The position numbers were made by a program, and so were the translations under genes. 64,000 nucleotides of DNA, taken from contig CAJTEX010000005.1 of assembly GCA_910575615.1 (NCBI GenBank), forward strand, positions 1-64,000, written 5' to 3'. Source of the DNA: Bacteroidales bacterium (lineage in GTDB: Bacteria > Bacteroidota > Bacteroidia > Bacteroidales > Muribaculaceae). This document shows, one piece after another, positions 1 to 64,000 of this stretch. Each line of letters begins with the position of its first letter. Position 1 is the stretch's first letter. The notes beneath the pieces are model-generated. The model searched no databases, had not been told where the DNA came from, and was given only the letters and a program-made list of their open reading frames with translations.

Positions 1-19
1 CAATGATTCGGTAAAAATT
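1..19. repeat. Left terminal inverted repeat of the IS
   Basis: CAATGATTCGGTAAAAATT pairs with the right repeat with one mismatch (position 17). Being at the window edge, it may be incomplete on its outer side. Confidence 0.85.
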
Positions 20-105
20 ACCGAAGTAGTTGAAACTTAAGTTAATATATCGAATTGTCAAATACAACTGAATCGCCAAAGCGTTCATTATAAAAATCTT
101 AGCGT

Positions 106-1332
106 ATGAACGTATTGGCGATTCTCAAAGACTTCACCTTTCGGTGTAAGTCGGTATTTGAAAATACTACAACCAAGATGAGCAAAAGGTTCCTCAACTG
201 GCTGATTTTAACAATACGCACTGTAGCGTTGATTCCGGGCAAAGTCAATTTTACCCGGCTGTCGCGCTATGGCGGTCGTACAGCCAAGACCTTTGCCTCC
301 AATTTCAAGACATCCGTAGACTGGATGAAAGTCAACATAGGTATGGCGCAGGATTATTTTGGACCGGCCGATGACATGGCAGTGGCAATCGATCCGTCGT
401 TCATTTCAAAAGCAGGCAGACTGACGTATGGCATAGGCCGTTTCTGGTCTGGGGTGGCACAACGTGTGAAACGCGGTCTTGAGATAATGTCGATTGGGGC
501 AATAAGTCTGAGTAAACATACATGCGTGATGCTCGGTGCTGTCCAGTCACCGAACTTCAGGACTCTTGAATCCGAGAAACAAATGTCAATGCTTGACTGG
601 TATGTGGCACTTGTCAGGTCAAAGGCGACAGAGCTGCTCTCACTGACGGATATTCTGGTTGCCGATGCCTTTTTCTCCAAATATGAGTTTGTAAATGAAG
701 TGATTGGCATGGGATTTCGATTTGTCGGGAGATTACGTGCCAACTCATATCTGAGGTATCTGGCCATACCGGATTCCTCCGCCCCGCGAAGACGCGGCAG
801 AAAGAAAAAATATGGAGAGAAAGTGGATTTCTCCAACCTTGACATGTCCGTGTTCACTTCATTCATATATGAGGATTCCAAAGGAAACAAAACCCGATGT
901 CACACGGCGGTCGTACATTCGAGGGCATTGAAACGCGACATCCGTATCGTGGTCTGTCCGGTTGAAAACGCAGAGCCTCTTCTTTACTTCTCTACCGACA
1001 CCGACATGAGGTCTGAAAAGATTATCGGTTTCTACCGCACCCGCTTTCAGATTGAGTTCGGTATACGCGATGCCAAGCAGTTTACCGGACTTCAGTCACA
1101 GCAGACCCGCGACAGGGAGCGGCTTGACTTTGCGTTCAATCTTTCCTTCACAGCCCTCAATGTCTGCAAAGAGGTCATAAGGAAGGATTATCCAGATCTT
1201 TCGGTAGCGCAGTTCAAACGGCTTATGTTTGAATCTTATCTCGCCTCAACAATTATTTCGACTTGCGGAAAATCTCCGCATCTCAAAATAATTCAGAAAA
1301 TAAATCATCGGTTGGCTCAGTTAGCGGCTTAG
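106..1332 (+). CDS. IS4-family DDE transposase
   Basis: This 408-residue protein catalyses cut-and-paste movement of the surrounding element. The RNase H-like DDE core is visible. The first acidic residue is D96 in AIDPSF, the second D187 in LVADAFF, and the third is E317 within the IS4-family signature Y-(2)-R-(3)-E-(6)-K (Y310, R313, E317, K324). A basic stretch RRRGRKKKYG near residue 230 fits the beta-strand insertion seen in this family. Length is normal and there is no frameshift, so the copy looks intact and possibly active. The ATG at 106 lies about 85 bases inside the left repeat. The gene reads toward purH, so read-through from its promoter could reach purH. Confidence 0.93.
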   Translation: MNVLAILKDFTFRCKSVFENTTTKMSKRFLNWLILTIRTVALIPGKVNFTRLSRYGGRTAKTFASNFKTSVDWMKVNIGMAQDYFGPADDMAVAIDPSFISKAGRLTYGIGRFWSGVAQRVKRGLEIMSIGAISLSKHTCVMLGAVQSPNFRTLESEKQMSMLDWYVALVRSKATELLSLTDILVADAFFSKYEFVNEVIGMGFRFVGRLRANSYLRYLAIPDSSAPRRRGRKKKYGEKVDFSNLDMSVFTSFIYEDSKGNKTRCHTAVVHSRALKRDIRIVVCPVENAEPLLYFSTDTDMRSEKIIGFYRTRFQIEFGIRDAKQFTGLQSQQTRDRERLDFAFNLSFTALNVCKEVIRKDYPDLSVAQFKRLMFESYLASTIISTCGKSPHLKIIQKINHRLAQLAA

Positions 1333-1350
1333 CCAAGACTGAACAACCTC

Positions 1351-1369
1351 AAATTTTACCGAATCATTG
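1351..1369. repeat. Right terminal inverted repeat of the IS
   Basis: AAATTTTACCGAATCATTG is the reverse complement of the left repeat apart from one base. It begins 18 bases after the transposase stop codon. Confidence 0.87.
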
Positions 1370-1394
1370 TAACTGTAATGTCGAAAAAAAACGC

Positions 1395-1402
1395 TAACTT
1401 TG
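1395..1402 (+). promoter_or_regulatory. Bacteroidetes -7 box for purH
   Basis: TAACTTTG fits the TAnnTTTG consensus. No good -33 element lies 19-20 bases upstream (that position reads AACTG); the nearest TTG is the last three bases of the IS repeat, 25 bases away. The leader to the purH ATG is about 140 bases and includes a small hairpin (CAGCC-GTTT-GGCTG, 1441-1454) in GC-rich sequence. Confidence 0.6.
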
Positions 1403-1548
1403 CAGTCTAAAAATGGCGGTCCCGGTCGGCCGGGGCCTCACAGCCGTTTGGCTGCGCCCTTGTGGATTCCGCGCCGGAGGGCACGGTCACAGCGGCGGCA
1501 TAGCCATTATTCCACCTATCAGGAATCTGTAAACGCGTTTATAGCACA

Positions 1549-3081
1549 ATGTCAGAAATCAAGGAAATCAAAACTGCTCTGGTCTCGGTCTTCCACAAAG
1601 ACGGCCTGGACGAAATCCTCAGCCTGCTCGACAAATCGGGCGTGAAGTTCATCTCGACGGGAGGCACCCGCGAGTTCATCAAGAGCCTCGGCTACGACTG
1701 CGAGGCCGTTGAAGACCTGACGGGCTATCCTTCGATTCTCGGTGGCCGCGTGAAGACCCTCCACCCCAAAGTGTTCGGAGGCATCCTCAACCGCCGCGAC
1801 AACGCCCAGGACCAGGAGCAGACCAAGCAATATGAGATACCCTCCATCGACCTGGTGATTGTCGACCTCTACCCCTTCTCACAGACAGTAGCGTCTGGAG
1901 CGTCACAGGCCGACATCATCGAGAAAATAGACATAGGCGGCATCTCGCTCATCCGAGGCGCGGCCAAAAACTTCAACGACGTGGTCATCGTGGCCTCCAA
2001 GGCCCAGTATCAGCCCCTGCGCATGATGCTCGAACGCGAGGGGAAAGCCCAGTCGACCATGGCCGACCGCCTTTTCTTCGCCAAGGAGGCCTTCGCCGTC
2101 TCCTCCGAGTATGACTCGGCGATATTCAACTACTTCGACTCCCTGGCCGAGCATCCCACCGCCCTGCGCGTGGCCATCGACGGCGAGAAGACAATGCGCT
2201 ACGGCGAGAACCCCCACCAGAAAGGCTACTTCTTCGGCGATTTCGCCAAGATGTTCGACCAGCTCCACGGCAAGGAAATCTCTTACAACAACCTCCTCGA
2301 CATCGATGCCGCTGTCAGCCTCATAGCCGAGTTCACTGAGCCGACATTCGCCATCCTCAAGCACAACAACGCCTGCGGAGTGGCCTCGCGAGACAACATC
2401 CTCGACGCATGGAAAGATGCTCTGGCCGGCGACCCCGTGTCGGCATTCGGCGGAGTGCTCGTGGCCAACCGCGAGATTGACGGCGCGGCAGCCGAGGAGA
2501 TAAACAAGATTTTCTTCGAGGTTGTAATCGCCCCCGGCTTCACCCCCGACGCCCTCGGCATCCTCGAGCAGAAAAAGAACCGCATCATACTCCTGCAGAA
2601 AGAGGTCCTCTCGACCACCCGCCAGTTCCGCTCGATTCTCAACGGCGCGCTGGTCCAGGAACGCGACCTCAAGGTGGAGAACCCTGAAGACCTCCGCCAG
2701 GTGACAGCCAAGGCCGTGGCCCCCTCGCAGGTCGACGACCTCCTCTTCGCCAACAAGCTGGTAAAGCACTGCAAGAGCAACGCCATCGTCCTGGCCAAGA
2801 ACCGCCAGCTCTGCGCCGCCGGTGTGGGCCAGACCTCACGCGTCGACGCGCTGCGCCAGGCCATCGACAAGGCCCGCAACTTCGGTTTCGACCTCAACGG
2901 CGCGGTGATGGCCTCCGATGCCTTCTTCCCCTTCGCCGACTGCGTGGAGATTGCCCACAACGCCGGAATCGACGCCGTAATACAGCCCGGCGGCTCAATC
3001 CGCGACAACGACTCGGTGAAATATTGCGACGAGAACGGTGTGGCGATGGTGATGACCGGCTTCCGCCACTTCAAACATTGA
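1549..3081 (+). CDS. purH: Bifunctional AICAR transformylase / IMP cyclohydrolase
   Basis: PurH makes the last two steps of IMP synthesis: formylation of AICAR with 10-formyl-THF, then cyclisation to IMP. The 510-residue length is normal for the bifunctional enzyme. The N-terminal MGS-like cyclohydrolase domain shows KFISTGGTREFI and the GRVKTLHPKVFGGIL motif. The C-terminal transformylase domain has the conserved K-H pair in AILKHNNACG, MRYGENPHQK, and the end motif SDAFFPFADCVE...IQPGGSIRD. The ATG at 1549 gives the usual N-terminus. mreB follows after 25 bases in the same direction, an order common in Bacteroidales. A recently arrived IS stands directly upstream and may affect its promoter. 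Confidence 0.97.
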   Translation: MSEIKEIKTALVSVFHKDGLDEILSLLDKSGVKFISTGGTREFIKSLGYDCEAVEDLTGYPSILGGRVKTLHPKVFGGILNRRDNAQDQEQTKQYEIPSIDLVIVDLYPFSQTVASGASQADIIEKIDIGGISLIRGAAKNFNDVVIVASKAQYQPLRMMLEREGKAQSTMADRLFFAKEAFAVSSEYDSAIFNYFDSLAEHPTALRVAIDGEKTMRYGENPHQKGYFFGDFAKMFDQLHGKEISYNNLLDIDAAVSLIAEFTEPTFAILKHNNACGVASRDNILDAWKDALAGDPVSAFGGVLVANREIDGAAAEEINKIFFEVVIAPGFTPDALGILEQKKNRIILLQKEVLSTTRQFRSILNGALVQERDLKVENPEDLRQVTAKAVAPSQVDDLLFANKLVKHCKSNAIVLAKNRQLCAAGVGQTSRVDALRQAIDKARNFGFDLNGAVMASDAFFPFADCVEIAHNAGIDAVIQPGGSIRDNDSVKYCDENGVAMVMTGFRHFKH

Positions 3082-3106
3082 CAAAACTTATACCCACGAC
3101 AAATCA

Positions 3107-4126
3107 ATGAGATTCTTTTCTCTCACAAAAGAAATAGCCATCGACCTGGGCACGGCCAACACCGTAATTATCCACAACGATAAAATCGTCATCGACGAAC
3201 CCTCAATCGTGGCCCTCGACCGACGCACCGACAAACTCATCGCCGTCGGCAAGGAAGCCCAGCTGATGCAGGGCAAGGAGCCGGAAGGCATCCGCACAGT
3301 GCGCCCCCTGCGCAAAGGGGTAATCGCCGACTTCAACGCCGCCGAGCTTATGATACGCGGCCTGGTGAAGAAAGCCTCCGCCAAGAGCAACTGGTTCTCC
3401 CCCTCGCTCCGCATGGTGGTCGGCATCCCCTCTGGCTCGACCGAGGTTGAAATCCGCGCCGTGCGTGACTCTTCCGAACACGCCAACGGACGCGACGTCT
3501 ACATGATTTACGAGCCTATGGCAGCCGCCCTCGGTATCGGACTCGACGTGGAGGCCCCCGAAGGCAACATGATTGTCGACATAGGTGGCGGAACGACCGA
3601 AATCGCCGTGATTTCGCTCGGTGGCATCGTGTCAAACAAGTCAATCCAGATCGCAGGCGACGACCTCACCGAGGACATCATGAACCACATGCGCCGCGCC
3701 CACAACGTCAAGGTGGGCGAGCGCACAGCCGAGCTGATCAAGATGAAGGTAGGGTCGGCCCTGACCGAGCTTGAGAATCCGCCGGAAGACTATGTGGTAC
3801 ACGGCCCCAACCAGATGACCGCCCTGCCCATGGAGATTCCGGTGTCATACCAGGAGATTTCCCACTGCATCGAGAAATCCATCTCCAAAATCGAGACCGC
3901 CGTGCTCGGCGCGCTCGAGCAGACCCCTCCCGAGCTTTACGCCGACATCGTGCGCAACGGCATATGGCTGGCCGGAGGCGGCGCGCTCATCCGCGGACTT
4001 GACAAACGCCTGACCGACAAGATCGGAATCCAGTTCCATGTTGCCGAGGACCCCCTCCTGGCCGTGGCAAAGGGCACAGGCGTGGCCCTGAAGAATATCC
4101 AGAACTTCTCGTTCCTCATCAAGTAA
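3107..4126 (+). CDS. mreB: Rod-shape-determining actin homologue MreB
   Basis: MreB is the cytoplasmic bacterial actin that guides lateral-wall synthesis by the elongasome. The 339-residue protein has the actin-fold ATP-binding signatures: phosphate 1 (IDLGTANTVI near the N-terminus), phosphate 2 (NMIVDIGGGTTEIAVIS, about residue 155) and the adenosine motif (IWLAGGGALIRGLD, about residue 290). The amphipathic N-terminus MRFFSLTKEIAID fits membrane attachment. It is first in the block mreB-mreC-mreD-mrdA-rodA and is separated from mreC by a strong hairpin (4154-4184), which may let it be expressed more highly than the genes behind it. Confidence 0.97.
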   Translation: MRFFSLTKEIAIDLGTANTVIIHNDKIVIDEPSIVALDRRTDKLIAVGKEAQLMQGKEPEGIRTVRPLRKGVIADFNAAELMIRGLVKKASAKSNWFSPSLRMVVGIPSGSTEVEIRAVRDSSEHANGRDVYMIYEPMAAALGIGLDVEAPEGNMIVDIGGGTTEIAVISLGGIVSNKSIQIAGDDLTEDIMNHMRRAHNVKVGERTAELIKMKVGSALTELENPPEDYVVHGPNQMTALPMEIPVSYQEISHCIEKSISKIETAVLGALEQTPPELYADIVRNGIWLAGGGALIRGLDKRLTDKIGIQFHVAEDPLLAVAKGTGVALKNIQNFSFLIK

Positions 4127-4153
4127 CGGAAGACAAACCCACAGGATGATACC

Positions 4154-4184
4154 GGATTGCCCCCGTAGCCCGCGGGGGCAATCC
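4154..4184 (+). promoter_or_regulatory. Strong intercistronic hairpin between mreB and mreC
   Basis: An 11-bp perfect stem (GGATTGCCCCC at 4154-4164 with GGGGGCAATCC at 4174-4184) encloses a 9-base loop. There is no T-run after it, so it is not a classical intrinsic terminator; a role in protecting mreB mRNA or in partial termination is inference. It ends 20 bases before the mreC start. Confidence 0.7.
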
Positions 4185-4203
4185 CCAAAACGGCCTACGG
4201 AAT

Positions 4204-5058
4204 TTGAGAAACCTGCTGAATTTCATTATCAGATATAGCTCGTGGTTCGTGTTCGCGTTCTATGTCGTGGTGTCGTGTGGATTGCTGTTCAACCGCAATC
4301 CCTACCAGCACTATGTGTTCCTGACCTCGGCAGGCGCCGTGGCCGCCGGGCTGCATGACATCTCGAGCAACATCACCGGCTATTTCAGCCTGCGCGACAT
4401 CAACGACGACCTGCAACGGCAGACGGCAACCCTCCAGGCCGAGGTGCTGACCCTGCGCGAACAGGTGCGCCGCTACCGCGAGGCCGAGATGCAAGACTCG
4501 CTGCGCGGTCTCGACTCCATAGGCAAATTCGACTTCATCATCGCCACGGTCATCAACAACTCCATCAGCCGCCCCTACAATTATGTAACCATCAACAAGG
4601 GGAAGCTCGACGGCATCCGCCCCGAGATGGGGGTGATGGACCAGAACGGGGTGGTGGGCGTTGTCAACGTCGTCTCCAACCATTACGCGAGAATCATATC
4701 TCTGCTCAACCCCAACTTCCGCCTCTCCTGCAAGCTCAGGGGGTCAGACACCTTCGGCTCGCTCGTGTGGGACGGCAACGACCCCCAGAGGGCGATACTC
4801 GAGGAGCTGCCCAAACATACGATTTTCCACAAGGGTGACACCATCGTCACATCGGGATACTCAGCCGTGTTTCCTGAAGGGCTCCCCGTGGGGACAATCG
4901 AGGGCACGGCCCGCGGAGCCGACGACAACTTCTTCACCCTACGCATAAAACTGCTGACCGACTTCACGGCCCTGTCGACAGTGAAAGTCATCTCCAACAC
5001 CGACCTGCAGGAAATCCGGTCGATTGAGACCGACCGGACAACACAGCCGGAGCAATAA
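4204..5058 (+). CDS. mreC: Rod-shape-determining protein MreC
   Basis: MreC is a single-pass inner-membrane protein that scaffolds the elongasome in the periplasm. The 284 residues start at TTG (4204). This start is chosen because MRNLLNFIIRYSSWFVF is a typical Bacteroidales MreC N-terminus with a transmembrane helix right after, and no ATG is better placed. A coiled coil (about residues 70-100) is followed by the paired beta-barrel region with DGIRPEMGVMDQNGVVGVV and IVTSGYSAVFPEGLPVG. mreD follows 13 bases downstream. The weak TTG start and the hairpin before it both point to lower output than mreB. Confidence 0.93.
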   Translation: MRNLLNFIIRYSSWFVFAFYVVVSCGLLFNRNPYQHYVFLTSAGAVAAGLHDISSNITGYFSLRDINDDLQRQTATLQAEVLTLREQVRRYREAEMQDSLRGLDSIGKFDFIIATVINNSISRPYNYVTINKGKLDGIRPEMGVMDQNGVVGVVNVVSNHYARIISLLNPNFRLSCKLRGSDTFGSLVWDGNDPQRAILEELPKHTIFHKGDTIVTSGYSAVFPEGLPVGTIEGTARGADDNFFTLRIKLLTDFTALSTVKVISNTDLQEIRSIETDRTTQPEQ

Positions 5059-5071
5059 ACATTGGCGCATT

Positions 5072-5581
5072 ATGGCAAAGGAAATCCTTAAATACCTGCT
5101 GCTGTTCGTGGTGCTTGTAGTGGCGCAGGTAGTGGTGTTCAACCACCTCTGCCTCTTCAACGTGGCCGTGCCGCTGGTGTTCATCTACTTCATCATCAAA
5201 CTGCCCGTCAACCTGCCTGTCAACTGGGCCATGACCGTGTCGTTCCTGCTGGGGCTGATGGTCGACATCTTCTCCAACACCCAGGGTATGAACGCCCTGG
5301 GATGCACCGTGCTGGCGGCGCTGCGCCTGCCGCTTCTGCGCCTGTACTTCCCGCGCGAGGATGACATGTCTAACCCCGAACCGTCGCTGCGCACCCTCGG
5401 CCCGGCGGTCTACATGAAATACCTGCTGACGGCAGTGGCGCTGTATTGCGCCATGTTCTTCCTCATCGAGGCATTCACATTCTACAACTGGGGCCTGATG
5501 CTGCTGCGCATCGCCGCCTCCACATTGCTGACCTTCATTATCCTGCTCGCGTTTGGCTCCTTGACGGCAAGGACACGCTGA
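5072..5581 (+). CDS. mreD: Rod-shape-determining protein MreD
   Basis: MreD is a small polytopic membrane protein of the elongasome that binds MreC. The start at 5072 (MAKEILKYLLLF) is chosen over a longer in-frame ATG at 5024 because the extension would overlap mreC and is hydrophilic and basic. The 169 residues form about five hydrophobic segments, with the family pattern GLMVDIFSNTQGMNALG between segments two and three. The reading frame of mrdA can be extended back over the 3' end of this gene, but the real mrdA start lies after the stop. Confidence 0.9.
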   Translation: MAKEILKYLLLFVVLVVAQVVVFNHLCLFNVAVPLVFIYFIIKLPVNLPVNWAMTVSFLLGLMVDIFSNTQGMNALGCTVLAALRLPLLRLYFPREDDMSNPEPSLRTLGPAVYMKYLLTAVALYCAMFFLIEAFTFYNWGLMLLRIAASTLLTFIILLAFGSLTARTR

Positions 5582-5619
5582 CCGGGACTCATCCCCCCTC
5601 CTCCCGCATCCTCTCCCAT

Positions 5620-7476
5620 ATGCGCAAAGACTATCGACTCGAAAAAAGGAAATACGTCATCGGCGGTTTCATCGTCGTCATAGCCGTCATATACCTCATA
5701 CGCCTGTTCGGGCTGCAGATTTCCGACTCGAAATACAAGGATTACGCCGACAACAACGCGTTTCTTCGAAAGACGGTCTATCCCTCGCGAGGTCTGATAT
5801 ATGACCGCAACGACTCCCTGGTGGTATTCAACCAGCCGGCCTACGACGTGATGATGATTCCGCGCGACGTCCATGACTTCGACACGGTGGATTTCTGCAA
5901 CACCCTGCAGATCACGCCCGAGACCTTCAACAAGCGCCTCACGGCGATGAAGAACTCCCCCAATTACTCGTCATACACCCCGCAGACTCTGATCACCCAC
6001 CTGTCAGCCAAGGACTACGGGCGGCTGCAGGAAAAACTGTACCGTTACCCGGGGTTCTTCATCCAGAAACGCATCCTGCGCCAATACAACTACCACAGCG
6101 CCGGAAACATTCTCGGCAACATCCGCGAGGTCTCGCAGACCGACATCGACCGAGACCCTTACTACGAGCCGGGCGACTATTGCGGCGACCTCGGCATCGA
6201 GAAGAGCTATGACAACCACCTGCGTGGCGTAAAAGGGAAGGAAATCCTCATCCGCGACGCCCGAGGGCGCATCCGTGGCCGGTATGACAACGGCGCGCGC
6301 GACATCGCCCCTGTCTCAGGCCGCAACCTCAAGCTCAGCATCGACATCGGCCTGCAGCAATATGCCGAATCTCTGATGGTCAACAAAATCGGGGCCGTAG
6401 TGGCCATCGAGCCGGCCACCGGCGAGATTCTCGCCATGGTCTCCTCTCCCACCTACGACCCGACCCTGCTCATTGGGCGCGAACGCGGCAAGAACTACAA
6501 GGCGTTTGTCAACGACCCGCTGAAACCGCTCTTTGACCGCGCGCTGCAGGGCGCATACCCCCCCGGCTCAACGTTCAAGCCGTCGCAAGGGCTGATTTTC
6601 CTTCAGGAAGGAATCGTGAACCTCTCCACCCCCTATCCCTGTTACAGGGGGTTCATCAGCGGACGACTCAAAGTGGGCTGCCACGGCCACGCCTCCCCCA
6701 TCACCCTCAAACCGGCCTTGCAGACATCATGCAACGCCTATTTCTGCTGGGGATTCAAGGCGATGGTCGACAACAAGAGGTCGAAATACGGATCCTCGGC
6801 CAACGCTTTCGAGGTCTGGAAAAAGCATCTCGTCTCGCTGGGCTACGGTTACAAGCTCGGAGTGGATCTCCCACACGAGGGACGCGGCTTCATCCCCAAC
6901 GAGAAATTCTACAACAAGATATACGGCGAGGGTCACTGGAGCGCGAACACCATCATATCTGTTTCCATCGGCCAGGGCGAGATTCTCGCAACCCCGCTGC
7001 AGATTGCCAACCTCTGCGCCACGGTGGCCAACCGCGGATGGTTCATCACCCCGCATGTGGTCAAGGAAATCCAGGACACAATCCTGGCCCCAGAATACCT
7101 CGAGAAACGACTTCCGACGATAGACGCTAAATATTTCGAAGACATCGCCGAGGGCATGAGGATGGCTGTCACCGGGGGAACTTGCCGTCTGGCCAACCTG
7201 CCCGACATAGAGGTCTGCGGAAAGACCGGAACTGCCCAGAACCCCCACGGGCGCGACCACTCGGCGTTCATCGGCTTCGCTCCCTACCGCGACCCGAAAA
7301 TCGCCGTTTGCGTCTATGTCGAGAACGCCGGATTCGGGGCCACCTACGGAGTGCCCATCGGCTCGCTCGTCATCGAGAAATACCTCACAGGCAAGATTTC
7401 CCCTGCGAGAAAACATATAGAGGAACGGATGCTCGAATCCAACACCATCATTTACAGCGGAGTAAAGAAACACTGA
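5620..7476 (+). CDS. mrdA: Penicillin-binding protein 2 (elongation transpeptidase)
   Basis: PBP2 crosslinks peptidoglycan during cell elongation, paired with RodA. The protein has 618 residues counted from ATG 5620 (MRKDYRLEKRKYVIGG), which gives a short cytoplasmic tail and one transmembrane anchor. An in-frame upstream ATG at 5446 lies inside mreD and is rejected. The transpeptidase motifs are all present: STFK at about residues 317-320 (catalytic serine), SCN at about 370-372 and KTG at about 535-537. The pedestal domain precedes them (YPSRGLIYDRND). The rodA start follows its stop after a single base, implying translational coupling. Confidence 0.96.
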   Translation: MRKDYRLEKRKYVIGGFIVVIAVIYLIRLFGLQISDSKYKDYADNNAFLRKTVYPSRGLIYDRNDSLVVFNQPAYDVMMIPRDVHDFDTVDFCNTLQITPETFNKRLTAMKNSPNYSSYTPQTLITHLSAKDYGRLQEKLYRYPGFFIQKRILRQYNYHSAGNILGNIREVSQTDIDRDPYYEPGDYCGDLGIEKSYDNHLRGVKGKEILIRDARGRIRGRYDNGARDIAPVSGRNLKLSIDIGLQQYAESLMVNKIGAVVAIEPATGEILAMVSSPTYDPTLLIGRERGKNYKAFVNDPLKPLFDRALQGAYPPGSTFKPSQGLIFLQEGIVNLSTPYPCYRGFISGRLKVGCHGHASPITLKPALQTSCNAYFCWGFKAMVDNKRSKYGSSANAFEVWKKHLVSLGYGYKLGVDLPHEGRGFIPNEKFYNKIYGEGHWSANTIISVSIGQGEILATPLQIANLCATVANRGWFITPHVVKEIQDTILAPEYLEKRLPTIDAKYFEDIAEGMRMAVTGGTCRLANLPDIEVCGKTGTAQNPHGRDHSAFIGFAPYRDPKIAVCVYVENAGFGATYGVPIGSLVIEKYLTGKISPARKHIEERMLESNTIIYSGVKKH

Positions 7477-7477
7477 C

Positions 7478-8941
7478 GTGAGAGATTACAGAAACCCAAA
7501 CGCCGGCACCCTGAAACACCTCGACTGGTTCACGGTCGGGCTGTACCTGCTGCTTGTCATGGCCGGGGTCGTCAGCATATATGCCGCCAGCTACGACTTC
7601 GACCACGCCTCGATATTCGCCTTCGACGAGTTCTCGGGCAAACAAATCCGCTGGATCGGCCTGTCGCTCTTCCTGGGGGTCTTCCTCCTGGTCATAGACG
7701 CGAGGATGTATGAGACCTACGCCTATCCGATATATTTCGCGATGCTGCTGTTGCTGCTCGTGACGATATTCGTTGCCCCCGACATCAAAGGCTCCCGGTC
7801 ATGGCTGGTCTTCGGCCCGATGAGCCTCCAGCCGGCGGAGTTCGCCAAATTCGCCACCGCCCTGGCCATGGCCAAACTCTTCTCGTCATACAACTTCAAC
7901 CTCAACGCCAATAGCTCCAACTATGTCAAGGCGCTGGCCATCATCTTTGTCCCCATCCTGCTGATTCTGGCCCAGAAAGAGACCGGCTCGGCTCTGGTCT
8001 ACCTCTCTCTGTTCTTCGTTCTCTACCGCGAGGGGATGAGCTGGCTGGTGCTGTTCGCCGCCATGGTCGCGGTGGTGATATTCGTGGTGGCCATCAAGTT
8101 CACCGAGTCGGCGGTCATCGGCATGCCGGCCGGGGAATTCGCCGTGATGGTCATGGTCATGACCCTGATGACCGGCATGCTCACCCTCTATGTCAGGCGG
8201 TTTGAGATAGCCCGCAACGTCTTCCTGTGGTTTGTCGGCACCGCCATCGTCGAGGCCGTGCTGTCGCGCTGGGACCTCCATCTCACCGGCTACATATATT
8301 TCCTCAGCGTCATCGGTGTCGCCGTCGGTTACTGCCTGTTCGAGATGCTCAGGGTAGAGGCAAAGAAACTCGCCATCACTGTGCTGACCGTCGTGCTGTC
8401 TGTCGCCTTCCTGTTTTCGGTCAACTTCGTGTTCTCCCACATGATGCCCCATCAGCAGAAACGCATCCAGGTGGCCCTCGGTGTGGTCGACGACCCACGT
8501 GGCGACGGCTACAACGTCAACCAGGCAAAAATCGCCATCGGTTCGGGAGGCGCCACAGGCAAAGGATTCCTCAAAGGGACCCAGACAAAGCTCAAATATG
8601 TCCCCGAGCAGCACACCGACTTCATATTCTGCACAATCGGCGAGGAGGAGGGGTATCTCGGCACATCCCTGGTGGTTTTCCTCTTCCTGATGCTGATACT
8701 GCGCGTGATATCCCTGGCTGAGCGCCAGCCATCCACCTTCGGACGCGTCTACGCCTATTGCGTGGCCTCGTACCTGATATTCCATTTCTGCATCAACATC
8801 GGGATGGTCATCGGTGTCTGCCCCGTCATCGGCATCCCGCTCCCCTTCTTCAGCTACGGCGGCTCCTCACTATGGGGCTTCACGATATTGCTGGCCATCC
8901 TCCTGAGGCTCGATGCCTCCCGCACATCAAGGCATGGCTGA
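7478..8941 (+). CDS. rodA: SEDS peptidoglycan glycosyltransferase RodA
   Basis: RodA polymerises lipid II into glycan strands with PBP2. The 487-residue membrane protein starts at GTG 7478, one base after the mrdA stop. Many hydrophobic helices are visible, with the SEDS hallmarks LQPAEFAKFA, QAKIAIGSGGATGKGFLKGTQTKLKYVPEQHTDFIF (here described by its ends only as QAKIAIGSGG and PEQHTDFIF) and the C-terminal GIPLPFFSYGGSS. It is longer than E. coli RodA because of an inserted membrane region (about residues 190-310), which is common in Bacteroidetes. It is the last gene of the elongasome block. Confidence 0.95.
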   Translation: MRDYRNPNAGTLKHLDWFTVGLYLLLVMAGVVSIYAASYDFDHASIFAFDEFSGKQIRWIGLSLFLGVFLLVIDARMYETYAYPIYFAMLLLLLVTIFVAPDIKGSRSWLVFGPMSLQPAEFAKFATALAMAKLFSSYNFNLNANSSNYVKALAIIFVPILLILAQKETGSALVYLSLFFVLYREGMSWLVLFAAMVAVVIFVVAIKFTESAVIGMPAGEFAVMVMVMTLMTGMLTLYVRRFEIARNVFLWFVGTAIVEAVLSRWDLHLTGYIYFLSVIGVAVGYCLFEMLRVEAKKLAITVLTVVLSVAFLFSVNFVFSHMMPHQQKRIQVALGVVDDPRGDGYNVNQAKIAIGSGGATGKGFLKGTQTKLKYVPEQHTDFIFCTIGEEEGYLGTSLVVFLFLMLILRVISLAERQPSTFGRVYAYCVASYLIFHFCINIGMVIGVCPVIGIPLPFFSYGGSSLWGFTILLAILLRLDASRTSRHG

Positions 8942-9015
8942 CATGGCAGCCCCCCATTCCGGCAAACAATGTGAGTTATTTTGGTGAAATGGGTGGTAAT
9001 GCGGGGATTTATTTG

Positions 9016-9023
9016 TAAATTTG
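9016..9023 (+). promoter_or_regulatory. -7 box upstream of the patatin gene
   Basis: TAAATTTG matches TAnnTTTG and lies 20 bases before the ATG at 9044. The -33 region is weak. Confidence 0.5.
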
Positions 9024-9043
9024 CAAGGAAATTGAAACGCATC

Positions 9044-9838
9044 ATGGCTGAACAAACATCTTCCACGAAGCCCTACAGGCTCGGCATAGCCCTGAGCGGC
9101 GGAGGGGCGCGAGGATTCGCCCATATCGGCGCCCTCAAGGCCATAGAGGAGGCCGGCCTGAAACCCGATGTGATTGCCGGGGTCTCGGCAGGCGCCATCG
9201 CCGGGGTGCTGTATGCCTCCGGCAAGCCCCTCGAAGAGATTCTGCCCCTGTTCTCAGAATCCAAGTTCTCAGACTTCTGCAAGCTCGCGATACGCGACGG
9301 CGGCGGACTGTTCAAGCTCACAGGGCTCAAGAAATTCATGGTGAAACACACCGGGGCGGAAAACCTCGAAGACCTCAGGATTCCCACATATCTCGGAGTC
9401 ACCGACTTTGACAACGGTGTCGCCGCCGAGTTCCACGAAGGGCCGCTCGGCGACCGCGTCATAGCCTCTTGCTCCATACCGATAGTTTTCCAGCCGGTCA
9501 GGATCAACGGAGTCAACTATGTCGACGGCGGAGTGTTGCGCAACCTCCCCGCATGGATCATACGCGACAAATGCGACAAGCTGATAGGCATAAACTGCTC
9601 GCCGCTGACCAACTACCGTTACAAGAAATCAATCTACGACGTGGCCCTGCGCAGCTACAACCTTATGGCCAAATCAAACCAGGCCGTCGACATGGAGATG
9701 TGTGACCTGGTGATAAAGACCCCCGACATCGCGGCATACCAGGTGTTCAACCTCAAAGACATCCGCAAAGTCTACCTTAGCGGCTACGCGGCCGCCCACA
9801 AGGCGGTCAAGGAATGGCTCAAGTCAAACCAACCCTGA
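9044..9838 (+). CDS. Patatin-like phospholipase family protein (RssA-like)
   Basis: A cytoplasmic serine acyl hydrolase of the patatin family, acting by a Ser-Asp dyad on lipid acyl esters; the actual substrate is unknown. The 264 residues carry the oxyanion motif GGGARG (about 19-24), the nucleophile elbow GVSAG (Ser48) and the aspartate in DGG (Asp161). The ATG at 9044 is chosen because it sits behind a promoter box and starts just before the conserved fold; an upstream in-frame start at 8981 would lie in front of that box. No signal peptide. The amylase gene follows after 29 bases. Confidence 0.9.
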   Translation: MAEQTSSTKPYRLGIALSGGGARGFAHIGALKAIEEAGLKPDVIAGVSAGAIAGVLYASGKPLEEILPLFSESKFSDFCKLAIRDGGGLFKLTGLKKFMVKHTGAENLEDLRIPTYLGVTDFDNGVAAEFHEGPLGDRVIASCSIPIVFQPVRINGVNYVDGGVLRNLPAWIIRDKCDKLIGINCSPLTNYRYKKSIYDVALRSYNLMAKSNQAVDMEMCDLVIKTPDIAAYQVFNLKDIRKVYLSGYAAAHKAVKEWLKSNQP

Positions 9839-9867
9839 TTTCCCCTCTCTCACAACCAATCCAAAAA

Positions 9868-11664
9868 ATGGCAAAGGAAAAGACCACCAACCGACGCGCC
9901 ACGGCTAAAGCGGCGACCACAGTCGACACCAAGACACAGAAAATGACCTCGCAGGCCCAGGCACGCCCGGTGATATACCAGATGTTCCCACGCCTGTTTT
10001 CAAACACGACCACAGACTGCGTGCCTGACGGCGACATCCTGCGCAACGGTTGCGGCAAGATGAACGACATCACGCCCAAGGTGTTGAAAGCCATCCGCGG
10101 CCTCGGCATAACTCATGTGTGGTACACCGGGGTCATAGAGCACGCCCACGCCACCGACTACTCCCGATACGGCATCACGCCCGACAATCCCTATGTGGTC
10201 AAAGGGAAGGCCGGGTCGCCATACGCCATCAGCGACTATTACGACATCGACCCCGACATCGCGGTCGACGTGCCGTCCAGGATACAGGAATTCGAGGCCC
10301 TGGTGTCACGCACCCACGCCGCCGGGATGAAGGTGCTTATCGACTTCGTGCCAAACCATGTCGCTCGCCGTTACCACTCCGACGCCGCTCCGGCCGGCAT
10401 CGAGGATTTCGGCCAGGGGGACGACCCGACATACTTCTTCTCGCCACGCAACAACTTCTACTACATCCCCCGCCAGCAGTTCCAGCCCGGATTCGACATC
10501 GGCGACTACACCGAGTTCCCGTCGAAAGCGTCGGGCAACGACTGCTTCAATGCGTTCCCGTCGCGCAACGACTGGTATGAGACCGTCAAGCTCAACTACG
10601 GGGTTGACTACGGCGACGGCTCGCGCCACTTCGACCCGGTGCCGCCGACCTGGTTCAAGATGCTCCATATTCTCCGCTACTGGGCGTCGAAAGGCATAGA
10701 CGGCTTCAGGTGTGACATGGTGTTCATGGTTCCGGTCGAGTTCTGGGAATGGGCCATCCCCCAGGTCAAGGCCCATTATCCCGACATCATGTTCATCGCC
10801 GAGATTTACGATATCGGCCAGTACCGGGAGTTCCTCGACCAAGGCCATTTCGATTACCTGTATGACAAGGTCAACCTCTACGACACCCTCCGGGCTGTGC
10901 AGTGTCACCATCATTCCGCCGCCACCATCACCGATTGCTGGCAGCGCGTCGACGGCATAGGCCCCAGGATGCTCAATTTCCTTGAGAACCATGACGAGCA
11001 GCGCTTCGCCTCTGTGGAATACGCCGGCGACGCCTCCAAGGTGCTTCCCTCCCTCGTGGTCAGCTCCATGATTTCCTCAGGCCCGTTCATGGTCTACTCC
11101 GGCCAGGAGCTCGGCGAGAAAGCCGAGGATGCCGAGGGATTCTCAGGCAAGGATGGCCGCACCACCATCTTCGACTACTGGTCGGTGTCGACCCTGCGCC
11201 GATGGTTCAACAACGGCAAAGCCGACGGCGGACAGCTGTCGGCCGTGGAAAAAGACCACCGAGGAGTCTACGCCCACCTGCTGGGGCTGCTCAACTCCGA
11301 GAAGGCCCTCTCCGAAGGGGAGTTCTTCGACCTGATGTATGTCAATTTCAACAATCCCCGCTTCAATCCCCACCGCCATTACGCCTTCATGCGCCGCAGC
11401 GGAGACGATGTGATACTCATCGCCGTCAATTTCTCTGACCAGCCCTCACAGCTGGCCATCAACATCCCCGGCCTCGCCCTGGGAATGTATGGCGTGAAAG
11501 AGGGGGTGAAAAAGGGCAAAGAGCTGATTTCCGGGCGTGAAGATGACCTGACTGTCAGCCGCGACGAACCTTTCACCACCCACATCGCCCCATGGGGAGC
11601 CGTGGCCTGGAAATTCTCCGCGTCACGCAACCGTCGCAAAAATATTTGCCGTTCCAAGGAATAA
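9868..11664 (+). CDS. GH13 alpha-amylase family glycosidase, cytoplasmic
   Basis: A 598-residue alpha-glucan hydrolase or transglycosylase of family GH13. The four conserved regions are present: LIDFVPNH (I), DGFRCDMVF with the nucleophile Asp (II), FIAEIYD with the acid/base Glu (III) and FLENHDEQR (IV). There is no signal peptide: the N-terminus (MAKEKTTNRRATAKAATT) is basic and low in complexity, so the enzyme should act inside the cell on imported maltodextrin or glycogen. The ATG at 9868 is preferred; the frame extends upstream to 9814 but would overlap the patatin gene. Its last codons contain the -33 box of prs. The exact specificity cannot be told from motifs. Confidence 0.9.
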   Translation: MAKEKTTNRRATAKAATTVDTKTQKMTSQAQARPVIYQMFPRLFSNTTTDCVPDGDILRNGCGKMNDITPKVLKAIRGLGITHVWYTGVIEHAHATDYSRYGITPDNPYVVKGKAGSPYAISDYYDIDPDIAVDVPSRIQEFEALVSRTHAAGMKVLIDFVPNHVARRYHSDAAPAGIEDFGQGDDPTYFFSPRNNFYYIPRQQFQPGFDIGDYTEFPSKASGNDCFNAFPSRNDWYETVKLNYGVDYGDGSRHFDPVPPTWFKMLHILRYWASKGIDGFRCDMVFMVPVEFWEWAIPQVKAHYPDIMFIAEIYDIGQYREFLDQGHFDYLYDKVNLYDTLRAVQCHHHSAATITDCWQRVDGIGPRMLNFLENHDEQRFASVEYAGDASKVLPSLVVSSMISSGPFMVYSGQELGEKAEDAEGFSGKDGRTTIFDYWSVSTLRRWFNNGKADGGQLSAVEKDHRGVYAHLLGLLNSEKALSEGEFFDLMYVNFNNPRFNPHRHYAFMRRSGDDVILIAVNFSDQPSQLAINIPGLALGMYGVKEGVKKGKELISGREDDLTVSRDEPFTTHIAPWGAVAWKFSASRNRRKNICRSKE

Positions 11665-11676
11665 TTTTTACCTTTG
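11645..11676 (+). promoter_or_regulatory. Promoter of prs
   Basis: TTTG (11645-11648), 20 bases, TACCTTTG (11669-11676) is a near-perfect Bacteroidetes promoter. Its -33 element lies within the last codons of the amylase gene. Confidence 0.8.
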
Positions 11677-11707
11677 CACCACCATTTCCAAGCTCATATT
11701 CGATTTT

Positions 11708-12649
11708 ATGAATCCTATGTTACCGCCTATCAAGGTTTTCGCAGGCACCAAGTCACGTTACATGGCTGAGGAAATCTGCGCCGACCTTGGCATCGAACTC
11801 GGCAAGATGAACATCCTCCATTTTGCCGACGGGGAATTTGAAGTCTCCTATGAAGAGTCAATCCGTGGCTGCGAGGTCTACCTCGTGCAGTCCACTTTCC
11901 CCAATTGCGACAACCTTATGGAACTGCTGTTGATGATCGACGCGGCCAAGCGTGCTTCGGCCAAATCGGTCATCGCTGTTATTCCCTATTTCGGCTGGGC
12001 CCGCCAGGACCGCAAAGACAAACCCCGCGTCTCAATCGCCGCCAAGCTCGTCAGCGACCTGCTTGTGGCCGCAGGTGTCGACCGCGTGATCACCATGGAT
12101 CTCCACGCCGACCAGATACAGGGCTTCTTCAACGTCCCCGTAGACCACCTCTACGCGTCAACCGTTTTCCTGCCCTACATCAAGCAGCTCAACCTCCCCG
12201 ACCTGGTGATCGCCACACCCGACGTGGGCGGAGCAAAACGCGCCAACAACTACGCCAAATACCTCAACGTGCCCCTGGTGCTTTGCCACAAGCAGCGCGC
12301 CAAGGCCAACGTCGTGGCCAACATGACCGTCATCGGTGATGTGAAAGACAAGAATGTCATCCTCGTTGACGACATGGTCGACACAGCCGGCACCATCACC
12401 AAAGCCGCCGACCTTATGCTCGCAGAAGGAGCCAAGTCTGTACGCGCACTCGCCTCACACGCCATCATGAGCGACCCGGCCACCGAACGCGTGGAGAAAT
12501 GCGGCCTGACAGAAATCATCTTCACCAACTCCATCCCCTTCAACAAGGAGTCGAAGAAAGCCACCATCCTCTCCGTGGCCAAGATGTTTGCCGACACCAT
12601 CCGCCGTGTCCACAACAACGAGTCGATTTCATCGCAATATCTCATCTGA
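11708..12649 (+). CDS. prs: Ribose-phosphate pyrophosphokinase (PRPP synthetase)
   Basis: Makes PRPP from ribose 5-phosphate and ATP for nucleotide, His and Trp synthesis. The 313-residue protein has the class I motifs: the ATP-binding YFGWARQDRK loop, the metal-binding VITMDLHADQIQGFF stretch, and the PRPP-binding loop NVILVDDMVDTAGT. The start could be the ATG at 11708 or the one at 11717; both leave the conserved FAGTKSRYMAE intact. It has its own promoter and a leader of about 25 bases. PRPP supply fits the nearby purH and pyrimidine genes, though these are not in one operon. Confidence 0.97.
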   Translation: MNPMLPPIKVFAGTKSRYMAEEICADLGIELGKMNILHFADGEFEVSYEESIRGCEVYLVQSTFPNCDNLMELLLMIDAAKRASAKSVIAVIPYFGWARQDRKDKPRVSIAAKLVSDLLVAAGVDRVITMDLHADQIQGFFNVPVDHLYASTVFLPYIKQLNLPDLVIATPDVGGAKRANNYAKYLNVPLVLCHKQRAKANVVANMTVIGDVKDKNVILVDDMVDTAGTITKAADLMLAEGAKSVRALASHAIMSDPATERVEKCGLTEIIFTNSIPFNKESKKATILSVAKMFADTIRRVHNNESISSQYLI

Positions 12650-12703
12650 TAGGAACAGGTGGAGGCCCCGGCCTTTACGGTTCCAATCCTCAACGACACC
12701 CAA

Positions 12704-14701
12704 TTGCTTAGACTGACCTCTCCCACAAGCATAGTCAGAATACTGCTCATGGCCGCCATCGTGGCGGCCATGGGTTTTGCATTCCCTGCCGGAGCCCGCG
12801 AGCCCCAGCTCGCCCCCTCCTATTCCTGGAAAATCATGCCACCGCTCGGACTTAGGGACCCGGCGGAAATAGACACACTTTACACCAACTATTCCCTGCG
12901 TTTCGTCCCCCAGACCGTCTCCCCGGCATACGCCGCCACCGGAAATTACTGCGCCGAAGGATACAATATGGTCTATTTCGACCGCAAGCCTGTCAGCGAC
13001 TTCATGTTTCGCGACGCGATTGCCCACTGGGTGCCTGACGAGGATAAAATCCGTTTTTTCAACACCCGCATACCGATGACCCTAATGGGCTACAGCTTCG
13101 GAGGCGGCAAGGAGAACGGACAGGACGACCTGTCGCTCATCTTCTCAGGCAACGCCAACAAACGGCTGCAGTTCGGGGCAATGCTCGACTATCTTTACTC
13201 CAAAGGCATGTATGCCAACCAGGCGGCCAAAGACCTCACCTGGGGGCTGTCTGGCTCATACATCGGCGAGCGGGTGGAGGCCCAGGCTTATGGCTACCAC
13301 TTCGCCCTGACGGCCCTGGAGAACGGCGGCATCACCGATGACCTATACATCACCGATCCGGCCGAGGTGCAGGGCGGTCAGAACTCGGTGGAAGCCAAGC
13401 AGATTCCCACCCGTCTCACAGCCGCGCAGAACCGCATCACCGGCGGCGAATTCTACCTCAACGGCCGTTACAAACTCGGCTTCTACGAGGAGGAGCAAAT
13501 CGACGACACCACGACGGTGAAACACCTCGTTCCGGTGACTTCAATAATCTGGGCCCTGAAATACCGCGAGGGGCGTCGACGCTTCAAGAACAATGACGCC
13601 ACGCAGAACCTCGAGTTCTGGGACAACACTTACTTCAACCCCACCCTCACCAACGACCTCCAGAGCTACTGGAGCCTGCGCAACACGGTCGGGGTATCGC
13701 TCCTCGAAGGGTTCAACAAGTACGCAAAGGCAGGTCTGTCGGCATACGCCACACATGAAATCCGCAATTACCGGATGGAGACACTTGTGGCCGAACCTGT
13801 TGAGCTGCCCGAGGGGGAGACAAGCCCGCTCGCCCCGAATCCGTATCCTGATGTCAGGACCCGTGAGAAACAGAACCTGCTCTGGGTCGGCGCGCAGCTC
13901 ACAAAGCAGCAAGGGCGCATACTCAATTACGACATAACCGGCGAGCTCGGCCTTGTTGGCCCTGCTGCCGGGGAAATCAAGGTGGACGGGGGCATCACCA
14001 CCCGCATCCCTCTTCTTGGCGACACGGTCAACATCGCCGCCAACGGCAAATTCACCAACACATCGGCCCCGTGGCTGATGCAGCATTACCTCTCTAACCA
14101 CTTCATCTGGGACAACGACTTCTCCAAGACCCGCACATTCCGCGCCGGAGGTGAAATCACAATACCCTGGACTTGGACCCGCTTCTCGGCCGGGGTGGAA
14201 AACATCCAGAACGCCCTCTATTTTGACAGCGCGGCGCTCCCACGCCAATATGGGGGCAGCGTCCAGGTATTCTCCGCGACCCTGCGCCAGGATCTCCATG
14301 CAGGTTGCTTCCATTGGGAAAACCGCATCATCTACCAGACATCATCCAACCAGGATGTCATACCGCTGCCCCAGCTGGCGGTCAATTCCAACATGTATGT
14401 GACATTCAGGGTGGCCACGCTCAGGATACAGTTTGGCCTCGACTGCGATTACTTCACCCGATACAAGCCCGTGAGCTACCAGCCCGCCACGATGCAGTTC
14501 TACAACACCGACGGACAGTGGATCGGCAACTACCCCTTCATGAACCTCTACATCAACTGCCGCCTCTCAAAGACCCGCTTCTACCTGATGATGTCACACA
14601 TCAACCAAGGGCTGACAGGCGACAACTATTTCTCCATGCCCCACTACCCGATGAATCCGCGCCGCTTCCAGCTCGGACTGTCGGTTGACTTCGCCAACTG
14701 A
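12704..14701 (+). CDS. Putative outer-membrane porin (Porin_10-like)
   Basis: A large exported protein with alternating beta-strand pattern and many aromatic residues, resembling the Bacteroidetes Porin_10 family (putative porins, function not well known). The N-terminal segment IVRILLMAAIVAAMGFAFPAGA looks like a signal peptide cleaved after AGA. The frame opens at GTG 12659; I favour TTG 12704, which puts an arginine just before the hydrophobic core, but ATG 12749 is also possible. The C-terminus LGLSVDFAN resembles a terminal strand. It begins 54 bases after prs with no clear promoter, so it may be co-transcribed. Confidence 0.72.
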   Translation: MLRLTSPTSIVRILLMAAIVAAMGFAFPAGAREPQLAPSYSWKIMPPLGLRDPAEIDTLYTNYSLRFVPQTVSPAYAATGNYCAEGYNMVYFDRKPVSDFMFRDAIAHWVPDEDKIRFFNTRIPMTLMGYSFGGGKENGQDDLSLIFSGNANKRLQFGAMLDYLYSKGMYANQAAKDLTWGLSGSYIGERVEAQAYGYHFALTALENGGITDDLYITDPAEVQGGQNSVEAKQIPTRLTAAQNRITGGEFYLNGRYKLGFYEEEQIDDTTTVKHLVPVTSIIWALKYREGRRRFKNNDATQNLEFWDNTYFNPTLTNDLQSYWSLRNTVGVSLLEGFNKYAKAGLSAYATHEIRNYRMETLVAEPVELPEGETSPLAPNPYPDVRTREKQNLLWVGAQLTKQQGRILNYDITGELGLVGPAAGEIKVDGGITTRIPLLGDTVNIAANGKFTNTSAPWLMQHYLSNHFIWDNDFSKTRTFRAGGEITIPWTWTRFSAGVENIQNALYFDSAALPRQYGGSVQVFSATLRQDLHAGCFHWENRIIYQTSSNQDVIPLPQLAVNSNMYVTFRVATLRIQFGLDCDYFTRYKPVSYQPATMQFYNTDGQWIGNYPFMNLYINCRLSKTRFYLMMSHINQGLTGDNYFSMPHYPMNPRRFQLGLSVDFAN

Positions 14702-14733
14702 CACCGGCGCGCGCAACATTTCTCCTCACACCT

Positions 14734-15885
14734 ATGAAAAAAAGTCTGATAGCACTGGCCATCGGAACATTCGCCCTGGGCATCGCCGAGTTCGGCATGA
14801 TGGGCATCCTCGGCGACGTGGCCACAGGAATAGATGTCGACATCGTTAAAGCCGGCCACCTGATAGCCGGCTACTCACTTGGAGTCGCGATAGGCTCCCC
14901 GCTGCTGATTCTTCTGCGCCGCCTGCCGCTCAAGAAACTCATGTCACTGCTCGCGGCCACAATTTTCCTCGGCAATCTCGCGGCCTCCATTGCCCCCAAC
15001 TTCACCATACTGCTATGCGCCAGGTTCCTGTCGGGATTGCCCCATGGCGCATACTTCGGGGCCGGGGCCATCGTCTGCTCACGCCTCGCCGACAAAGGCC
15101 ACGGGGCACAGGCCGTTGCCGTGATGGTAGGAGGCATGACCGTGGCCAACGTCTTCGGTGTGCCTATCGCGACCTGGGCCAGCGACACATTCAGCTGGCG
15201 TGTCACCTTCGGCGGGGTCTCCCTGCTCGGGCTTCTCGCCTACCTGACCATCAAACTCTGGATTCCGTATCTGCAGCCACTCCCCGACACCGGCATCAAA
15301 GGGCAATTCCGTTTCCTGCGCAACCGCGCGCCATGGCTCATATACGCCGGTGTGTTCTTCGGCCAGGCAAGCGTCTACTGCTGGTTCAGCTACATAAATC
15401 CGATTATGACAGAGGTGACACATTTCCCGACCTCAGACATGACCTGGATCATGATGCTCGCCGGATCGGGCATGGTGGCAGGCAACGCCATCGCAGGCCG
15501 ACTCTCCGACCGCTATCCGGCCCCGCTCGTCACCGGATGCATCGCCGCGTCCCTGCTGGTAATAATGCCCCTGCTTTACATCTGTGCGAAGATGCAGGCC
15601 CCGTCGGTTGTGCTGATGTTTCTCGCCACCGGAGGTCTCTTCGGCATCGGGGGCCCGCTCCAGTATCTCATCGTCAGGTATGCCAAAGGGGGCGAGATGC
15701 TCGGAGGCGCGGGCATCCAGATTGCCTTCAATGTCTCCAACGCCATGTCAGCGTCACTGGGAGGCATCGCCATCAGCATGGGTCTCGGCCTGGCCTCACC
15801 CGCGCTTGTTGGCATCCCCTTCGCAGCCATAGGGGCCTCAGCCCTGTTCATACTCTACCACCACACCAAGTCCTCCATCCAGTAG
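14734..15885 (+). CDS. MFS transporter, AraJ-like efflux permease
   Basis: A 383-residue inner-membrane protein with about 12 hydrophobic segments, a typical major facilitator of the sugar-efflux/drug-H+ antiporter type. The N-terminal segment LGIAEFGMMGILGDVA and the loop LRRLPLKKLM between helices 2 and 3 are typical of the AraJ/PbuE branch, as is GLPHGAYFGAGAIVC in helix 4. It starts 32 bases after the porin gene on the same strand. The substrate cannot be predicted. The 136 bases after it, up to the terminator at 16022, show no gene. Confidence 0.88.
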   Translation: MKKSLIALAIGTFALGIAEFGMMGILGDVATGIDVDIVKAGHLIAGYSLGVAIGSPLLILLRRLPLKKLMSLLAATIFLGNLAASIAPNFTILLCARFLSGLPHGAYFGAGAIVCSRLADKGHGAQAVAVMVGGMTVANVFGVPIATWASDTFSWRVTFGGVSLLGLLAYLTIKLWIPYLQPLPDTGIKGQFRFLRNRAPWLIYAGVFFGQASVYCWFSYINPIMTEVTHFPTSDMTWIMMLAGSGMVAGNAIAGRLSDRYPAPLVTGCIAASLLVIMPLLYICAKMQAPSVVLMFLATGGLFGIGGPLQYLIVRYAKGGEMLGGAGIQIAFNVSNAMSASLGGIAISMGLGLASPALVGIPFAAIGASALFILYHHTKSSIQ

Positions 15886-16021
15886 ACATTCACGCCGCAC
15901 AGACCTCCCCCGCCCACCATCCTTCCGGCCTCTTGCATGGAAGTAGATTGAGCGTGTAGATATCTATGGCAGTTTACCTAAAATTTCGGATTGGCGGATG
16001 CCATGCTGAATAAGGGAAATA

Positions 16022-16055
16022 AAAAAAGCAAGCCATCTGATGACTTGCTTTTTTT
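16022..16055. terminator. Bidirectional intrinsic terminator
   Basis: An inverted repeat (GCAAG-C-CATC...GATG-A-CTTGC) is flanked by an A-run on the left and a T-run on the right, so it can end transcription from both sides: tRNA-Ser (minus) and the MFS gene (plus). Confidence 0.85.
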
Positions 16056-16056
16056 G

Positions 16057-16141
16057 CGGAAGGAGAGGGATTCGAACCCCCGGAGGTGTGACCCTCAACG
16101 GTTTTCAAGACCGCCGCAATCGACCACTCTGCCATCCTTCC
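16057..16141 (-). tRNA. tRNA-Ser(UGA)
   Basis: The minus strand folds as a class II tRNA. The acceptor stem is GGAAGGA/TCCTTCC, the D-arm begins TGGCAGAGTGGTCGA, the anticodon loop is CTTGAAA with anticodon TGA, a long variable arm follows, and the T-loop is GGTTCGAATCC. The length is 85 bases with G as discriminator. CCA is not encoded. A strong promoter lies about 60 bases upstream and a terminator directly behind. Confidence 0.96.
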
Positions 16142-16201
16142 TGGCTTTTTCCATTAATGTGTGACTGCTCGCCCAAGGGGGCTTTCCAGCCGTTTGCGGT
16201 G

Positions 16202-16233
16202 CAAAGTTACTAACTTTTTTCGGAAAATGCAAA
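16202..16233 (-). promoter_or_regulatory. Promoter of tRNA-Ser, overlapped by an inverted repeat
   Basis: On the minus strand TTTG (16230-16233), 20 bases, TAACTTTG (16202-16209) fits the consensus fully. A 10-bp inverted repeat, CGGAAAATGC (16221-16230) with GCATTTTCCG (16242-16251), overlaps the -33 region. It could be an operator or the 3' hairpin of dnaG. Confidence 0.8.
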
Positions 16234-16314
16234 ATATCGCCGCATTTTCCGAAAATTTTCTATCATCGGTTCTAATTATCAGGCAGTTTCCGCGATAATA
16301 ACGTCGCCCGGAGG

Positions 16315-18687
16315 TCAGCGCAGCGGCTCGTAGACACGTTCACCTATTTTGGTGGCGAGGTCGGCACAGAATTGCTGCCAGCGGCGTTGCTGCCCCATCA
16401 GCTCGAGTATCGAGTCAAGGTCATAGTCGGGCCGCTGCTGAATCTGCTGTATCTGCCGCGACAGGTCGTAGAAGAAACAACGGGCAATGTCATATTTCAG
16501 TTCCAGCAGAGTGCGGGGCACAAGCTCGTCAAGGCGATCCTCCTCGGTCTCCACCTTGGTGTTGTTCTTGAAGTAGATTTTGCTCAGCTGATGGCGTTCG
16601 ACCACCAGGTCTGTGGCCACACGCCGTATCGTGTCATCGGGATGCGAAAGCAGACGGTGCTGGAAAAAGTCCTTTGCGAACTCCACAAGCGAAAGCCTGT
16701 ATGCCTCCTCCACCCTCTCTTTCAGCATCATCTCGCGCTGACGTATCTCCTCAAGGTTCGACGCGTCGCGGGCGATGGCCTCAATCCCCTCCTTCATCGA
16801 ACGCTCTTTGTCAATGGCGGCACGGGTGGCAAACGCGGCGTAGTCCTTATCCCAATGGCGGGCGCGCAGGTCCATCACGCATTCATACACCTTCAACAGC
16901 TCCGGGTTCTCGAATGTGAGTCCATCCTGCTCAAGGTCCTCGGCCACATAATCTATCACCTTTATCTGGCTGCCCGACTCATCAGTACCGTAGTCCTCCC
17001 CCAGGTCGAGCATGCCATATTTCAGCACCAGCCTCAGCAGCGACCGCTCCTGGGGAGCAAGTATCATGGCGCGGTGTGAACGCCCGCTGCGGCCTATGAA
17101 CGCCGAATAGTCGGCCTCGGTCAGCCCGTCGGAGTTCTGCACGGGGGCAGCCGGCACGGCATTGACCGCAGCGGGGACTTCGGCTGTGACCGTAGCTGAC
17201 TGCGTGGCAGCCGTGGCCTCATCGCTGTGGCTGTCAATCGGAGGCTCCTCAGGCGGGAACCCATCCTCTCCGCCGGGAGCGGCGTCCTGTGTGCCCGCTC
17301 CCCCGGGGGGATTCTGGATACTGTCGCGCGCGGCCTGGCGGCGGGCCTCCTCGGCCTGCTGCTCTATGCGCTTTGTCCGGGCGACGGCCACCTGCCTGGT
17401 GAGCAGAGCCTCATCCATCGCGAAGCGCTGGGAACACTCGCGTATATAGACATTGCGGGTAATTTCGTCGGGAATGACAGCTATCGACCTGACAATGTCG
17501 GCCACAGCCCTGGCCCTGGCTATCGGGTCATTGGCCGAGTCCTTGAGCAAAATGTCGGTCTTGAAGCGGATGAAGTCAACCTCGTTGGCGGCGAGATAGC
17601 CCTCCACCTCCTCCGTGGTGTGTGACTGGGCGAAAGAGTCGGGGTCATCACCCTGCGGCAAGAGGCAGACCTTGATGTTCAGCCCCTCGGCCAAAAGCAG
17701 GTCGATGCCCCTCAACGATGCCTTTATGCCCGCCGGGTCGGAGTCATAGATGACCGTGACATTCTCGGTGAAACGGTGGATCAGCCTCACCTGCCCGGTT
17801 GTCAGCGAGGTGCCCGATGAGGCCACGACATTCTCTATGCCGCTCTGGCTCATGGAGATGACATCCATATACCCCTCGACGAGTATGCACTTGTTGTTCC
17901 TGACTATCGACTGCTTGGCCTGGTAGAGACCGTAAAGCTCGCGGCTCTTGGAATAGACGATGCTCTCGGGGGAGTTGACATATTTGGCGAGCTTCTTGTC
18001 ATTGGTCAGGATGCGGCCACCGAAAGCCACCACCTTTCCGGCGATGGTGAACACCGGGTAGATGACACGCCCGCGAAAACGGTCGCGCAGCTCTCCACGG
18101 TCGGTTGCGAAGCAGAGACCGGTCTTCTCAAGGGCTTCCCTTGAATATCCTGCCTTAAGGGCGGCCTGGGCGAGGTCATCCCTCCTGTCGAGGGCGAATC
18201 CGAGATGGAAACGCTTGATGGCGGCTTCGTTTATCCCGCGATGGCGGAAGTAGCTCTGGCCGATGTCACGTCCCTCGTCGGTCGACACCATCCGATCCTC
18301 AAAATGCTTCATGGCAAACTCGTTGAGCGACAACAATGTCTGACGCTCACCCTGTTGGCGGCGCTCCTCGTCGGTCAGCTCATGCTCCTTGATTTCGATA
18401 TGGTATTTCCGGGCGAGATAGCGCAGCGCCTCCCAGTAAGTCATTTGCTCATGCTCCATGATGAAGTTGACCGGGCTTCCCCCCTTGCCGCAGCTGAAAC
18501 ACTTGCATATCCCCTTGGCCGGGGAAACCGAGAAAGAGGGGGTGCGCTCATTGTGAAACGGGCAGAGGCCGATGTAATTGGCCCCCCGGCGCTTGAGGCT
18601 CACGAAGTCAGAGACCACCTCCACGATGTTGGCGGTGTCGATGATTCGCTGTACGGTCTCGCGGTCTATTACTGATTTCTTCATCAT
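16315..18687 (-). CDS. dnaG: DNA primase
   Basis: Synthesises RNA primers at the replication fork with the DnaB helicase. About 790 residues counted from ATG 18687 (a second ATG follows directly). The CHC2 zinc finger is complete: C42-x2-H45-x17-C63-x2-C66. The RNA-polymerase core follows, then a TOPRIM domain with LVEGYMDVIS, SSGTSLT and IYDSDPAGIKAS. The C-terminal helicase-binding part is separated by a long Ala/Pro/Glu-rich linker (about residues 460-525) that makes the protein longer than E. coli DnaG. An in-frame extension to 18726 is rejected because it would run over the promoter box. Confidence 0.95.
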   Translation of the reverse strand: MMKKSVIDRETVQRIIDTANIVEVVSDFVSLKRRGANYIGLCPFHNERTPSFSVSPAKGICKCFSCGKGGSPVNFIMEHEQMTYWEALRYLARKYHIEIKEHELTDEERRQQGERQTLLSLNEFAMKHFEDRMVSTDEGRDIGQSYFRHRGINEAAIKRFHLGFALDRRDDLAQAALKAGYSREALEKTGLCFATDRGELRDRFRGRVIYPVFTIAGKVVAFGGRILTNDKKLAKYVNSPESIVYSKSRELYGLYQAKQSIVRNNKCILVEGYMDVISMSQSGIENVVASSGTSLTTGQVRLIHRFTENVTVIYDSDPAGIKASLRGIDLLLAEGLNIKVCLLPQGDDPDSFAQSHTTEEVEGYLAANEVDFIRFKTDILLKDSANDPIARARAVADIVRSIAVIPDEITRNVYIRECSQRFAMDEALLTRQVAVARTKRIEQQAEEARRQAARDSIQNPPGGAGTQDAAPGGEDGFPPEEPPIDSHSDEATAATQSATVTAEVPAAVNAVPAAPVQNSDGLTEADYSAFIGRSGRSHRAMILAPQERSLLRLVLKYGMLDLGEDYGTDESGSQIKVIDYVAEDLEQDGLTFENPELLKVYECVMDLRARHWDKDYAAFATRAAIDKERSMKEGIEAIARDASNLEEIRQREMMLKERVEEAYRLSLVEFAKDFFQHRLLSHPDDTIRRVATDLVVERHQLSKIYFKNNTKVETEEDRLDELVPRTLLELKYDIARCFFYDLSRQIQQIQQRPDYDLDSILELMGQQRRWQQFCADLATKIGERVYEPLR

Positions 18688-18695
18688 AGCAAATG

Positions 18696-18703
18696 CAAAG
18701 TTA
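18696..18703 (-). promoter_or_regulatory. -7 box of dnaG, almost touching the start codon
   Basis: TAACTTTG on the minus strand ends only 8 bases before the first ATG, so the transcript should be leaderless or nearly so. No clear -33 box is seen. Confidence 0.6.
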
Positions 18704-18805
18704 CGTTTTTTCCCCGTATCATACATCCACCATTCAGACTACGGAATGTTAAAAAATCACACTGTGACCAAACGTCCACACTTCCGCCGGTGTTATATTT
18801 CAGAC

Positions 18806-19025
18806 TATTGCTGTCCGGTAAAAAAAGACAAAATCATATATTCTCTACAAATATAATAAGTTACACCTGTTTTACGAAAAAGGGCTTGTCATTTGAGGCG
18901 ATGTGAAATTGGTAGCATTAAGCATCAAAAAGCCCTTAAAAGACATCTATACGAGTCTGTTTCATGCTGTATGAGATAAAAATAGTCCATTTCCTATCAT
19001 GTCAAAGTTTTACCGGACAGCAATA
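18806..19025 (-). mobile_element. 220-bp miniature inverted-repeat transposable element, copy 1
   Basis: The ends are perfect 18-bp inverted repeats (TATTGCTGTCCGGTAAAA-like on the reference strand; the near end carries the same outer bases). The element is flanked by a perfect 9-bp direct repeat, ATTTCAGAC, at 18797-18805 and 19026-19034. Reverse-complemented, it is the same as the copy at 39436-39655 except for one base (19007). It has no coding capacity. An internal inverted repeat (AAGGGCTT/AAGCCCTT) may form a hairpin. On the minus strand it holds a TATATTTG box (18848-18855) pointing outward to dnaG. It lies between dnaG and the efflux operon, which diverge. Confidence 0.93.
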
Positions 19026-19112
19026 ATTTCAGACCACCAATTGCCCGCAAACGCCCCAAGGCAGCGGTGGCCCCACGTTTACAACTGTTCAACAACTGAT
19101 ATCCATATCACA

Positions 19113-20540
19113 ATGACAAACATCATCGAGAGGGTGACATTCACCACATTCGCGGCATTGATGCTGCTTATGTCAGTCGAGACGGTGCGTGGCGACGAGC
19201 CTCTGACCGCCGACAGCCTCCCCCGGGCCTGGACCTACGTCCCGGAGAAATACCAGGAGATTCCTGGGGGCGCCGATGACAGATGGTGGGGACGCTTCTC
19301 CGACCCGCTGCTTGACTCGCTCATCGTCCTTGGGGTGCAGCGCAACTATGACCTCCGCATCGCCCACCGGCGGCAGGAAATCGCCAGGGCGGCGATGAAC
19401 CAGGCCCGCGCCGCGTGGTATCCGACCATCAGCCTCTCGGCAGGCTGGAACGCCGCCAAGGAGTCGGGGGCCACAACCCGGGGAGCCACAACCGCCATGC
19501 CTGCCGAGTCTTATTTCACAGCCGGCCTGAATGCCAGCTGGGAAATCGACATCTTCGGCAAGGTGGCCGCCGGAGTAAAGGAGAAAAAGGCCGAATACAA
19601 CGCCAGCCGCGCTGAATACGCCGGATCGATGGTGTCGCTGACCGCCCAGATCGCATCGACATATTTCACCCTGCGCAGCCAGCAACGCCTGCTGCAGGTG
19701 GCCCAGGCCCACTGCAAGAGCCAGATGGAGATTGTCAAAATCGCCCGCGCACGTTTCGAGGCCACCCTCGCCTCGAAGCTCGATGTGGCCGAGGCATGGC
19801 AGACCTACTACTCCACGGCCGCTTCAATCCCTATGCTGGAAAGCTCGATACAGGCTTCAATAAACTCTCTGGGCATACTTGTCGGGGAATTCCCCCCGGA
19901 AGCGGCCAGGATGCTCGCCCAGCCCGGACCGCTCCCCAACTGGAAGACCGAAATCTCAGCCGGGGTGCCGGCCGACCTGCTCAGGCGACGTCCCGACATC
20001 GTGGAGGCCGAGATGGAGCTGGCGGCGGCGGCGGCCTCGGTCGGCATCGCCAAGAAAGATTTCCTCCCCACACTGACCATCGAAGGCTCAGTGACGACAG
20101 CCGCGCGGAAACCGGGCAACCTTTTCTCAGGCCACTCATTCACATGGTCGGTAGCCCCTACACTCTCCTGGACCCTCTTTGACGGCTTCTCGCGCAAATA
20201 CCAGCTCGTGTCGGCCCGCGAGCAGATGCAGTCAGCCATAGACAGCTACAACCTCTCGATACTCAACGCCGTCGGCGAGACCGAAAACGCACTGTCGACC
20301 TATGACGCCTCCCTGCGCCATATCGAGATTGTCGAAAAACTCTGTGTGCAGAACCAGGAGGCCCTCACTCTCGCCATAAAACGCTACAAAGACTCCCTGT
20401 CGCCCATGACCGACGTGGTCAACGCCCAGCTCAACGCCCTGGCAGGCGAAAGCGAGCTCGTGCAGGCCCAGGAGTCGGCCCTCACCTCCCTTGTCTCGCT
20501 GTATGAGGCCCTTGGCGGAGGCATATCCCTTGACGATTAA
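19113..20540 (+). CDS. Outer-membrane efflux factor (TolC/NodT family)
   Basis: The outer-membrane channel of a tripartite efflux pump. The 475-residue protein has a signal-like N-terminus (MTNIIERVTFTTFAALMLLMS) and two outer-membrane-efflux repeats of long helices, with family motifs RWWGRFSDPLLD near the N-terminus, SASWEIDIFG-like NASWEIDIFGKV, and LLRRRPDIVEAE before the second half. The ATG at 19113 is used: an in-frame start at 18999 lies inside the mobile element's end and would place a polar extension before the signal. No lipobox is obvious, unlike many NodT relatives. It leads the operon OMF-MFP-RND. Confidence 0.9.
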   Translation: MTNIIERVTFTTFAALMLLMSVETVRGDEPLTADSLPRAWTYVPEKYQEIPGGADDRWWGRFSDPLLDSLIVLGVQRNYDLRIAHRRQEIARAAMNQARAAWYPTISLSAGWNAAKESGATTRGATTAMPAESYFTAGLNASWEIDIFGKVAAGVKEKKAEYNASRAEYAGSMVSLTAQIASTYFTLRSQQRLLQVAQAHCKSQMEIVKIARARFEATLASKLDVAEAWQTYYSTAASIPMLESSIQASINSLGILVGEFPPEAARMLAQPGPLPNWKTEISAGVPADLLRRRPDIVEAEMELAAAAASVGIAKKDFLPTLTIEGSVTTAARKPGNLFSGHSFTWSVAPTLSWTLFDGFSRKYQLVSAREQMQSAIDSYNLSILNAVGETENALSTYDASLRHIEIVEKLCVQNQEALTLAIKRYKDSLSPMTDVVNAQLNALAGESELVQAQESALTSLVSLYEALGGGISLDD

Positions 20541-20585
20541 AATCCGCCCGATTTCATCATAACCCCCAACAATAAAGACATCACA

Positions 20586-21707
20586 ATGAAACGGAAACAT
20601 ATCATACTTACGGCTGCATGCGCCGCCATCGCGTTCTCAGGAGTTTTCCAGGGCTGCGGGAAAAAGCCCGCCGGGACAGAGGAAGAGGTGCCGCAGGTCT
20701 CGGTGGCCACCCCGATGACAGACTCTGTGGTTCTCCGCCAGTCATATCCAGCCACACTGTCGGCCACACAGTCGGCCGACGTGGTGGCCCGTGTCGACGG
20801 CCAGATTCTGCAGATTCTCTTCACCGAAGGGGACTTCGTCAAGGCCGGTCAGCCACTCTTCACCATCGAGTCGACAACCTATCGCGACGCGGTCAACCAG
20901 GCCCAGGCCGCCCTTGAGACCGCCATCGCCGAAAACGAATATGCCTTCAAGCAGTGTGAGGCCATGAAAAAGGCCCTTGAGGCCGATGCCGTGTCGAAGA
21001 TGGATGTCATCCAGGCCGAGAGCAACCTCCGCCAGAGCGAAGCCTCCATAAAGCAGGCGCGCGCCCAGCTTGAGACGGCCAAGACAAAGCTCGGCTACTG
21101 CACCGTCCGCGCTCCCTTCTCGGGGCTGATAACAGAGTCGATGTACAGCTCGGGCGCGTATGTCGGAGGGGAGGCCGCCCCTGTGACACTCGCCACCATA
21201 TACGCCAACAACACGATATACGCGATGTTCTCGGTCAGCACCGAGAGATACATGCAGGTGGCCGACACACGTGGCGGGAAGAACCTCGATCTCGACCATG
21301 TGCCGGTAATCGTGGGCGACACCACCTCCACCGTCACCTATGAGGGGAAACTCGACTACGCGTCGCCCGATGTCAGCAAGTCGACCGGCACAGTGACCCT
21401 CCGCCTCATCCTCGACAATCCGAAAGGCGAACTGCGCGACGGCATGTTCGCCACCGTCAAGCTCCCCTACGCCATCGATTCACGCGCCCTGCTTGTCAAA
21501 GACGCGTCGATCAGCACCGACCAGCTCGGCAAATACCTCTATGTCGTCAATGACTCCGACAAGATAATCTACACCCCCATCGAAGTCGGCGACCTCTATG
21601 ACGACACCCTCAGGATTGTCACCAAGGGGCTGCGTCCCGACGACCGCTACGTCACCACCGCCCTGCTCAAAGTGCGCGACGGAATGAAGGTGAAACCTAT
21701 AAAATAA
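20586..21707 (+). CDS. RND efflux periplasmic adaptor (membrane fusion protein), lipoprotein
   Basis: Joins the inner-membrane RND pump to the outer-membrane channel in the periplasm. 373 residues. The N-terminus [24 protein letters not shown] is a lipoprotein signal with the lipobox cysteine in VFQGC. Then come the lipoyl/biotinyl half-motifs ([24 protein letters not shown] and, after the hairpin, [13 protein letters not shown], named by their ends), a helical hairpin (about residues 100-165), the beta-barrel and the membrane-proximal domain ([12 protein letters not shown]). 45 bases after the channel gene and 13 before the pump gene. Confidence 0.95.
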
Positions 21708-21720
21708 ATCCGCCACGCCT

Positions 21721-24700
21721 ATGTTCTCAAGATTTTTCATCGACCGTCCGATATTCGCGACGGTGATGGCCATCATAATGATACTCGCCGGAGTCATCAC
21801 GGTCAAGACCCTCCCGATAGCCCAGTATCCCGACATCACCCCGCCCACAGTGATGGTGCGCGCCACCTATCCTGGTGCCGACGCCAAGACGGTGGCCGAG
21901 ACCGTCGGTGTCCCCATCGAGGAGAGCGTCAACGGAGTTGAGGGGATGATGTACATGAGCTCCAACTCAAGCTCAGACGGCTCTTACAGCCTGACCGTGA
22001 CATTCGAGAACGGCACCGACGTGGATGACGCGACCATCAAGGTGCAGAACCTCGTCAACCAGGCCGAAGCCCAGTTGCCGTCGGCAGTGACCCAGCAGGG
22101 GGTGGACGTGATGTCTGAATCGACAAGCATCCTGCTTTTCGTGGCGCTCCAGGGCGACGAGCGCTACGACGCGCTGTATCTCACCAACTATGCCCAGCTG
22201 CATATCGTCGACGCCCTCAGCCGCCTCGAGGGAGTAGGCGGTGTGAGCGCGTTTGGCGGTGGCGACTACTCGATGCGCGTGTGGCTCGACCCCGACGCCA
22301 TGATGTCGAGGGGGATAACCCCGGCCGATGTCATCGCGGCAATCGAGGCCCAGAACATGGAGGTGTCGGCAGGCTCGGTGGGCGCGCCGCCATCCTCCAC
22401 CCCGTCAGCATTCCAGTTCACCCTCTCATCACAGGGCAGGCTCACCACCGCCGACCAGTTTGGCGACATAATCCTGCGGAGCTGTCCCAACGGGGCACTG
22501 TTGCGCCTGCGCGATGTCGCCAAGGTTGAACTGGGCAGCGACTCCTACACCAGCATCAGCCGTGTGTCGGGAAAGCCCGCCGGACTGATCGGTGTCTACC
22601 AGCGTCCGCAGGCCAACGCCCTGGAGGTTGCCGGCGAGGTCGAGAAAGAGCTTGAGGCGCTTGCCCCCTATTTCCCCCCGGGAGTCCATTACCGCGTGTT
22701 GATGAACACCACCAACTTCATCTCCGCCTCGGTCGACGAGGTGCTGGTGACATTCGTCGAAACCACCCTCATCGTGATGGTCGTCATACTCTTCTTCCTC
22801 CAGAGCTGGCGCGCCGTCATCATCCCTATGCTGACAATCCCGGTATCGCTCATCGCCACATTCGCGGTCATGAAGCTGATGGGCTTCTCCCTCAACACCC
22901 TCACCCTCTTCGGCCTCGTGCTGGCAATCGCCATAGTCGTCGATGACGCGATAGTGGTGGTGGAGGACTGCGCGCGCCTGGTGCAGGAGGGGTCAATGAC
23001 GCCACGCGAGGCCGCGCGCAAGGCGATGGTCGAGCTGCAGGGCCCGGTGGTGGGCGAAGTGCTGGTGCTGCTGTCGGTGTTCATACCGACGGCATTCATC
23101 TCCGGCATCACCGGAGAGCTGTACAAGCAGTTTGCCCTCACCATCGCCGTCTCCACCGCCTTCTCGGGCTTCAACGCCCTGACCTTCACCCCCGCCATGT
23201 GTGCGCTCTTCCTGCGCAAGCAGAGCAAGTCGTCGGGTTTCATCCTTTTCAGATGGTGGAACACAGCCTGGGGAAAGACCGTCAGGTTCTACACCGACAT
23301 GATCGGCCGCCTGCTTAAACGCCCCTGGGTTGCCATAGGGATATACGCCATCCTCTGCGTGGCCGCTTTCTGGGGCTTCGCCAAATGGCCGTCGAGCTAC
23401 CTGCCTGAGGAGGACATGGGCTACTTCATGGCCTCTGTGCAGCTCCCCACCGAGGCCTCGCTCGAGCGCACCGACAAGATGGTGGCCCAGGTGTCAGACA
23501 TCATCCGCGAGATGCCCGAGGTGGAGGATGTCATCGAGATGTCGGGCTTCTCCTTCATGGCCGGAGGCTCGGGGAGCAACCTCGGCTCGATGTTCGTCAT
23601 GCTCAAACCCTGGAAAGACCGCAAAGGGAAATCCCACTCAGTGGAGGCCATCATAGACCGCATCGACGAGAGGTGTGCCTCGCTGCAGCAGGGCATAGTG
23701 TTCGCCGTCAATCCACCGGCCATCCCCGGCCTGGGCGCCACGTCGGGATTGTCGATGCAGCTGCTCGACATCAACTCGCGCGGGGCCTCCCAGATGGCCA
23801 AAGCGCTCGAAGACATAGAGGAGGCGGCCCGCAAGGATCCGCGCATAGGGTCGGTGCAGTCGCTTTACGAAGGGGAGGTGCCGCAATACAGTCTGGAGAT
23901 GCAGCGCGACAAAATCGAGATGCTCGGCCTTGACCTCGACGCCGTCTATTCGGCCCTGAGCAGCTATATCGGAGGATCGTATGTCAACGATTTCGTCAAG
24001 TTCGGGAATGTCTACCAGGTCAACATCGGGTCTACCGACAACGCCCGCGCCAATGTCAACGATGTGCTGAAACTGGCCGTCAGGAACTCCAGCGGCGACA
24101 TGGTGCCATTCTCGGTCTTCGCCACGATAAAACCGGTGATGGGCTCGGCATCAATCGGACGCTACAACATGTATGAGACCGCGTCGCTGACGGCCACCCC
24201 TGCCGACGGGGTAAGCTCGTCGGAAGGCATCAAGGCGATGGAGGAAATCGTGGAGAAAGCCACCGCCAACAGTTACGGGTACGCCTGGACAGGCGAGGCA
24301 TACCAGGAGAGCCGCGCCGGCACCACCGTGTCTGCCGTGCTGCTCTTCGCGGTGATAATCACCATCCTGGTGCTGGCCGCCCAGTATGAGAGCTGGACCG
24401 ACCCGCTGGCGGTGGTCATATCAATGCCAACGGCCATCCTTGGCACAGTGCTGGGCTGCCTATGCATGAGCCAGTCGATAAGCATCTACACCCAGATCGG
24501 CATCATATTGCTACTGGGTCTTTCGGCCAAGAACGCCATCCTTATAGTCGAGTACGCGATGGACTACCGAAAGCAGGGGATGTCGATACTCGAGGCGGCC
24601 TACAAGGGAGGCATGGTACGTTTCCGCCCGATCATGATGACCGCCCTGGCCTTTGTCTTCGGAGTGATGCCGATGCTGTTCGCCACAGGAGCCGGAGCGG

Positions 24701-24951
24701 CAAGCCGCATCAGCCTCGGCTCGGCAGTGGTCTTCGGCATGGCTGTCAACGCAATCATCGGCACACTGTTTGTCCCCAACTTCTGGGAGCTCTTCCAGAC
24801 TTTCCAGGAGAAATACCTGTCGAAGCTCTTCGCCTCGGCCGACAAGACGGCGGGCTCCAAGCCCGACAGCGCAGACTCCCCATCGGGGCCAACCGCCGCT
24901 TCGCAAGGAAGCACCGACTCATCTTCCCCTGACACAACCGGAGGGGTATGA
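21721..24951 (+). CDS. RND multidrug efflux transporter (HAE1/AcrB family)
   Basis: The proton-driven inner-membrane pump of the tripartite system. 1076 residues, the usual size. The N-terminus [20 protein letters not shown] is that of the family. Transmembrane helix 4 carries the proton-relay aspartates in [19 protein letters not shown], and helix 10 has the lysine in [17 protein letters not shown]. Two large periplasmic loops follow helices 1 and 7. The C-terminal 40 residues are a Ser/Pro/Thr-rich tail. Drug, bile-salt or lipid export is typical of HAE1 pumps; the substrate is unknown here. No regulator gene is adjacent. Confidence 0.96.
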
Positions 24952-24969
24952 GCCTCCGGCCACACAACA

Positions 24970-25016
24970 GAAAAACCATCCGGCAGGCCTTGACGGCCCC
25001 GACCGGATGGTTTTTC
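24970..25016. terminator. Bidirectional terminator between the efflux operon and the secreted-protein gene
   Basis: AAAAACCATCCGG (24971-24983) pairs with CCGGATGGTTTTT (25003-25015). The flanking A-run and T-run make it work for both converging units. Confidence 0.9.
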
Positions 25017-25052
25017 TTTAAAATCGCTTGTCTTACTGATTATTCGCGGACA

Positions 25053-27203
25053 TCAACGGGCGATGGCGACTTTCTCGACCTTGCTGCCCTGGCGGCGGAT
25101 ATAGAGACCGGGCTGGTCGGCGGCAACGCGCACGCCCTGGAGGTTGAAGTATTCCACAGGAGAATTCATATAATCGGCAGCCACACCCTCAACCGAGGAG
25201 ATGATGTTGCCTGAGGCATCGACATTCTTCACAAGTTCCTCGGAGTGCAGGTCGCCGAGTACAGACTTGGCGCGGATGGAGAGATAATTCCCTGCTGTCA
25301 CAGGCACATATATTTCATAGTTCTCACCCTCTTCGGCAACCTTGTTGGTCCATGCGGTGTCATCGGCGGCGGGAGCCTTGGCCAACACTGAAGCGGCCAC
25401 ATCCTCGCCATTCTCCTTGACAGCATTGCCGTCCTTGTCATATTCCACAGTCCAGACATGGAGCTCACCCTTGGTCGACATCAGTGACACCTTGGTAGCG
25501 TCATCCTCCATCAGGTCAAAGGCAGGCGCCTCGGGCTGAGGCTCAACCAGACGGTAAATCTGCACCGGCTTATAATCTTCGTCTTCAACCACAAAACAAT
25601 TGAATGAAAGACCTCCGCTTGCAGCCGACTTTCCATTGTAATAAATCTGACGAATGACTTCTGATTTCTTACAATTTACAAATTTGATTATCGCATTTGC
25701 GTTATCATCAAACTCAATCGACGAATTCCGACGATTCAGATTTGCTTCTTGAGGGTTATTTGCAAAAAGTCTGTTATTATTGGCTTCTGAATTAAGATAT
25801 ACCTGAGGGTTTGCAATATTGCCATTTGTCCCGAGATAATTCAGAGTCCGCCAAAGCCAAGTATCGCCATCCTTTTCCAAGGTCAGACGCAAAACTGTTT
25901 CTGAAGGATTGACAATCGAATTTTCCTGAATGGTAATTTCGGTAGATTTACGATTGTTTGTGTTATTTGTATTGGCCATAGCCAATTTGGCATCTTTCGC
26001 GGCGATGATATATTTTCCGCCGATGGCCAGCTCATCAACTGATTTCACAAGAGTCCAGACTTCATTTTCAGGAAGAACGGGTTCGGTGACAGTGAGGTAA
26101 AACTCACAAGTGCTTTCATTCGTGCCATCAGTGGCTGTCACAATGATACCATCCTGAGCAAACGCAAATTCAGGGGTCCAGGTAGCAGTGTTTGCCTCCT
26201 CATTAACAACCAACAAAGATTCCATAATCCTCTCGACAGTGATGTTGGTGGCATTCTCTGCAGCGAAAGTAAATGTGGTGCCGACTTCCACAGACACTTC
26301 ATCATTTTCGGCAACCTGGATTCCATCGCCGTAAGTCACAATGATGTCGCCGAGGACAGGCTGAGGAGCCTCAACCACCTCAAGCATAAAGGTGAATGTC
26401 TTTTCTTCCTCACCAAGCGTTGCAGTCACGGTCAGCTCTTCACCATCGGTCACAGTAGCAGCCCAGTCGGCTGTGGCGACACCCTGCGCAATGGTTGTGT
26501 TTTCGAAGTCTGTAACAACGATTGATTCCGCGTTTTCAGCAGAGAATGTGAAGACAGTACCCTCCATGACTCCTTCGAGAATATCACCATCAACAACGGG
26601 AGTCGCATCCTCACCGTAGGTGACGATGATGTCGCCTAAAACAGGTGTTACAACGGATTCTTCATATACAACTTCCAGTCCGGAGAATCCTATGTATTTA
26701 CCATCTGCGTTACCAGATAGAATCACCTGGATTTTTCCGGAGGCATTGCCCGTAAATACACAATCGGTTGAGGTAGAGGTAAGTGTTGCATTGGCAGCCC
26801 CATTGATTAAGAAAGCCTCTTCACCAACAACAACTGAGATTATGGCATTTCCATTTGATTTCGCGCCTTTCAACGTGACTTTTGAGATTGTGCCCACGAA
26901 ACTTTCGGTGGATAGAGTCATTGATTTCAGTCCGGCGCTTTTAGAACCGAGGGTCACTCCATTTTTTCCTCTTGAATAATATTTAGTCGTTTTCTGCCAT
27001 ACATAATCCAACGACCAGGTTGCCTTTAAACCTGAATTCATATCTGTCCATGTGGATGGTGCTTTTGTTGTCACACTACCACTACTGGGACTCAAAACAG
27101 CATCCCAGCCGGCAGCAGTCTCTGGCGCTGATGACCATATGGCTGCGGATGCAGTCATGACAGCCATAACGCCTGCGACCATAAAAAGTAGCAGTTTTTT
27201 CAT
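25053..27203 (-). CDS. Secreted multi-domain surface protein with repeated Ig-like units and a C-terminal tail motif
   Basis: 716 residues with a clear signal peptide (MKKLLLFMVAGVMAVMTASA). After an N-terminal beta domain, two related units start with VLGDIIVTYGEDA (about residue 190) and VLGDIIVTYGDGI (about residue 285), each followed by GT.FTFSAENA/FTFAAENA. A domain containing IIAAKDAKLAMAN follows. The end has EYFNLQGVRVAADQPGLYIRR and a basic finish, a tail often seen on secreted Bacteroidales proteins and thought to serve sorting or anchoring (inference). The middle (about 25580-26400) is visibly more AT-rich than both ends, which suggests domain exchange. The ligand or substrate is unknown. 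Confidence 0.8.
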   Translation of the reverse strand: MKKLLLFMVAGVMAVMTASAAIWSSAPETAAGWDAVLSPSSGSVTTKAPSTWTDMNSGLKATWSLDYVWQKTTKYYSRGKNGVTLGSKSAGLKSMTLSTESFVGTISKVTLKGAKSNGNAIISVVVGEEAFLINGAANATLTSTSTDCVFTGNASGKIQVILSGNADGKYIGFSGLEVVYEESVVTPVLGDIIVTYGEDATPVVDGDILEGVMEGTVFTFSAENAESIVVTDFENTTIAQGVATADWAATVTDGEELTVTATLGEEEKTFTFMLEVVEAPQPVLGDIIVTYGDGIQVAENDEVSVEVGTTFTFAAENATNITVERIMESLLVVNEEANTATWTPEFAFAQDGIIVTATDGTNESTCEFYLTVTEPVLPENEVWTLVKSVDELAIGGKYIIAAKDAKLAMANTNNTNNRKSTEITIQENSIVNPSETVLRLTLEKDGDTWLWRTLNYLGTNGNIANPQVYLNSEANNNRLFANNPQEANLNRRNSSIEFDDNANAIIKFVNCKKSEVIRQIYYNGKSAASGGLSFNCFVVEDEDYKPVQIYRLVEPQPEAPAFDLMEDDATKVSLMSTKGELHVWTVEYDKDGNAVKENGEDVAASVLAKAPAADDTAWTNKVAEEGENYEIYVPVTAGNYLSIRAKSVLGDLHSEELVKNVDASGNIISSVEGVAADYMNSPVEYFNLQGVRVAADQPGLYIRRQGSKVEKVAIAR

Positions 27204-27283
27204 AAGCCTTTTGATTTGAAAGTTTAGTATAATTGGTTAAAGATTGTTTTCTCCTCTGAGAAACCTGAAAAGTTTAGTTCTGA

Positions 27284-27291
27284 CAAAGATA
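27284..27291 (-). promoter_or_regulatory. -7 box for the secreted-protein gene
   Basis: TATCTTTG on the minus strand, about 80 bases before the ATG at 27203. The -33 region is weak. The rest of 27204-27470 is AT-rich and holds no gene. Confidence 0.5.
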
Positions 27292-27388
27292 GCGAAAATA
27301 CATCTGAATACCACACCGTATGGTGTTAAATTTTAGCGGCGTGGCGCTATCGGCACCTACTGAAAAATTATACAATCTTTTTAAACTT

Positions 27389-27417
27389 TTGACAAGGTTT
27401 TGCTATTATACTATAGA
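27389..27417 (+). promoter_or_regulatory. Sigma-70-like promoter motif before the 27471 gene
   Basis: TTGACA (27389-27394), 17 bases, TATAGA (27412-27417) fits the E. coli housekeeping consensus rather than the Bacteroidetes one. It lies 53 bases before the ATG at 27471, in AT-rich sequence where a chance match is possible. Confidence 0.35.
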
Positions 27418-27470
27418 CAGTGTCATCACATGTCTACCCTTAACCATATCATTATTTCAACTAAAGATTT

Positions 27471-27833
27471 ATGAAACTGAAAATTTCTTTGAAAACCGGC
27501 TCTCGGGATGAGGCCGTGAACCTCGGAAAGAAGATTCTCAAGGATGTGAAGAACGGCGAATGGCCCACATGGGGATTCCGTGAAATCGCTGCACCCAACA
27601 TGACATCCAAGCCGGTGATTTGCCACGATGTTTCATCGGGACAATACCTCGACGAGGGGAAAGATGTCTGTTTCGGCATCCACCTCGACGGCGCAGACCT
27701 GATTATAATTCCGGGCTTGCTGACCAACTGGTGTGCCACCCCCTCCCCCGACCAGCAACGGCTCCACATCGGGCGCCTCACCTCCCTGCTCCTCTCCTAT
27801 CGCCCCTATTTCCACTCTATGACGATCTCCTGA
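27471..27833 (+). CDS. Hypothetical protein, 120 residues
   Basis: I do not recognise a family. The ATG start gives a hydrophilic N-terminus (MKLKISLKTGSRDEAVNLGKKIL), no signal peptide, and a compact body with WPTWGFREIAAP, a His/Cys pair (ICHDV) and a hydrophobic strand DLIIIPGLLTNWCATPSPDQQ. Codon use in the body is like that of neighbouring genes. It stands alone between the divergent secreted-protein gene and the converging HepT remnant. A cytoplasmic enzyme-like domain is possible, but I see no catalytic signature. Confidence 0.6.
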   Translation: MKLKISLKTGSRDEAVNLGKKILKDVKNGEWPTWGFREIAAPNMTSKPVICHDVSSGQYLDEGKDVCFGIHLDGADLIIIPGLLTNWCATPSPDQQRLHIGRLTSLLLSYRPYFHSMTIS

Positions 27834-27859
27834 CGCCCCCCCTGAACAACCGCTTAAGC

Positions 27860-28261
27860 CTATTGTTTTCTTTTCAAATATTCAATCAAATAATCGACCG
27901 CGTCAGCGAGAGGACGCAAATCATTCTTAACGACATCAAAAATTATATCCGCATCAATGTCGAAATAACCGTGCGCGATGTGGTCACGCATTCATTTCAC
28001 ATCGTCCCAAGGAATTTCAGGTCTCAATTTTAAAAGAGCACCTTTTGTCCTCGAATCGATTTTCTTTATCCCCTCTCCTATCGCTTCAAGCAACATGCTG
28101 GTTGCAGCCAATGTCTTCATCCCATCTGGCGAGGCGGCATAATCATCCGGACTAACAATGCCGTCATTCCAATTTTCCAACTGGCACACAGCATCCTTAA
28201 TCTGCCGCAGAATATTAAGCACAAGAGAATTACTGGAAAATGATGATTCCATCGCGGTCAA
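27860..28261 (-). pseudogene. hepT: HepT-like HEPN toxin split by an in-frame TGA
   Basis: HepT is the HEPN ribonuclease toxin of the type VII HepT/MntA system. The frame from 28261 (ATG; 28252 also possible) reads normally to PWDDVK, meets TGA (27992-27994) and then continues without another stop to TAG at 27860-27862. After the TGA it reads MRDHIAHGYFDIDADIIF, which contains the family's RX4HXY active-site motif. In HepT proteins a glycine usually precedes MRD, so a single change GGA to TGA explains the break. An ATG follows the TGA directly, so re-initiation of a 43-residue C-terminal piece is possible. The start overlaps mntA. Confidence 0.8.
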
Positions 28262-28526
28262 TTTCTCCTTTGAGGAAGGGGTTCATATGTTTGTGAAACC
28301 TGACGACATCAACAGATGTTCCAAGAACGGTTTCAAGGTAACGTTTCAGGCGTATGACAAGGAACATCTTTGGCGACATATCAACACAGACATCAACATC
28401 ACTGTTGTCTGTCTGCTCTCCGCGCGCCACTGAGCCGAAAAGCCGTAAGCTTTTTACGCCGAACTCGTCTCGCAGCGTCATGATTTCACGAGATAATATC
28501 TCCATATATTCCTGCTTTGTTCTCAT
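28230..28526 (-). CDS. mntA: MntA-like minimal nucleotidyltransferase antitoxin
   Basis: A 98-residue nucleotidyltransferase of the MNT family, the antitoxin that adenylylates (AMPylates) HepT next to its active site. It shows the signature GSVARGEQTDNSDVDVCVDM, i.e. GS-x(3)-G-x(5)-SDxD, and a third aspartate in VDVVRF. The ATG at 28526 (MRTKQEYMEIL) is chosen over an in-frame start at 28604, which lies upstream of the promoter box. Its 3' end overlaps the hepT start, as is usual in this module. It appears intact even though hepT is broken, consistent with a decaying toxin-antitoxin unit. Confidence 0.88.
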   Translation of the reverse strand: MRTKQEYMEILSREIMTLRDEFGVKSLRLFGSVARGEQTDNSDVDVCVDMSPKMFLVIRLKRYLETVLGTSVDVVRFHKHMNPFLKGEIDRDGIIIFQ

Positions 28527-28543
28527 CGCTTTAAAGTTATCTG

Positions 28544-28573
28544 CAAAATTACAACAATTTACAGATTGTGCAA
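28544..28573 (-). promoter_or_regulatory. Promoter of mntA-hepT
   Basis: TTG (28571-28573), 19 bases, TAATTTTG (28544-28551) on the minus strand. The -7 box ends 17 bases before the mntA ATG. Confidence 0.7.
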
Positions 28574-28596
28574 GTTTCCTGGCATTTTTCCAGCAT

Positions 28597-29373
28597 TTAT
28601 TCACCGAGCCATTGGTCGAGGGTGTCGCGCAACAGGGTGTCGCGGGGGGACAGGGCCCATGACTGGAACTGGTTGAAGGAGATGGCCACGGAGATGTCGA
28701 GCGAGGGGTAGCGGGCGCTGAGCGACTCGGCGGTGGAGCGGTTGACCACCGCGCGCGGGATTTCGCCCAAAGCCGTCAGGATGACCAGCTGCTCGGGGGA
28801 ATACTCGGCGCTCTCCACGATATGGATGGTGTCGCCTATTTCGTGGGAAAGGTTGCGCAGGCGCTGCACATAGGGTGACTCGCGGGCTACATAGACGGTC
28901 TGTCGGGCGAGATCAAACTGGTTGCGTATCGCCACACCTGAGGTGTCGGCGAGCTGCACCAGCACCTGCTTGTCTACTCCCACGGGGTTGACGAAGATAA
29001 GCCTGTCGCGCAGCTCGGCGGTGACGGGGATGTCGCCGACCACAAGGCGGCAACGCCCCTCTTCGAGCCACCGCAGTGCATCCTCAAGCCGGGTGTAGGG
29101 GTGGAACTTCACCGGCTGGCCGTGGCGGCGGCAGGTCTCGCGCAAGAGGTCGTAATATATGCCTGAAAGGGTGTCGCCGGCGAGCGACAGCCCGGTCGGG
29201 GAAATTTCGATGGCCACATTGAGTGTGTCGCCCCCGGCCACGTCGTCTGCACGCGCTCCGATTCTCTTTGTGGAGCATTGACGCGCTGTCAGCATCAGGC
29301 CCAGGGCCACGGCAAGCAGCAAGGCATATATGGCCACCGCCCCTTTCTTCGCTTCAAGTTTCTTGTATCCCAT
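28597..29373 (-). CDS. Membrane-anchored solute-binding-like protein (SBP family 3)
   Basis: 258 residues with an N-terminal membrane segment (AVAIYALLLAVALGLMLTA) and then a periplasmic type 2 binding fold. The family-3 features are TLNVAIEISPTGLSL at the start, GIYYDLLRETCRR, the hinge pattern RLVVGDIPVTAELRDRLIFVNP, and QTVYVARESPYVQRL in the second lobe. It resembles the N-terminal domain of MltF or a stand-alone amino-acid sensor, but no permease, ATPase or lytic domain is attached or next to it. Its ligand is unknown. The ATG follows the -7 box by only 7 bases. Confidence 0.78.
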   Translation of the reverse strand: MGYKKLEAKKGAVAIYALLLAVALGLMLTARQCSTKRIGARADDVAGGDTLNVAIEISPTGLSLAGDTLSGIYYDLLRETCRRHGQPVKFHPYTRLEDALRWLEEGRCRLVVGDIPVTAELRDRLIFVNPVGVDKQVLVQLADTSGVAIRNQFDLARQTVYVARESPYVQRLRNLSHEIGDTIHIVESAEYSPEQLVILTALGEIPRAVVNRSTAESLSARYPSLDISVAISFNQFQSWALSPRDTLLRDTLDQWLGE

Positions 29374-29380
29374 AGTGACG

Positions 29381-29388
29381 CAAAGTTA
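29381..29388 (-). promoter_or_regulatory. -7 box for the solute-binding-like gene
   Basis: TAACTTTG on the minus strand ends 7 bases before the ATG at 29373, implying a leaderless or near-leaderless mRNA. Confidence 0.6.
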
Positions 29389-29424
29389 CAGAAAAGATTC
29401 CACAGAGTAAACAGATTGAGGAGG

Positions 29425-29738
29425 AAAGGTCTCACGCAGATTCCGCAGATACGCAGATTTCTCGCAGATTTCAGGATTCAACTGATTGCTTGGATTGATG
29501 GAGATTATGGAGATTAAGCGGGATTGGGGTGAAAGGTCTCACGGATTACGCAGATTACACAGATGCCATCCGGGGAGACTGGCGGCGAGACCTTTGTGGG
29601 CTCCCTGACATGCCTCCGGATGGCATCTGTGTAATCTGTGTAATCTGCGAGACCTTTTATCAGAATCCAATGATTTATCAACCATTACGATTCTTTTAAT
29701 CTCTGTAATCTGCGAGAAATCTGAGTATCCGCGGATTC

Positions 29739-29741
<3 letters not shown>
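29425..29741. repeat. Nested palindrome cluster built on CGCAGATT units
   Basis: Two inverted repeats lie one inside the other. The inner arms are 29532-29573 and 29616-29658 (39 of 42 positions pair, from AAAGGTCTC to GCCATCCGG). The outer arms are about 29432-29477 and 29699-29741, both with GATTTCTCGCAGATT. The unit CGCAGATTAC recurs in both directions, and AAAGGTCTCAC also repeats directly at 29425 and 29532. The right outer arm reaches the mutB stop codon. No open frame is credible here. The single strand could form one hairpin of about 300 bases. Confidence 0.85.
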
Positions 29742-31877
<2,136 letters not shown>

Positions 31878-31886
31878 AGCTGGATG

Positions 31887-33788
31887 TTACTTTTTGAGAA
31901 GACGGCTGTTGAATTCCTGCAGGGTCTGAAGCACGTTGCTCTTGACGTTGATGAAGTTCTCGATGCCGAGGGCCTTGAGGTCGTCGGCGCATGCGGGCGC
32001 TCCGGCCACAACAAACTCGGCGCGGCCGTCGAGGACCTTGAACGCCTCGGGAGCGAAAGTGGCGTATTCATCGTCGGAGGAGCAGAGAACCACGATGTCG
32101 GCCTTGGCCTCGATGGCGGCGTCGACACCCTCCTGCACGCTGTTGAACCCGATGTTGTCAATGATCTCGTAACCGGCGCAGCCGAAGAAGTTTGACGAGA
32201 ACTGGGCGCGGGCGAGGCGCATGGCCAGGTTGCCGATGGTGAGCATGAACACCTTCGGACGGTTTGAGGCCGCTTCGGAGGCAAGACGCAGAAGCTCGAA
32301 GTCGCTCGCCATGCGGGCCTGGTTGAGGGCCTTTTCGGGATTGGTCTGGCAGTCGCCGCCGCATCCGCAGGCATGTGCCTGCTCCTGGCCTTTCACCTTG
32401 TCTACCTCGCAAGCCGCCGACGAACCGACCTCGATCTTGGCCTCGGCGAACTCGTTGAAGTTAGGGAACTGGTTGGTGCCGAGGAGGATTTCCTTGCGGC
32501 GGGCCATGCCGTCATGTCGTTTGGCTGCAGAGGCGTTGACGGCCTTCTGCACGTCGCCTTCGTTGACGCAAGCGAAGAATCCGCCTTTCTCTTCCACTTC
32601 GAGGAAGAGCTTCCATGCCTCCTTGGCGATGGAGACTGTGAGGGTCTCCACATAATATGAACCGCCTGCGGGGTCGGCCACCTTGTCGAGATGGCTCTCT
32701 TCCTTGAGCAGAAGCTGCTGGTTGCGGGCGATGCGCTCCGAGAATTCATCGGGAGTCTTGTAGGGGACGTCAAACGGGGTGACGGTCAGGGAGTCGACTC
32801 CGGCAAGGGCTGCCGACATCGCCTCTGTCTGGCTGCGCAGCAGGTTGACGTGGGCATCATAAAGGGTCTGGTTGAAACGCGAGGTGACGGCATGGAGGGC
32901 CATCTTGCAGTCCTCTTTCTCGATGGGCTTGTATTGCTCGGCGATCTGCGCCCAGAGCATGCGGGCGGCGCGGAACTTGGCAAGCTCCATGAAGTAGTTG
33001 GAGCTGACACCCATGTTGAACTTCACGCGCTCGGCGATGACAGCGGGTTTCACACCGGCCTCGGTCAGCAGGGTCATCCACTGCGCGCCCCAAGCCAGGG
33101 CGTAGCCGAGTTCCTGGAAGATATAGCAGCCGGCGTTGTTGAACACCACCGAGTTGACGGCCAGGCAGCGCAGACCGGGCACATCGGCCACGATGCCGAG
33201 CATTCCGGCGGCTTCGGCGGCGACAGCCTTGGCGTCGACATCGGCGCCATGGCGGAACGCGCGTTTGAGCGGGTCATAGTTGATCGAGCCATTGAACACC
33301 TTTTCGAGCTTGTGGGCCTTAAGCCATTCCACGAGGGCGGCGGCCAGGTCGAGGGCCTTGCGGGGGCAGGTGTTGAAATTCAGCTCCACCTCGGCGACAT
33401 TGATGTCTTTGAGGAGGATGTCAAGAGTCTCGATTGTAGGCTCCTTGATGGTGAAGCCCAGGGAGTTGACCCCTTTTCCGAGAACATCGAGGGCCACGCG
33501 GTTGGCCTCGGCGGGGTCTGCGGGGAGAATCTCCTGGCGGGTGAGCCAGTGGTTGTCGTCACGCGTACCCCTCACATAAGGGAACTCGCCCGGGAGGGAG
33601 CCGGTGGTTTTGAAATCGGCGATGTCCTCGCGGCGGTACATCGGCTGCACCGAGAAACCCTCATCGGTTCTCCACACCAGTTTCTTGTCGAAGGGGACAC
33701 CCTTGAGATCGGCATCAACCTTAGCCTTCCAGGTCTCGTAGGAGACGGGAGGGAACTGGGTGAACAGTTTTTCTTTATTTTCTGCCAT
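31887..33788 (-). CDS. mutA: Methylmalonyl-CoA mutase, small subunit
   Basis: Partner of MutB in the heterodimeric enzyme. 633 residues from ATG 33788 (MAENKEKLFTQF). The barrel fold resembles MutB, including GGSYYVETLTVSIAKEAW, but the C-terminal domain lacks the D-x-H-x-x-G cobalamin ligand, as expected for the non-catalytic subunit. A Cys-rich insertion HACGCGGDCQTNPEK (about residue 500) sits between barrel and B12-like domain and could bind metal (inference). The frame is open further upstream to 33878, but that part lies in the structured leader and is probably untranslated. Confidence 0.95.
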   Translation of the reverse strand: MAENKEKLFTQFPPVSYETWKAKVDADLKGVPFDKKLVWRTDEGFSVQPMYRREDIADFKTTGSLPGEFPYVRGTRDDNHWLTRQEILPADPAEANRVALDVLGKGVNSLGFTIKEPTIETLDILLKDINVAEVELNFNTCPRKALDLAAALVEWLKAHKLEKVFNGSINYDPLKRAFRHGADVDAKAVAAEAAGMLGIVADVPGLRCLAVNSVVFNNAGCYIFQELGYALAWGAQWMTLLTEAGVKPAVIAERVKFNMGVSSNYFMELAKFRAARMLWAQIAEQYKPIEKEDCKMALHAVTSRFNQTLYDAHVNLLRSQTEAMSAALAGVDSLTVTPFDVPYKTPDEFSERIARNQQLLLKEESHLDKVADPAGGSYYVETLTVSIAKEAWKLFLEVEEKGGFFACVNEGDVQKAVNASAAKRHDGMARRKEILLGTNQFPNFNEFAEAKIEVGSSAACEVDKVKGQEQAHACGCGGDCQTNPEKALNQARMASDFELLRLASEAASNRPKVFMLTIGNLAMRLARAQFSSNFFGCAGYEIIDNIGFNSVQEGVDAAIEAKADIVVLCSSDDEYATFAPEAFKVLDGRAEFVVAGAPACADDLKALGIENFINVKSNVLQTLQEFNSRLLKK

Positions 33789-33980
33789 GATATATAAAGA
33801 GGTTAACAATAGTTTGCATACATAGCTGCTTCCCGGGGATTTCCCGGGAAAACGGCGGTCATAGGTTTCAGAAAACACGGATTCTTCATGGTAACAGATT
33901 CCGAAAATATCTCCTCCCAGGCGGGGCGGTTATAACCCAAATCCGCCTGGGTGATATTAAAATTTCCAAAAACAGTTCAA
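33789..33980 (-). promoter_or_regulatory. Long structured 5' leader of mutAB (riboregulator candidate)
   Basis: About 190 bases lie between the promoter and mutA. Near the 5' end AATATC/GATATT (33906-33911 and 33953-33958) encloses CCCAGGC/GCCTGGG (33916-33922 and 33945-33951). Nearer the gene is an 8-bp stem TTCCCGGG/CCCGGGAA (33830-33837 and 33843-33850). The B12-box sequence GCCACTG of cobalamin riboswitches is not present on this strand, so it is not a standard cobalamin riboswitch. Confidence 0.5.
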
Positions 33981-33985
33981 TGCCA

Positions 33986-34015
33986 CAAATTTACTAAACT
34001 TTTTGGAATCATCAA
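33986..34015 (-). promoter_or_regulatory. Promoter of mutAB
   Basis: TTG (34013-34015), 19 bases, TAAATTTG (33986-33993) on the minus strand. The 110 bases between this and the hydrolase stop at 34128 show no other feature. Confidence 0.75.
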
Positions 34016-34127
34016 CAATTTGCAAGAAAAATTTCGGCGGCTCCACGAAAAACACCTCCACGTCTGACCCTCGCGGCCTGAACTCGCCACAAACCGCCCC
34101 TTTCGGCTGTCACCGTCCCCCGACCCG

Positions 34128-35147
34128 TCACTCCACGAACTCGGGCTGCCGGCCGAGCCATCTGAACATCGACTCGTAGACCGCACGGCGCACACGCGGA
34201 CGGGAAAGGACGAGGTCATGCAGACCGCTGTCGACAATCGCCTCGGTCACATTGTAGCCCATACGGCGTCCGCGGGCCGATATGGAGTCGACATTCAAGA
34301 CCGCGTCTCCGCTGCTGGCCAGCGGACTCCACCCGTCGGGATATACGCTGCGGCGCGAGCGCATCAGATAGACCGGCACCTTTATCGCCCTGCCGTTCTC
34401 GACCAGCTGCTTGTGGCCCCGGTCGATGGCGCGCACCCAGCCGAGGGAAATCGGGGCCGGATGGATGAGCTTTAGCGTGGTGTCAAACTCCCACTCGCCG
34501 TGGAGCGACTTCAGAAGGCTTTCACCATAGGCCGTGTCATCTCCTTGTGACATGTACACATCCGGCAGCCACTTCCCGGCAGCGGCGGCCAGGGGGATGA
34601 CAGCCTTGCGCATGAATCCCGTGAAATTCCAGTCGAGAAACGGACTGTTGAGAATCAGGGTCTTTATCTCTGGGGCGGGAGCGGATTCCATATACAACGA
34701 TGTGATGAGGCCGCCGGTGGAGTGGCCCATCAGCACGATGTCGGTCACGCTGTCGCGGCGCATGCGCGATATGGCCGAGTCTATGTCGGCGAAATACTCC
34801 GCCATGTCGCGCACCTCATACCGGTGCTGGCCGGGCAGGAGCGAACGCCCGTATTTGCGCAGATCGACGGCATAAAACCCATAGCCCGAATCATTGAACT
34901 CGCGCCCCATCGAGTCCTGGAAGAAATAGTCGTTGTAACCGTGGACATACAAGACCGCCTTGCGTGGCTTCTTCCCCTCGGGCAACCGCCTGATGACGGT
35001 CGACACCACTTTGCCGGAATAGTCGTCAGGCTGGTTCACTGTCTCGACCTCATAGCCAGATTTCCCCAGCAACGGGTCTGCCACCCAAGACAGCAGCAAG
35101 GGGGCGAGCAACAGAGAGAGGAGTATCAATACGGAGTCACGTCTCAT
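34128..35147 (-). CDS. Alpha/beta hydrolase, serine aminopeptidase/monoacylglycerol lipase-like
   Basis: A serine hydrolase, probably exported or membrane-anchored. 339 residues from ATG 35147 (MRRDSVLILLSLLLAPLLLSW), giving a hydrophobic N-terminal segment; the longer frame to 35303 crosses the promoter and is rejected. The fold shows the oxyanion strand AVLYVHGYNDYFF, the nucleophile elbow LMGHSTGGLI, an acid region around NVDSISARGRR and the catalytic His in DSGLHDLVLS. This pattern fits the Hydrolase_4 (S33/lysophospholipase) family. The gene diverges from the agmatine operon. The substrate is unknown. Confidence 0.87.
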   Translation of the reverse strand: MRRDSVLILLSLLLAPLLLSWVADPLLGKSGYEVETVNQPDDYSGKVVSTVIRRLPEGKKPRKAVLYVHGYNDYFFQDSMGREFNDSGYGFYAVDLRKYGRSLLPGQHRYEVRDMAEYFADIDSAISRMRRDSVTDIVLMGHSTGGLITSLYMESAPAPEIKTLILNSPFLDWNFTGFMRKAVIPLAAAAGKWLPDVYMSQGDDTAYGESLLKSLHGEWEFDTTLKLIHPAPISLGWVRAIDRGHKQLVENGRAIKVPVYLMRSRRSVYPDGWSPLASSGDAVLNVDSISARGRRMGYNVTEAIVDSGLHDLVLSRPRVRRAVYESMFRWLGRQPEFVE

Positions 35148-35197
35148 GTAGGCAATGTATTTCCACTTAAAACAATGAGGAGAGGCAGATTGGTTCG

Positions 35198-35228
35198 CAA
35201 AGTTAACAAATGTTTTTAAGTCGGCAAA
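35198..35228 (-). promoter_or_regulatory. Promoter of the alpha/beta hydrolase gene
   Basis: TTTG (35225-35228), 19 bases, TAACTTTG (35198-35205) on the minus strand. It lies within 30 bases of the plus-strand box at 35256, so the two promoters are back to back. Confidence 0.8.
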
Positions 35229-35255
35229 TTTTACGTTATTTTCCAAAAATTTCAT

Positions 35256-35263
35256 TATCTTTG
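35256..35263 (+). promoter_or_regulatory. -7 box of the agmatine operon
   Basis: TATCTTTG matches TAnnTTTG about 75 bases before the first gene (35338). The -33 region has no TTG. Confidence 0.55.
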
Positions 35264-35337
35264 CCGCATATAGCCAAATAAAACAATGCCACGGGGCACC
35301 CACTCCCTCCTTAGGCCCCGGTTAACCATGACAGACA

Positions 35338-35580
35338 ATGGATTTTCAAGACATCACAGAAGTGTTCCATCAAGTAATCCGCCAGGCCGGCAGCATCGAC
35401 ATGGCCGAGGCAGAGCTCAAAAAGATGGTGGGCGAGGATGATGAGCTCCACAAACTCTACCGCCAGTGGTGCCACGAGGTCGGAAGTTCTGAGCGGCGTG
35501 GTTTCCTTGACTTCTGTGAGGAGTATCTCGACAATCAGGAGTCTATATGGGACACCCTTGACAACGACTACGACCGATGA
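35338..35580 (+). CDS. Small conserved-looking acidic protein, 80 residues
   Basis: I do not recognise a named family. The sequence is helical and acidic, with a His/Trp/Cys cluster (LYRQWCHEVGSSERRG) and the ending FCEEYLDNQESIWDTLDNDYDR (given by its ends). No signal or membrane segment. The ATG at 35338 is preceded by the operon promoter, and the stop overlaps the aguA ATG (ATGA), so translation is coupled. A small cytosolic accessory factor is likely, but no function can be assigned. Confidence 0.7.
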   Translation: MDFQDITEVFHQVIRQAGSIDMAEAELKKMVGEDDELHKLYRQWCHEVGSSERRGFLDFCEEYLDNQESIWDTLDNDYDR

Positions 35581-36641
35581 CCACCGCCACTCCACCTGTC
35601 CCTGGCAGGATAATGCCAGCCGAATGGGACTCAAGATTCGACGCCACCCTCATAGCGTGGCCACACCACGACACCGACTGGGCTGACATGCTCGACGATG
35701 TCGACCGATGCTACACCGACCTGACCCAGGCCCTGCTCCGCGCCGGGCAAAAGGTTGTCATCGCCACACCCGAGCCTGAGCGGGTCAAGGCGTTGCTGGC
35801 CGACGACATGGCCACAGGCCACCTGCTCGTAGCCCGTTGCCCCACCAACGACACCTGGACTCGCGACTACGGCCCTCTCACCGTCGAAGACACAACCGAC
35901 GGCAGCCTCTCGGCTGTCGCATACAAGTTCAACGGCTGGGGCCTCAAGTTCCCGTCTGACAAAGACAACCTCGCCTTCCTGTCTCTCGTGGCCGACAAGG
36001 CCCTGCGCGCACCGGTGGCCCTGCGCAAGCGGTATGTGCTTGAGGGGGGCTCCATCGAGAGCGACGGCGACGGCACCATCCTGACCACATCGGAGTGCAT
36101 GCTGTCGGTCAACCGCAACGGGTTCATCACCAAGGAGGAGGTCGAGCGCGAGCTCGCCGCCGGCCTGGGCGCTACCCGCGTGCTGTGGCTCGACCATGGC
36201 GCGTTGAAAGGGGACGACACCGACAGCCATGTCGACACCCTCGCCAGGCTCGCGCCTGGCGACACCATATTATATGTGAAGTCATACACCCCGACCGACA
36301 GCCATACCCCCGCGCTCGAACGCATGGAGGAGCAGCTCAAAGAGTTCCGCACACCAGACGGCAATCCCTACAACCTGATAGGGCTGCCGCTCCCCTCCCC
36401 CATCCACGACGACAATGGCGACCGCCTGCCGGCGACATACGCCAACTTCCTCATCACCCCCCGGGCGGTGGTGATGCCGGTCTATGGCCAGCCCCGCAAC
36501 GACGATATGGCGGCCCATATGCTGTCAATCGCTTTCCCCGGCCACGAAATCATCACGGTGGACTGCCGCGCGCTGATACGCCAGCACGGCTCGCTGCATT
36601 GCGCGACAATGCAGATTCCCGCCTCCTGGCTCCCGATATGA
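35577..36641 (+). CDS. aguA: Agmatine deiminase
   Basis: Hydrolyses agmatine to N-carbamoylputrescine and ammonia, the first step of this putrescine route. 354 residues of the PAD_porph fold. Visible are MPAEWD near the N-terminus (substrate-site Trp), the NDTWTRDYGP motif, VLEGGSIESDGDG, and LDHGALKGDDTDSHVDTLAR (His/Asp of the active site), with the catalytic Cys in the end motif SLHCATMQIP. It overlaps the small gene before it and aguB after it by 4 bases each, so the three are one tightly coupled unit. Confidence 0.95.
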   Translation: MTTATPPVPGRIMPAEWDSRFDATLIAWPHHDTDWADMLDDVDRCYTDLTQALLRAGQKVVIATPEPERVKALLADDMATGHLLVARCPTNDTWTRDYGPLTVEDTTDGSLSAVAYKFNGWGLKFPSDKDNLAFLSLVADKALRAPVALRKRYVLEGGSIESDGDGTILTTSECMLSVNRNGFITKEEVERELAAGLGATRVLWLDHGALKGDDTDSHVDTLARLAPGDTILYVKSYTPTDSHTPALERMEEQLKEFRTPDGNPYNLIGLPLPSPIHDDNGDRLPATYANFLITPRAVVMPVYGQPRNDDMAAHMLSIAFPGHEIITVDCRALIRQHGSLHCATMQIPASWLPI

Positions 36642-37549
36642 AAACCCAAACACCGACCGATATGCCCGACAAAATAAAGGTGGCCCTCATACAGCAGGGC
36701 AAGACCGCCGACATAGCCGACAACCGCGACCGCCTGGCCCGTGAAATCATCAAGGCCGCAGGCGAAGGCGCGAATCTGATTGTCAACCAGGAGCTGCACG
36801 ACTCGCTGTATTTCTGCCAGGACGAGAATGTTGACACATTCGACCTCGCGGCAGACCTCGCCGGGGAAGCCACGGCCATGTATGCCCGGCTGGCCAAGGA
36901 ACTGGGTGTGGTGATTGTCACCTCTATGTTTGAACGCCGAGCCGCCGGACTGTATCACAACACAGCCGTGGTCTTCGACTCAGACGGCAGCGAGGCGGGT
37001 CGCTACCGCAAGACCCATATCCCCGACGACCCTGGATTCTACGAGAAATTCTATTTCACTCCCGGCGACCTCGGCATCAAGCCCATCCAGACCTCACTTG
37101 GCAAGCTCGGGGTACTGGTATGCTGGGACCAGTGGTATCCCGAGGCCGCACGCCTCATGGCCCTCCAGGGGGCGGAACTGCTGATTTACCCAACGGCCAT
37201 AGGCTGGCAGGACACAGACCCGCAGGATGAGAAACAACGCCAGCGCGAGGCATGGATAACCGTGCAGCGCGGCCACGCCGTGGCCAACGGCATACCTGTG
37301 ATAGCCGTCAACCGCGTCGGCCATGAGGATGACCCCTCGGGGGTGACCGACGGAATCACATTCTGGGGCTCGAGCTTCGTGGCAGGCCCCCAGGGGGAAT
37401 TCCTCTACCAGGCCCCCGACGACAGCGAGGCGACGGCCATAGTCGATGTCGACCTCAGGCGCAGCGAGAATGTGAGACGCTGGTGGCCTTTCCTGCGCGA
37501 CCGCCGCATCGACATATATGACGGCTTGACAAAACGCTATCTCGACTGA
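36638..37549 (+). CDS. aguB: N-carbamoylputrescine amidohydrolase
   Basis: Converts N-carbamoylputrescine to putrescine, CO2 and ammonia. 303 residues of the nitrilase superfamily with the Glu-Lys-Cys triad: E52 in VNQELHDS, K125 in RYRKTHIPDD and C162 in VLVCWDQWYPEAAR. The ATG at 36638 overlaps the aguA stop; a long open extension upstream runs through aguA in another frame and is an artefact. With AguA it forms the complete agmatine-to-putrescine pathway; an arginine decarboxylase is not in this window. Confidence 0.96.
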   Translation: MKTQTPTDMPDKIKVALIQQGKTADIADNRDRLAREIIKAAGEGANLIVNQELHDSLYFCQDENVDTFDLAADLAGEATAMYARLAKELGVVIVTSMFERRAAGLYHNTAVVFDSDGSEAGRYRKTHIPDDPGFYEKFYFTPGDLGIKPIQTSLGKLGVLVCWDQWYPEAARLMALQGAELLIYPTAIGWQDTDPQDEKQRQREAWITVQRGHAVANGIPVIAVNRVGHEDDPSGVTDGITFWGSSFVAGPQGEFLYQAPDDSEATAIVDVDLRRSENVRRWWPFLRDRRIDIYDGLTKRYLD

Positions 37550-37571
37550 CACATTCTTCCTACCCCCTGAT

Positions 37572-39164
37572 ATGGAAATCCTCCTCCCGCCCGACTTGTC
37601 AGGCAAACGCAGCCCGTTGCCTCCGGCATCACGCAGCCTGACCATCATCGGCGCGAACGGCGCCGGCAAGACCCGTTTTTCCCTGTACATGGCCGAGGGA
37701 CTGGGCGAAAAGGCATTCAGGCTCTCAGCCCTGAAAGCCATATACGCCACCGGCGAGCCTAAAGAGGAGCCAGGCACCGTGGACGGAATTTATGTCAAGG
37801 CCCGCCAGTCGCCCTCATTCCTGACCAACACCGCCTCGACGACTTTCGACAGGCTCACAGCCCTGCTGCTAAACGAGGAGATAGCCTCGCTGGTCGAATA
37901 CAAGATGGCCCAGACTAAAGTGGCGGCCGGCCGACGCGACGCGGCCATAGCCCCTACGACCAAGCTCGACGAGGTGATAGCCCGGTGGCAGGAGATTTTC
38001 CCCTCAAACCAGGTGCTGCGCCAGGGAGGCCGCCTGCTCTTCGCCCGCGACGGGCAGGATGACAGATACTCTCAGGTCCGCCTCTCCGACGGCGAGAAAG
38101 CCGTGCTGTATTACTTCGGGGCATTGCTCTACGCTCCGCGCAACGCCGTGGTGTTTGTCGACTCCCCCGAGATGTTCCTACACCCCTCGCTCCAGCAAAA
38201 GACATGGGACTCACTGGAGGCCATGCGGCCCGACTGCCGGTTTGTCTACACCACCCATGACCTCGACTTCACAGCCACCCGCCAGCGCGACCTGCTGCTG
38301 TGGGTGCGCGGCTACGACACCGCCGGGGAGGGCTGGGACTACACCATCCTGCCGCGTGGCGCGGGCATATCCGACGAGGTCTATATGGCCATCATCGGCT
38401 CACGCAACCCGGTGCTGTTCATCGAGGGCGACGCGTCCCACTCCATCGACGCCAAGCTTTATCCGCTTGTGTTCAAAGACTTCACGGTGAAATCCCTTGG
38501 CAGCTGCGACAAAGTAATCGAGTCGACACGCGCCTTCAACGACCAGCGCTCCCTCCATCATCTCGAGAGCCGTGGCATAGTAGACCGCGACCGCCGCGAC
38601 GAGGGGGAGGTGGCATACCTGCGAAGCAAAAACATATTCGTGCCGGAAGTGGCGGAAATCGAGAACATACTGATGCTGGAGGAGGTGGTCAGGACCGTGG
38701 CCGCGTTCAACGGCCGCGACGAAGACAAAGTCTTCCGGTCGGTAAAGAAATCAATCATGTCCATGTTCAGCCACGACCTGCGCGCCCAGGCGATGCTCCA
38801 CACACGCCATCGAACCAAAAGGCTGATGGAGCGTCGCGTCGACGGCAAGTTCAACAACATAAACGCCTTTGAGCAGCACCTGGCGGGACTGGCCGGCGAA
38901 CTGAATCCGCGCGGAGTCTACGAGCAACTGTGCCGCGAGTTCTCCCGGCTTTTAGCCGAAGAAAATTATGCCGGAATCCTCAAAGTCTACAACCAGAAGT
39001 CAATGCTTCCCGGCTCCAATGTATCCCAGCTCTGCGGGCTAAACGGCTCGAAAGACTCTTACGTCGGCTGCATCATATCGATACTGCGGCGCGACACTCC
39101 TGCTTCACGCCGTATCCGACGCGCCATCACAGCCTGCTTCGGACTTGACCCTGACAATGATTGA
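37572..39164 (+). CDS. OLD-like AAA ATPase with TOPRIM/DUF4435-type C-terminal domain
   Basis: 530 residues. The N-terminal half is an ABC/SMC-type ATPase with Walker A GANGAGKT (27-34), signature LSDGEKA (171-177), Walker B VVFVDSPE (193-200) and H-loop VYTTHD (225-230). The C-terminal half has a TOPRIM-like arrangement: FIEGD (283-287), IVDRD (336-340) and a further acidic site AEIENIL (361-367). OLD-family and related ATPases with this layout are nucleases, several of them in phage defence. No partner nuclease or helicase gene is adjacent; it follows aguB by 22 bases in the same operon. Role unproven. Confidence 0.8.
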   Translation: MEILLPPDLSGKRSPLPPASRSLTIIGANGAGKTRFSLYMAEGLGEKAFRLSALKAIYATGEPKEEPGTVDGIYVKARQSPSFLTNTASTTFDRLTALLLNEEIASLVEYKMAQTKVAAGRRDAAIAPTTKLDEVIARWQEIFPSNQVLRQGGRLLFARDGQDDRYSQVRLSDGEKAVLYYFGALLYAPRNAVVFVDSPEMFLHPSLQQKTWDSLEAMRPDCRFVYTTHDLDFTATRQRDLLLWVRGYDTAGEGWDYTILPRGAGISDEVYMAIIGSRNPVLFIEGDASHSIDAKLYPLVFKDFTVKSLGSCDKVIESTRAFNDQRSLHHLESRGIVDRDRRDEGEVAYLRSKNIFVPEVAEIENILMLEEVVRTVAAFNGRDEDKVFRSVKKSIMSMFSHDLRAQAMLHTRHRTKRLMERRVDGKFNNINAFEQHLAGLAGELNPRGVYEQLCREFSRLLAEENYAGILKVYNQKSMLPGSNVSQLCGLNGSKDSYVGCIISILRRDTPASRRIRRAITACFGLDPDND

Positions 39165-39212
39165 AAAAAGGCTGCAGAGCGGGGGGCGCTTGTCGGCGTC
39201 CCCGCTCTGCAG
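39164..39212 (-). terminator. Intrinsic terminator on the minus strand
   Basis: On the minus strand CTGCAGAGCGGGG pairs with CCCCGCTCTGCAG (plus coordinates 39200-39212 and 39172-39184), followed by CC and a run of T (39164-39169). The T-run exists only in this direction, so it serves the broken gene at 39257-39680, not the ATPase gene. Confidence 0.75.
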
Positions 39213-39256
39213 TTGTATGTAGTATTAGTGTATGATGTCGTTGACGGGCGGCAGAC

Positions 39257-39680
39257 TCACAGACGCGCGACCGAATCCCTGACAATCCAAGCCACCACCA
39301 TTGCCGGCTGCGACAGCCCCACGGCCACCACAGTCTCGGCCTTGACGACAGGCTCGCAGCTTTCAGCACACAACAACGCGTCACCATGGCTGTCGCAGAA
39401 TGATGCAGCCGCTGCAATGATTGACATAAGACATATATTGCTGTCCGGTAAAATTTTGACATGATAGGAAATGGACTATTTTTATCTCATACAGCATGAA
39501 ACAGACTCGTATAGATGTCTTTTAAGGGCTTTTTGATGCTTAATGCTACCAATTTCACATCGCCTCAAATGACAAGCCCTTTTTCGTAAAACAGGTGTAA
39601 CTTATTATATTTGTAGAGAATATATGATTTTGTCTTTTTTTACCGGACAGCAATATAAGACATATGGAAATTCTAAACAT
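39257..39680 (-). pseudogene. Small exported-protein gene interrupted by the 220-bp element
   Basis: If the element (39436-39655) and one copy of the 9-bp duplication are removed, an ATG at 39678-39680 joins in frame with the region before it and reads through to TGA at 39257-39259: 64 residues. The start (MFRISICLMSIIAAAASFC) has a signal-peptide shape, with three Cys residues shortly after it. A minus-strand terminator lies 44 bases downstream. With the element in place the frame is broken (229 extra bases). An ATG at 39427 could still start a shortened 56-residue product. I do not recognise the family. Confidence 0.55.
39436..39655 (+). mobile_element. 220-bp miniature inverted-repeat transposable element, copy 2
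   Basis: Starts with TATTGCTGTCCGGTAAAA and ends with its exact reverse complement. It is flanked by the perfect 9-bp direct repeat TAAGACATA (39427-39435 and 39656-39664). It differs from copy 1 (18806-19025, opposite orientation) at a single base (39454). A TATATTTG box (39606-39613) with a weak TTCG 19 bases upstream points outward across the right end. It carries no gene, so it must be moved by a transposase encoded elsewhere. It sits in the 5' part of the small gene described at 39257-39680. Confidence 0.94.
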
Positions 39681-39783
39681 CGTCGGTTGAAGCTTTTGAT
39701 TACGATGCAAAGTTCGTGAATCCCCGCCTCTTGTATCTCAACATTTGTTGAAAAAGCTTGTTGACAACGATTTTTAACATTCG

Positions 39784-40347
39784 TCACCCGTTCTTGCGCA
39801 AGCGGCTCAGATGGGTCGGGGTGATATTGAGGTAAGACGCGATGTCTTTGAGCGAAAACAACGAGAAGAGGTCGGGATGGCGGTCGAGCAACTCCTCGTA
39901 ACGCTCGCGCGGCGACTTACGATATAGCGCCATGTAACGGTCATAGACCGTGGAGAACACCCCTTCGGTCGACCGCATCACCACCTCGGCCAGCCGCGGG
40001 TCGGTCTTCATCCGCTCGGCCACCACACGGGTGGCCACACACATTATCTCGCAGTCTGAATCGGCGATTATCGACACCCTCGCCGGCATTCCGTACAGAG
40101 AAAACGGGAAGTCGGTGACAAACTCCCCCGGGAACTCAAATCCCACCACATGCTCGGTGCCATCCTCCGAGTATGTGACATACTTCAATGTCCCCCGCAT
40201 CACGAAGCCTATGTAACGCCCTACCTGGCCGACACTGACAAACTCCTCTCCCCGCTCATAACGGCGCAGCTCCCCCTCGGCGAGACAGAAATCCCGCCAG
40301 AAAGCGATGCCCGGAATATCCATGTAGGTGTTGAAATTTTCGCTCAT
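39784..40347 (-). CDS. Crp/Fnr-family transcriptional regulator
   Basis: 187 residues. The N-terminal cyclic-nucleotide-binding jelly roll is recognisable (RRYERGEEFVSVGQVGRYIGFV by its ends, then GTLKYVTY and EFVTDFPFSLYG), and the C-terminus has a short helix-turn-helix, LKDIASYLNITPTHLSRLRK. The Arg-Ser pair that binds cAMP phosphate in E. coli Crp is absent, so the ligand is probably different or missing; such short Crp proteins are common in Bacteroidales. The 74 bases before the RNA at 40421 hold no clear promoter, so it may be reached by read-through from 40645. Confidence 0.88.
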   Translation of the reverse strand: MSENFNTYMDIPGIAFWRDFCLAEGELRRYERGEEFVSVGQVGRYIGFVMRGTLKYVTYSEDGTEHVVGFEFPGEFVTDFPFSLYGMPARVSIIADSDCEIMCVATRVVAERMKTDPRLAEVVMRSTEGVFSTVYDRYMALYRKSPRERYEELLDRHPDLFSLFSLKDIASYLNITPTHLSRLRKNG

Positions 40348-40420
40348 GGCAAATCAGTCAGCCGCGTCGGCCAGGCGGCGTATTGTGGTGGCGGCCACCG
40401 GCCGTCACCTGTTGAATAAG

Positions 40421-40640
40421 AAAAGCGCAAGCCGACTATGCCACGCCGTAAGTTGACGGTCCTGAGAAAACCTTGAATACAGATGTAACAATAGCAGCCC
40501 GCGCTATACGCGCGAGAATCCACTATGCCGGTCCTTGTATTCGATTTTGAAAGTTTCTCAGGTTTTCAACTCACAAGACAAGCATAACGCTTCCTTTTTA
40601 TCCAAAATGTAGAGGAACGGCCATACACGGCCTCTTCCCG
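40421..40640 (-). ncRNA. ssrS: Rod-shaped RNA, candidate 6S RNA
   Basis: About 220 bases on the minus strand fold into one long interrupted helix. The paired blocks (plus coordinates) are AGTTGA 40451-40456 with TCAACT 40566-40571; 40461-40471 with 40553-40562 (CCTGAGAAAAC/GTTTCTCAGG); GAATACA 40475-40481 with TGTATTC 40536-40542; and an apical 7-bp stem 40498-40504 with 40510-40516. Internal loops separate the blocks. The start has its own hairpin (GGAAGAGGCCG...). A -7 box sits at the right place upstream. Shape and size fit 6S RNA, which mimics an open promoter for RNA polymerase. No credible ORF is present. It could also be a leader of the Crp-family gene. Confidence 0.55.
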
Positions 40641-40644
40641 ACCG

Positions 40645-40652
40645 CAAAGATA
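40645..40652 (-). promoter_or_regulatory. -7 box of the candidate 6S RNA
   Basis: TATCTTTG on the minus strand, with a predicted start near 40640. The -33 element is weak. The remaining bases to 40776 hold nothing else I can name. Confidence 0.6.
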
Positions 40653-40776
40653 CGTAAAATATTTGACAGCCGGGGGATTCGCAGAGAAAAAAACACAACG
40701 TCAAGGCCATCCGTCACAACCGTTGCAATGGTGTGGCGGATGGCCTTTATGGCTTGCTAACCTGCGGCGGGAGGGG

Positions 40777-42837
40777 TCAGCGGTATAAGATGAGGGCCGA
40801 ACACGGCTCGACTGCGGTATTTCCGCCGGGGAGCATCTGCAGGGTGCCGTCGGCGTCACGCAGCCCTGAATGGTCAATCTTTCCGTCGCGGGCTACGACT
40901 GTCCATTTGCCCTTGGGCAGCATGACCTCGGCAGCCTTGTCAGAACCGTTGAAAATCACCTTTATCTCCTTCCATTCGTCGCCGTTGGCGTTGTCGAGTA
41001 ATGAGTAGGAGATGAGGTTGGGGGCTGTCACCTTGTCAAACTTGAGATGACGGGCGATATCCCCGGCGGTGGTCATGCGGAAAGCCGGATGGGCCTTGCG
41101 CAGGGCTATGAGCTCCTTGTAATACTCAAACTGGTCGGCGTTGACGTGCTTGAGGTTCCAGTCGATGGCGTTGATTGAGTCGGGCGACTTGTAGGAGTTG
41201 TGTACACCCTTCTTGTCACGGAACACCTCCTCGCCGGCAAACATGAATGGAGTGCCCTGCGAGGTGAAGACTATCGTCTGCGCCAGACGGGCGGCCCGCT
41301 GACGTTCAGCCTCCGAGGCCTCCGGCATCGACTTGGCCAGCTTGTCGGTTAGGGTCAGGTCGTCGTGGCAGCTCACATAGTTGATAATCTGTGAGGGGCT
41401 TGAGGCATAGGCGAATTTGGAGTTGTTGCCCTTTGAGTAATCGACCTGGGGATGGGCTGTCGAAGCAACGATGCCGATTTTCACGGTCTCCTCGTTTCCA
41501 GGCTTGCCTGTGGCGAATCCACGGTCGGCGGCATTGGAATAATGGCCCTTGACAGCGTCGCGGATGTCATCCGAGAACACAGCTATCCCCTCCATCCTGG
41601 CCACATTCTCCTTGAGGGCGCGGGCCTCCATCGGCAGGGGAGAGTTGCCGGCGGTCCAACCCTCGCCGTACACAAAAATCGAGGGGTTGATTTCCTTGAG
41701 GGCGGCGGCCACGCGGTTCATCGTCTCAGTGTCATGTATGGCCATCAGGTCGAAACGGAAACCGTCGATGTGATACTCCTTTGCCCAGTATTTCACCGAG
41801 TTGACGATAAAATCGCCCATCATCGCGCGCTCGGAGGCGGTCTCGTTGCCGCAACCCGACGCGTCGCTGTATGAGCCATCCTCATTGTGGCGGTAGAAGT
41901 AGCCGGGGGCAGTCAGCGAGAAGTTGGATTTGTCATTGTCGGCGGTATGGTTGTAGACCACATCCATCACCACACCTATACCTGCGTCATGGAGTGCTTT
42001 CACCATCTCTTTCATCTCCCTGACACGGGTGGCGGGATCTGAGGGATTGGTCGAGTATGAGCCTTCCGGAGCGTTGTAATTGTAAGGGTCATAGCCCCAG
42101 TTGTATTGGTTTGCCGGAAGATTGGCCTCATCGACCGAGTTGTAGTCGTAGGAGGGAAGTATGTGGACATGTGTCACCCCGAGTTCCTTCAGATGGTCGA
42201 TGCCGGTCTTGTCTCCGAGAGGCGAGACAGTCCCCGGCTCGGTCATGGCGAGGAACTTCCCTTTGTTTGCGATGCCCGAATTGGGGTGTATCGAGAAATC
42301 ACGGTGATGCATCTCATACACCACCACGTCATTGATGGCTTTCACCTCGGGCCCCTTGTCGTCGGCCCAACCGGCGGGATCGGTCGAGGAGAAGTCGATG
42401 ACAGCCGCGCGATGGCCGTTGACACCGACCGCCTTGGCCCATATGCCGGGGGTCTCGTCGAGCCATTTGCCGTCAACCTTCACCTGGAAGGTGTAGAATT
42501 TGCCGTAGGGAACCGGGGCCATAGAGGCAGTCCAGGTGCCGTCACCGGCCTTCTCCATATCAATCGTCTCAAGAGCCTCACCTCCCCGTCCGCTATTGTA
42601 AAGACGGAGCTTCACAGCCTGGGCGTCGGGAGACCAGAGCCTGAAATCGGCCTTGCCTGAGTTTATCGACAACTCAAGGCCATCACCCTCGTAAACCGGG
42701 TATGAGAGATATTTCGCGTCCACTTTTCCGGCAGCCGCCGCGGCCACCTCATTGCCTGCGCCACGCGCATACTGGGGTGCCAGCACGGCCCCTGCCACAA
42801 GTGAACTCACACATAGGTCAAACATGAAGTTTCTCAT
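40777..42837 (-). CDS. pulA: Type I pullulanase (GH13), exported
   Basis: Cleaves alpha-1,6 branches of pullulan and limit dextrins. 686 residues from ATG 42837; the N-terminus MRNFMFDLCVSSLVAGAVLAP is a signal peptide. A CBM48-like domain (about residues 60-150: FRLWSPDAQAVKLRLYN) precedes the catalytic barrel, which has the type I marker YNWGYDPYNY and the GH13 regions DVVYNHT, DGFRFDLM (nucleophile), VYGEGW (acid/base) and YVSCHDD. The frame extends to 42930 but that portion is not a signal peptide. It complements the cytoplasmic GH13 enzyme at 9868, though the two are far apart. Confidence 0.94.
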   Translation of the reverse strand: MRNFMFDLCVSSLVAGAVLAPQYARGAGNEVAAAAAGKVDAKYLSYPVYEGDGLELSINSGKADFRLWSPDAQAVKLRLYNSGRGGEALETIDMEKAGDGTWTASMAPVPYGKFYTFQVKVDGKWLDETPGIWAKAVGVNGHRAAVIDFSSTDPAGWADDKGPEVKAINDVVVYEMHHRDFSIHPNSGIANKGKFLAMTEPGTVSPLGDKTGIDHLKELGVTHVHILPSYDYNSVDEANLPANQYNWGYDPYNYNAPEGSYSTNPSDPATRVREMKEMVKALHDAGIGVVMDVVYNHTADNDKSNFSLTAPGYFYRHNEDGSYSDASGCGNETASERAMMGDFIVNSVKYWAKEYHIDGFRFDLMAIHDTETMNRVAAALKEINPSIFVYGEGWTAGNSPLPMEARALKENVARMEGIAVFSDDIRDAVKGHYSNAADRGFATGKPGNEETVKIGIVASTAHPQVDYSKGNNSKFAYASSPSQIINYVSCHDDLTLTDKLAKSMPEASEAERQRAARLAQTIVFTSQGTPFMFAGEEVFRDKKGVHNSYKSPDSINAIDWNLKHVNADQFEYYKELIALRKAHPAFRMTTAGDIARHLKFDKVTAPNLISYSLLDNANGDEWKEIKVIFNGSDKAAEVMLPKGKWTVVARDGKIDHSGLRDADGTLQMLPGGNTAVEPCSALILYR

Positions 42838-42992
42838 CTTGCTTTTAAGGTTGTTATTTTGTCTGTGTCGGGAATTGATGATTCGGATATGAATGTAAGA
42901 AATTTCGTGCCAGGCTGAGACGAGGCACAATCTTACTGAAAACGCAACCTTTGACCGTTTTATTGTGTTATATACTTGAAAAACTATTGATT

Positions 42993-43610
42993 ATGAAGAA
43001 ACTTCAGAAATTGACAGGTATCCTCCTGCTGCTCCTGTTGCTGGGGGCATGCTCCCCATTCACATTGGTCAACAGCGAAGTCTACAACAACGCCGACCTC
43101 GCGGAATACAAGACATTCCGCATCGTCACTCCCGACATGGGCAAACTGCCTCCGGGCATGGAGATGGCCACATACTACAACATCGCGGCCGCGATACGCC
43201 AGGAGATGGTGATGCGCGGTTACACCGAGTCGCCAACCTCTCCCCTGCTGATCAACATCGCTGTGACCACCCAGAGGGAAATCGCCACCGAACCGCTCGT
43301 TCAGCCGGGCTACTTCCCGTATTACGGCCCATATTATCCATATTACATGTGGCCGCGATACAATTATGGCCCCTACTGGCCTGCCGGAATCAACCCCAAC
43401 GCCCAGGTCATCACCGGGATATACAAAGAGGGCGTGCTGACGATGGATTTTGTCAACATCGACACCAAGCTGCCTCTCTATTCAGCGTCTGTGGCAACGA
43501 TCATCAACAATGGCGACGGCCAGTACCGCAACCTCAAGAGCATCGCCGAAGCTGTGGAGACATTGTTCTCACGCTTCCCGGTCAAGGTGTTGCCACAATA
43601 CCGCGACTGA
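42993..43610 (+). CDS. DUF4136 lipoprotein
   Basis: 205 residues beginning MKKLQKLTGILLLLLLLGAC, a lipoprotein signal with the acceptor cysteine at 20. The body fits DUF4136: Y.TFRIVTPD near the start, AAAIRQEMVMRGYT, LLINIAVTTQRE, then a Tyr/Pro-rich loop (PYYGPYYPYYMWPRYNYGPYW) and the strand GVLTMDFVNIDTKLPLYSASV. ATG 42993 is chosen because the earlier in-frame start at 42951 would precede the signal by 14 residues. It diverges from pulA and runs tail to tail with mltG, 16 bases apart. The function of the family is unknown. Confidence 0.88.
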   Translation: MKKLQKLTGILLLLLLLGACSPFTLVNSEVYNNADLAEYKTFRIVTPDMGKLPPGMEMATYYNIAAAIRQEMVMRGYTESPTSPLLINIAVTTQREIATEPLVQPGYFPYYGPYYPYYMWPRYNYGPYWPAGINPNAQVITGIYKEGVLTMDFVNIDTKLPLYSASVATIINNGDGQYRNLKSIAEAVETLFSRFPVKVLPQYRD

Positions 43611-43626
43611 CCTGACCACCTTACTG

Positions 43627-44691
43627 TCACAGCTTTATGCCCCTTGCGTCGAGGGCTTTCCTGAACGCGGCGGCATTGTGCTGATGGGTGGAGTAGTCTG
43701 AGGTGAAATCGTGGTAGCCCGAGAAATCAGCGCGGGCACACATATATATGTAACCATGCTCCGGCGCGTCGATGACCGCCTGCAACGTGCGCTTGTCTGG
43801 AATCCGTATCGGGCCCGGCGGTAACCCCTCATAGCGGTAAGTATTGTAGGGGGAATCGATGTCAAGCATCGGTCCTCCTACTCTTTTTATGGAGAAATCC
43901 CCCACGGCGTATTTAACCGTCGGGTCAGCCTGCAGCTTCATCCCCCTCTTGAGCCGGTTGACATAAAGCCTCGCCACCTTTCCCCGCTCGTCGGCCTTGG
44001 CGGTCTCCTCCTCGGCGATGGAGGCAATCACCTCCACCTCGTCGGGAGTAAGGCCGAGCGCGGCGGCTTTTCCGCGGCGCTCTTCGTTCCAGAACGAGTC
44101 ATGGTTTTTCAATATCTTCTGTATGGTCTTGCGCGGATCCGTGGTCCAGTAGACCTCATATGTGTCAGGCATCATGCGCCCGAGCAACACGGCCTCAGAC
44201 ACCCCCTGCGCTTCAGCCTCACGGGCGAATGCCTCCTTGAAATCTTCCTCGCCCCAGTCCATCCGCGAGGCAAGGCGCTCGGCAAGCTGGTCGAGGGTGC
44301 GGATGTTGTTGAATGTGAGCCTGACGGGTGTCTGCCGTCCGCTGTCAAGCATCCTCGCTATGTTTATGGCTTTCTCTCCTGGCTCCACAAGATACGCACC
44401 CCGGCTCTTGGCAGGGTTGCCCCCCCAGTAACCGGCGACTTTACGACCATATTCATCTCCGAGTGCTTCCCTGAGGGAATCGGCCACGGACTCCTTGGTG
44501 GCACCCTGCGGAATCCTTATCCACACAGCCTCGTCGCCATCGTAACGGCTCGCCATAGAGGTGAACTGCCAGACACCCCAGCACATCACCGCAAGGGCTA
44601 TCACTGTCACGGCCACGCGTCCGCGGCGTTTGGCCCGTTTCTTGTCCTTGCCATCCTCCTTGCGTCTGTTGTTGTCTTTGCTCATATCCAT
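43627..44691 (-). CDS. mltG: Endolytic murein transglycosylase MltG
   Basis: Cuts nascent glycan strands at the inner membrane, setting their length. 354 residues with a basic cytoplasmic N-terminus (KDKKRAKRRGR), one membrane helix (VAVTVIALAVMCWGVW) and a periplasmic YceG domain. A LysM-like part is followed by the catalytic motif ASIAEEETAKADE (Glu), LQADPTVKYAVG, and SPYNTYRYEGLPPGPI. Start either at ATG 44691 or 44685 (MSKDNN). It links functionally to the elongasome genes at the left of the window, but is not in their operon. Confidence 0.95.
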   Translation of the reverse strand: MDMSKDNNRRKEDGKDKKRAKRRGRVAVTVIALAVMCWGVWQFTSMASRYDGDEAVWIRIPQGATKESVADSLREALGDEYGRKVAGYWGGNPAKSRGAYLVEPGEKAINIARMLDSGRQTPVRLTFNNIRTLDQLAERLASRMDWGEEDFKEAFAREAEAQGVSEAVLLGRMMPDTYEVYWTTDPRKTIQKILKNHDSFWNEERRGKAAALGLTPDEVEVIASIAEEETAKADERGKVARLYVNRLKRGMKLQADPTVKYAVGDFSIKRVGGPMLDIDSPYNTYRYEGLPPGPIRIPDKRTLQAVIDAPEHGYIYMCARADFSGYHDFTSDYSTHQHNAAAFRKALDARGIKL

Positions 44692-44760
44692 TATTTTTAT
44701 TGCGGGGTCAAAATTAAGAATTTTCCAGATGTGAATGATGCGTTTTCCACGAAAAATCGT

Positions 44761-44768
44761 TAAATTTG
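44761..44768 (+). promoter_or_regulatory. -7 box before the outer-membrane barrel gene
   Basis: TAAATTTG lies 15 bases before the ATG at 44784 and probably drives the whole series to rimO. The -33 region is not clear. Confidence 0.55.
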
Positions 44769-44783
44769 CAAAAAAATTATCCT

Positions 44784-45431
44784 ATGAAAATCAATAAGAT
44801 TCTCTCTGCCCTTTTCGTGGCCGCCATCGTGGCAATGTCGTTCAACGCCAAGGCCGCAGGCCCCCTCAAATTCGGTATCAAGGGCGGTGTGACGGTCAAC
44901 GACCTCAAATTCAACGAAGACATCTTCAAGGCCGACAACCGCTGCGGCTACACCATCGGACTTATGACCAAATTCACAGCCCCGATCATAAACATCGGCT
45001 TCGACGCGTCGGTGATGTTCACCCACCGCGTCACCAAAGTGGACGGATTAACTGTCATAGGTACCGACATGTCCCAGCAGGAGGTTTACGACGGCTCCAT
45101 CAAGAGCGACTACATCGAAATCCCCATCAACTTCCGCTGGGACATAGGGCTGCCTGTCATCGGCAAGTTCGTCAGCCCCTTCCTGACCACCGGCCCTGAC
45201 TTCTCATTCCTCGTGTCAAAGCAGAATGTGAGCAACGCCTGGAACAAACACACCTTCGATTTCGCCTGGAACTTCGGTTTCGGTCTGATGTTTGTCAACA
45301 AGGTGCAGCTCCACGCCTCTTACGGCCTGGGACTCAACAACGCCGCCTCCTCCGACTCCGCCCTCTACGGCAAGAACCTCGGCGACGGCAAGAACCGTTT
45401 CTGGAGCGTCACAGCCGCCTACCTTTTCTAA
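44784..45431 (+). CDS. Outer-membrane beta-barrel protein (PorT-like)
   Basis: 215 residues. Signal peptide MKINKILSALFVAAIVAMSFNAKA, then eight or so amphipathic strands (LKFGIKGGVTVNDL, CGYTIGLMTKFT, DYIEIPINFRWDIG, FVSPFLTTGPDFSFL), ending with the aromatic strand FWSVTAAYLF. This matches the small barrel family annotated as porin-family or PorT-like in Bacteroidetes. ATG 44784 is used because the earlier TTG at 44766 lies inside the promoter box. pyrK follows 10 bases later, which may be just transcriptional economy. No substrate is known. Confidence 0.83.
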   Translation: MKINKILSALFVAAIVAMSFNAKAAGPLKFGIKGGVTVNDLKFNEDIFKADNRCGYTIGLMTKFTAPIINIGFDASVMFTHRVTKVDGLTVIGTDMSQQEVYDGSIKSDYIEIPINFRWDIGLPVIGKFVSPFLTTGPDFSFLVSKQNVSNAWNKHTFDFAWNFGFGLMFVNKVQLHASYGLGLNNAASSDSALYGKNLGDGKNRFWSVTAAYLF

Positions 45432-45441
45432 ACGTCTCCCG

Positions 45442-46221
45442 ATGGGCAAGAAACAGATTTTCAACGCTACGCTCACGGCCATCCGCGCCCTTTCCGAACG
45501 CTACTCGATGCTCACCCTCAGCCTCCCAGCCACAGTCGGCGACATGGAGGTGCTGCCGGGCCAGTTCGTCGAGATCAGGGTCGCCGACTCGCCATCGACC
45601 TACCTGCGACGTCCGATTTCCATATGCGACTACGACGCGGCCTCACGGGTCATGACCCTGCTGATACGCCGTGCCGGCGAAGGCACCGAGCATCTCTGCG
45701 ACCTCCCCGAGGGGAGCGCGCTTGACATCGTCGGCCCCCTCGGCAACGGTTTCTCGATTCCGGCCCCCGGCTCCACGGCTCTGCTGGCAGGGGGAGGCAT
45801 CGGAGTGGCCCCGCTGATGCTCCTTGGAAAGAAGATGAAAGAGCAGGGTGTAACCCCATGTTTCCTCCTCGGGGCGCGGACAGCGTCAGAAATCCTGCTG
45901 GCCAAGGAATTCGCCGCCATAGGCGAGGTGGCCATCTCAACCGATGACGGCACAGCTGGCGAAAAAGGCTACGCCGCCGACAACTCGGTCCTCGGCCGTC
46001 ATTACGACCTTGTATGCACCTGCGGGCCGAAGCCGATGATGGCAGGAATCGCCCACAAGGCCCGCGCCAACGGCTCCCCCTGCGAGGTGTCGCTGGAAAA
46101 CCTGATGGCCTGTGGCCTCGGGGCATGCCTCTGCTGCGTGGAGCCGACTCTCAAAGGCAACCTGCGCGCATGCGTCGAGGGGCCTGTCTTCGACACGGGC
46201 ATGCTCCTCTGGGAGATCTGA
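45442..46221 (+). CDS. pyrK: Dihydroorotate dehydrogenase B, electron-transfer subunit
   Basis: Carries electrons from PyrD to NAD+ through FAD and a 2Fe-2S cluster. 259 residues from ATG 45442 ([11 protein letters not shown]). The FAD-binding motif is [10 protein letters not shown], the NAD-binding glycine motif is [13 protein letters not shown], and the C-terminal iron-sulphur site has the cysteine series [10 protein letters not shown] plus a later RAC. A longer frame from 45292 runs within the barrel gene and is false. Next to pyrD (55 bases), as in class 1B enzymes. Confidence 0.95.
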
Positions 46222-46276
46222 CCTGCATCTCCCCGCGAGCAGCAAACATTCTGTAAACCTCAAGATTTCATTATAC

Positions 46277-47212
46277 ATGGCCAACTGCCAGGCTTCACCT
46301 GCCAACAACGTCAATCTCGCCGTCGAAATCGCCGGACTGAGGATGAAAAACCCGATGCTCACCGCGTCGGGCACTTTCGGTTTCGGCGAGGAGTTCGCCG
46401 ACTTCATCGACCTCGAAAAACTCGGAGGGTTCATCGTCAAGGGAACCACACTCGAGCCTCGCGAGGGCAACCCCTATCCCCGTATGGCAGAGACCCCGTC
46501 AGGTATGCTCAATGCCGTCGGGCTCCAGAACAAAGGGGTAGACCACTTCATTTCTGACATATATCCGCGCCTCAAAGGGCTTGACACAAACGTGCTGGTC
46601 AACGTGTCCGGCGCTAAAATCGAGGACTACGTCGCCGTGGCAGAGAAACTGGCCCAGCTCGACGGCATCCCGGCCATCGAGGTCAACATATCCTGCCCCA
46701 ACGTCAAAAAGGGAGGCATGGCTTTCGGCACCACCACAGACGGGGCCGAGGCTGTCACATCCGCCATCCGCAAGGCGTGGCCGAAGACACTCATCGTGAA
46801 GCTTTCGCCCAATGTCACCTCCATCGCCGACATTGCCAAGGCGGTCGAGGGCGCGGGGGCCGACTCCGTGTCGCTCATCAACACCCTGATGGGAATGGCA
46901 GTCGATGTCGAACGCCGCCGTCCCTGCCTGTCGACCGTGACAGGCGGACTGTCGGGAGCTGCCGTGCGCCCCGTTGCCGTCAGGATGGTATGGCAGGCAT
47001 CCAAGGCCGTGAACATTCCGGTGATAGGGCTTGGAGGCATATCCTCGGGCCGCGACGCGATAGAGTTCATGCTCGCCGGAGCCAGGGCCGTGCAGATAGG
47101 CACCGCCAACTTCATCGACCCGCAGGTGACCGTCAAGGCCATCGACTGGATGGAGGACTGGTGTCGCCGGCATGGCGTCGCCGACATCAACGAGATTGTC
47201 GGGGAAATCTGA
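46277..47212 (+). CDS. pyrD: Dihydroorotate dehydrogenase, class 1B catalytic subunit
   Basis: Oxidises dihydroorotate to orotate with FMN in pyrimidine synthesis. 311 residues from ATG 46277 ([11 protein letters not shown]). The FMN barrel shows [13 protein letters not shown] at the start, [18 protein letters not shown], the active-site Cys in [12 protein letters not shown] (Cys marks class 1, Ser would be class 2), KLSPNV, and the phosphate-binding [19 protein letters not shown]. The partner PyrK precedes it, so NAD+ is the likely acceptor. An upstream in-frame extension overlaps pyrK and is rejected. Confidence 0.96.
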
Positions 47213-47267
47213 CACCGTCACCGACGGCCCACGAAATCAAATCCGAACAAGCACATTACATCTAATA

Positions 47268-48239
47268 ATGGGATTTTTCAACAAATTTTTCTCCAAAGAG
47301 AAGAAAGAGACCCTCGACAAGGGGCTTGACCGCACCAAGCAGGGGCTGTTCTCGAAAATCACACGCGCCATCGCCGGGAAATCGAAAATCGACGAAGACG
47401 TGCTTGACAACCTCGAGGAGGTGTTCATAACCTCCGACGTGGGGGTCGACACCACCCTCAAAATCATCGAACGCATAGAGGCCCGTGTGGCCCGCGACAA
47501 ATATGTCAACTCCTCGGAGCTCAACAAGCTCCTGTGTGAGGAAATCTGCGAACTTCTCGCCGAGAACAACAACGAGTCATCTGAGGAAGACTTCACCGTG
47601 CCCAAAGGCCATCATCCCCATGTGATAATGGTGGTCGGCGTAAACGGCGTAGGCAAGACAACCACAATCGGAAAGCTTGCCGCCCAGTTCAAGGCCGCCG
47701 GCAACAAGGTGATGCTCGGGGCCGCCGACACATTCCGCGCCGCCGCCGTCGAGCAGCTCGACATCTGGGGAGAACGGGCCGGAGTGCCTGTGGTGAAACA
47801 GGGGCTCGGGGCCGACCCGGCAGCCGTGGCGTTCGACACCCTGCAGTCGGCCAAGGCCAACGACGTGGATGTTGTGATCATCGACACCGCCGGCCGTCTC
47901 CACAACAAGAAAGGACTGATGGACGAGCTGTCAAAAATCCGCAACGTGATGCAGAAAGTCGTGCCCGACGCGCCCCACGAGGTGCTGCTGGTGCTTGACG
48001 GCTCGACGGGGCAGAACGCCTTCGAGCAGGCCCGCCAGTTTGTTGCCGCCACAAGCGTCAACGAGCTCGCCATCACCAAGCTCGACGGCACAGCCAAGGG
48101 TGGTGTCGTGATAGGTATCTCCGACCAGTTCAAGATTCCGGTGAAATACATCGGCCTCGGCGAAGGCATCAACGACCTCCAGGTGTTCCACAAGAAAGAA
48201 TTCGTAGAATCGCTCTTCAACGAGGACAACCTCAAATGA
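47268..48239 (+). CDS. ftsY: Signal recognition particle receptor FtsY
   Basis: The SRP receptor GTPase that delivers ribosomes to SecYEG. 323 residues from ATG 47268 (MGFFNKFFSKEKKE). The acidic A domain is very short; the N domain is followed by the G domain with G1 GVNGVGKTTTIGKLA, the insertion-box DTFRAAAVEQL, G3 IIDTAGR and G4 TKLDGTAKGG. Start chosen because the N-terminal amphipathic segment is conserved and the upstream frame overlaps the pyrD end. rimO overlaps its last 4 bases. Confidence 0.96.
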   Translation: MGFFNKFFSKEKKETLDKGLDRTKQGLFSKITRAIAGKSKIDEDVLDNLEEVFITSDVGVDTTLKIIERIEARVARDKYVNSSELNKLLCEEICELLAENNNESSEEDFTVPKGHHPHVIMVVGVNGVGKTTTIGKLAAQFKAAGNKVMLGAADTFRAAAVEQLDIWGERAGVPVVKQGLGADPAAVAFDTLQSAKANDVDVVIIDTAGRLHNKKGLMDELSKIRNVMQKVVPDAPHEVLLVLDGSTGQNAFEQARQFVAATSVNELAITKLDGTAKGGVVIGISDQFKIPVKYIGLGEGINDLQVFHKKEFVESLFNEDNLK

Positions 48240-49576
48240 CAATGACAAAGAAAAGAAGCGTCAATGTGGTCACATTGGGCTGTTCAAAGAACCTGGTCGA
48301 TTCCGAGCGGGTTCTTTCAATGCTGTCCGATGCCGGGTTCGAGGCGTACCATCAGACCGAGGAAGACACAGACATAGTGGTGATAAACACCTGCGGGTTC
48401 ATCGGCGACGCCAAAGAGGAATCGGTCAACACCATCCTGGAGTTCTGCGAGGCCAAGAAACGGGGCGACATCTCCGAGCTTTATGTCATGGGCTGTCTTT
48501 CTGAACGATACCGCGACGACCTACGGACGGAGATACCCGAGGTGGACCGGTATTACGGCAAATTCGACTGGACGGAGCTTGTAGGCGACTTGTCATCATC
48601 CGCAAATGATGAGGATGTCAATGTCAGCGACGACGCGCCGGCCGCCAGCGAAAAATCGCCCCGCGTGGTCACAACCCCCTCCCATCACGCCTACATCAAG
48701 ATTTCCGAAGGATGCAACCGTTTCTGCGCCTTCTGCGCGATTCCGCTCATCACCGGCCGCCACCATTCGCGTCCGATGGAGGAAATCGAGGCGGAGGTCG
48801 GCACGCTTGCCGCAAAAGGGGTCAGAGAATTCAACATCATAGCCCAGGACCTGTCGAGCTATGGGCTTGACCTTTATGGCGGACACCGCCTGGCGCAGCT
48901 CGTCGACCGCCTGGCCGACATCCACGGCGTGGAGCGCATAAGGCTGCATTACGCCTACCCAGCCGATTTCCCGATGGATATACTCGACGTGATGGCCCGC
49001 AGGGATAATGTCTGCAAATATCTCGACATCGCCCTGCAACACATATCCGACCGCGTGCTGACCAACATGCGCCGCCACATATCAGCCGACGAGACCCGCC
49101 GGCTTCTGGCTGAAATCCGTCGCCGTGTGCCGGGCATACATATCCGCACCACTCTGATGGTTGGCTTCCCCGGAGAGGAGGAGGCCGATTTTGAAGAGCT
49201 GATGGACTTTGTCAGGGAGCAGCGTTTCGAGCGCATGGGCGCATTCGCCTACTGCGAGGAAGAGGGCACTTTCGCCGCCAACAACCTCCCCGACCTGATT
49301 CCGGAGGATGTGAAGCAAGAGAGGCTCAGCCGGCTTATGGCTCTCCAGGAGGAGATTTCCCTCGAAATCCAGCAAGAGAAAAAAGGTAAGGAGATGGATG
49401 TCATAATTGACTCCGAGGAGGAGGATTATTATGTCGGGCGCACCGAATTCGACTCCCCCGAGGTAGACCCCGAGGTACTGGTCAAAAAGACGCGTGACCT
49501 CAATACAGGCGATATCGTCAAGGTAAGAATCACCGAGACCCTGCCGTTTGAACTGATTGGCGAACCTCTGCCCTGA
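48236..49576 (+). CDS. rimO: Ribosomal protein S12 methylthiotransferase RimO
   Basis: A radical-SAM enzyme adding a methylthio group to the conserved aspartate of ribosomal protein S12. 446 residues: N-terminal UPF0004 domain (VTLGCSKNLVDSERVL, NTCGFI and VMGCLSERY give its three cluster cysteines), radical-SAM core with C-x3-C-x2-C in EGCNRFCAFCAIP, and a C-terminal TRAM domain (KVRITETLPFELIG). The GCSKN...C pattern and lack of MiaB-type features favour RimO. The ATG overlaps the ftsY stop (ATGA); a second ATG lies 6 bases on. Confidence 0.95.
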   Translation: MTMTKKRSVNVVTLGCSKNLVDSERVLSMLSDAGFEAYHQTEEDTDIVVINTCGFIGDAKEESVNTILEFCEAKKRGDISELYVMGCLSERYRDDLRTEIPEVDRYYGKFDWTELVGDLSSSANDEDVNVSDDAPAASEKSPRVVTTPSHHAYIKISEGCNRFCAFCAIPLITGRHHSRPMEEIEAEVGTLAAKGVREFNIIAQDLSSYGLDLYGGHRLAQLVDRLADIHGVERIRLHYAYPADFPMDILDVMARRDNVCKYLDIALQHISDRVLTNMRRHISADETRRLLAEIRRRVPGIHIRTTLMVGFPGEEEADFEELMDFVREQRFERMGAFAYCEEEGTFAANNLPDLIPEDVKQERLSRLMALQEEISLEIQQEKKGKEMDVIIDSEEEDYYVGRTEFDSPEVDPEVLVKKTRDLNTGDIVKVRITETLPFELIGEPLP

Positions 49577-49605
49577 GCACACTCAAAAGTCTCAGGTCCC
49601 TCTAT

Positions 49606-50790
49606 ATGGTGTCAGACTCCATACTATCTGCCAGCGGCCGCGCCCAAGCTGAAACCGTATTCCTTGCGGCGCGCAAATGCCTGAGATTCGGCATTCCATT
49701 CGCCGTATGCCATCTTCCGGGCAACCAGCCCCCCGACTTTTTCTGCGGCATTGAATCCTCCGCGGACAACACAACCATCCCCTCCTCTTCCGAGGCCGGG
49801 AAAACATTTGAGATAGGCCGATGGCTCGCCCCGTGGTCTGAGAGGACGAGCATCGGGCAACACCTCTCCGCATCGCAGGCAGCCCTCCTCGAAGAGGCTG
49901 ACGCGGAGTCATATCCCGGGCTGTTCTCAACCCCCGAGGCGTTGCAGGCAGACAATGTGATTACCCGGGAGGAATATCACGACGCGGTGGCCGCAATAAC
50001 CGAGAGATGCCGCCTGCGCGAGGGAAAGACCGTGTATTCCCGTGTCATCTCCGGGGAGAATCCGTCGCTCGACATACCGGCCGCCGCCCGCATGCTGTTC
50101 GATGCCTTCCCTTCGTCATTCGGCTTCCTGTATTACACGCCACAGACAGGATGCTGGTTAGGAGCTTCCCCCGAGACATTGCTCGATTTCGACGCGGCCA
50201 CACGCCGTGTCTCGACAATGGCCTTTGCCGGGACACGACAAGCCTCTGCCGGGGACACCCCTTGGGATGCCAAGAACCTCAGGGAGAACCGTTTTGTGGC
50301 CGATTATATCCGCGACCGGTTCCGTATGCTCGGTATGGAGCCGAAGATAAGCCGGCCATACACGGTCAGCTACGGGGTAATCCAGCATCTCAGGCGCAAC
50401 ATACAGGCCACACTTCCCAAGGGATTGGAATTCCACTGCCTGCTCGACCTGATAAATCCCACCCCGGCCCTCTGCGGCACCCCTCTCGAGGCTGCCCTGG
50501 AAGACATCCGCGACTTCGAGCGCCATACACGCGGATGCTATGGAGGTTTCGTCGGCATCCGTCACCACCATCCCTCACCGGCCTGCGATGACAGCGGCAG
50601 CATCGCGCCTGGAGGATTCAGGAGTTTCGTCAACCTGCGCAGCGCCCGCATATCGCCCCTCCCGGGAGGTTATTTTGAAATCCTCGCCGGAGGAGGACTG
50701 CTCCAAGGCTCAGACCCGGCTTCGGAATGGGCCGAGACCGAATCCAAAGCCTCACGACTGCTGTCGATACTCTCTGGCCGCAGTTTTTAA
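49606..50790 (+). CDS. menF: Isochorismate synthase (menaquinone pathway)
   Basis: Converts chorismate to isochorismate. 394 residues of the chorismate-binding fold with C-terminal motifs GASPETLLDF, TMAFAGTR, the Mg-site region KNLRENRFVADYIRDR, INPTPALCGTP and GGFVGIR. The variable N-terminal 120 residues are shorter than in E. coli MenF, as usual for Bacteroidetes. Entry into menaquinone is the expected role since this group respires with menaquinone, but no other men genes are in the window, so an EntC-like role cannot be excluded. Starts 29 bases after rimO. Confidence 0.88.
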   Translation: MVSDSILSASGRAQAETVFLAARKCLRFGIPFAVCHLPGNQPPDFFCGIESSADNTTIPSSSEAGKTFEIGRWLAPWSERTSIGQHLSASQAALLEEADAESYPGLFSTPEALQADNVITREEYHDAVAAITERCRLREGKTVYSRVISGENPSLDIPAAARMLFDAFPSSFGFLYYTPQTGCWLGASPETLLDFDAATRRVSTMAFAGTRQASAGDTPWDAKNLRENRFVADYIRDRFRMLGMEPKISRPYTVSYGVIQHLRRNIQATLPKGLEFHCLLDLINPTPALCGTPLEAALEDIRDFERHTRGCYGGFVGIRHHHPSPACDDSGSIAPGGFRSFVNLRSARISPLPGGYFEILAGGGLLQGSDPASEWAETESKASRLLSILSGRSF

Positions 50791-50834
50791 TGAATTTTAT
50801 CGGACAGGGGTGGGGAGATTAGCCGGATATGTTG

Positions 50835-50842
50835 TAACTTTG
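50835..50842 (+). promoter_or_regulatory. -7 box of nrnA, nearly touching the start
   Basis: TAACTTTG ends 6 bases before the first ATG (50849), so the mRNA should be leaderless or nearly so. No -33 TTG at the standard distance. Confidence 0.6.
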
Positions 50843-50848
50843 CAGACT

Positions 50849-51877
50849 ATGATGGAGAATCTTATTGAACGAGAAAAGATAGACTACCTGCGCCAGCTGG
50901 TCAACAGGGCGCGAAGGGTTGTCATCACCTGCCATTTGTCGCCCGACGGCGATGCCATGGGTTCCTCCCTCGGGTTGTGCCGGGTGTTGCGCAATGCCGG
51001 GAAGGAGGTGAAGGTCATCACTCCAGACAGCCCGCCGAAATACCTCATGTTCCTTCCAGGAGCAGAGCATGTGGTGGTCTACTCCCGTTTCGAGGCATTC
51101 GCCAACAAGATTCTGGCCGAGACCGACCTTATTTTCTGCCTCGACTACAACGACGCCAAGCGAATCGACCTGGTAGCCCCCGGGATGCTCTCATCCCCCG
51201 CGCCGAAGGTGATGATTGACCACCACCTGTATCCCGACAACTTTCCTGACCTCGTGATCTCGCATCCTGAGATATCCTCCACCTCCGCGCTGGTCTACAA
51301 AGTGGTGTCGGCGCTGGGAATGCTGCGATTCCTTGACCAGGACGCAGCCATGGCCATCTACACTGGTATGATGACCGACACCGGCAATTTCTCTTACAAC
51401 TCCAACGACCCCGACCTCTACCGCATCATAGCCCGTCTGCTCGACAAAGGGATAGACAAAGACTGGATATACAAGAAAGTATATTTCAACAACTCGCTAA
51501 ACCGCCTGAAGCTAAATGGGTATGCCATCTGCGAGAAACTCGAGCATTTCCCCGGCCACAAGGCGACACTAATCACCCTCACACGCGACGAGCTTAACGA
51601 TTACCACTACCAGAAGGGGGACACCGAAGACCTGGTCAACCGCACCCTCACCTGCCCGGATGTCGTCTACTCCATCTTCCTGCGCGAGGAGACCGACTAC
51701 ATCAAGGTGTCGGCCCGAAGCAAAGGGGATTTCCCCGTCAATAAAATGTGTGCCGAATTCTTCAACGGCGGAGGCCACCTCAACGCGGCCGGAGGGGAAT
51801 TCCACGGCACCCTTGAGCAGGCAGTGGAAAGACTCCTTGAGGCCATGCCGCTGTTTGACCGTTATCTGCCCGAATAA
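50849..51877 (+). CDS. nrnA: DHH/DHHA1 phosphoesterase (NrnA-like oligoribonuclease / pAp phosphatase)
   Basis: 342 residues from the first of two adjacent ATGs (50849). DHH motifs are visible: HLSPDGDAMGSS (motif I), FCLDYND (motif II), MIDHHLYPDNF (the DHH motif proper) and GMMTDTGNFSY (motif IV). The C-terminal DHHA1 domain ends with the substrate-binding FNGGGHLNAAGG. Members degrade nano-RNA and dephosphorylate 3'-phosphoadenosine 5'-phosphate. A c-di-AMP hydrolase role is less likely because there is no membrane or PAS domain. The long upstream open frame belongs to noise over menF. Confidence 0.92.
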   Translation: MMENLIEREKIDYLRQLVNRARRVVITCHLSPDGDAMGSSLGLCRVLRNAGKEVKVITPDSPPKYLMFLPGAEHVVVYSRFEAFANKILAETDLIFCLDYNDAKRIDLVAPGMLSSPAPKVMIDHHLYPDNFPDLVISHPEISSTSALVYKVVSALGMLRFLDQDAAMAIYTGMMTDTGNFSYNSNDPDLYRIIARLLDKGIDKDWIYKKVYFNNSLNRLKLNGYAICEKLEHFPGHKATLITLTRDELNDYHYQKGDTEDLVNRTLTCPDVVYSIFLREETDYIKVSARSKGDFPVNKMCAEFFNGGGHLNAAGGEFHGTLEQAVERLLEAMPLFDRYLPE

Positions 51878-51939
51878 TCCTCCAGCATCCGCGTTCGACA
51901 CCAACCATTACACCATCTCAACATCACGACTACAAGATA

Positions 51940-52515
51940 ATGAACCTCAGAAAATTCCTGACATTCGCCATAAGCGCGGCATTCCTGCTGGCATTCAGCT
52001 CATGCAAAGACTCCAAAAGCTACGCCGAGCTTCTCAACGAGGAGACAAAGGCTGTCAACGCGTTCCTGGCCGACCAGAATGTGATACTCGACATTCCGGC
52101 TGACTCAATCTTCGAGTACGGCCCGGATGCGCCTTTCTACCGCATCGACCCTGACGGCAATGTGTTTATGCAGGTAATCGAGCCTGGCGACAAAGAAAAG
52201 GTGAAAAACGACGCCATGGTCTTCTTCAGATTCACCCGCTACAACCTCAACGAATATGCCCTGACCGGCTCGCTCGGTTCAGGATATGGCAACTCTGAGG
52301 ATGTAAGCATGGGATCGGCCTCGTTCCGCTTCAACAACTACACCCTCACAACCTCCTCACAGTGGGGTTCCGGGATACAGATGCCACTCAACTTCCTGGG
52401 ATTCAACTCCCATGTGAGACTTGTCATCAAATCACAGTTTGGCCTCACAAGCGAGATATCACAGGTCATCCCATTCCTCTACGACATCCGCTACCTCCCT
52501 GCTGTGAGCGAATGA
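51940..52515 (+). CDS. DUF4827 lipoprotein
   Basis: 191 residues with lipoprotein signal MNLRKFLTFAISAAFLLAFSSC and acceptor Cys22. The rest fits DUF4827: KSYAELLNEETKAVNAFL, VILDIPADSIFEYG, YRIDPDGNVFMQVI, then a peptidyl-prolyl-isomerase-like strand pattern ending in PFLYDIRYLPA. Such proteins are widespread in Bacteroidales, with an FKBP-like fold suggested for them but no proven activity. Lies between nrnA and glmM on the same strand, an association frequent in the order (recalled, not tested here). Confidence 0.88.
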   Translation: MNLRKFLTFAISAAFLLAFSSCKDSKSYAELLNEETKAVNAFLADQNVILDIPADSIFEYGPDAPFYRIDPDGNVFMQVIEPGDKEKVKNDAMVFFRFTRYNLNEYALTGSLGSGYGNSEDVSMGSASFRFNNYTLTTSSQWGSGIQMPLNFLGFNSHVRLVIKSQFGLTSEISQVIPFLYDIRYLPAVSE

Positions 52516-52577
52516 CGGCTCTCCTCCACCCTCACCTCCTGATTATCCAACTGTTTTTCTAATTCTTCCACACATTA

Positions 52578-53966
52578 ATGTCACTCATCAAATCGATTTC
52601 CGGTATCCGCGGCACAATCGGCGGAAAGACCGGCGAGGGGCTCAGCCCCGTTGACGTGGTGAAATTCACCGCAGCTTACGCGACCCTGATCCGCAAGACC
52701 ACTACCCGCAAGACCAACACCATCGTGGTTGGACGCGATGCCCGACTGTCAGGTGAGATGGTCGACTCGCTCGTGGTGGCCACCCTCTGCGCCATGGGCT
52801 TCGATGTCGTGAACATAGGGCTGGCCAGCACCCCCACCACCGAGGTGGCTGTCGTTGGCGAACAGGCCTGCGGAGGCATAATACTCACCGCCTCACACAA
52901 CCCGGCGCAATGGAACGCCCTCAAGCTTCTCAATGAAAACGGAGAGTTTCTCAACGACGCGGAAGGAAAAGAGGTTCTGCGAATCGCCGAAGCCGAGGAA
53001 TTTGAGTTTGTCGATGTCATGGCTCTCGGCCACGAACTCACCAATACAACCTGGAACCGCCGTCATATCCAGCAGGTACTTGACCTGAAACTGGTCGACA
53101 CCGAGGCCATCCGCAAAGCCGGATTCACCGTGGCGGTCGACGCTGTCAACTCTGTCGGCGGCATCATCATACCCCAGTTGCTGCGCGCGCTCGGAGTGGA
53201 GAACATCATTGAACTCAACTGCGAGGCCACCGGCAAATTCGCCCACACCCCCGAACCGATTCCCGAAAACCTCACCCAGATCGCCGACCTCATGAAGGAG
53301 GGCCGCGCCGATGTAGGCTTTGTGGTAGACCCCGATGTCGACCGCCTGGCCATCGTGATGGAGAACGGCGAGATGTTTGTCGAGGAATACACCCTCGTCG
53401 CCGTGGCCGACTATGTGCTGCGCCATACTCCGGGAGCAACCGTCTCCAACCTCAGCTCATCACGCGCCCTGCGTGACGTCACGGAGGCTGCCGGATGCAG
53501 CTATTCACCCGCCGCCGTCGGTGAGGTGAATGTCGTCACCAAAATGAAAGAGACTGGCGCGGTGATTGGCGGAGAAGGCAATGGCGGGGTAATATATCCT
53601 GAGGCCCATTACGGACGCGACGCCCTCGTAGGGGTGGCGCTGTTCCTCACACTCATGGCCAAAAGCGGCAAGAAAGTGACCGAACTGAAAGCCGGTTATC
53701 CGGCTTATGCCATCGCCAAGAACAAGATTCAGCTCACCCCCGAAATTGATGTAGACGCGATTCTCGACGCGATGAAAGAGCGTTACAAGTCTGAGAAAAT
53801 CACCGACATCGACGGAGTGAAAATAGATTTCCCCCAGTCGTGGGTACACCTGCGCAAATCCAACACCGAGCCTATCATCCGCATTTACGCCGAGGCTCAC
53901 ACGATGGAGGAGGCCGACAAACTCGCCAACGACATCAAGGAGGTAATCGCGTCAATCTGCAAATAA
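52578..53966 (+). CDS. glmM: Phosphoglucosamine mutase
   Basis: Converts glucosamine 6-phosphate to glucosamine 1-phosphate for UDP-GlcNAc. 462 residues. Features: N-terminal SGIRGTIGGKTGEGLSP, the phosphoserine loop TASHNPAQWNALK (Ser is the phosphate carrier), the metal-binding loop DPDVDRLAIV, the sugar-binding EGNGGVIYPE, and the C-terminal phosphate-binding RKSNTEPIIRIYAEA. The Bacteroidales form is slightly longer than E. coli GlmM. Phosphomannomutase activity is an alternative within the same superfamily, but the GEGNGG loop favours GlmM. Confidence 0.9.
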   Translation: MSLIKSISGIRGTIGGKTGEGLSPVDVVKFTAAYATLIRKTTTRKTNTIVVGRDARLSGEMVDSLVVATLCAMGFDVVNIGLASTPTTEVAVVGEQACGGIILTASHNPAQWNALKLLNENGEFLNDAEGKEVLRIAEAEEFEFVDVMALGHELTNTTWNRRHIQQVLDLKLVDTEAIRKAGFTVAVDAVNSVGGIIIPQLLRALGVENIIELNCEATGKFAHTPEPIPENLTQIADLMKEGRADVGFVVDPDVDRLAIVMENGEMFVEEYTLVAVADYVLRHTPGATVSNLSSSRALRDVTEAAGCSYSPAAVGEVNVVTKMKETGAVIGGEGNGGVIYPEAHYGRDALVGVALFLTLMAKSGKKVTELKAGYPAYAIAKNKIQLTPEIDVDAILDAMKERYKSEKITDIDGVKIDFPQSWVHLRKSNTEPIIRIYAEAHTMEEADKLANDIKEVIASICK

Positions 53967-54006
53967 TTCCCGCCTCATCCCGGCGACATCCTTCCATCCC
54001 CGCCCT

Positions 54007-54948
54007 ATGGTTTCACCTCTGAGATTGCTGCTGATTTCGATGGCTGTGCTTGCCACTGCGATGACGACCAACGCCCAGCGATGGGCGTTGCCCAAAGTCT
54101 CCGTGGCCATACTGCGCGCCGAGCCCCGCCACGGAGCAGAGCAGGTGTCACAGGTGGTGATGGGCACCCCCCTGAGAGTCACCCGCCGCCAGGGGGAATG
54201 GTGGAAGATAGAGACACCGGAGGGATATTCGGGATATGTCCGCAACAACACCCTCCAGGGACTGGATGACAGCGAGATGCATTTATGGCGCGCCTCACGC
54301 AGGGTTGTGGTGGCCACAGACCGGACGGTCTACGCCATGTCTGAACCATCAGACGCGCCAGGCTCAGCACGCCTGACCGACCTTGTCAACGGTTCCATAC
54401 TCGAGGTCGACACCGACACCGCCTATGGCAATATGACGGCCATAAGGCTTCCCGACGGGCGCACAGGCTATATCTCCAGCGACCTCATCGTCGCCATTGA
54501 AACCTGGGCCACACAACAGTGGAACCCGGGAGAGATGCCCGGATATGCCGCCCGCATGATGGGGGCGCCATATGTATGGGGAGGCACGTCGTCGAAAGGC
54601 ATGGACTGCTCGGGGCTCACGCAGATATGCGCCTACCGCCAGGGGGTGATGCTCCCGCGCGACGCATCGCAACAAGTGAAAATCGGATTGCCGGTCGACA
54701 AGACCTCCCCCTCTGATTTCCAGGCCGGAGACCTGCTGTTCTTCGGCAATACCGCCACCGGCCGGATCACCCATGTGGCCATATCGCTCGGAGGAGCGGC
54801 TTATATCCACTCCTCGGCCCGTGTCAGGGTTAGTTCGCTTGACCCCGATGCTCCTGACTATGAGAATCCCGGACTGATTGCCGTGAGACGCATCGACCCG
54901 GCGACCGCCAGGCGACTTTCCCTGCGCGACCATCCCTGGTATTTCTGA
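54007..54948 (+). CDS. NlpC/P60 cell-wall peptidase with SH3 domains
   Basis: 313 residues, exported (signal MVSPLRLLLISMAVLATAMTTNA). Two bacterial SH3-like domains (about 30-90 and 100-165; e.g. VSQVVMGTPLRVTRRQGEWWKIETPEG by its ends) are followed by the NlpC/P60 domain. The catalytic Cys is in GMDCSGLTQICAYR, the His in RITHVAISLG and the third polar residue in YIHSSARVRV. These enzymes are gamma-D-Glu-diamino-acid endopeptidases that trim peptidoglycan stems. Starts 40 bases after glmM. Confidence 0.93.
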   Translation: MVSPLRLLLISMAVLATAMTTNAQRWALPKVSVAILRAEPRHGAEQVSQVVMGTPLRVTRRQGEWWKIETPEGYSGYVRNNTLQGLDDSEMHLWRASRRVVVATDRTVYAMSEPSDAPGSARLTDLVNGSILEVDTDTAYGNMTAIRLPDGRTGYISSDLIVAIETWATQQWNPGEMPGYAARMMGAPYVWGGTSSKGMDCSGLTQICAYRQGVMLPRDASQQVKIGLPVDKTSPSDFQAGDLLFFGNTATGRITHVAISLGGAAYIHSSARVRVSSLDPDAPDYENPGLIAVRRIDPATARRLSLRDHPWYF

Positions 54949-54969
54949 CCAGCTCCCAATCACAGAACA

Positions 54970-55021
54970 AAAGGCCATAATCTGACGTTGAATTACAAAA
55001 AACGTTTCGACTATGGCCTTT
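54970..55021 (+). promoter_or_regulatory. Two-tier inverted repeat that includes a start codon
   Basis: AAAGGCCATA (54970-54979) pairs with TATGGCCTTT (55012-55021); inside it ACGTT (54985-54989) pairs with AACGT (55001-55005). The ATG of the next gene (55013-55015) lies in the right arm. It could be a terminator for the NlpC gene (weak T-run) or hide the start codon. Confidence 0.6.
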
Positions 55022-55498
55022 GTTATACCCTCTTCTTTCATCTCACGACTCAGGATTCTCATCACCGCCGTGGCCCTCATCATAGGTGCAGGCGCGCTGA
55101 CGACCTCATGCGGCGACAATGATTTCAACGACCTGCCACGCGAGATACAGCAATTCATCAGCCAGTATTTCCCTGGGCAAGGTGTGGCGGATTTCAGCGA
55201 ATCGGGAGGCACATACACTGTCAACCTTGACAACTCCGCGTCGCTCGTGTTCAACTCATCGCTCATATGGACCACCATCGACGGCAACGGAAGCCCGATT
55301 CCCCGACAACTGGTTTTCGACCAATTCCCTTCAAAACTGTATGATTACATCGAGACAACCGACAATCTCGGGGAGGTTTACTCGGTGACACGCGACACCG
55401 GCATATATATGGTCATATTCCACGGCTATATCATCTCCTACAATGTCTCAACAGGAGATATCCAGCCCGTGGTCACCGGGAGTGGCGCGAACGGCTGA
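55013..55498 (+). CDS. PepSY-like (DUF2874) lipoprotein
   Basis: 161 residues. The N-terminus has a lipoprotein signal (LRILITAVALIIGAGALTTSC; acceptor Cys about residue 33). The body resembles the Bacteroidales PepSY-like/DUF2874 group: LPREIQQFISQYFPGQGVADF, then strands TYTVNLDNSASLVFN and VYSVTRDTGIYMVIFHG. No later methionine exists, so ATG 55013 is the likely start even though it lies within a hairpin. The 3' end overlaps the converging gene at 55473 by 26 bases. The function is unknown. Confidence 0.75.
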   Translation: MAFVIPSSFISRLRILITAVALIIGAGALTTSCGDNDFNDLPREIQQFISQYFPGQGVADFSESGGTYTVNLDNSASLVFNSSLIWTTIDGNGSPIPRQLVFDQFPSKLYDYIETTDNLGEVYSVTRDTGIYMVIFHGYIISYNVSTGDIQPVVTGSGANG

Positions 55499-56447
55499 AC
55501 CTCACCGTGGCCTTCTCCCTGGGGAAATGCAACGACATCACAGTGCCGTCAAGCTCTGCCCACGCCTCATCCATATCCTCCGCGAAACCTGAGTCACGCC
55601 ACAAAAGATCATAGTGGTTCTGGAATATCGTGCCAGACAGCTTACCCTTGGCCATCCCTTCGACCCAGTTGCGGCTGTTCTCCTCAGCCCCCGCGACATA
55701 TATCAGGTCATATCCACCACGTCCGTCTCCAACCACCCCGAGGCGGTAACGTCCGCCAAGACGACACCGCTCCATATCAATGTCGGAGTCGAGATAATCA
55801 TAGAATCCCTCGCGGAAATCGGCCGATGAGTCGAAATGACACGCAAGCGACTCCTCATCCCATACAGTGATGTCGGCCACCGGTTTTGCAGGCCCGTTGA
55901 CATTGACCGACACAATCTCAATGGCGCCCAAGGCGCATACCGACAGCCCGGTCAGACCTGTCTTCTGCGGCAGCGTGGCCAGCAGGTCAAGCTTATTGCC
56001 GCCGCTCCATATTTCCATACGTCCGTCGTAATCAGACAGGATGGAGACAGACACCACATTGCCCTGGACACTCATCACTCTCCCCATGTCCATTGCCGGC
56101 TGCATCCCGCGACCGGCTGCGACAGAGACCACGGCAATCGGGCCATCAACATAATCTCCCACCGATGTCCTGGCATCCCACTCCACCGTGATGACAGCGA
56201 TAGTGTCACCCTGCAAACCGCGCAACGCCATATCCCATCCACCGACTCTGTCGCGTTCACCGTCAAGCAACTTTCCCCTAAGTTCCATGCCGGCCACTGG
56301 AGCCTCGCTCCCGGGCCATTCCCATGTATCTCCTTTGTCAAGCCTGAGGTCACCCTCCACCAGCCGCCCCACGACAGCGTGGGCCACGACAGGCAGCCAT
56401 AGCGACACAATCAGCAATAAAGGGATTTTCGGCAAACGGATTCTCAT
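55473..56447 (-). CDS. Hypothetical exported beta-rich protein, coupled to miaA
   Basis: 324 residues with a signal peptide (MRIRLPKIPLLLIVSLWLPVVAHA). No recognised family. It is rich in beta strands; a first domain (about 30-140) repeats the theme DTWEWPGSEAPVAGMELRGKL...DTIAVITVEWDART (named by ends), and a later part has GGYDLIYVAGAEENSRNW and DLLWRDSGFAEDMDEAWAELDGT. A concanavalin-like or jelly-roll shape is possible (inference). Its ATG overlaps the miaA stop (ATGA), so it is translated with miaA. The stop overlaps the end of the converging lipoprotein gene. Confidence 0.72.
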   Translation of the reverse strand: MRIRLPKIPLLLIVSLWLPVVAHAVVGRLVEGDLRLDKGDTWEWPGSEAPVAGMELRGKLLDGERDRVGGWDMALRGLQGDTIAVITVEWDARTSVGDYVDGPIAVVSVAAGRGMQPAMDMGRVMSVQGNVVSVSILSDYDGRMEIWSGGNKLDLLATLPQKTGLTGLSVCALGAIEIVSVNVNGPAKPVADITVWDEESLACHFDSSADFREGFYDYLDSDIDMERCRLGGRYRLGVVGDGRGGYDLIYVAGAEENSRNWVEGMAKGKLSGTIFQNHYDLLWRDSGFAEDMDEAWAELDGTVMSLHFPREKATVRFSRSRHSR

Positions 56448-57391
56448 ACCCCATGTTCACGATGATACAGCTCCAGGGCCTGCTCCGCGAACTCTTTCCG
56501 CGAAAGCTTGCCTGAAAGCCAATGTATGCGCAACCCTCTTCGCTCCGCACCTCTGAACCATGTCATCTGGCGCTTGGCAAACTGGTGGATAGCGATTTCA
56601 AGCAGCTTCCTCATCTGGTCAAACGAGGTCTTGCCAATGATATACTCGGTCACGAATTTATATTCCAACCCATAATATATCAGGTCTTCAGGAGCCACAC
56701 CCCCGTCGATAAGCCGTCTCACCTCATCGACCATGCCCTCATCGAGCCTGGAGTCAAGGCGGCGGCTGATACGCTCGCGCCTCACCTCGCGGTCGACATC
56801 CACACCGATTATCGTCGAACGGCGCGGGACAGCCTCTCGGGCCTCACGGGCCTCATCGGGATGGGCGAGATAATATTCCTCTATCTCGATGGCCCTGATT
56901 GCCCGCTGGCAACTGTCGATGTCGGTGGTATTGTGGAGCCGCTTCATTCCGGCGAGTATTCCGGCAAGCTCATCAAGGGATTTCCCCGCGAGGGATGCCC
57001 GCAACGCCTGATTCTCAGGCACCGGAGGAAGCCTGAGCCCTTTAAGGAAAGACTCCACATAGAGGCCGCTCCCGCCACACAACACAGGCAGCTTGCCTCT
57101 GCGCGACACATCCTCGACTGCCTGCTCCGCATCCCTTAGATACTGGAAAAGATTGTATTTCTCACCGGCATCGGCCACGTCAAGCAGATGGCATCTCACA
57201 TCGCCGTATTCCCCGAGGTCCTTGCCGGTGCCGATATCCATACCCCGGTAGACCTGACGGGAGTCACCGCTTATTATCTCGCCGTCGCCCATACGCGCCA
57301 CAGCCACGGCATATCCGGTCTTGCCCGACGCTGTCGGGCCCACAACCGCCAGGACGGGGCGCACGGAGCTTCCGGAACCAGTCTTTTCCAT
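56444..57391 (-). CDS. miaA: tRNA dimethylallyltransferase
   Basis: Adds a dimethylallyl group to A37 of tRNAs reading UNN codons. 315 residues from ATG 57391 (MEKTGSGSS); a TTG two codons upstream is less likely. Motifs: P-loop VVGPTASGKTGYAV, ISGDSRQVYRGMDIGTGKD (with the substrate Asp), CGGSGLYVESFLKGL, and TRQFAKRQMTWFR-like HQFAKRQMTWFRG near the end. The gene is coupled to the exported hypothetical protein downstream. The RimO gene for another ribosome-linked modification is nearby but separate. Confidence 0.95.
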   Translation of the reverse strand: MEKTGSGSSVRPVLAVVGPTASGKTGYAVAVARMGDGEIISGDSRQVYRGMDIGTGKDLGEYGDVRCHLLDVADAGEKYNLFQYLRDAEQAVEDVSRRGKLPVLCGGSGLYVESFLKGLRLPPVPENQALRASLAGKSLDELAGILAGMKRLHNTTDIDSCQRAIRAIEIEEYYLAHPDEAREAREAVPRRSTIIGVDVDREVRRERISRRLDSRLDEGMVDEVRRLIDGGVAPEDLIYYGLEYKFVTEYIIGKTSFDQMRKLLEIAIHQFAKRQMTWFRGAERRGLRIHWLSGKLSRKEFAEQALELYHREHGV

Positions 57392-57438
57392 AATCAACTG
57401 TCAAAATTACATTTCAAGCCCGACGCGTCAACAGATTG

Positions 57439-58806
57439 TCAGGCAAAAATATTCGTCACAGGGGTGCTGCGCCGGATTTTCTTCTCAAGGCGTTTCATGA
57501 AACGGCGAATCCTGAAAAGGTGACTGTCTTCATTCAGACGTCCGACCTCAAGCCAGTGGCCATCATTGTAATCCACATCCCAGCCACGGATGTCCTTGAG
57601 ACGGAAAGTCGGGCGATAATGCTTGATTTTGTAGAGCCTCCGCCCCTCACGGTCATATGTCTTCCAGGCCATGGCGACACGGTATATGCGGGCCATCTCT
57701 GAGTTCAGGTCATTCCCGGTCAGGTGCTGCTCCATAAGCTGGCGCAACTCGCCGAGCGAGAACCACTCCCCTTCAAGTTTTGACCCGGCCACAAGCTCTT
57801 TGCTGTCGACAAACGCGAAGAAATGGAAGATGTTACGGTATGTCACATTGTCAGGGCTGTCATACATCGGCCTCACCTCCGCGCCCGGTATGCCTGAAAT
57901 CTGCTGGAAAAGCTGGGCAGCGCGGCCTGCATCATAACGTTCCTGATAAGGCAGCGTGGTTACCGCCGGTGTGTCAAACCTCTTTATCACCGCCCCGTTG
58001 TTGAAAAACTTGTCGGTACGGCGTATGTCAAGCAGAATGCGGTCGTCAAACAGCACAAGGAACCTCACAGTGGTCGAACTTGGGTTGACCACCAGATGAC
58101 CCTCGTCATTATGGCAATAGAAAACCCACAGGGAATAGTAACGCCATCCGAGATAAACCAGCGATATCACATAGAGGGCCAGCGGAAGCCAAAGGAAAAA
58201 GAAATAGTCGGCGCGGTTGAGGTTGACATTTATGTAATGGCTGAGATAATAGGTCCAGTCAACCACCCCGAGCAGCAAGGCAAGCCCCATCAGCAGGCGT
58301 GTCTGGTAACGCCACTCGCGCTGGTAGAGGGTGCCGATGAACCCGTTTTTCACCACATTTCCATACCGCAGGTGACACAGCTGGCAGACCAGAGGCTCAC
58401 GTTTCTGCAGCAGGAAGAAAGCCGTAACCAATGCCGTCACTGGCGCGCTTATAAGTATGCCAAACAGCGGCCCGTTACTGTTGACCGGCTGTCCGGTCAG
58501 CTCAAACGCGCCCTCTCCGCCAGTGAGGAAATATCTGACAAGCACAACACAGGTTATCACCAGAATTATGACAGACACCTCCTTGTACAGGCGCGAGCAT
58601 ACCGGAACATCCTGGTTGCCCATCACCGCCCTGACCCATTGCAGCCCCAGGAACAAGGCTATGCAGACCGGCGCGAGCCATGCCTGGCTGATAAGCGGGG
58701 ACACAAAAGACAAGACGGCAAGAAAGCCGATTGCAATCGTCCAGTTGCGCCACAGGCCGAATATGGCGGCACTCAATCCTTCTTTGCGCTGATGTGAATG
58801 GAACAT
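57439..58806 (-). CDS. Hypothetical membrane protein with a Nudix-like C-terminal domain
   Basis: 455 residues. The N-terminal half has about six membrane segments (e.g. WTIAIGFLAVLSFVSPLIS, VSVIILVITCVVLVRYFL, LFGILISAPVTALVTAFFLL, WLPLALYVISLVYLGW) and a CQLCHLRYGN knuckle between two of them. The soluble C-terminal half reads like a Nudix fold: FLVLFDDRILLDIRR, TLPYQERYDAGRAAQLFQQISG, NIFHFFAFVD and GEWFSLGELRQLM. The catalytic Nudix box (G-x5-E-x7-RE-x2-EE) is not intact, so it may bind rather than cleave. This domain call is inference from pattern only. No assigned role. Confidence 0.7.
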   Translation of the reverse strand: MFHSHQRKEGLSAAIFGLWRNWTIAIGFLAVLSFVSPLISQAWLAPVCIALFLGLQWVRAVMGNQDVPVCSRLYKEVSVIILVITCVVLVRYFLTGGEGAFELTGQPVNSNGPLFGILISAPVTALVTAFFLLQKREPLVCQLCHLRYGNVVKNGFIGTLYQREWRYQTRLLMGLALLLGVVDWTYYLSHYINVNLNRADYFFFLWLPLALYVISLVYLGWRYYSLWVFYCHNDEGHLVVNPSSTTVRFLVLFDDRILLDIRRTDKFFNNGAVIKRFDTPAVTTLPYQERYDAGRAAQLFQQISGIPGAEVRPMYDSPDNVTYRNIFHFFAFVDSKELVAGSKLEGEWFSLGELRQLMEQHLTGNDLNSEMARIYRVAMAWKTYDREGRRLYKIKHYRPTFRLKDIRGWDVDYNDGHWLEVGRLNEDSHLFRIRRFMKRLEKKIRRSTPVTNIFA

Positions 58807-58924
58807 ATGTATGATCGATGTCTTCTGTTAGGGAATGTTTCAGGGGAGGAGATGGCTTGTACCCGGCAATTCTAACACACGAGGTTTCCGAAACGTTTAA
58901 CCTGTAACCACGATGTAACGTCAG

Positions 58925-58949
58925 GGCCGCCCCACTGAATGGGGCGGCC
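58925..58949. terminator. GC-rich hairpin after the DPP4-like gene
   Basis: GGCCGCCCCA (58925-58934) pairs with TGGGGCGGCC (58940-58949). It follows the minus-strand peptidase gene by 9 bases but has no clear T-run. Confidence 0.55.
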
Positions 58950-58958
58950 TATATCAAA

Positions 58959-61187
58959 TCAGAGGTTTCTGGCGAAATATTCGACCATTCGGCCATAAAC
59001 GAGGGCCCTCGCGTCGCAACCGTTGATCGAATGGTTCATATTGGGGAAGAGCAGCATGTCACAGACACGCCCTGTTTCCTGCAGTCGGCTGACATACTCG
59101 ATGGTGTTGGAGAGGTGAACATTGTCGTCGGCGGTGCCATGCATCATCAGCAGCGAACACTCCACATTTCCGACACGCTCGATGGGTGCGCTCGCGCGGT
59201 AACCCTCCTCGTTCTCGCCGGGGGTCAGCATATACCGCTCGGCATAGACAGTGTCGTAATAGCGCCATGACGTCACCGGGGCGATGGCCACAGCGGCCTT
59301 GAACCGTGAGGCCGTATCGGATATGGCCATCAGTGTCTCATACCCGCCATAGCTCCACCCCGCGATTCCGATGCGCGAGCCGTCGACAAAGGGGAGCGAC
59401 GCCGCATACTGGGCCGCTGCAAGCTGGTCGATGGTCTCGTAATGGCCGAGGTTGCGGTAAACGATGTCGCGGAAAGACGCGCCACGGCCACCTGTGCCAC
59501 GGCCGTCGACACAAATCACCACGAAGCCACGTTCGGCAGCGGCGTAATAATCCCAGTCCATGCGCCAGCGGTCAGTGACCTCCTGCGAGCCAGGGCCACT
59601 GTACTGCCACATTATGACCGGATATTTTTTCGACTGGTCGAAACCCGAGGGCTTGATGATGTAGCCGTTGAGGGTGTATCCCTCAGAGGTCATGGTGAAG
59701 AATTCCTTGCGGGGGAGCGAGGCATAACGGGCGGCATACTCGGCGTTGTCGGCAAGCACCCTGAGGTCTTTCTCCCTGGTGTTGCGCATCGTGTGGCGGG
59801 GAGGCGTCTGCTCGTTGCTGTAATTGACAACATAGTAATTCATCGCAGGCGAGAATGTGGCCGAAGCCCATCCGTTCGACGGGGTCACCGGCTGGGTCTT
59901 TTTGCCTGACTTGTCAATCTTCTGCACCACACGGCTCAAGGCCCCACGGTCGCCCTGGCCATCAATCTGCTGCGCGGTCGACTGGAAGTAGGCGTTCCCT
60001 TGGGCATCAGTCCCGTAATAGTCAGTCACGTCGAATTCTCCCGAGGTAAGCTGACGGAGCTGCTGCCCGGCGTATGAATATTCGTAAAGATGATTCCAGC
60101 CCGAGCGCTCTGAGGAGATGACAAAACTGTCGTCACCCCAGTGGATCTGCTCGTAGGCCATCGGATTGAGCCACGCCTTGGACTCTTCGACCAGCACTGA
60201 CTTTGAGACGGTCGATTTGGGATTGACGGCGAACACCTCCATACGGTTCTGGGCGCGGTTGAGGGTCACAGCCATCAGCCTTTCAGCAGACTTGCCTCCA
60301 TAGGCTATGCGGGGGATGTATTCCACCGCCGTGCTGCCGAGCTGTATGTCTTTGGTCTTGCGGGTCTCGACATCATAACTGTGGAGGGTGACCACCGAGT
60401 TGGGCTGTCCGGCCACAGGATATTTGTATGAGAATGTCCCGGGATAAAGGGCATATTGAGCCGAGGGGGTGCAATATCCCTCATAGAGGGGAAAAGAGAA
60501 TTTCGGCACCTTCTCCTCGTCGTAGCGCAGGTAGCAGAGGGTGGAATTGTCTGGGGCCCAGGCCATCGAGCAATCCGTGGCAAACTCCTCCTCATAGGTC
60601 CAGTCGGGGATACCGTTTATCACCTTGTCGGCCTCGCCGTCTTTAGTCACGGCCACCTCCGAGTCATAGTCGATTTTCTTGATGTGGATATTGTTGCCCG
60701 CCACGAACGCCACCATGCGGCCATCAGGAGAGAAGAGCGGGGCCTGCTGCAGCGCGAACTGCTTGGAAAGCGGCCGCAGTATGTTGCGTTTGATTTCAAA
60801 CACATGCCAGTCGGCCTTGAAGGAATGGCGGTAAACCGGAGTCTTGGATGTGTACAACAGTATCTTGGAGCCATCCGGGCTCAGGATGAAGCTCTCTACC
60901 GACTTCACGGAGCTTTCACGCGTGTGGCTCACATCAAGCACAGTCTCCAGCAGCTTGCCGGTGGCCGTCTCATAACGTTCGATGGTCTTGCCGTCGTTGC
61001 CCAAAAGTAGATAGCTTTCACCATCGGGCAGATATGTGAAACTTTTCGGGGAGTCGGGAGTGTTGCCCGGATAAACATATCGGGCGATGCTCTCCACATC
61101 TATCCTGGCCTGCGCGTAAACGGGGCCGCCCCCTATTGCAAGGGAAACGGCCAGACAGGTGAATGTCTTCGTTAAGTTGTTCATCAT
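58959..61187 (-). CDS. Dipeptidyl peptidase IV-like S9 serine peptidase
   Basis: 742 residues from ATG 61187 (a second ATG follows; a TTG upstream at 61205 is less likely). Signal peptide MMNNLTKTFTCLAVSLAIGGG...AQA. The beta-propeller (about 40-480) contains the DPP4 N-terminal double-glutamate motif in DWTYEEEF. The catalytic domain has the nucleophile in GIAGWSYGGYETLM, the Asp in HGTADDNVH and the His in NMNHSI. Such periplasmic enzymes release X-Pro dipeptides from peptides. It lies 18 bases after the coiled-coil gene and is probably in its operon. Confidence 0.93.
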   Translation of the reverse strand: MMNNLTKTFTCLAVSLAIGGGPVYAQARIDVESIARYVYPGNTPDSPKSFTYLPDGESYLLLGNDGKTIERYETATGKLLETVLDVSHTRESSVKSVESFILSPDGSKILLYTSKTPVYRHSFKADWHVFEIKRNILRPLSKQFALQQAPLFSPDGRMVAFVAGNNIHIKKIDYDSEVAVTKDGEADKVINGIPDWTYEEEFATDCSMAWAPDNSTLCYLRYDEEKVPKFSFPLYEGYCTPSAQYALYPGTFSYKYPVAGQPNSVVTLHSYDVETRKTKDIQLGSTAVEYIPRIAYGGKSAERLMAVTLNRAQNRMEVFAVNPKSTVSKSVLVEESKAWLNPMAYEQIHWGDDSFVISSERSGWNHLYEYSYAGQQLRQLTSGEFDVTDYYGTDAQGNAYFQSTAQQIDGQGDRGALSRVVQKIDKSGKKTQPVTPSNGWASATFSPAMNYYVVNYSNEQTPPRHTMRNTREKDLRVLADNAEYAARYASLPRKEFFTMTSEGYTLNGYIIKPSGFDQSKKYPVIMWQYSGPGSQEVTDRWRMDWDYYAAAERGFVVICVDGRGTGGRGASFRDIVYRNLGHYETIDQLAAAQYAASLPFVDGSRIGIAGWSYGGYETLMAISDTASRFKAAVAIAPVTSWRYYDTVYAERYMLTPGENEEGYRASAPIERVGNVECSLLMMHGTADDNVHLSNTIEYVSRLQETGRVCDMLLFPNMNHSINGCDARALVYGRMVEYFARNL

Positions 61188-61205
61188 CAACAATTTTAAT
61201 TTCAA

Positions 61206-62990
61206 TTACCAGAGCAACATCTGCGCCGGATTGTCAGGAGGCTCCTGACGTACAGGCTCCTTGTAGCCGAAAGCATCATCGGCGCTGTCGGCCTTTTGCT
61301 TGCGCTGGCGTTTTGGCTTAGGTGGTTCGGGGGCCGGAGTGGCTATCAGCCAGTCGGTGCTGTCGAGGAGAGAGAAGTCATTGTCGTCGGCATCCTCTCG
61401 GGCCGGAGCCTTCTCTGCCTTCTTTGCGGGAGGCTGCACCTCTCTCTCCCTACGGGGCTTGGGCGGTCTGCCCCTGCGTGGTTTCGGCGCGGCGGCCGTC
61501 TCCACCTCGGGAGTGACAAGTTCCGGAAGGTCAAGTGTAAGGTCTATCTCAGGGGTGTCGGCGACAGAGTCGGCGACAACCGGTATCTCGACAGTCACTT
61601 CAGGTGTGGCAACCACCGCCGTGTCGACCGGGGATGTGATGCCTTTAAGGGCTTTCAGCCGCTCTATCTCCGAACGCAGCGCGCTCTCGGCCTGTGCCTT
61701 CTCAAACTGGGCGGTCTCCACTGATTTCCTGAGCGAGTCGGTCTGGTCCTCAAGACGGCGGATTGTCTCATCCTTGATGCGGAGAGTGGCATTCTTGGTC
61801 AGTATGTCGGCGTCCTTGATTCTTATCAGCTCATCCTTCTCCATCAGTTCGTCTTTCTGGCGGCGCAGGGCGGCATCGTTGACCCGCTGGCTCTCCTCCA
61901 GTTTCACAACCTGCTCCTGCACCTCCTTGACAACCTGCAGGTCTTCCTGCGCCTTGGCCAGGCGGGCGGTCATCAATGCGAGCTGTTCATTCAGGCCGGA
62001 GAGGTCAGCCTGCATCGAGGCGGCCTGCTCCTCCTTCTCGGCGGCAATCCTGCGGGCTTCCGCAGCGCGCGCGTTGAGGTCATTGACCATCACACGGCTC
62101 AACTCATCCTTAGCCCTGGCCTGCTCGAGGCTGTCGCGCAACAGGGCGACCTCCTTTTCGAGTTCGGCCACACGGGCGTTGTCTTCGGCGGTCGCCTGGG
62201 TGACGGCGGCGGCCGTGAGTTCCGCTATTCTTTCCTCCGATAGCTTCAGGGCCTCCTGGGCTGCGGCAAGCTGCCCCTCGGCCTCGGCCACCTTGCGGTC
62301 AGCCTCGGCGATGCGCTCACCGGCCTCCACATCCCCGTCAACCAGCGCGGCCATACGCAACTTGTTGGCCATCGACTTGTTTTCAAGGATGTATTGCTCA
62401 TTCTCGGCCTCGATAGAGGCGAGTTGTTTCTCAAGTTCGTGAACCCTCTCGGAAAGGGCGCGTTTCTGGCGCTCGGCGCTGAGCTGGAGGTTTTTCGCGT
62501 TTGAGTTGCCCTCCTCCTCCTTGCGGGCTTTCCGGCGCAGCTCCTCTATCTGTTCCTGGAGGTGGTGGCTCTCGGCCTGGTAACGGGAGTGGAGCCTGCG
62601 CTCCACATTCCTCTCCATATGCTCGAAATAATCCTTCACAGACTTGTCAAGGGAGTCAAAAAGCAACTGACGCTGCTTCTCAGGGTCGACGCTCTCGCGC
62701 AAGAACGCGGGCAGGGCCTCGTTGAATATTCCGACGACACCCGCGAAAATCACAGACGCGTCGGGGCGGCCCTCCACGGAAGCCCGCAGGGAGCCATCAC
62801 CACTGTTGTCAGTGTCGGATTGACTGTCCCCGCCATCCGCCTCCTGGGGGTCATCTTCATTCCCGGCGGGGGCAGGGAGAGCCCGCTGGCGCAGAGGAGT
62901 GACGGTGGCGTCTATCCCCTCCACCTCCAGTTCGTCATCGTCGGCGGGGGAAAACCCCATCGCCCTTTTCATAATATCGAAGAAGCCCAT
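61206..62990 (-). CDS. Long coiled-coil protein with AT-hook-like tail
   Basis: 594 residues; no signal peptide. The N-terminus MGFFDIMKRAMGFSP and an acidic linker (about 45-70) lead to a helical section with FAGVVGIFNEALPAFLRESVD, then a coiled coil of about 300 residues with typical Glu/Lys/Ala heptads. The C-terminal part is Pro/Val-rich and carries basic RGRPPKPRRERE-type sequence (PKPRRGRPPKPRR), like an AT-hook, then an acidic-basic tail. A cytoplasmic scaffold that may bind DNA is inference. A large open frame on the opposite strand is a codon-bias shadow. Upstream of the DPP4-like gene. Confidence 0.75.
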   Translation of the reverse strand: MGFFDIMKRAMGFSPADDDELEVEGIDATVTPLRQRALPAPAGNEDDPQEADGGDSQSDTDNSGDGSLRASVEGRPDASVIFAGVVGIFNEALPAFLRESVDPEKQRQLLFDSLDKSVKDYFEHMERNVERRLHSRYQAESHHLQEQIEELRRKARKEEEGNSNAKNLQLSAERQKRALSERVHELEKQLASIEAENEQYILENKSMANKLRMAALVDGDVEAGERIAEADRKVAEAEGQLAAAQEALKLSEERIAELTAAAVTQATAEDNARVAELEKEVALLRDSLEQARAKDELSRVMVNDLNARAAEARRIAAEKEEQAASMQADLSGLNEQLALMTARLAKAQEDLQVVKEVQEQVVKLEESQRVNDAALRRQKDELMEKDELIRIKDADILTKNATLRIKDETIRRLEDQTDSLRKSVETAQFEKAQAESALRSEIERLKALKGITSPVDTAVVATPEVTVEIPVVADSVADTPEIDLTLDLPELVTPEVETAAAPKPRRGRPPKPRREREVQPPAKKAEKAPAREDADDNDFSLLDSTDWLIATPAPEPPKPKRQRKQKADSADDAFGYKEPVRQEPPDNPAQMLLW

Positions 62991-63068
62991 TCAGTCTATA
63001 TTTGCAAGTGTAAGCCGGCAGACGACAGCCCGGCGCCCCAGGCGCGCGTCTCATCATCTACCAACACA

Positions 63069-63076
63069 CAAAGTTA
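63069..63076 (-). promoter_or_regulatory. -7 box of the coiled-coil gene
   Basis: TAACTTTG on the minus strand, about 80 bases before the ATG at 62990. The leader contains a GC-rich stem (GCCGG/CCGGC, 63014-63033). No -33 TTG at the standard distance. Confidence 0.55.
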
Positions 63077-63148
63077 CAAAAATAAATCTACATTGCGGGG
63101 GGCAACTCCCATATTTTTCATCCCTTAACCATCAATGGATGGAGAATT

Positions 63149-64000
63149 TCATTTCACCGTCCCCGGCTTGGCCACCACTCCTGTCCCTTTCCGGCCATTT
63201 ATGCCTATGACAAGGGACGACGGCATCCTGACGATGCGCAAGGTCTCAGACTCATATTCGGCAGGCATCGAGTTGAGATAGTCGATGTCGTAGTAGTCCT
63301 CCCCCGCGAAGGGATTGACGGTGAAATATCCGACACCGAACGAGGTCAGGTTCTGGAAGAAATGAGTGCCCTGCGACGGCTCGACCCTGTAATTGGCCAG
63401 GGAGGACTCTACGATAAGACGCGCTGCCGAGATGTCGGCCCACTTTACCGGAATCCCAAGCGCGTTGTCTGACGAACCCCAGCGTCCGGGGCCTATCAGC
63501 ACATACCCTTCCCCACAGTCCATGAATCCCTTGTTGAGCCGCGAAATCTCCTGGGCGATTTCAGGATTGCGGAACGAGGAGAAATGCTCGGGCCTGACAT
63601 ACACCACGACGCTCACCGAGTCGTTTGTCCCGTGGCCGAGGGCGGTCTGGCTCCGCAGTATCAGGTCGGAATTTCCGAGGGCCAGCACCGATTCGTCGAC
63701 ATCCTCCTTGCGGTCGATAATCGGGCGTATCTGGAGCCAGTAGATGCGTCCTTTGAGGTTGCCGTCCTTGCCGATGTTCCCGGCAAACTCAATCTCCACA
63801 GGGCGCTGCATGGCCTCCTGGCCGGTTGACAGCATCGTGTCAACCGCTTGAGCGAGAGGAAAAACATTGTCGCGCAGGATGTTGGAGAATGTGACCACCT
63901 TGCGGCCTATGCCGAGATGGGTGTCGCGCAGCATCTGGTCGTTGATGTCGAATGTGGATACGAGGTATTTCAGGGTGTCACCAATGCGGGCGAAATCCTG
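63149..64000 (-). CDS. PEP/pyruvate-binding (PEP synthase-like) protein, C-terminal part
   Basis: The frame is open to the window edge (codons continue through CAG at 64000), so only the last 283 residues are seen. An internal ATG at 63934 is not the start. Features: FSNILRDNVFPLAQAVDTML, EIEFAGNIGKDG...GRIYWLQIRPI (named by its ends), GYVLIGPGRWGSSDNALGIPVKW and the end GINGRKGTGVV. The EIEFA...WLQIRPI pattern resembles the end of the PEP/pyruvate-binding ATP-grasp domain. The large Bacteroidales proteins of this type are annotated PEP/pyruvate-binding, often without the swivelling His domain; phosphotransfer activity is not shown by this part. Confidence 0.75.
   Translation of the reverse strand, partial: QDFARIGDTLKYLVSTFDINDQMLRDTHLGIGRKVVTFSNILRDNVFPLAQAVDTMLSTGQEAMQRPVEIEFAGNIGKDGNLKGRIYWLQIRPIIDRKEDVDESVLALGNSDLILRSQTALGHGTNDSVSVVVYVRPEHFSSFRNPEIAQEISRLNKGFMDCGEGYVLIGPGRWGSSDNALGIPVKWADISAARLIVESSLANYRVEPSQGTHFFQNLTSFGVGYFTVNPFAGEDYYDIDYLNSMPAEYESETLRIVRMPSSLVIGINGRKGTGVVAKPGTVK

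Follow-up and report, generated by a model that had tools for sequence, protein, structure and literature searches.

A new 220-bp MITE family in a Muribaculaceae genome: recent amplification, horizontal spread among Bacteroidales and probable movement by an IS4-family DUF4372 transposase

A 220-bp sequence present in two copies in the window (the whole 64,000-nt stretch of Muribaculaceae DNA analysed here) is a MITE of a new family. We propose that it is moved in trans by an IS4-family transposase with a DUF4372 and a DDE domain, that it was recently amplified and that it has spread horizontally. The probability of this reading is about 0.86 in our estimate, since among the Muribaculaceae an insertion sequence (IS) fragment combining an exact end of the element with a transposase was seen in one genome only, G374. 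The copy number, the near identity of the copies, their ends and target duplications, the empty sites and the IS with the same ends in a relative were observed directly.

The earlier note on this DNA had described two copies of one 220-bp element in opposite orientation and one base apart, with 18-bp inverted ends, perfect 9-bp flanking repeats and no gene, and our analysis agrees with it in each of these points (Table 1). The single difference between copies A and B is at element position 202 (G/A), and the sequence TATTGCTGTCCGGTAAAA forms both ends of both copies as perfect 18-bp inverted repeats. When 200,000 intervals of 220 bp were drawn at random from the window as a control, 12 of them had a 9-bp repeat at the edges. 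With 74 G+C among its 220 bases, the element also differs from the window, which has a G+C content of 57%. Mechanically called ORFs of at least 80 aa only cross the edges of the element, and no coding gene lies within it.

Table 1. Coordinates of the element, its ends, duplications and candidate promoter (window positions), and of further mini-elements in other Bacteroidales (positions in the fetched stretches).
Feature	Position	Strand	Remark
MITE copy A	18806..19025	+	220 bp, no coding gene
MITE copy B	39436..39655	-	220 bp, orientation opposite to copy A, one base different
Copy A, left 18-bp terminal inverted repeat	18806..18823	+	
Copy A, right 18-bp terminal inverted repeat	19008..19025	-	
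Copy A, 9-bp target duplication ATTTCAGAC, left	18797..18805	n/a	Region single in G011 empty site
Copy A, 9-bp target duplication ATTTCAGAC, right	19026..19034	n/a	
Copy B, 9-bp target duplication TAAGACATA	39427..39435	n/a	Letters of the + strand
Copy B, 9-bp target duplication TAAGACATA, other side	39656..39664	n/a	G011 empty site 229 bp shorter
Candidate outward promoter, copy A	18848..18879	-	TTTC-N20-TATATTTG, exits left end; predicted
Same promoter-like site, copy B	39582..39613	+	Placed by position from copy A
Further mini-elements	L121 3290-3402; L130 237-364; L179 6088-6341; L164 6071-6369		

The genome to which the window belongs is available as a draft of 3.13 Mb in 89 contigs (99.75% complete). 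A BLAST search of this genome with the 220 bp yielded 40 matches, of which 29 are full-length and identical to copy A, nine more are full-length or one base short with 99-100% identity, and two are partial. The distinct full copies thus number 38, compared to the two noticed originally. The genome search proposed in the earlier note therefore shows repetition of the 220-bp body as well as of its 18-bp end. Additional copies are broken, either at the end of a contig or by another insertion (C7:1, the end of C14, the end of C17, the interrupted copy at C19:1, and C29:1), and some of the pieces at contig ends may be the two halves of one copy. Full, interrupted and truncated copies together occupy about 43-45 sites. 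That several contigs end inside MITE copies explains part of the fragmentation of the assembly. Two copies have a common base change at position 61 and two at position 158, which fits with new copies arising from existing ones. A further exact 18-bp end, at C6:141447-141464 and 161 bp before a MITE, adjoins a subterminal sequence unlike that of the MITE and is perhaps the end of another element.

The flanks of 42 distinct full copies were inspected for duplications (38 in the window's genome, two in the congener G001 and one each in Duncaniella muris and G148). A perfect 9-bp duplication is present at 40 of the 42 copies in the four genomes, and at 36 of the 38 in the window's genome; one of the two remaining copies has an 8-bp repeat in a run of A, and the other has none. 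No two of the 40 perfect 9-mers are alike, and together they contain 84% A+T. Since they all differ, the flanking 9-mers are not part of the element, a possibility which the earlier note had raised against its own reading. In Bacteroides acidifaciens, 9-bp duplications could be read from the flanks of all four full copies.

Sites without the element exist in congeners for both copies of the window. At the first site (copy A), both flanks match the congener G011, which has 39 bp where the window has 271 bp, a difference of 232 bp; the genomes G005 and G009 are each 243 bp shorter at this site and lack the element, with more diverged flanks. At the second site (copy B), G011 has 91 bp as compared to 320 bp here, and the difference of 229 bp corresponds to 220 + 9. 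In alignments with the joined flanks, the region of the 9-mer is single in G011 at each of the two sites. The near identity of the copies, their inverted ends, the distinct 9-bp duplications, the empty sites and the lack of a gene together identify the element as a MITE. Its recent movement, which the earlier note had claimed, is borne out by the near identity, the intact duplications and the empty sites.

Among 397 Muribaculaceae genomes, 17 have some match to the element at E <= 0.001, and four contain full-length copies: the window's genome, its congener G001, D. muris (G099) and G148. The 220 bp are identical in the three other genomes, D. muris included. The flanks of the D. muris copy are the same as those in NZ_PUEC01000009.1. 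In G132, a 48-bp piece lies at a contig end. A search of 393 order-level genomes at E <= 1e-8 returned the window's genome only. Outside the family, B. acidifaciens DSM 15896 harbours four full copies and three pieces at contig ends, and the full copies have one change in common, at position 21. D. muris and B. acidifaciens are mouse-gut species. The identity of 219-220 of 220 bp across two Bacteroidales families implies that the element moved horizontally between them in recent time; because a second family contains it almost unchanged, it can be used to mark very recent DNA exchange among Bacteroidales.

Elsewhere, the copies lie in surroundings other than those of the sites described here. 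Stretches of 84-97% identity are found near some copies (L085/L016, L137/L007 and L316/L076), and no carrier island common to the genomes was seen in the fetched flanks. The element gave no phage match, and a 29-base core of it had no exact counterpart in IMG/VR, while the plasmid search gave one match, a diverged relative. This relative, on the Phocaeicola massiliensis plasmid OY725999.1, is 76.8% identical to the element over query positions 2-220 and has an 8-bp edge repeat. A 254-bp MITE of Prevotella sp. RGIG4603, whose left 79 bp are 79% identical to the element, has a 9-bp duplication, and its left end has nine matches in that genome. Both relatives differ from the 220-bp element in that their internal sequence is diverged or unrelated, and the plasmid record is unannotated. 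Apart from these, the 18-bp ends enclose another MITE, 233 bp in length, in Prevotella ihumii (L123 6130-6362 and L139 2635-2867); the common 22-bp end has 18 matches in its genome, not all of which are verified MITEs. Other Bacteroidales also contain mini-elements of 113-299 bp that have 9-bp duplications and whose ends are identical or almost identical to these (Table 1).

The earlier note had proposed that the transposase is supplied in trans and that an IS with the same ends should be sought. When the exact 18-bp end was scanned in one genome per species, at least 115 stretches were obtained. Judged by their titles, those among the matches listed come from Bacteroidales or unplaced relatives, save a single stretch each from Halieaceae and Xenorhabdus that we take as chance matches. 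Also among the matches listed, four stretches (L116, L138, L146 and L159) have two ends 1436-1443 bp apart together with a long gene. A gene of this type is also contained in L145 (1090 bp) and in L161 (1998 bp), the latter with an inner IS of 1420 bp whose ends are three bases off. The best example is L138 from an uncultured Prevotellaceae, a 1443-bp IS with the exact 18-bp end on both sides and a 9-bp duplication, so that an IS with the same ends does exist in another Bacteroidales genome. Its transposase has an N-terminal DUF4372 (PF14294) followed by DDE_Tnp_1 (PF01609), and belongs to the IS4 family according to the NCBIfam model NF033592 (180 bits, cut-off 115). L159 (1436 bp) has a 9-bp duplication and one end that is one base off, L146 lacks a duplication, and L116 stops at a contig end.

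For each exact end in these at least 115 stretches, the longest inward ORF of at least 60 aa was collected, resulting in 46 ORFs. The DUF4372 transposase is the only group among them that recurs between loci, with 11 ORFs at 10 loci, all similar to the protein of L138; Pfam was run on three of the 10 loci (L116, L138 and L161). Most exact ends lie near contig ends, and this view of the genes beside them is therefore a partial one in which other transposases could be unseen.

The draft genome of the window with its 89 contigs yielded no IS bounded by the exact 18-bp end. Its resident DUF4372 ISs have similar ends: in C15 the right end is one base off (a left end was not found), in C52 an end is two bases off, and in C5, C7, C11 and C18 the ends are three bases off, while a more distant IS in C21 has ends that are five bases off. 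The intact IS in C5 (C5:118973-120396) has no perfect duplication; 9-bp duplications flank the DUF4372 IS in C7 and a near-identical IS in G001. The C5-type protein is about 99% identical in G001 and G148, both of which carry the MITE, and D. muris contains fragments with the end of a C5-type IS. We also examined 19 loci from other Muribaculaceae, all of them fetched for short matches to the element, and obtained transposase matches in two, both from G374. In one of them the exact end is followed by a transposase which is 94% identical to that of L138 over 256 residues and is cut by the contig end; in the other the match covers 28 residues. Others among the 19, including one from the congener G007, have the exact end and an IS-like subterminal sequence with no transposase in view, and three (L232, L233 and L234) gave no transposase match in about 1.5 kb inward of the exact end. 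The only DUF4372-type transposases seen in B. acidifaciens are distant ones of 30-31% identity that each contain a stop; in the Prevotella MAG G399, with nine related matches, no such protein was found at E <= 1e-20. Thus, movement in trans as proposed in the earlier note gains from the exact-end IS4-family ISs in relatives and stands as the probable mode of action, while the expected exact-end IS was not encountered in the genome itself. This helper may have been lost, may be hidden in assembly gaps, or may have been replaced by a related enzyme tolerating changed ends.

The body of the MITE has about 22 bp at its right end in common with the ISs examined, and beyond this no match. We therefore rejected its origin by internal deletion of an IS; a parent IS of the 220 bp was not found in the 397 Muribaculaceae genomes, in the 393 order-level genomes (best two candidates per genome) or in the exact-end stretches.

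Based on these observations, the following course of events can be envisaged. An IS of about 1.44 kb whose 18-bp ends equal or closely resemble those of the MITE would provide the transposase in trans, and this IS4-family protein with its DUF4372 and DDE domains would bind the ends of the MITE and move it. A cut staggered by 9 bp in an AT-rich target would give rise to the 9-bp duplications. The element would then have been amplified recently to its present number of sites, and some carrier would have brought it from species to species within the Bacteroidales.

Gene conversion alone could yield near identity, and the copies could then be old and held identical without recent movement. We consider this very unlikely, since the 9-bp duplications are intact in 36 of 38 copies, the sites are empty in congeners, and the identical sequence is present in other genera at flanks not coinciding with the sites here. 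Even less credible is that the 220 bp represent a conserved structured RNA or a functional, REP-like intergenic repeat and not a transposon, which the earlier note had named as the finding that would speak against it. The internal arms AAGGGCTT and AAGCCCTT are able to form a hairpin. However, Rfam gave no match at E <= 1 for window positions 18700-19130, and the RNA folds of four 150-nt pieces remained within the range of shuffled sequences (z of -0.19 to -1.62); the full-length DNA fold with paired ends is the only one that stands out (z of -6.0). Moreover, the full-length body is present in only two of the 14 genomes of the genus that were searched, the window's own included, the orthologous sites are empty in congeners, and each insertion carries its own duplication. 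A structured RNA was thus rejected.

An alternative for the source of the transposase is an IS701/IS4-like IS with the ends CAATGATTCGGTAAAA and a 408-aa protein, which is nested in two copies and could, together with the MITE, make up an autonomous element. At C7, such an IS inside a MITE forms a unit of about 1.6 kb in its own 9-bp duplication, and a second compound appears to lie with one part at the end of C6 and the other at the end of C19. Further, the ends of the MITE and of this IS have the core CGGTAAAA in common. However, this IS is bounded by ends of its own, and what looks like a 6-bp duplication flanks it (TTATTA in the MITE, TTATTG in C15). It is also found without MITE ends at other places in the genome, one of them being window positions 1-1369 at the start of contig C5, where its transposase gene spans 106-1332. 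The two compounds contain it in opposite orientations, which is what independent insertions into a MITE would produce, and a comparison of its protein with the 46 exact-end ORFs gave only two matches of 31 residues, both to DUF4372 proteins. With its own ends, its 6-bp duplication and no relative beside exact ends, it was rejected as the main mobiliser, and we regard this alternative as improbable and retain the DUF4372 transposase as the enzyme that presumably moves the MITE. We read the IS701-like IS as a separate element that struck the MITE twice. The two insertions are at the identical base (L061 1253-2621; L062 1481-1587; L067 1662-1778), which reflects either a hot spot or a strong target preference. 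The ends of C6 (L062) and C19 (L067) hold complementary halves of the compound with the same flanking 9-mer ATTCCATAT, and these contigs therefore probably join there. In the genome, 14 matches to the IS701-like transposase were counted, mainly fragments at the ends of contigs; the score of this protein with the model NF049999 is below the cut-off.

We searched the literature by name, by subject and with the end strings, and found no description of the 220-bp sequence or its end; none of the publications containing the end strings is about a transposon, as judged by the title and the beginning of the abstract. The MITE features applied here are given in a work on the Porphyromonas gingivalis MITEs MITE239, MITE464/PgRS, MITE700 and BrickBuilt (PMC4596501). 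As described there, these elements resemble ours in being non-autonomous, in residing in Bacteroidales and in having ends that match or nearly match those of resident ISs, whereas the ISs are of the IS5 family (ISPg1, 3, 4 and 9) and the end sequences are different. The main text of a review on prokaryotic MITEs (PMC10969869) contains neither IS4 nor words starting with Bacteroid, and a Prevotella repeat is stated in PMC4755523 to be distinct from a MITE. With bacterial MITEs that have a presumed IS4-family, DUF4372-type partner, the 220-bp element has in common that it is short and AT-rich, lacks a transposase gene, is present in many copies, and has perfect inverted ends common to an IS as well as 9-bp duplications. 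It differs from them in that the exact-end partner was not found in the same genome and that its body is not a recognisable remnant of an IS. The element is thus an instance of a clean and recent MITE burst in the Muribaculaceae, for which the class of the presumed partner transposase can be named.

Certain BrickBuilt elements were reported to have promoter activity (PMC4596501). The minus strand of our element contains the promoter-like site TTTC-N20-TATATTTG, which points out of the left end. At the same place, the diverged relatives from Phocaeicola and Prevotella have TTTG-N19-TGTATTTG and TTTG-N20-TGTATTTG. The sites resemble the consensus of Bacteroidota promoters, TTTG / TAnnTTTG, from which each of the three deviates at one position, and the three elements contain further sites of this kind. 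Since these elements are related, the recurrence of the site is not independent, and simple shuffling of the three sequences, 500 times each, produced an equally good site in 90, 79 and 83 cases. Neighbouring genes agreed with the direction of the site at 15 of 21 co-directional sites, an orientation bias which is not significant (p 0.08, with a crude ORF caller). Thus, an outward promoter is possible, the support from the sequence being weak. If it works, each insertion would be a natural experiment in gene regulation. It is tempting to go further and to regard the MITE as a mobile regulatory module that combines an outward promoter with an outward start frame, is moved by any related DUF4372 transposase, spreads between families and rewires genes at about 40 sites; given the outcome of the shuffle control, we consider this rather doubtful.

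The start frame in question is an ATG frame at the right end of the MITE (MSKFYRTAI, window positions 18999-19025), which exits the element. At the site of copy A it is in frame with the adjoining ORF of 513 residues; at L061 1081-1107, the ORF in frame with it comprises 369 residues or more and leaves the fetched stretch. The outward frame is also kept in the Phocaeicola relative, in the form MLKFYRTAI.
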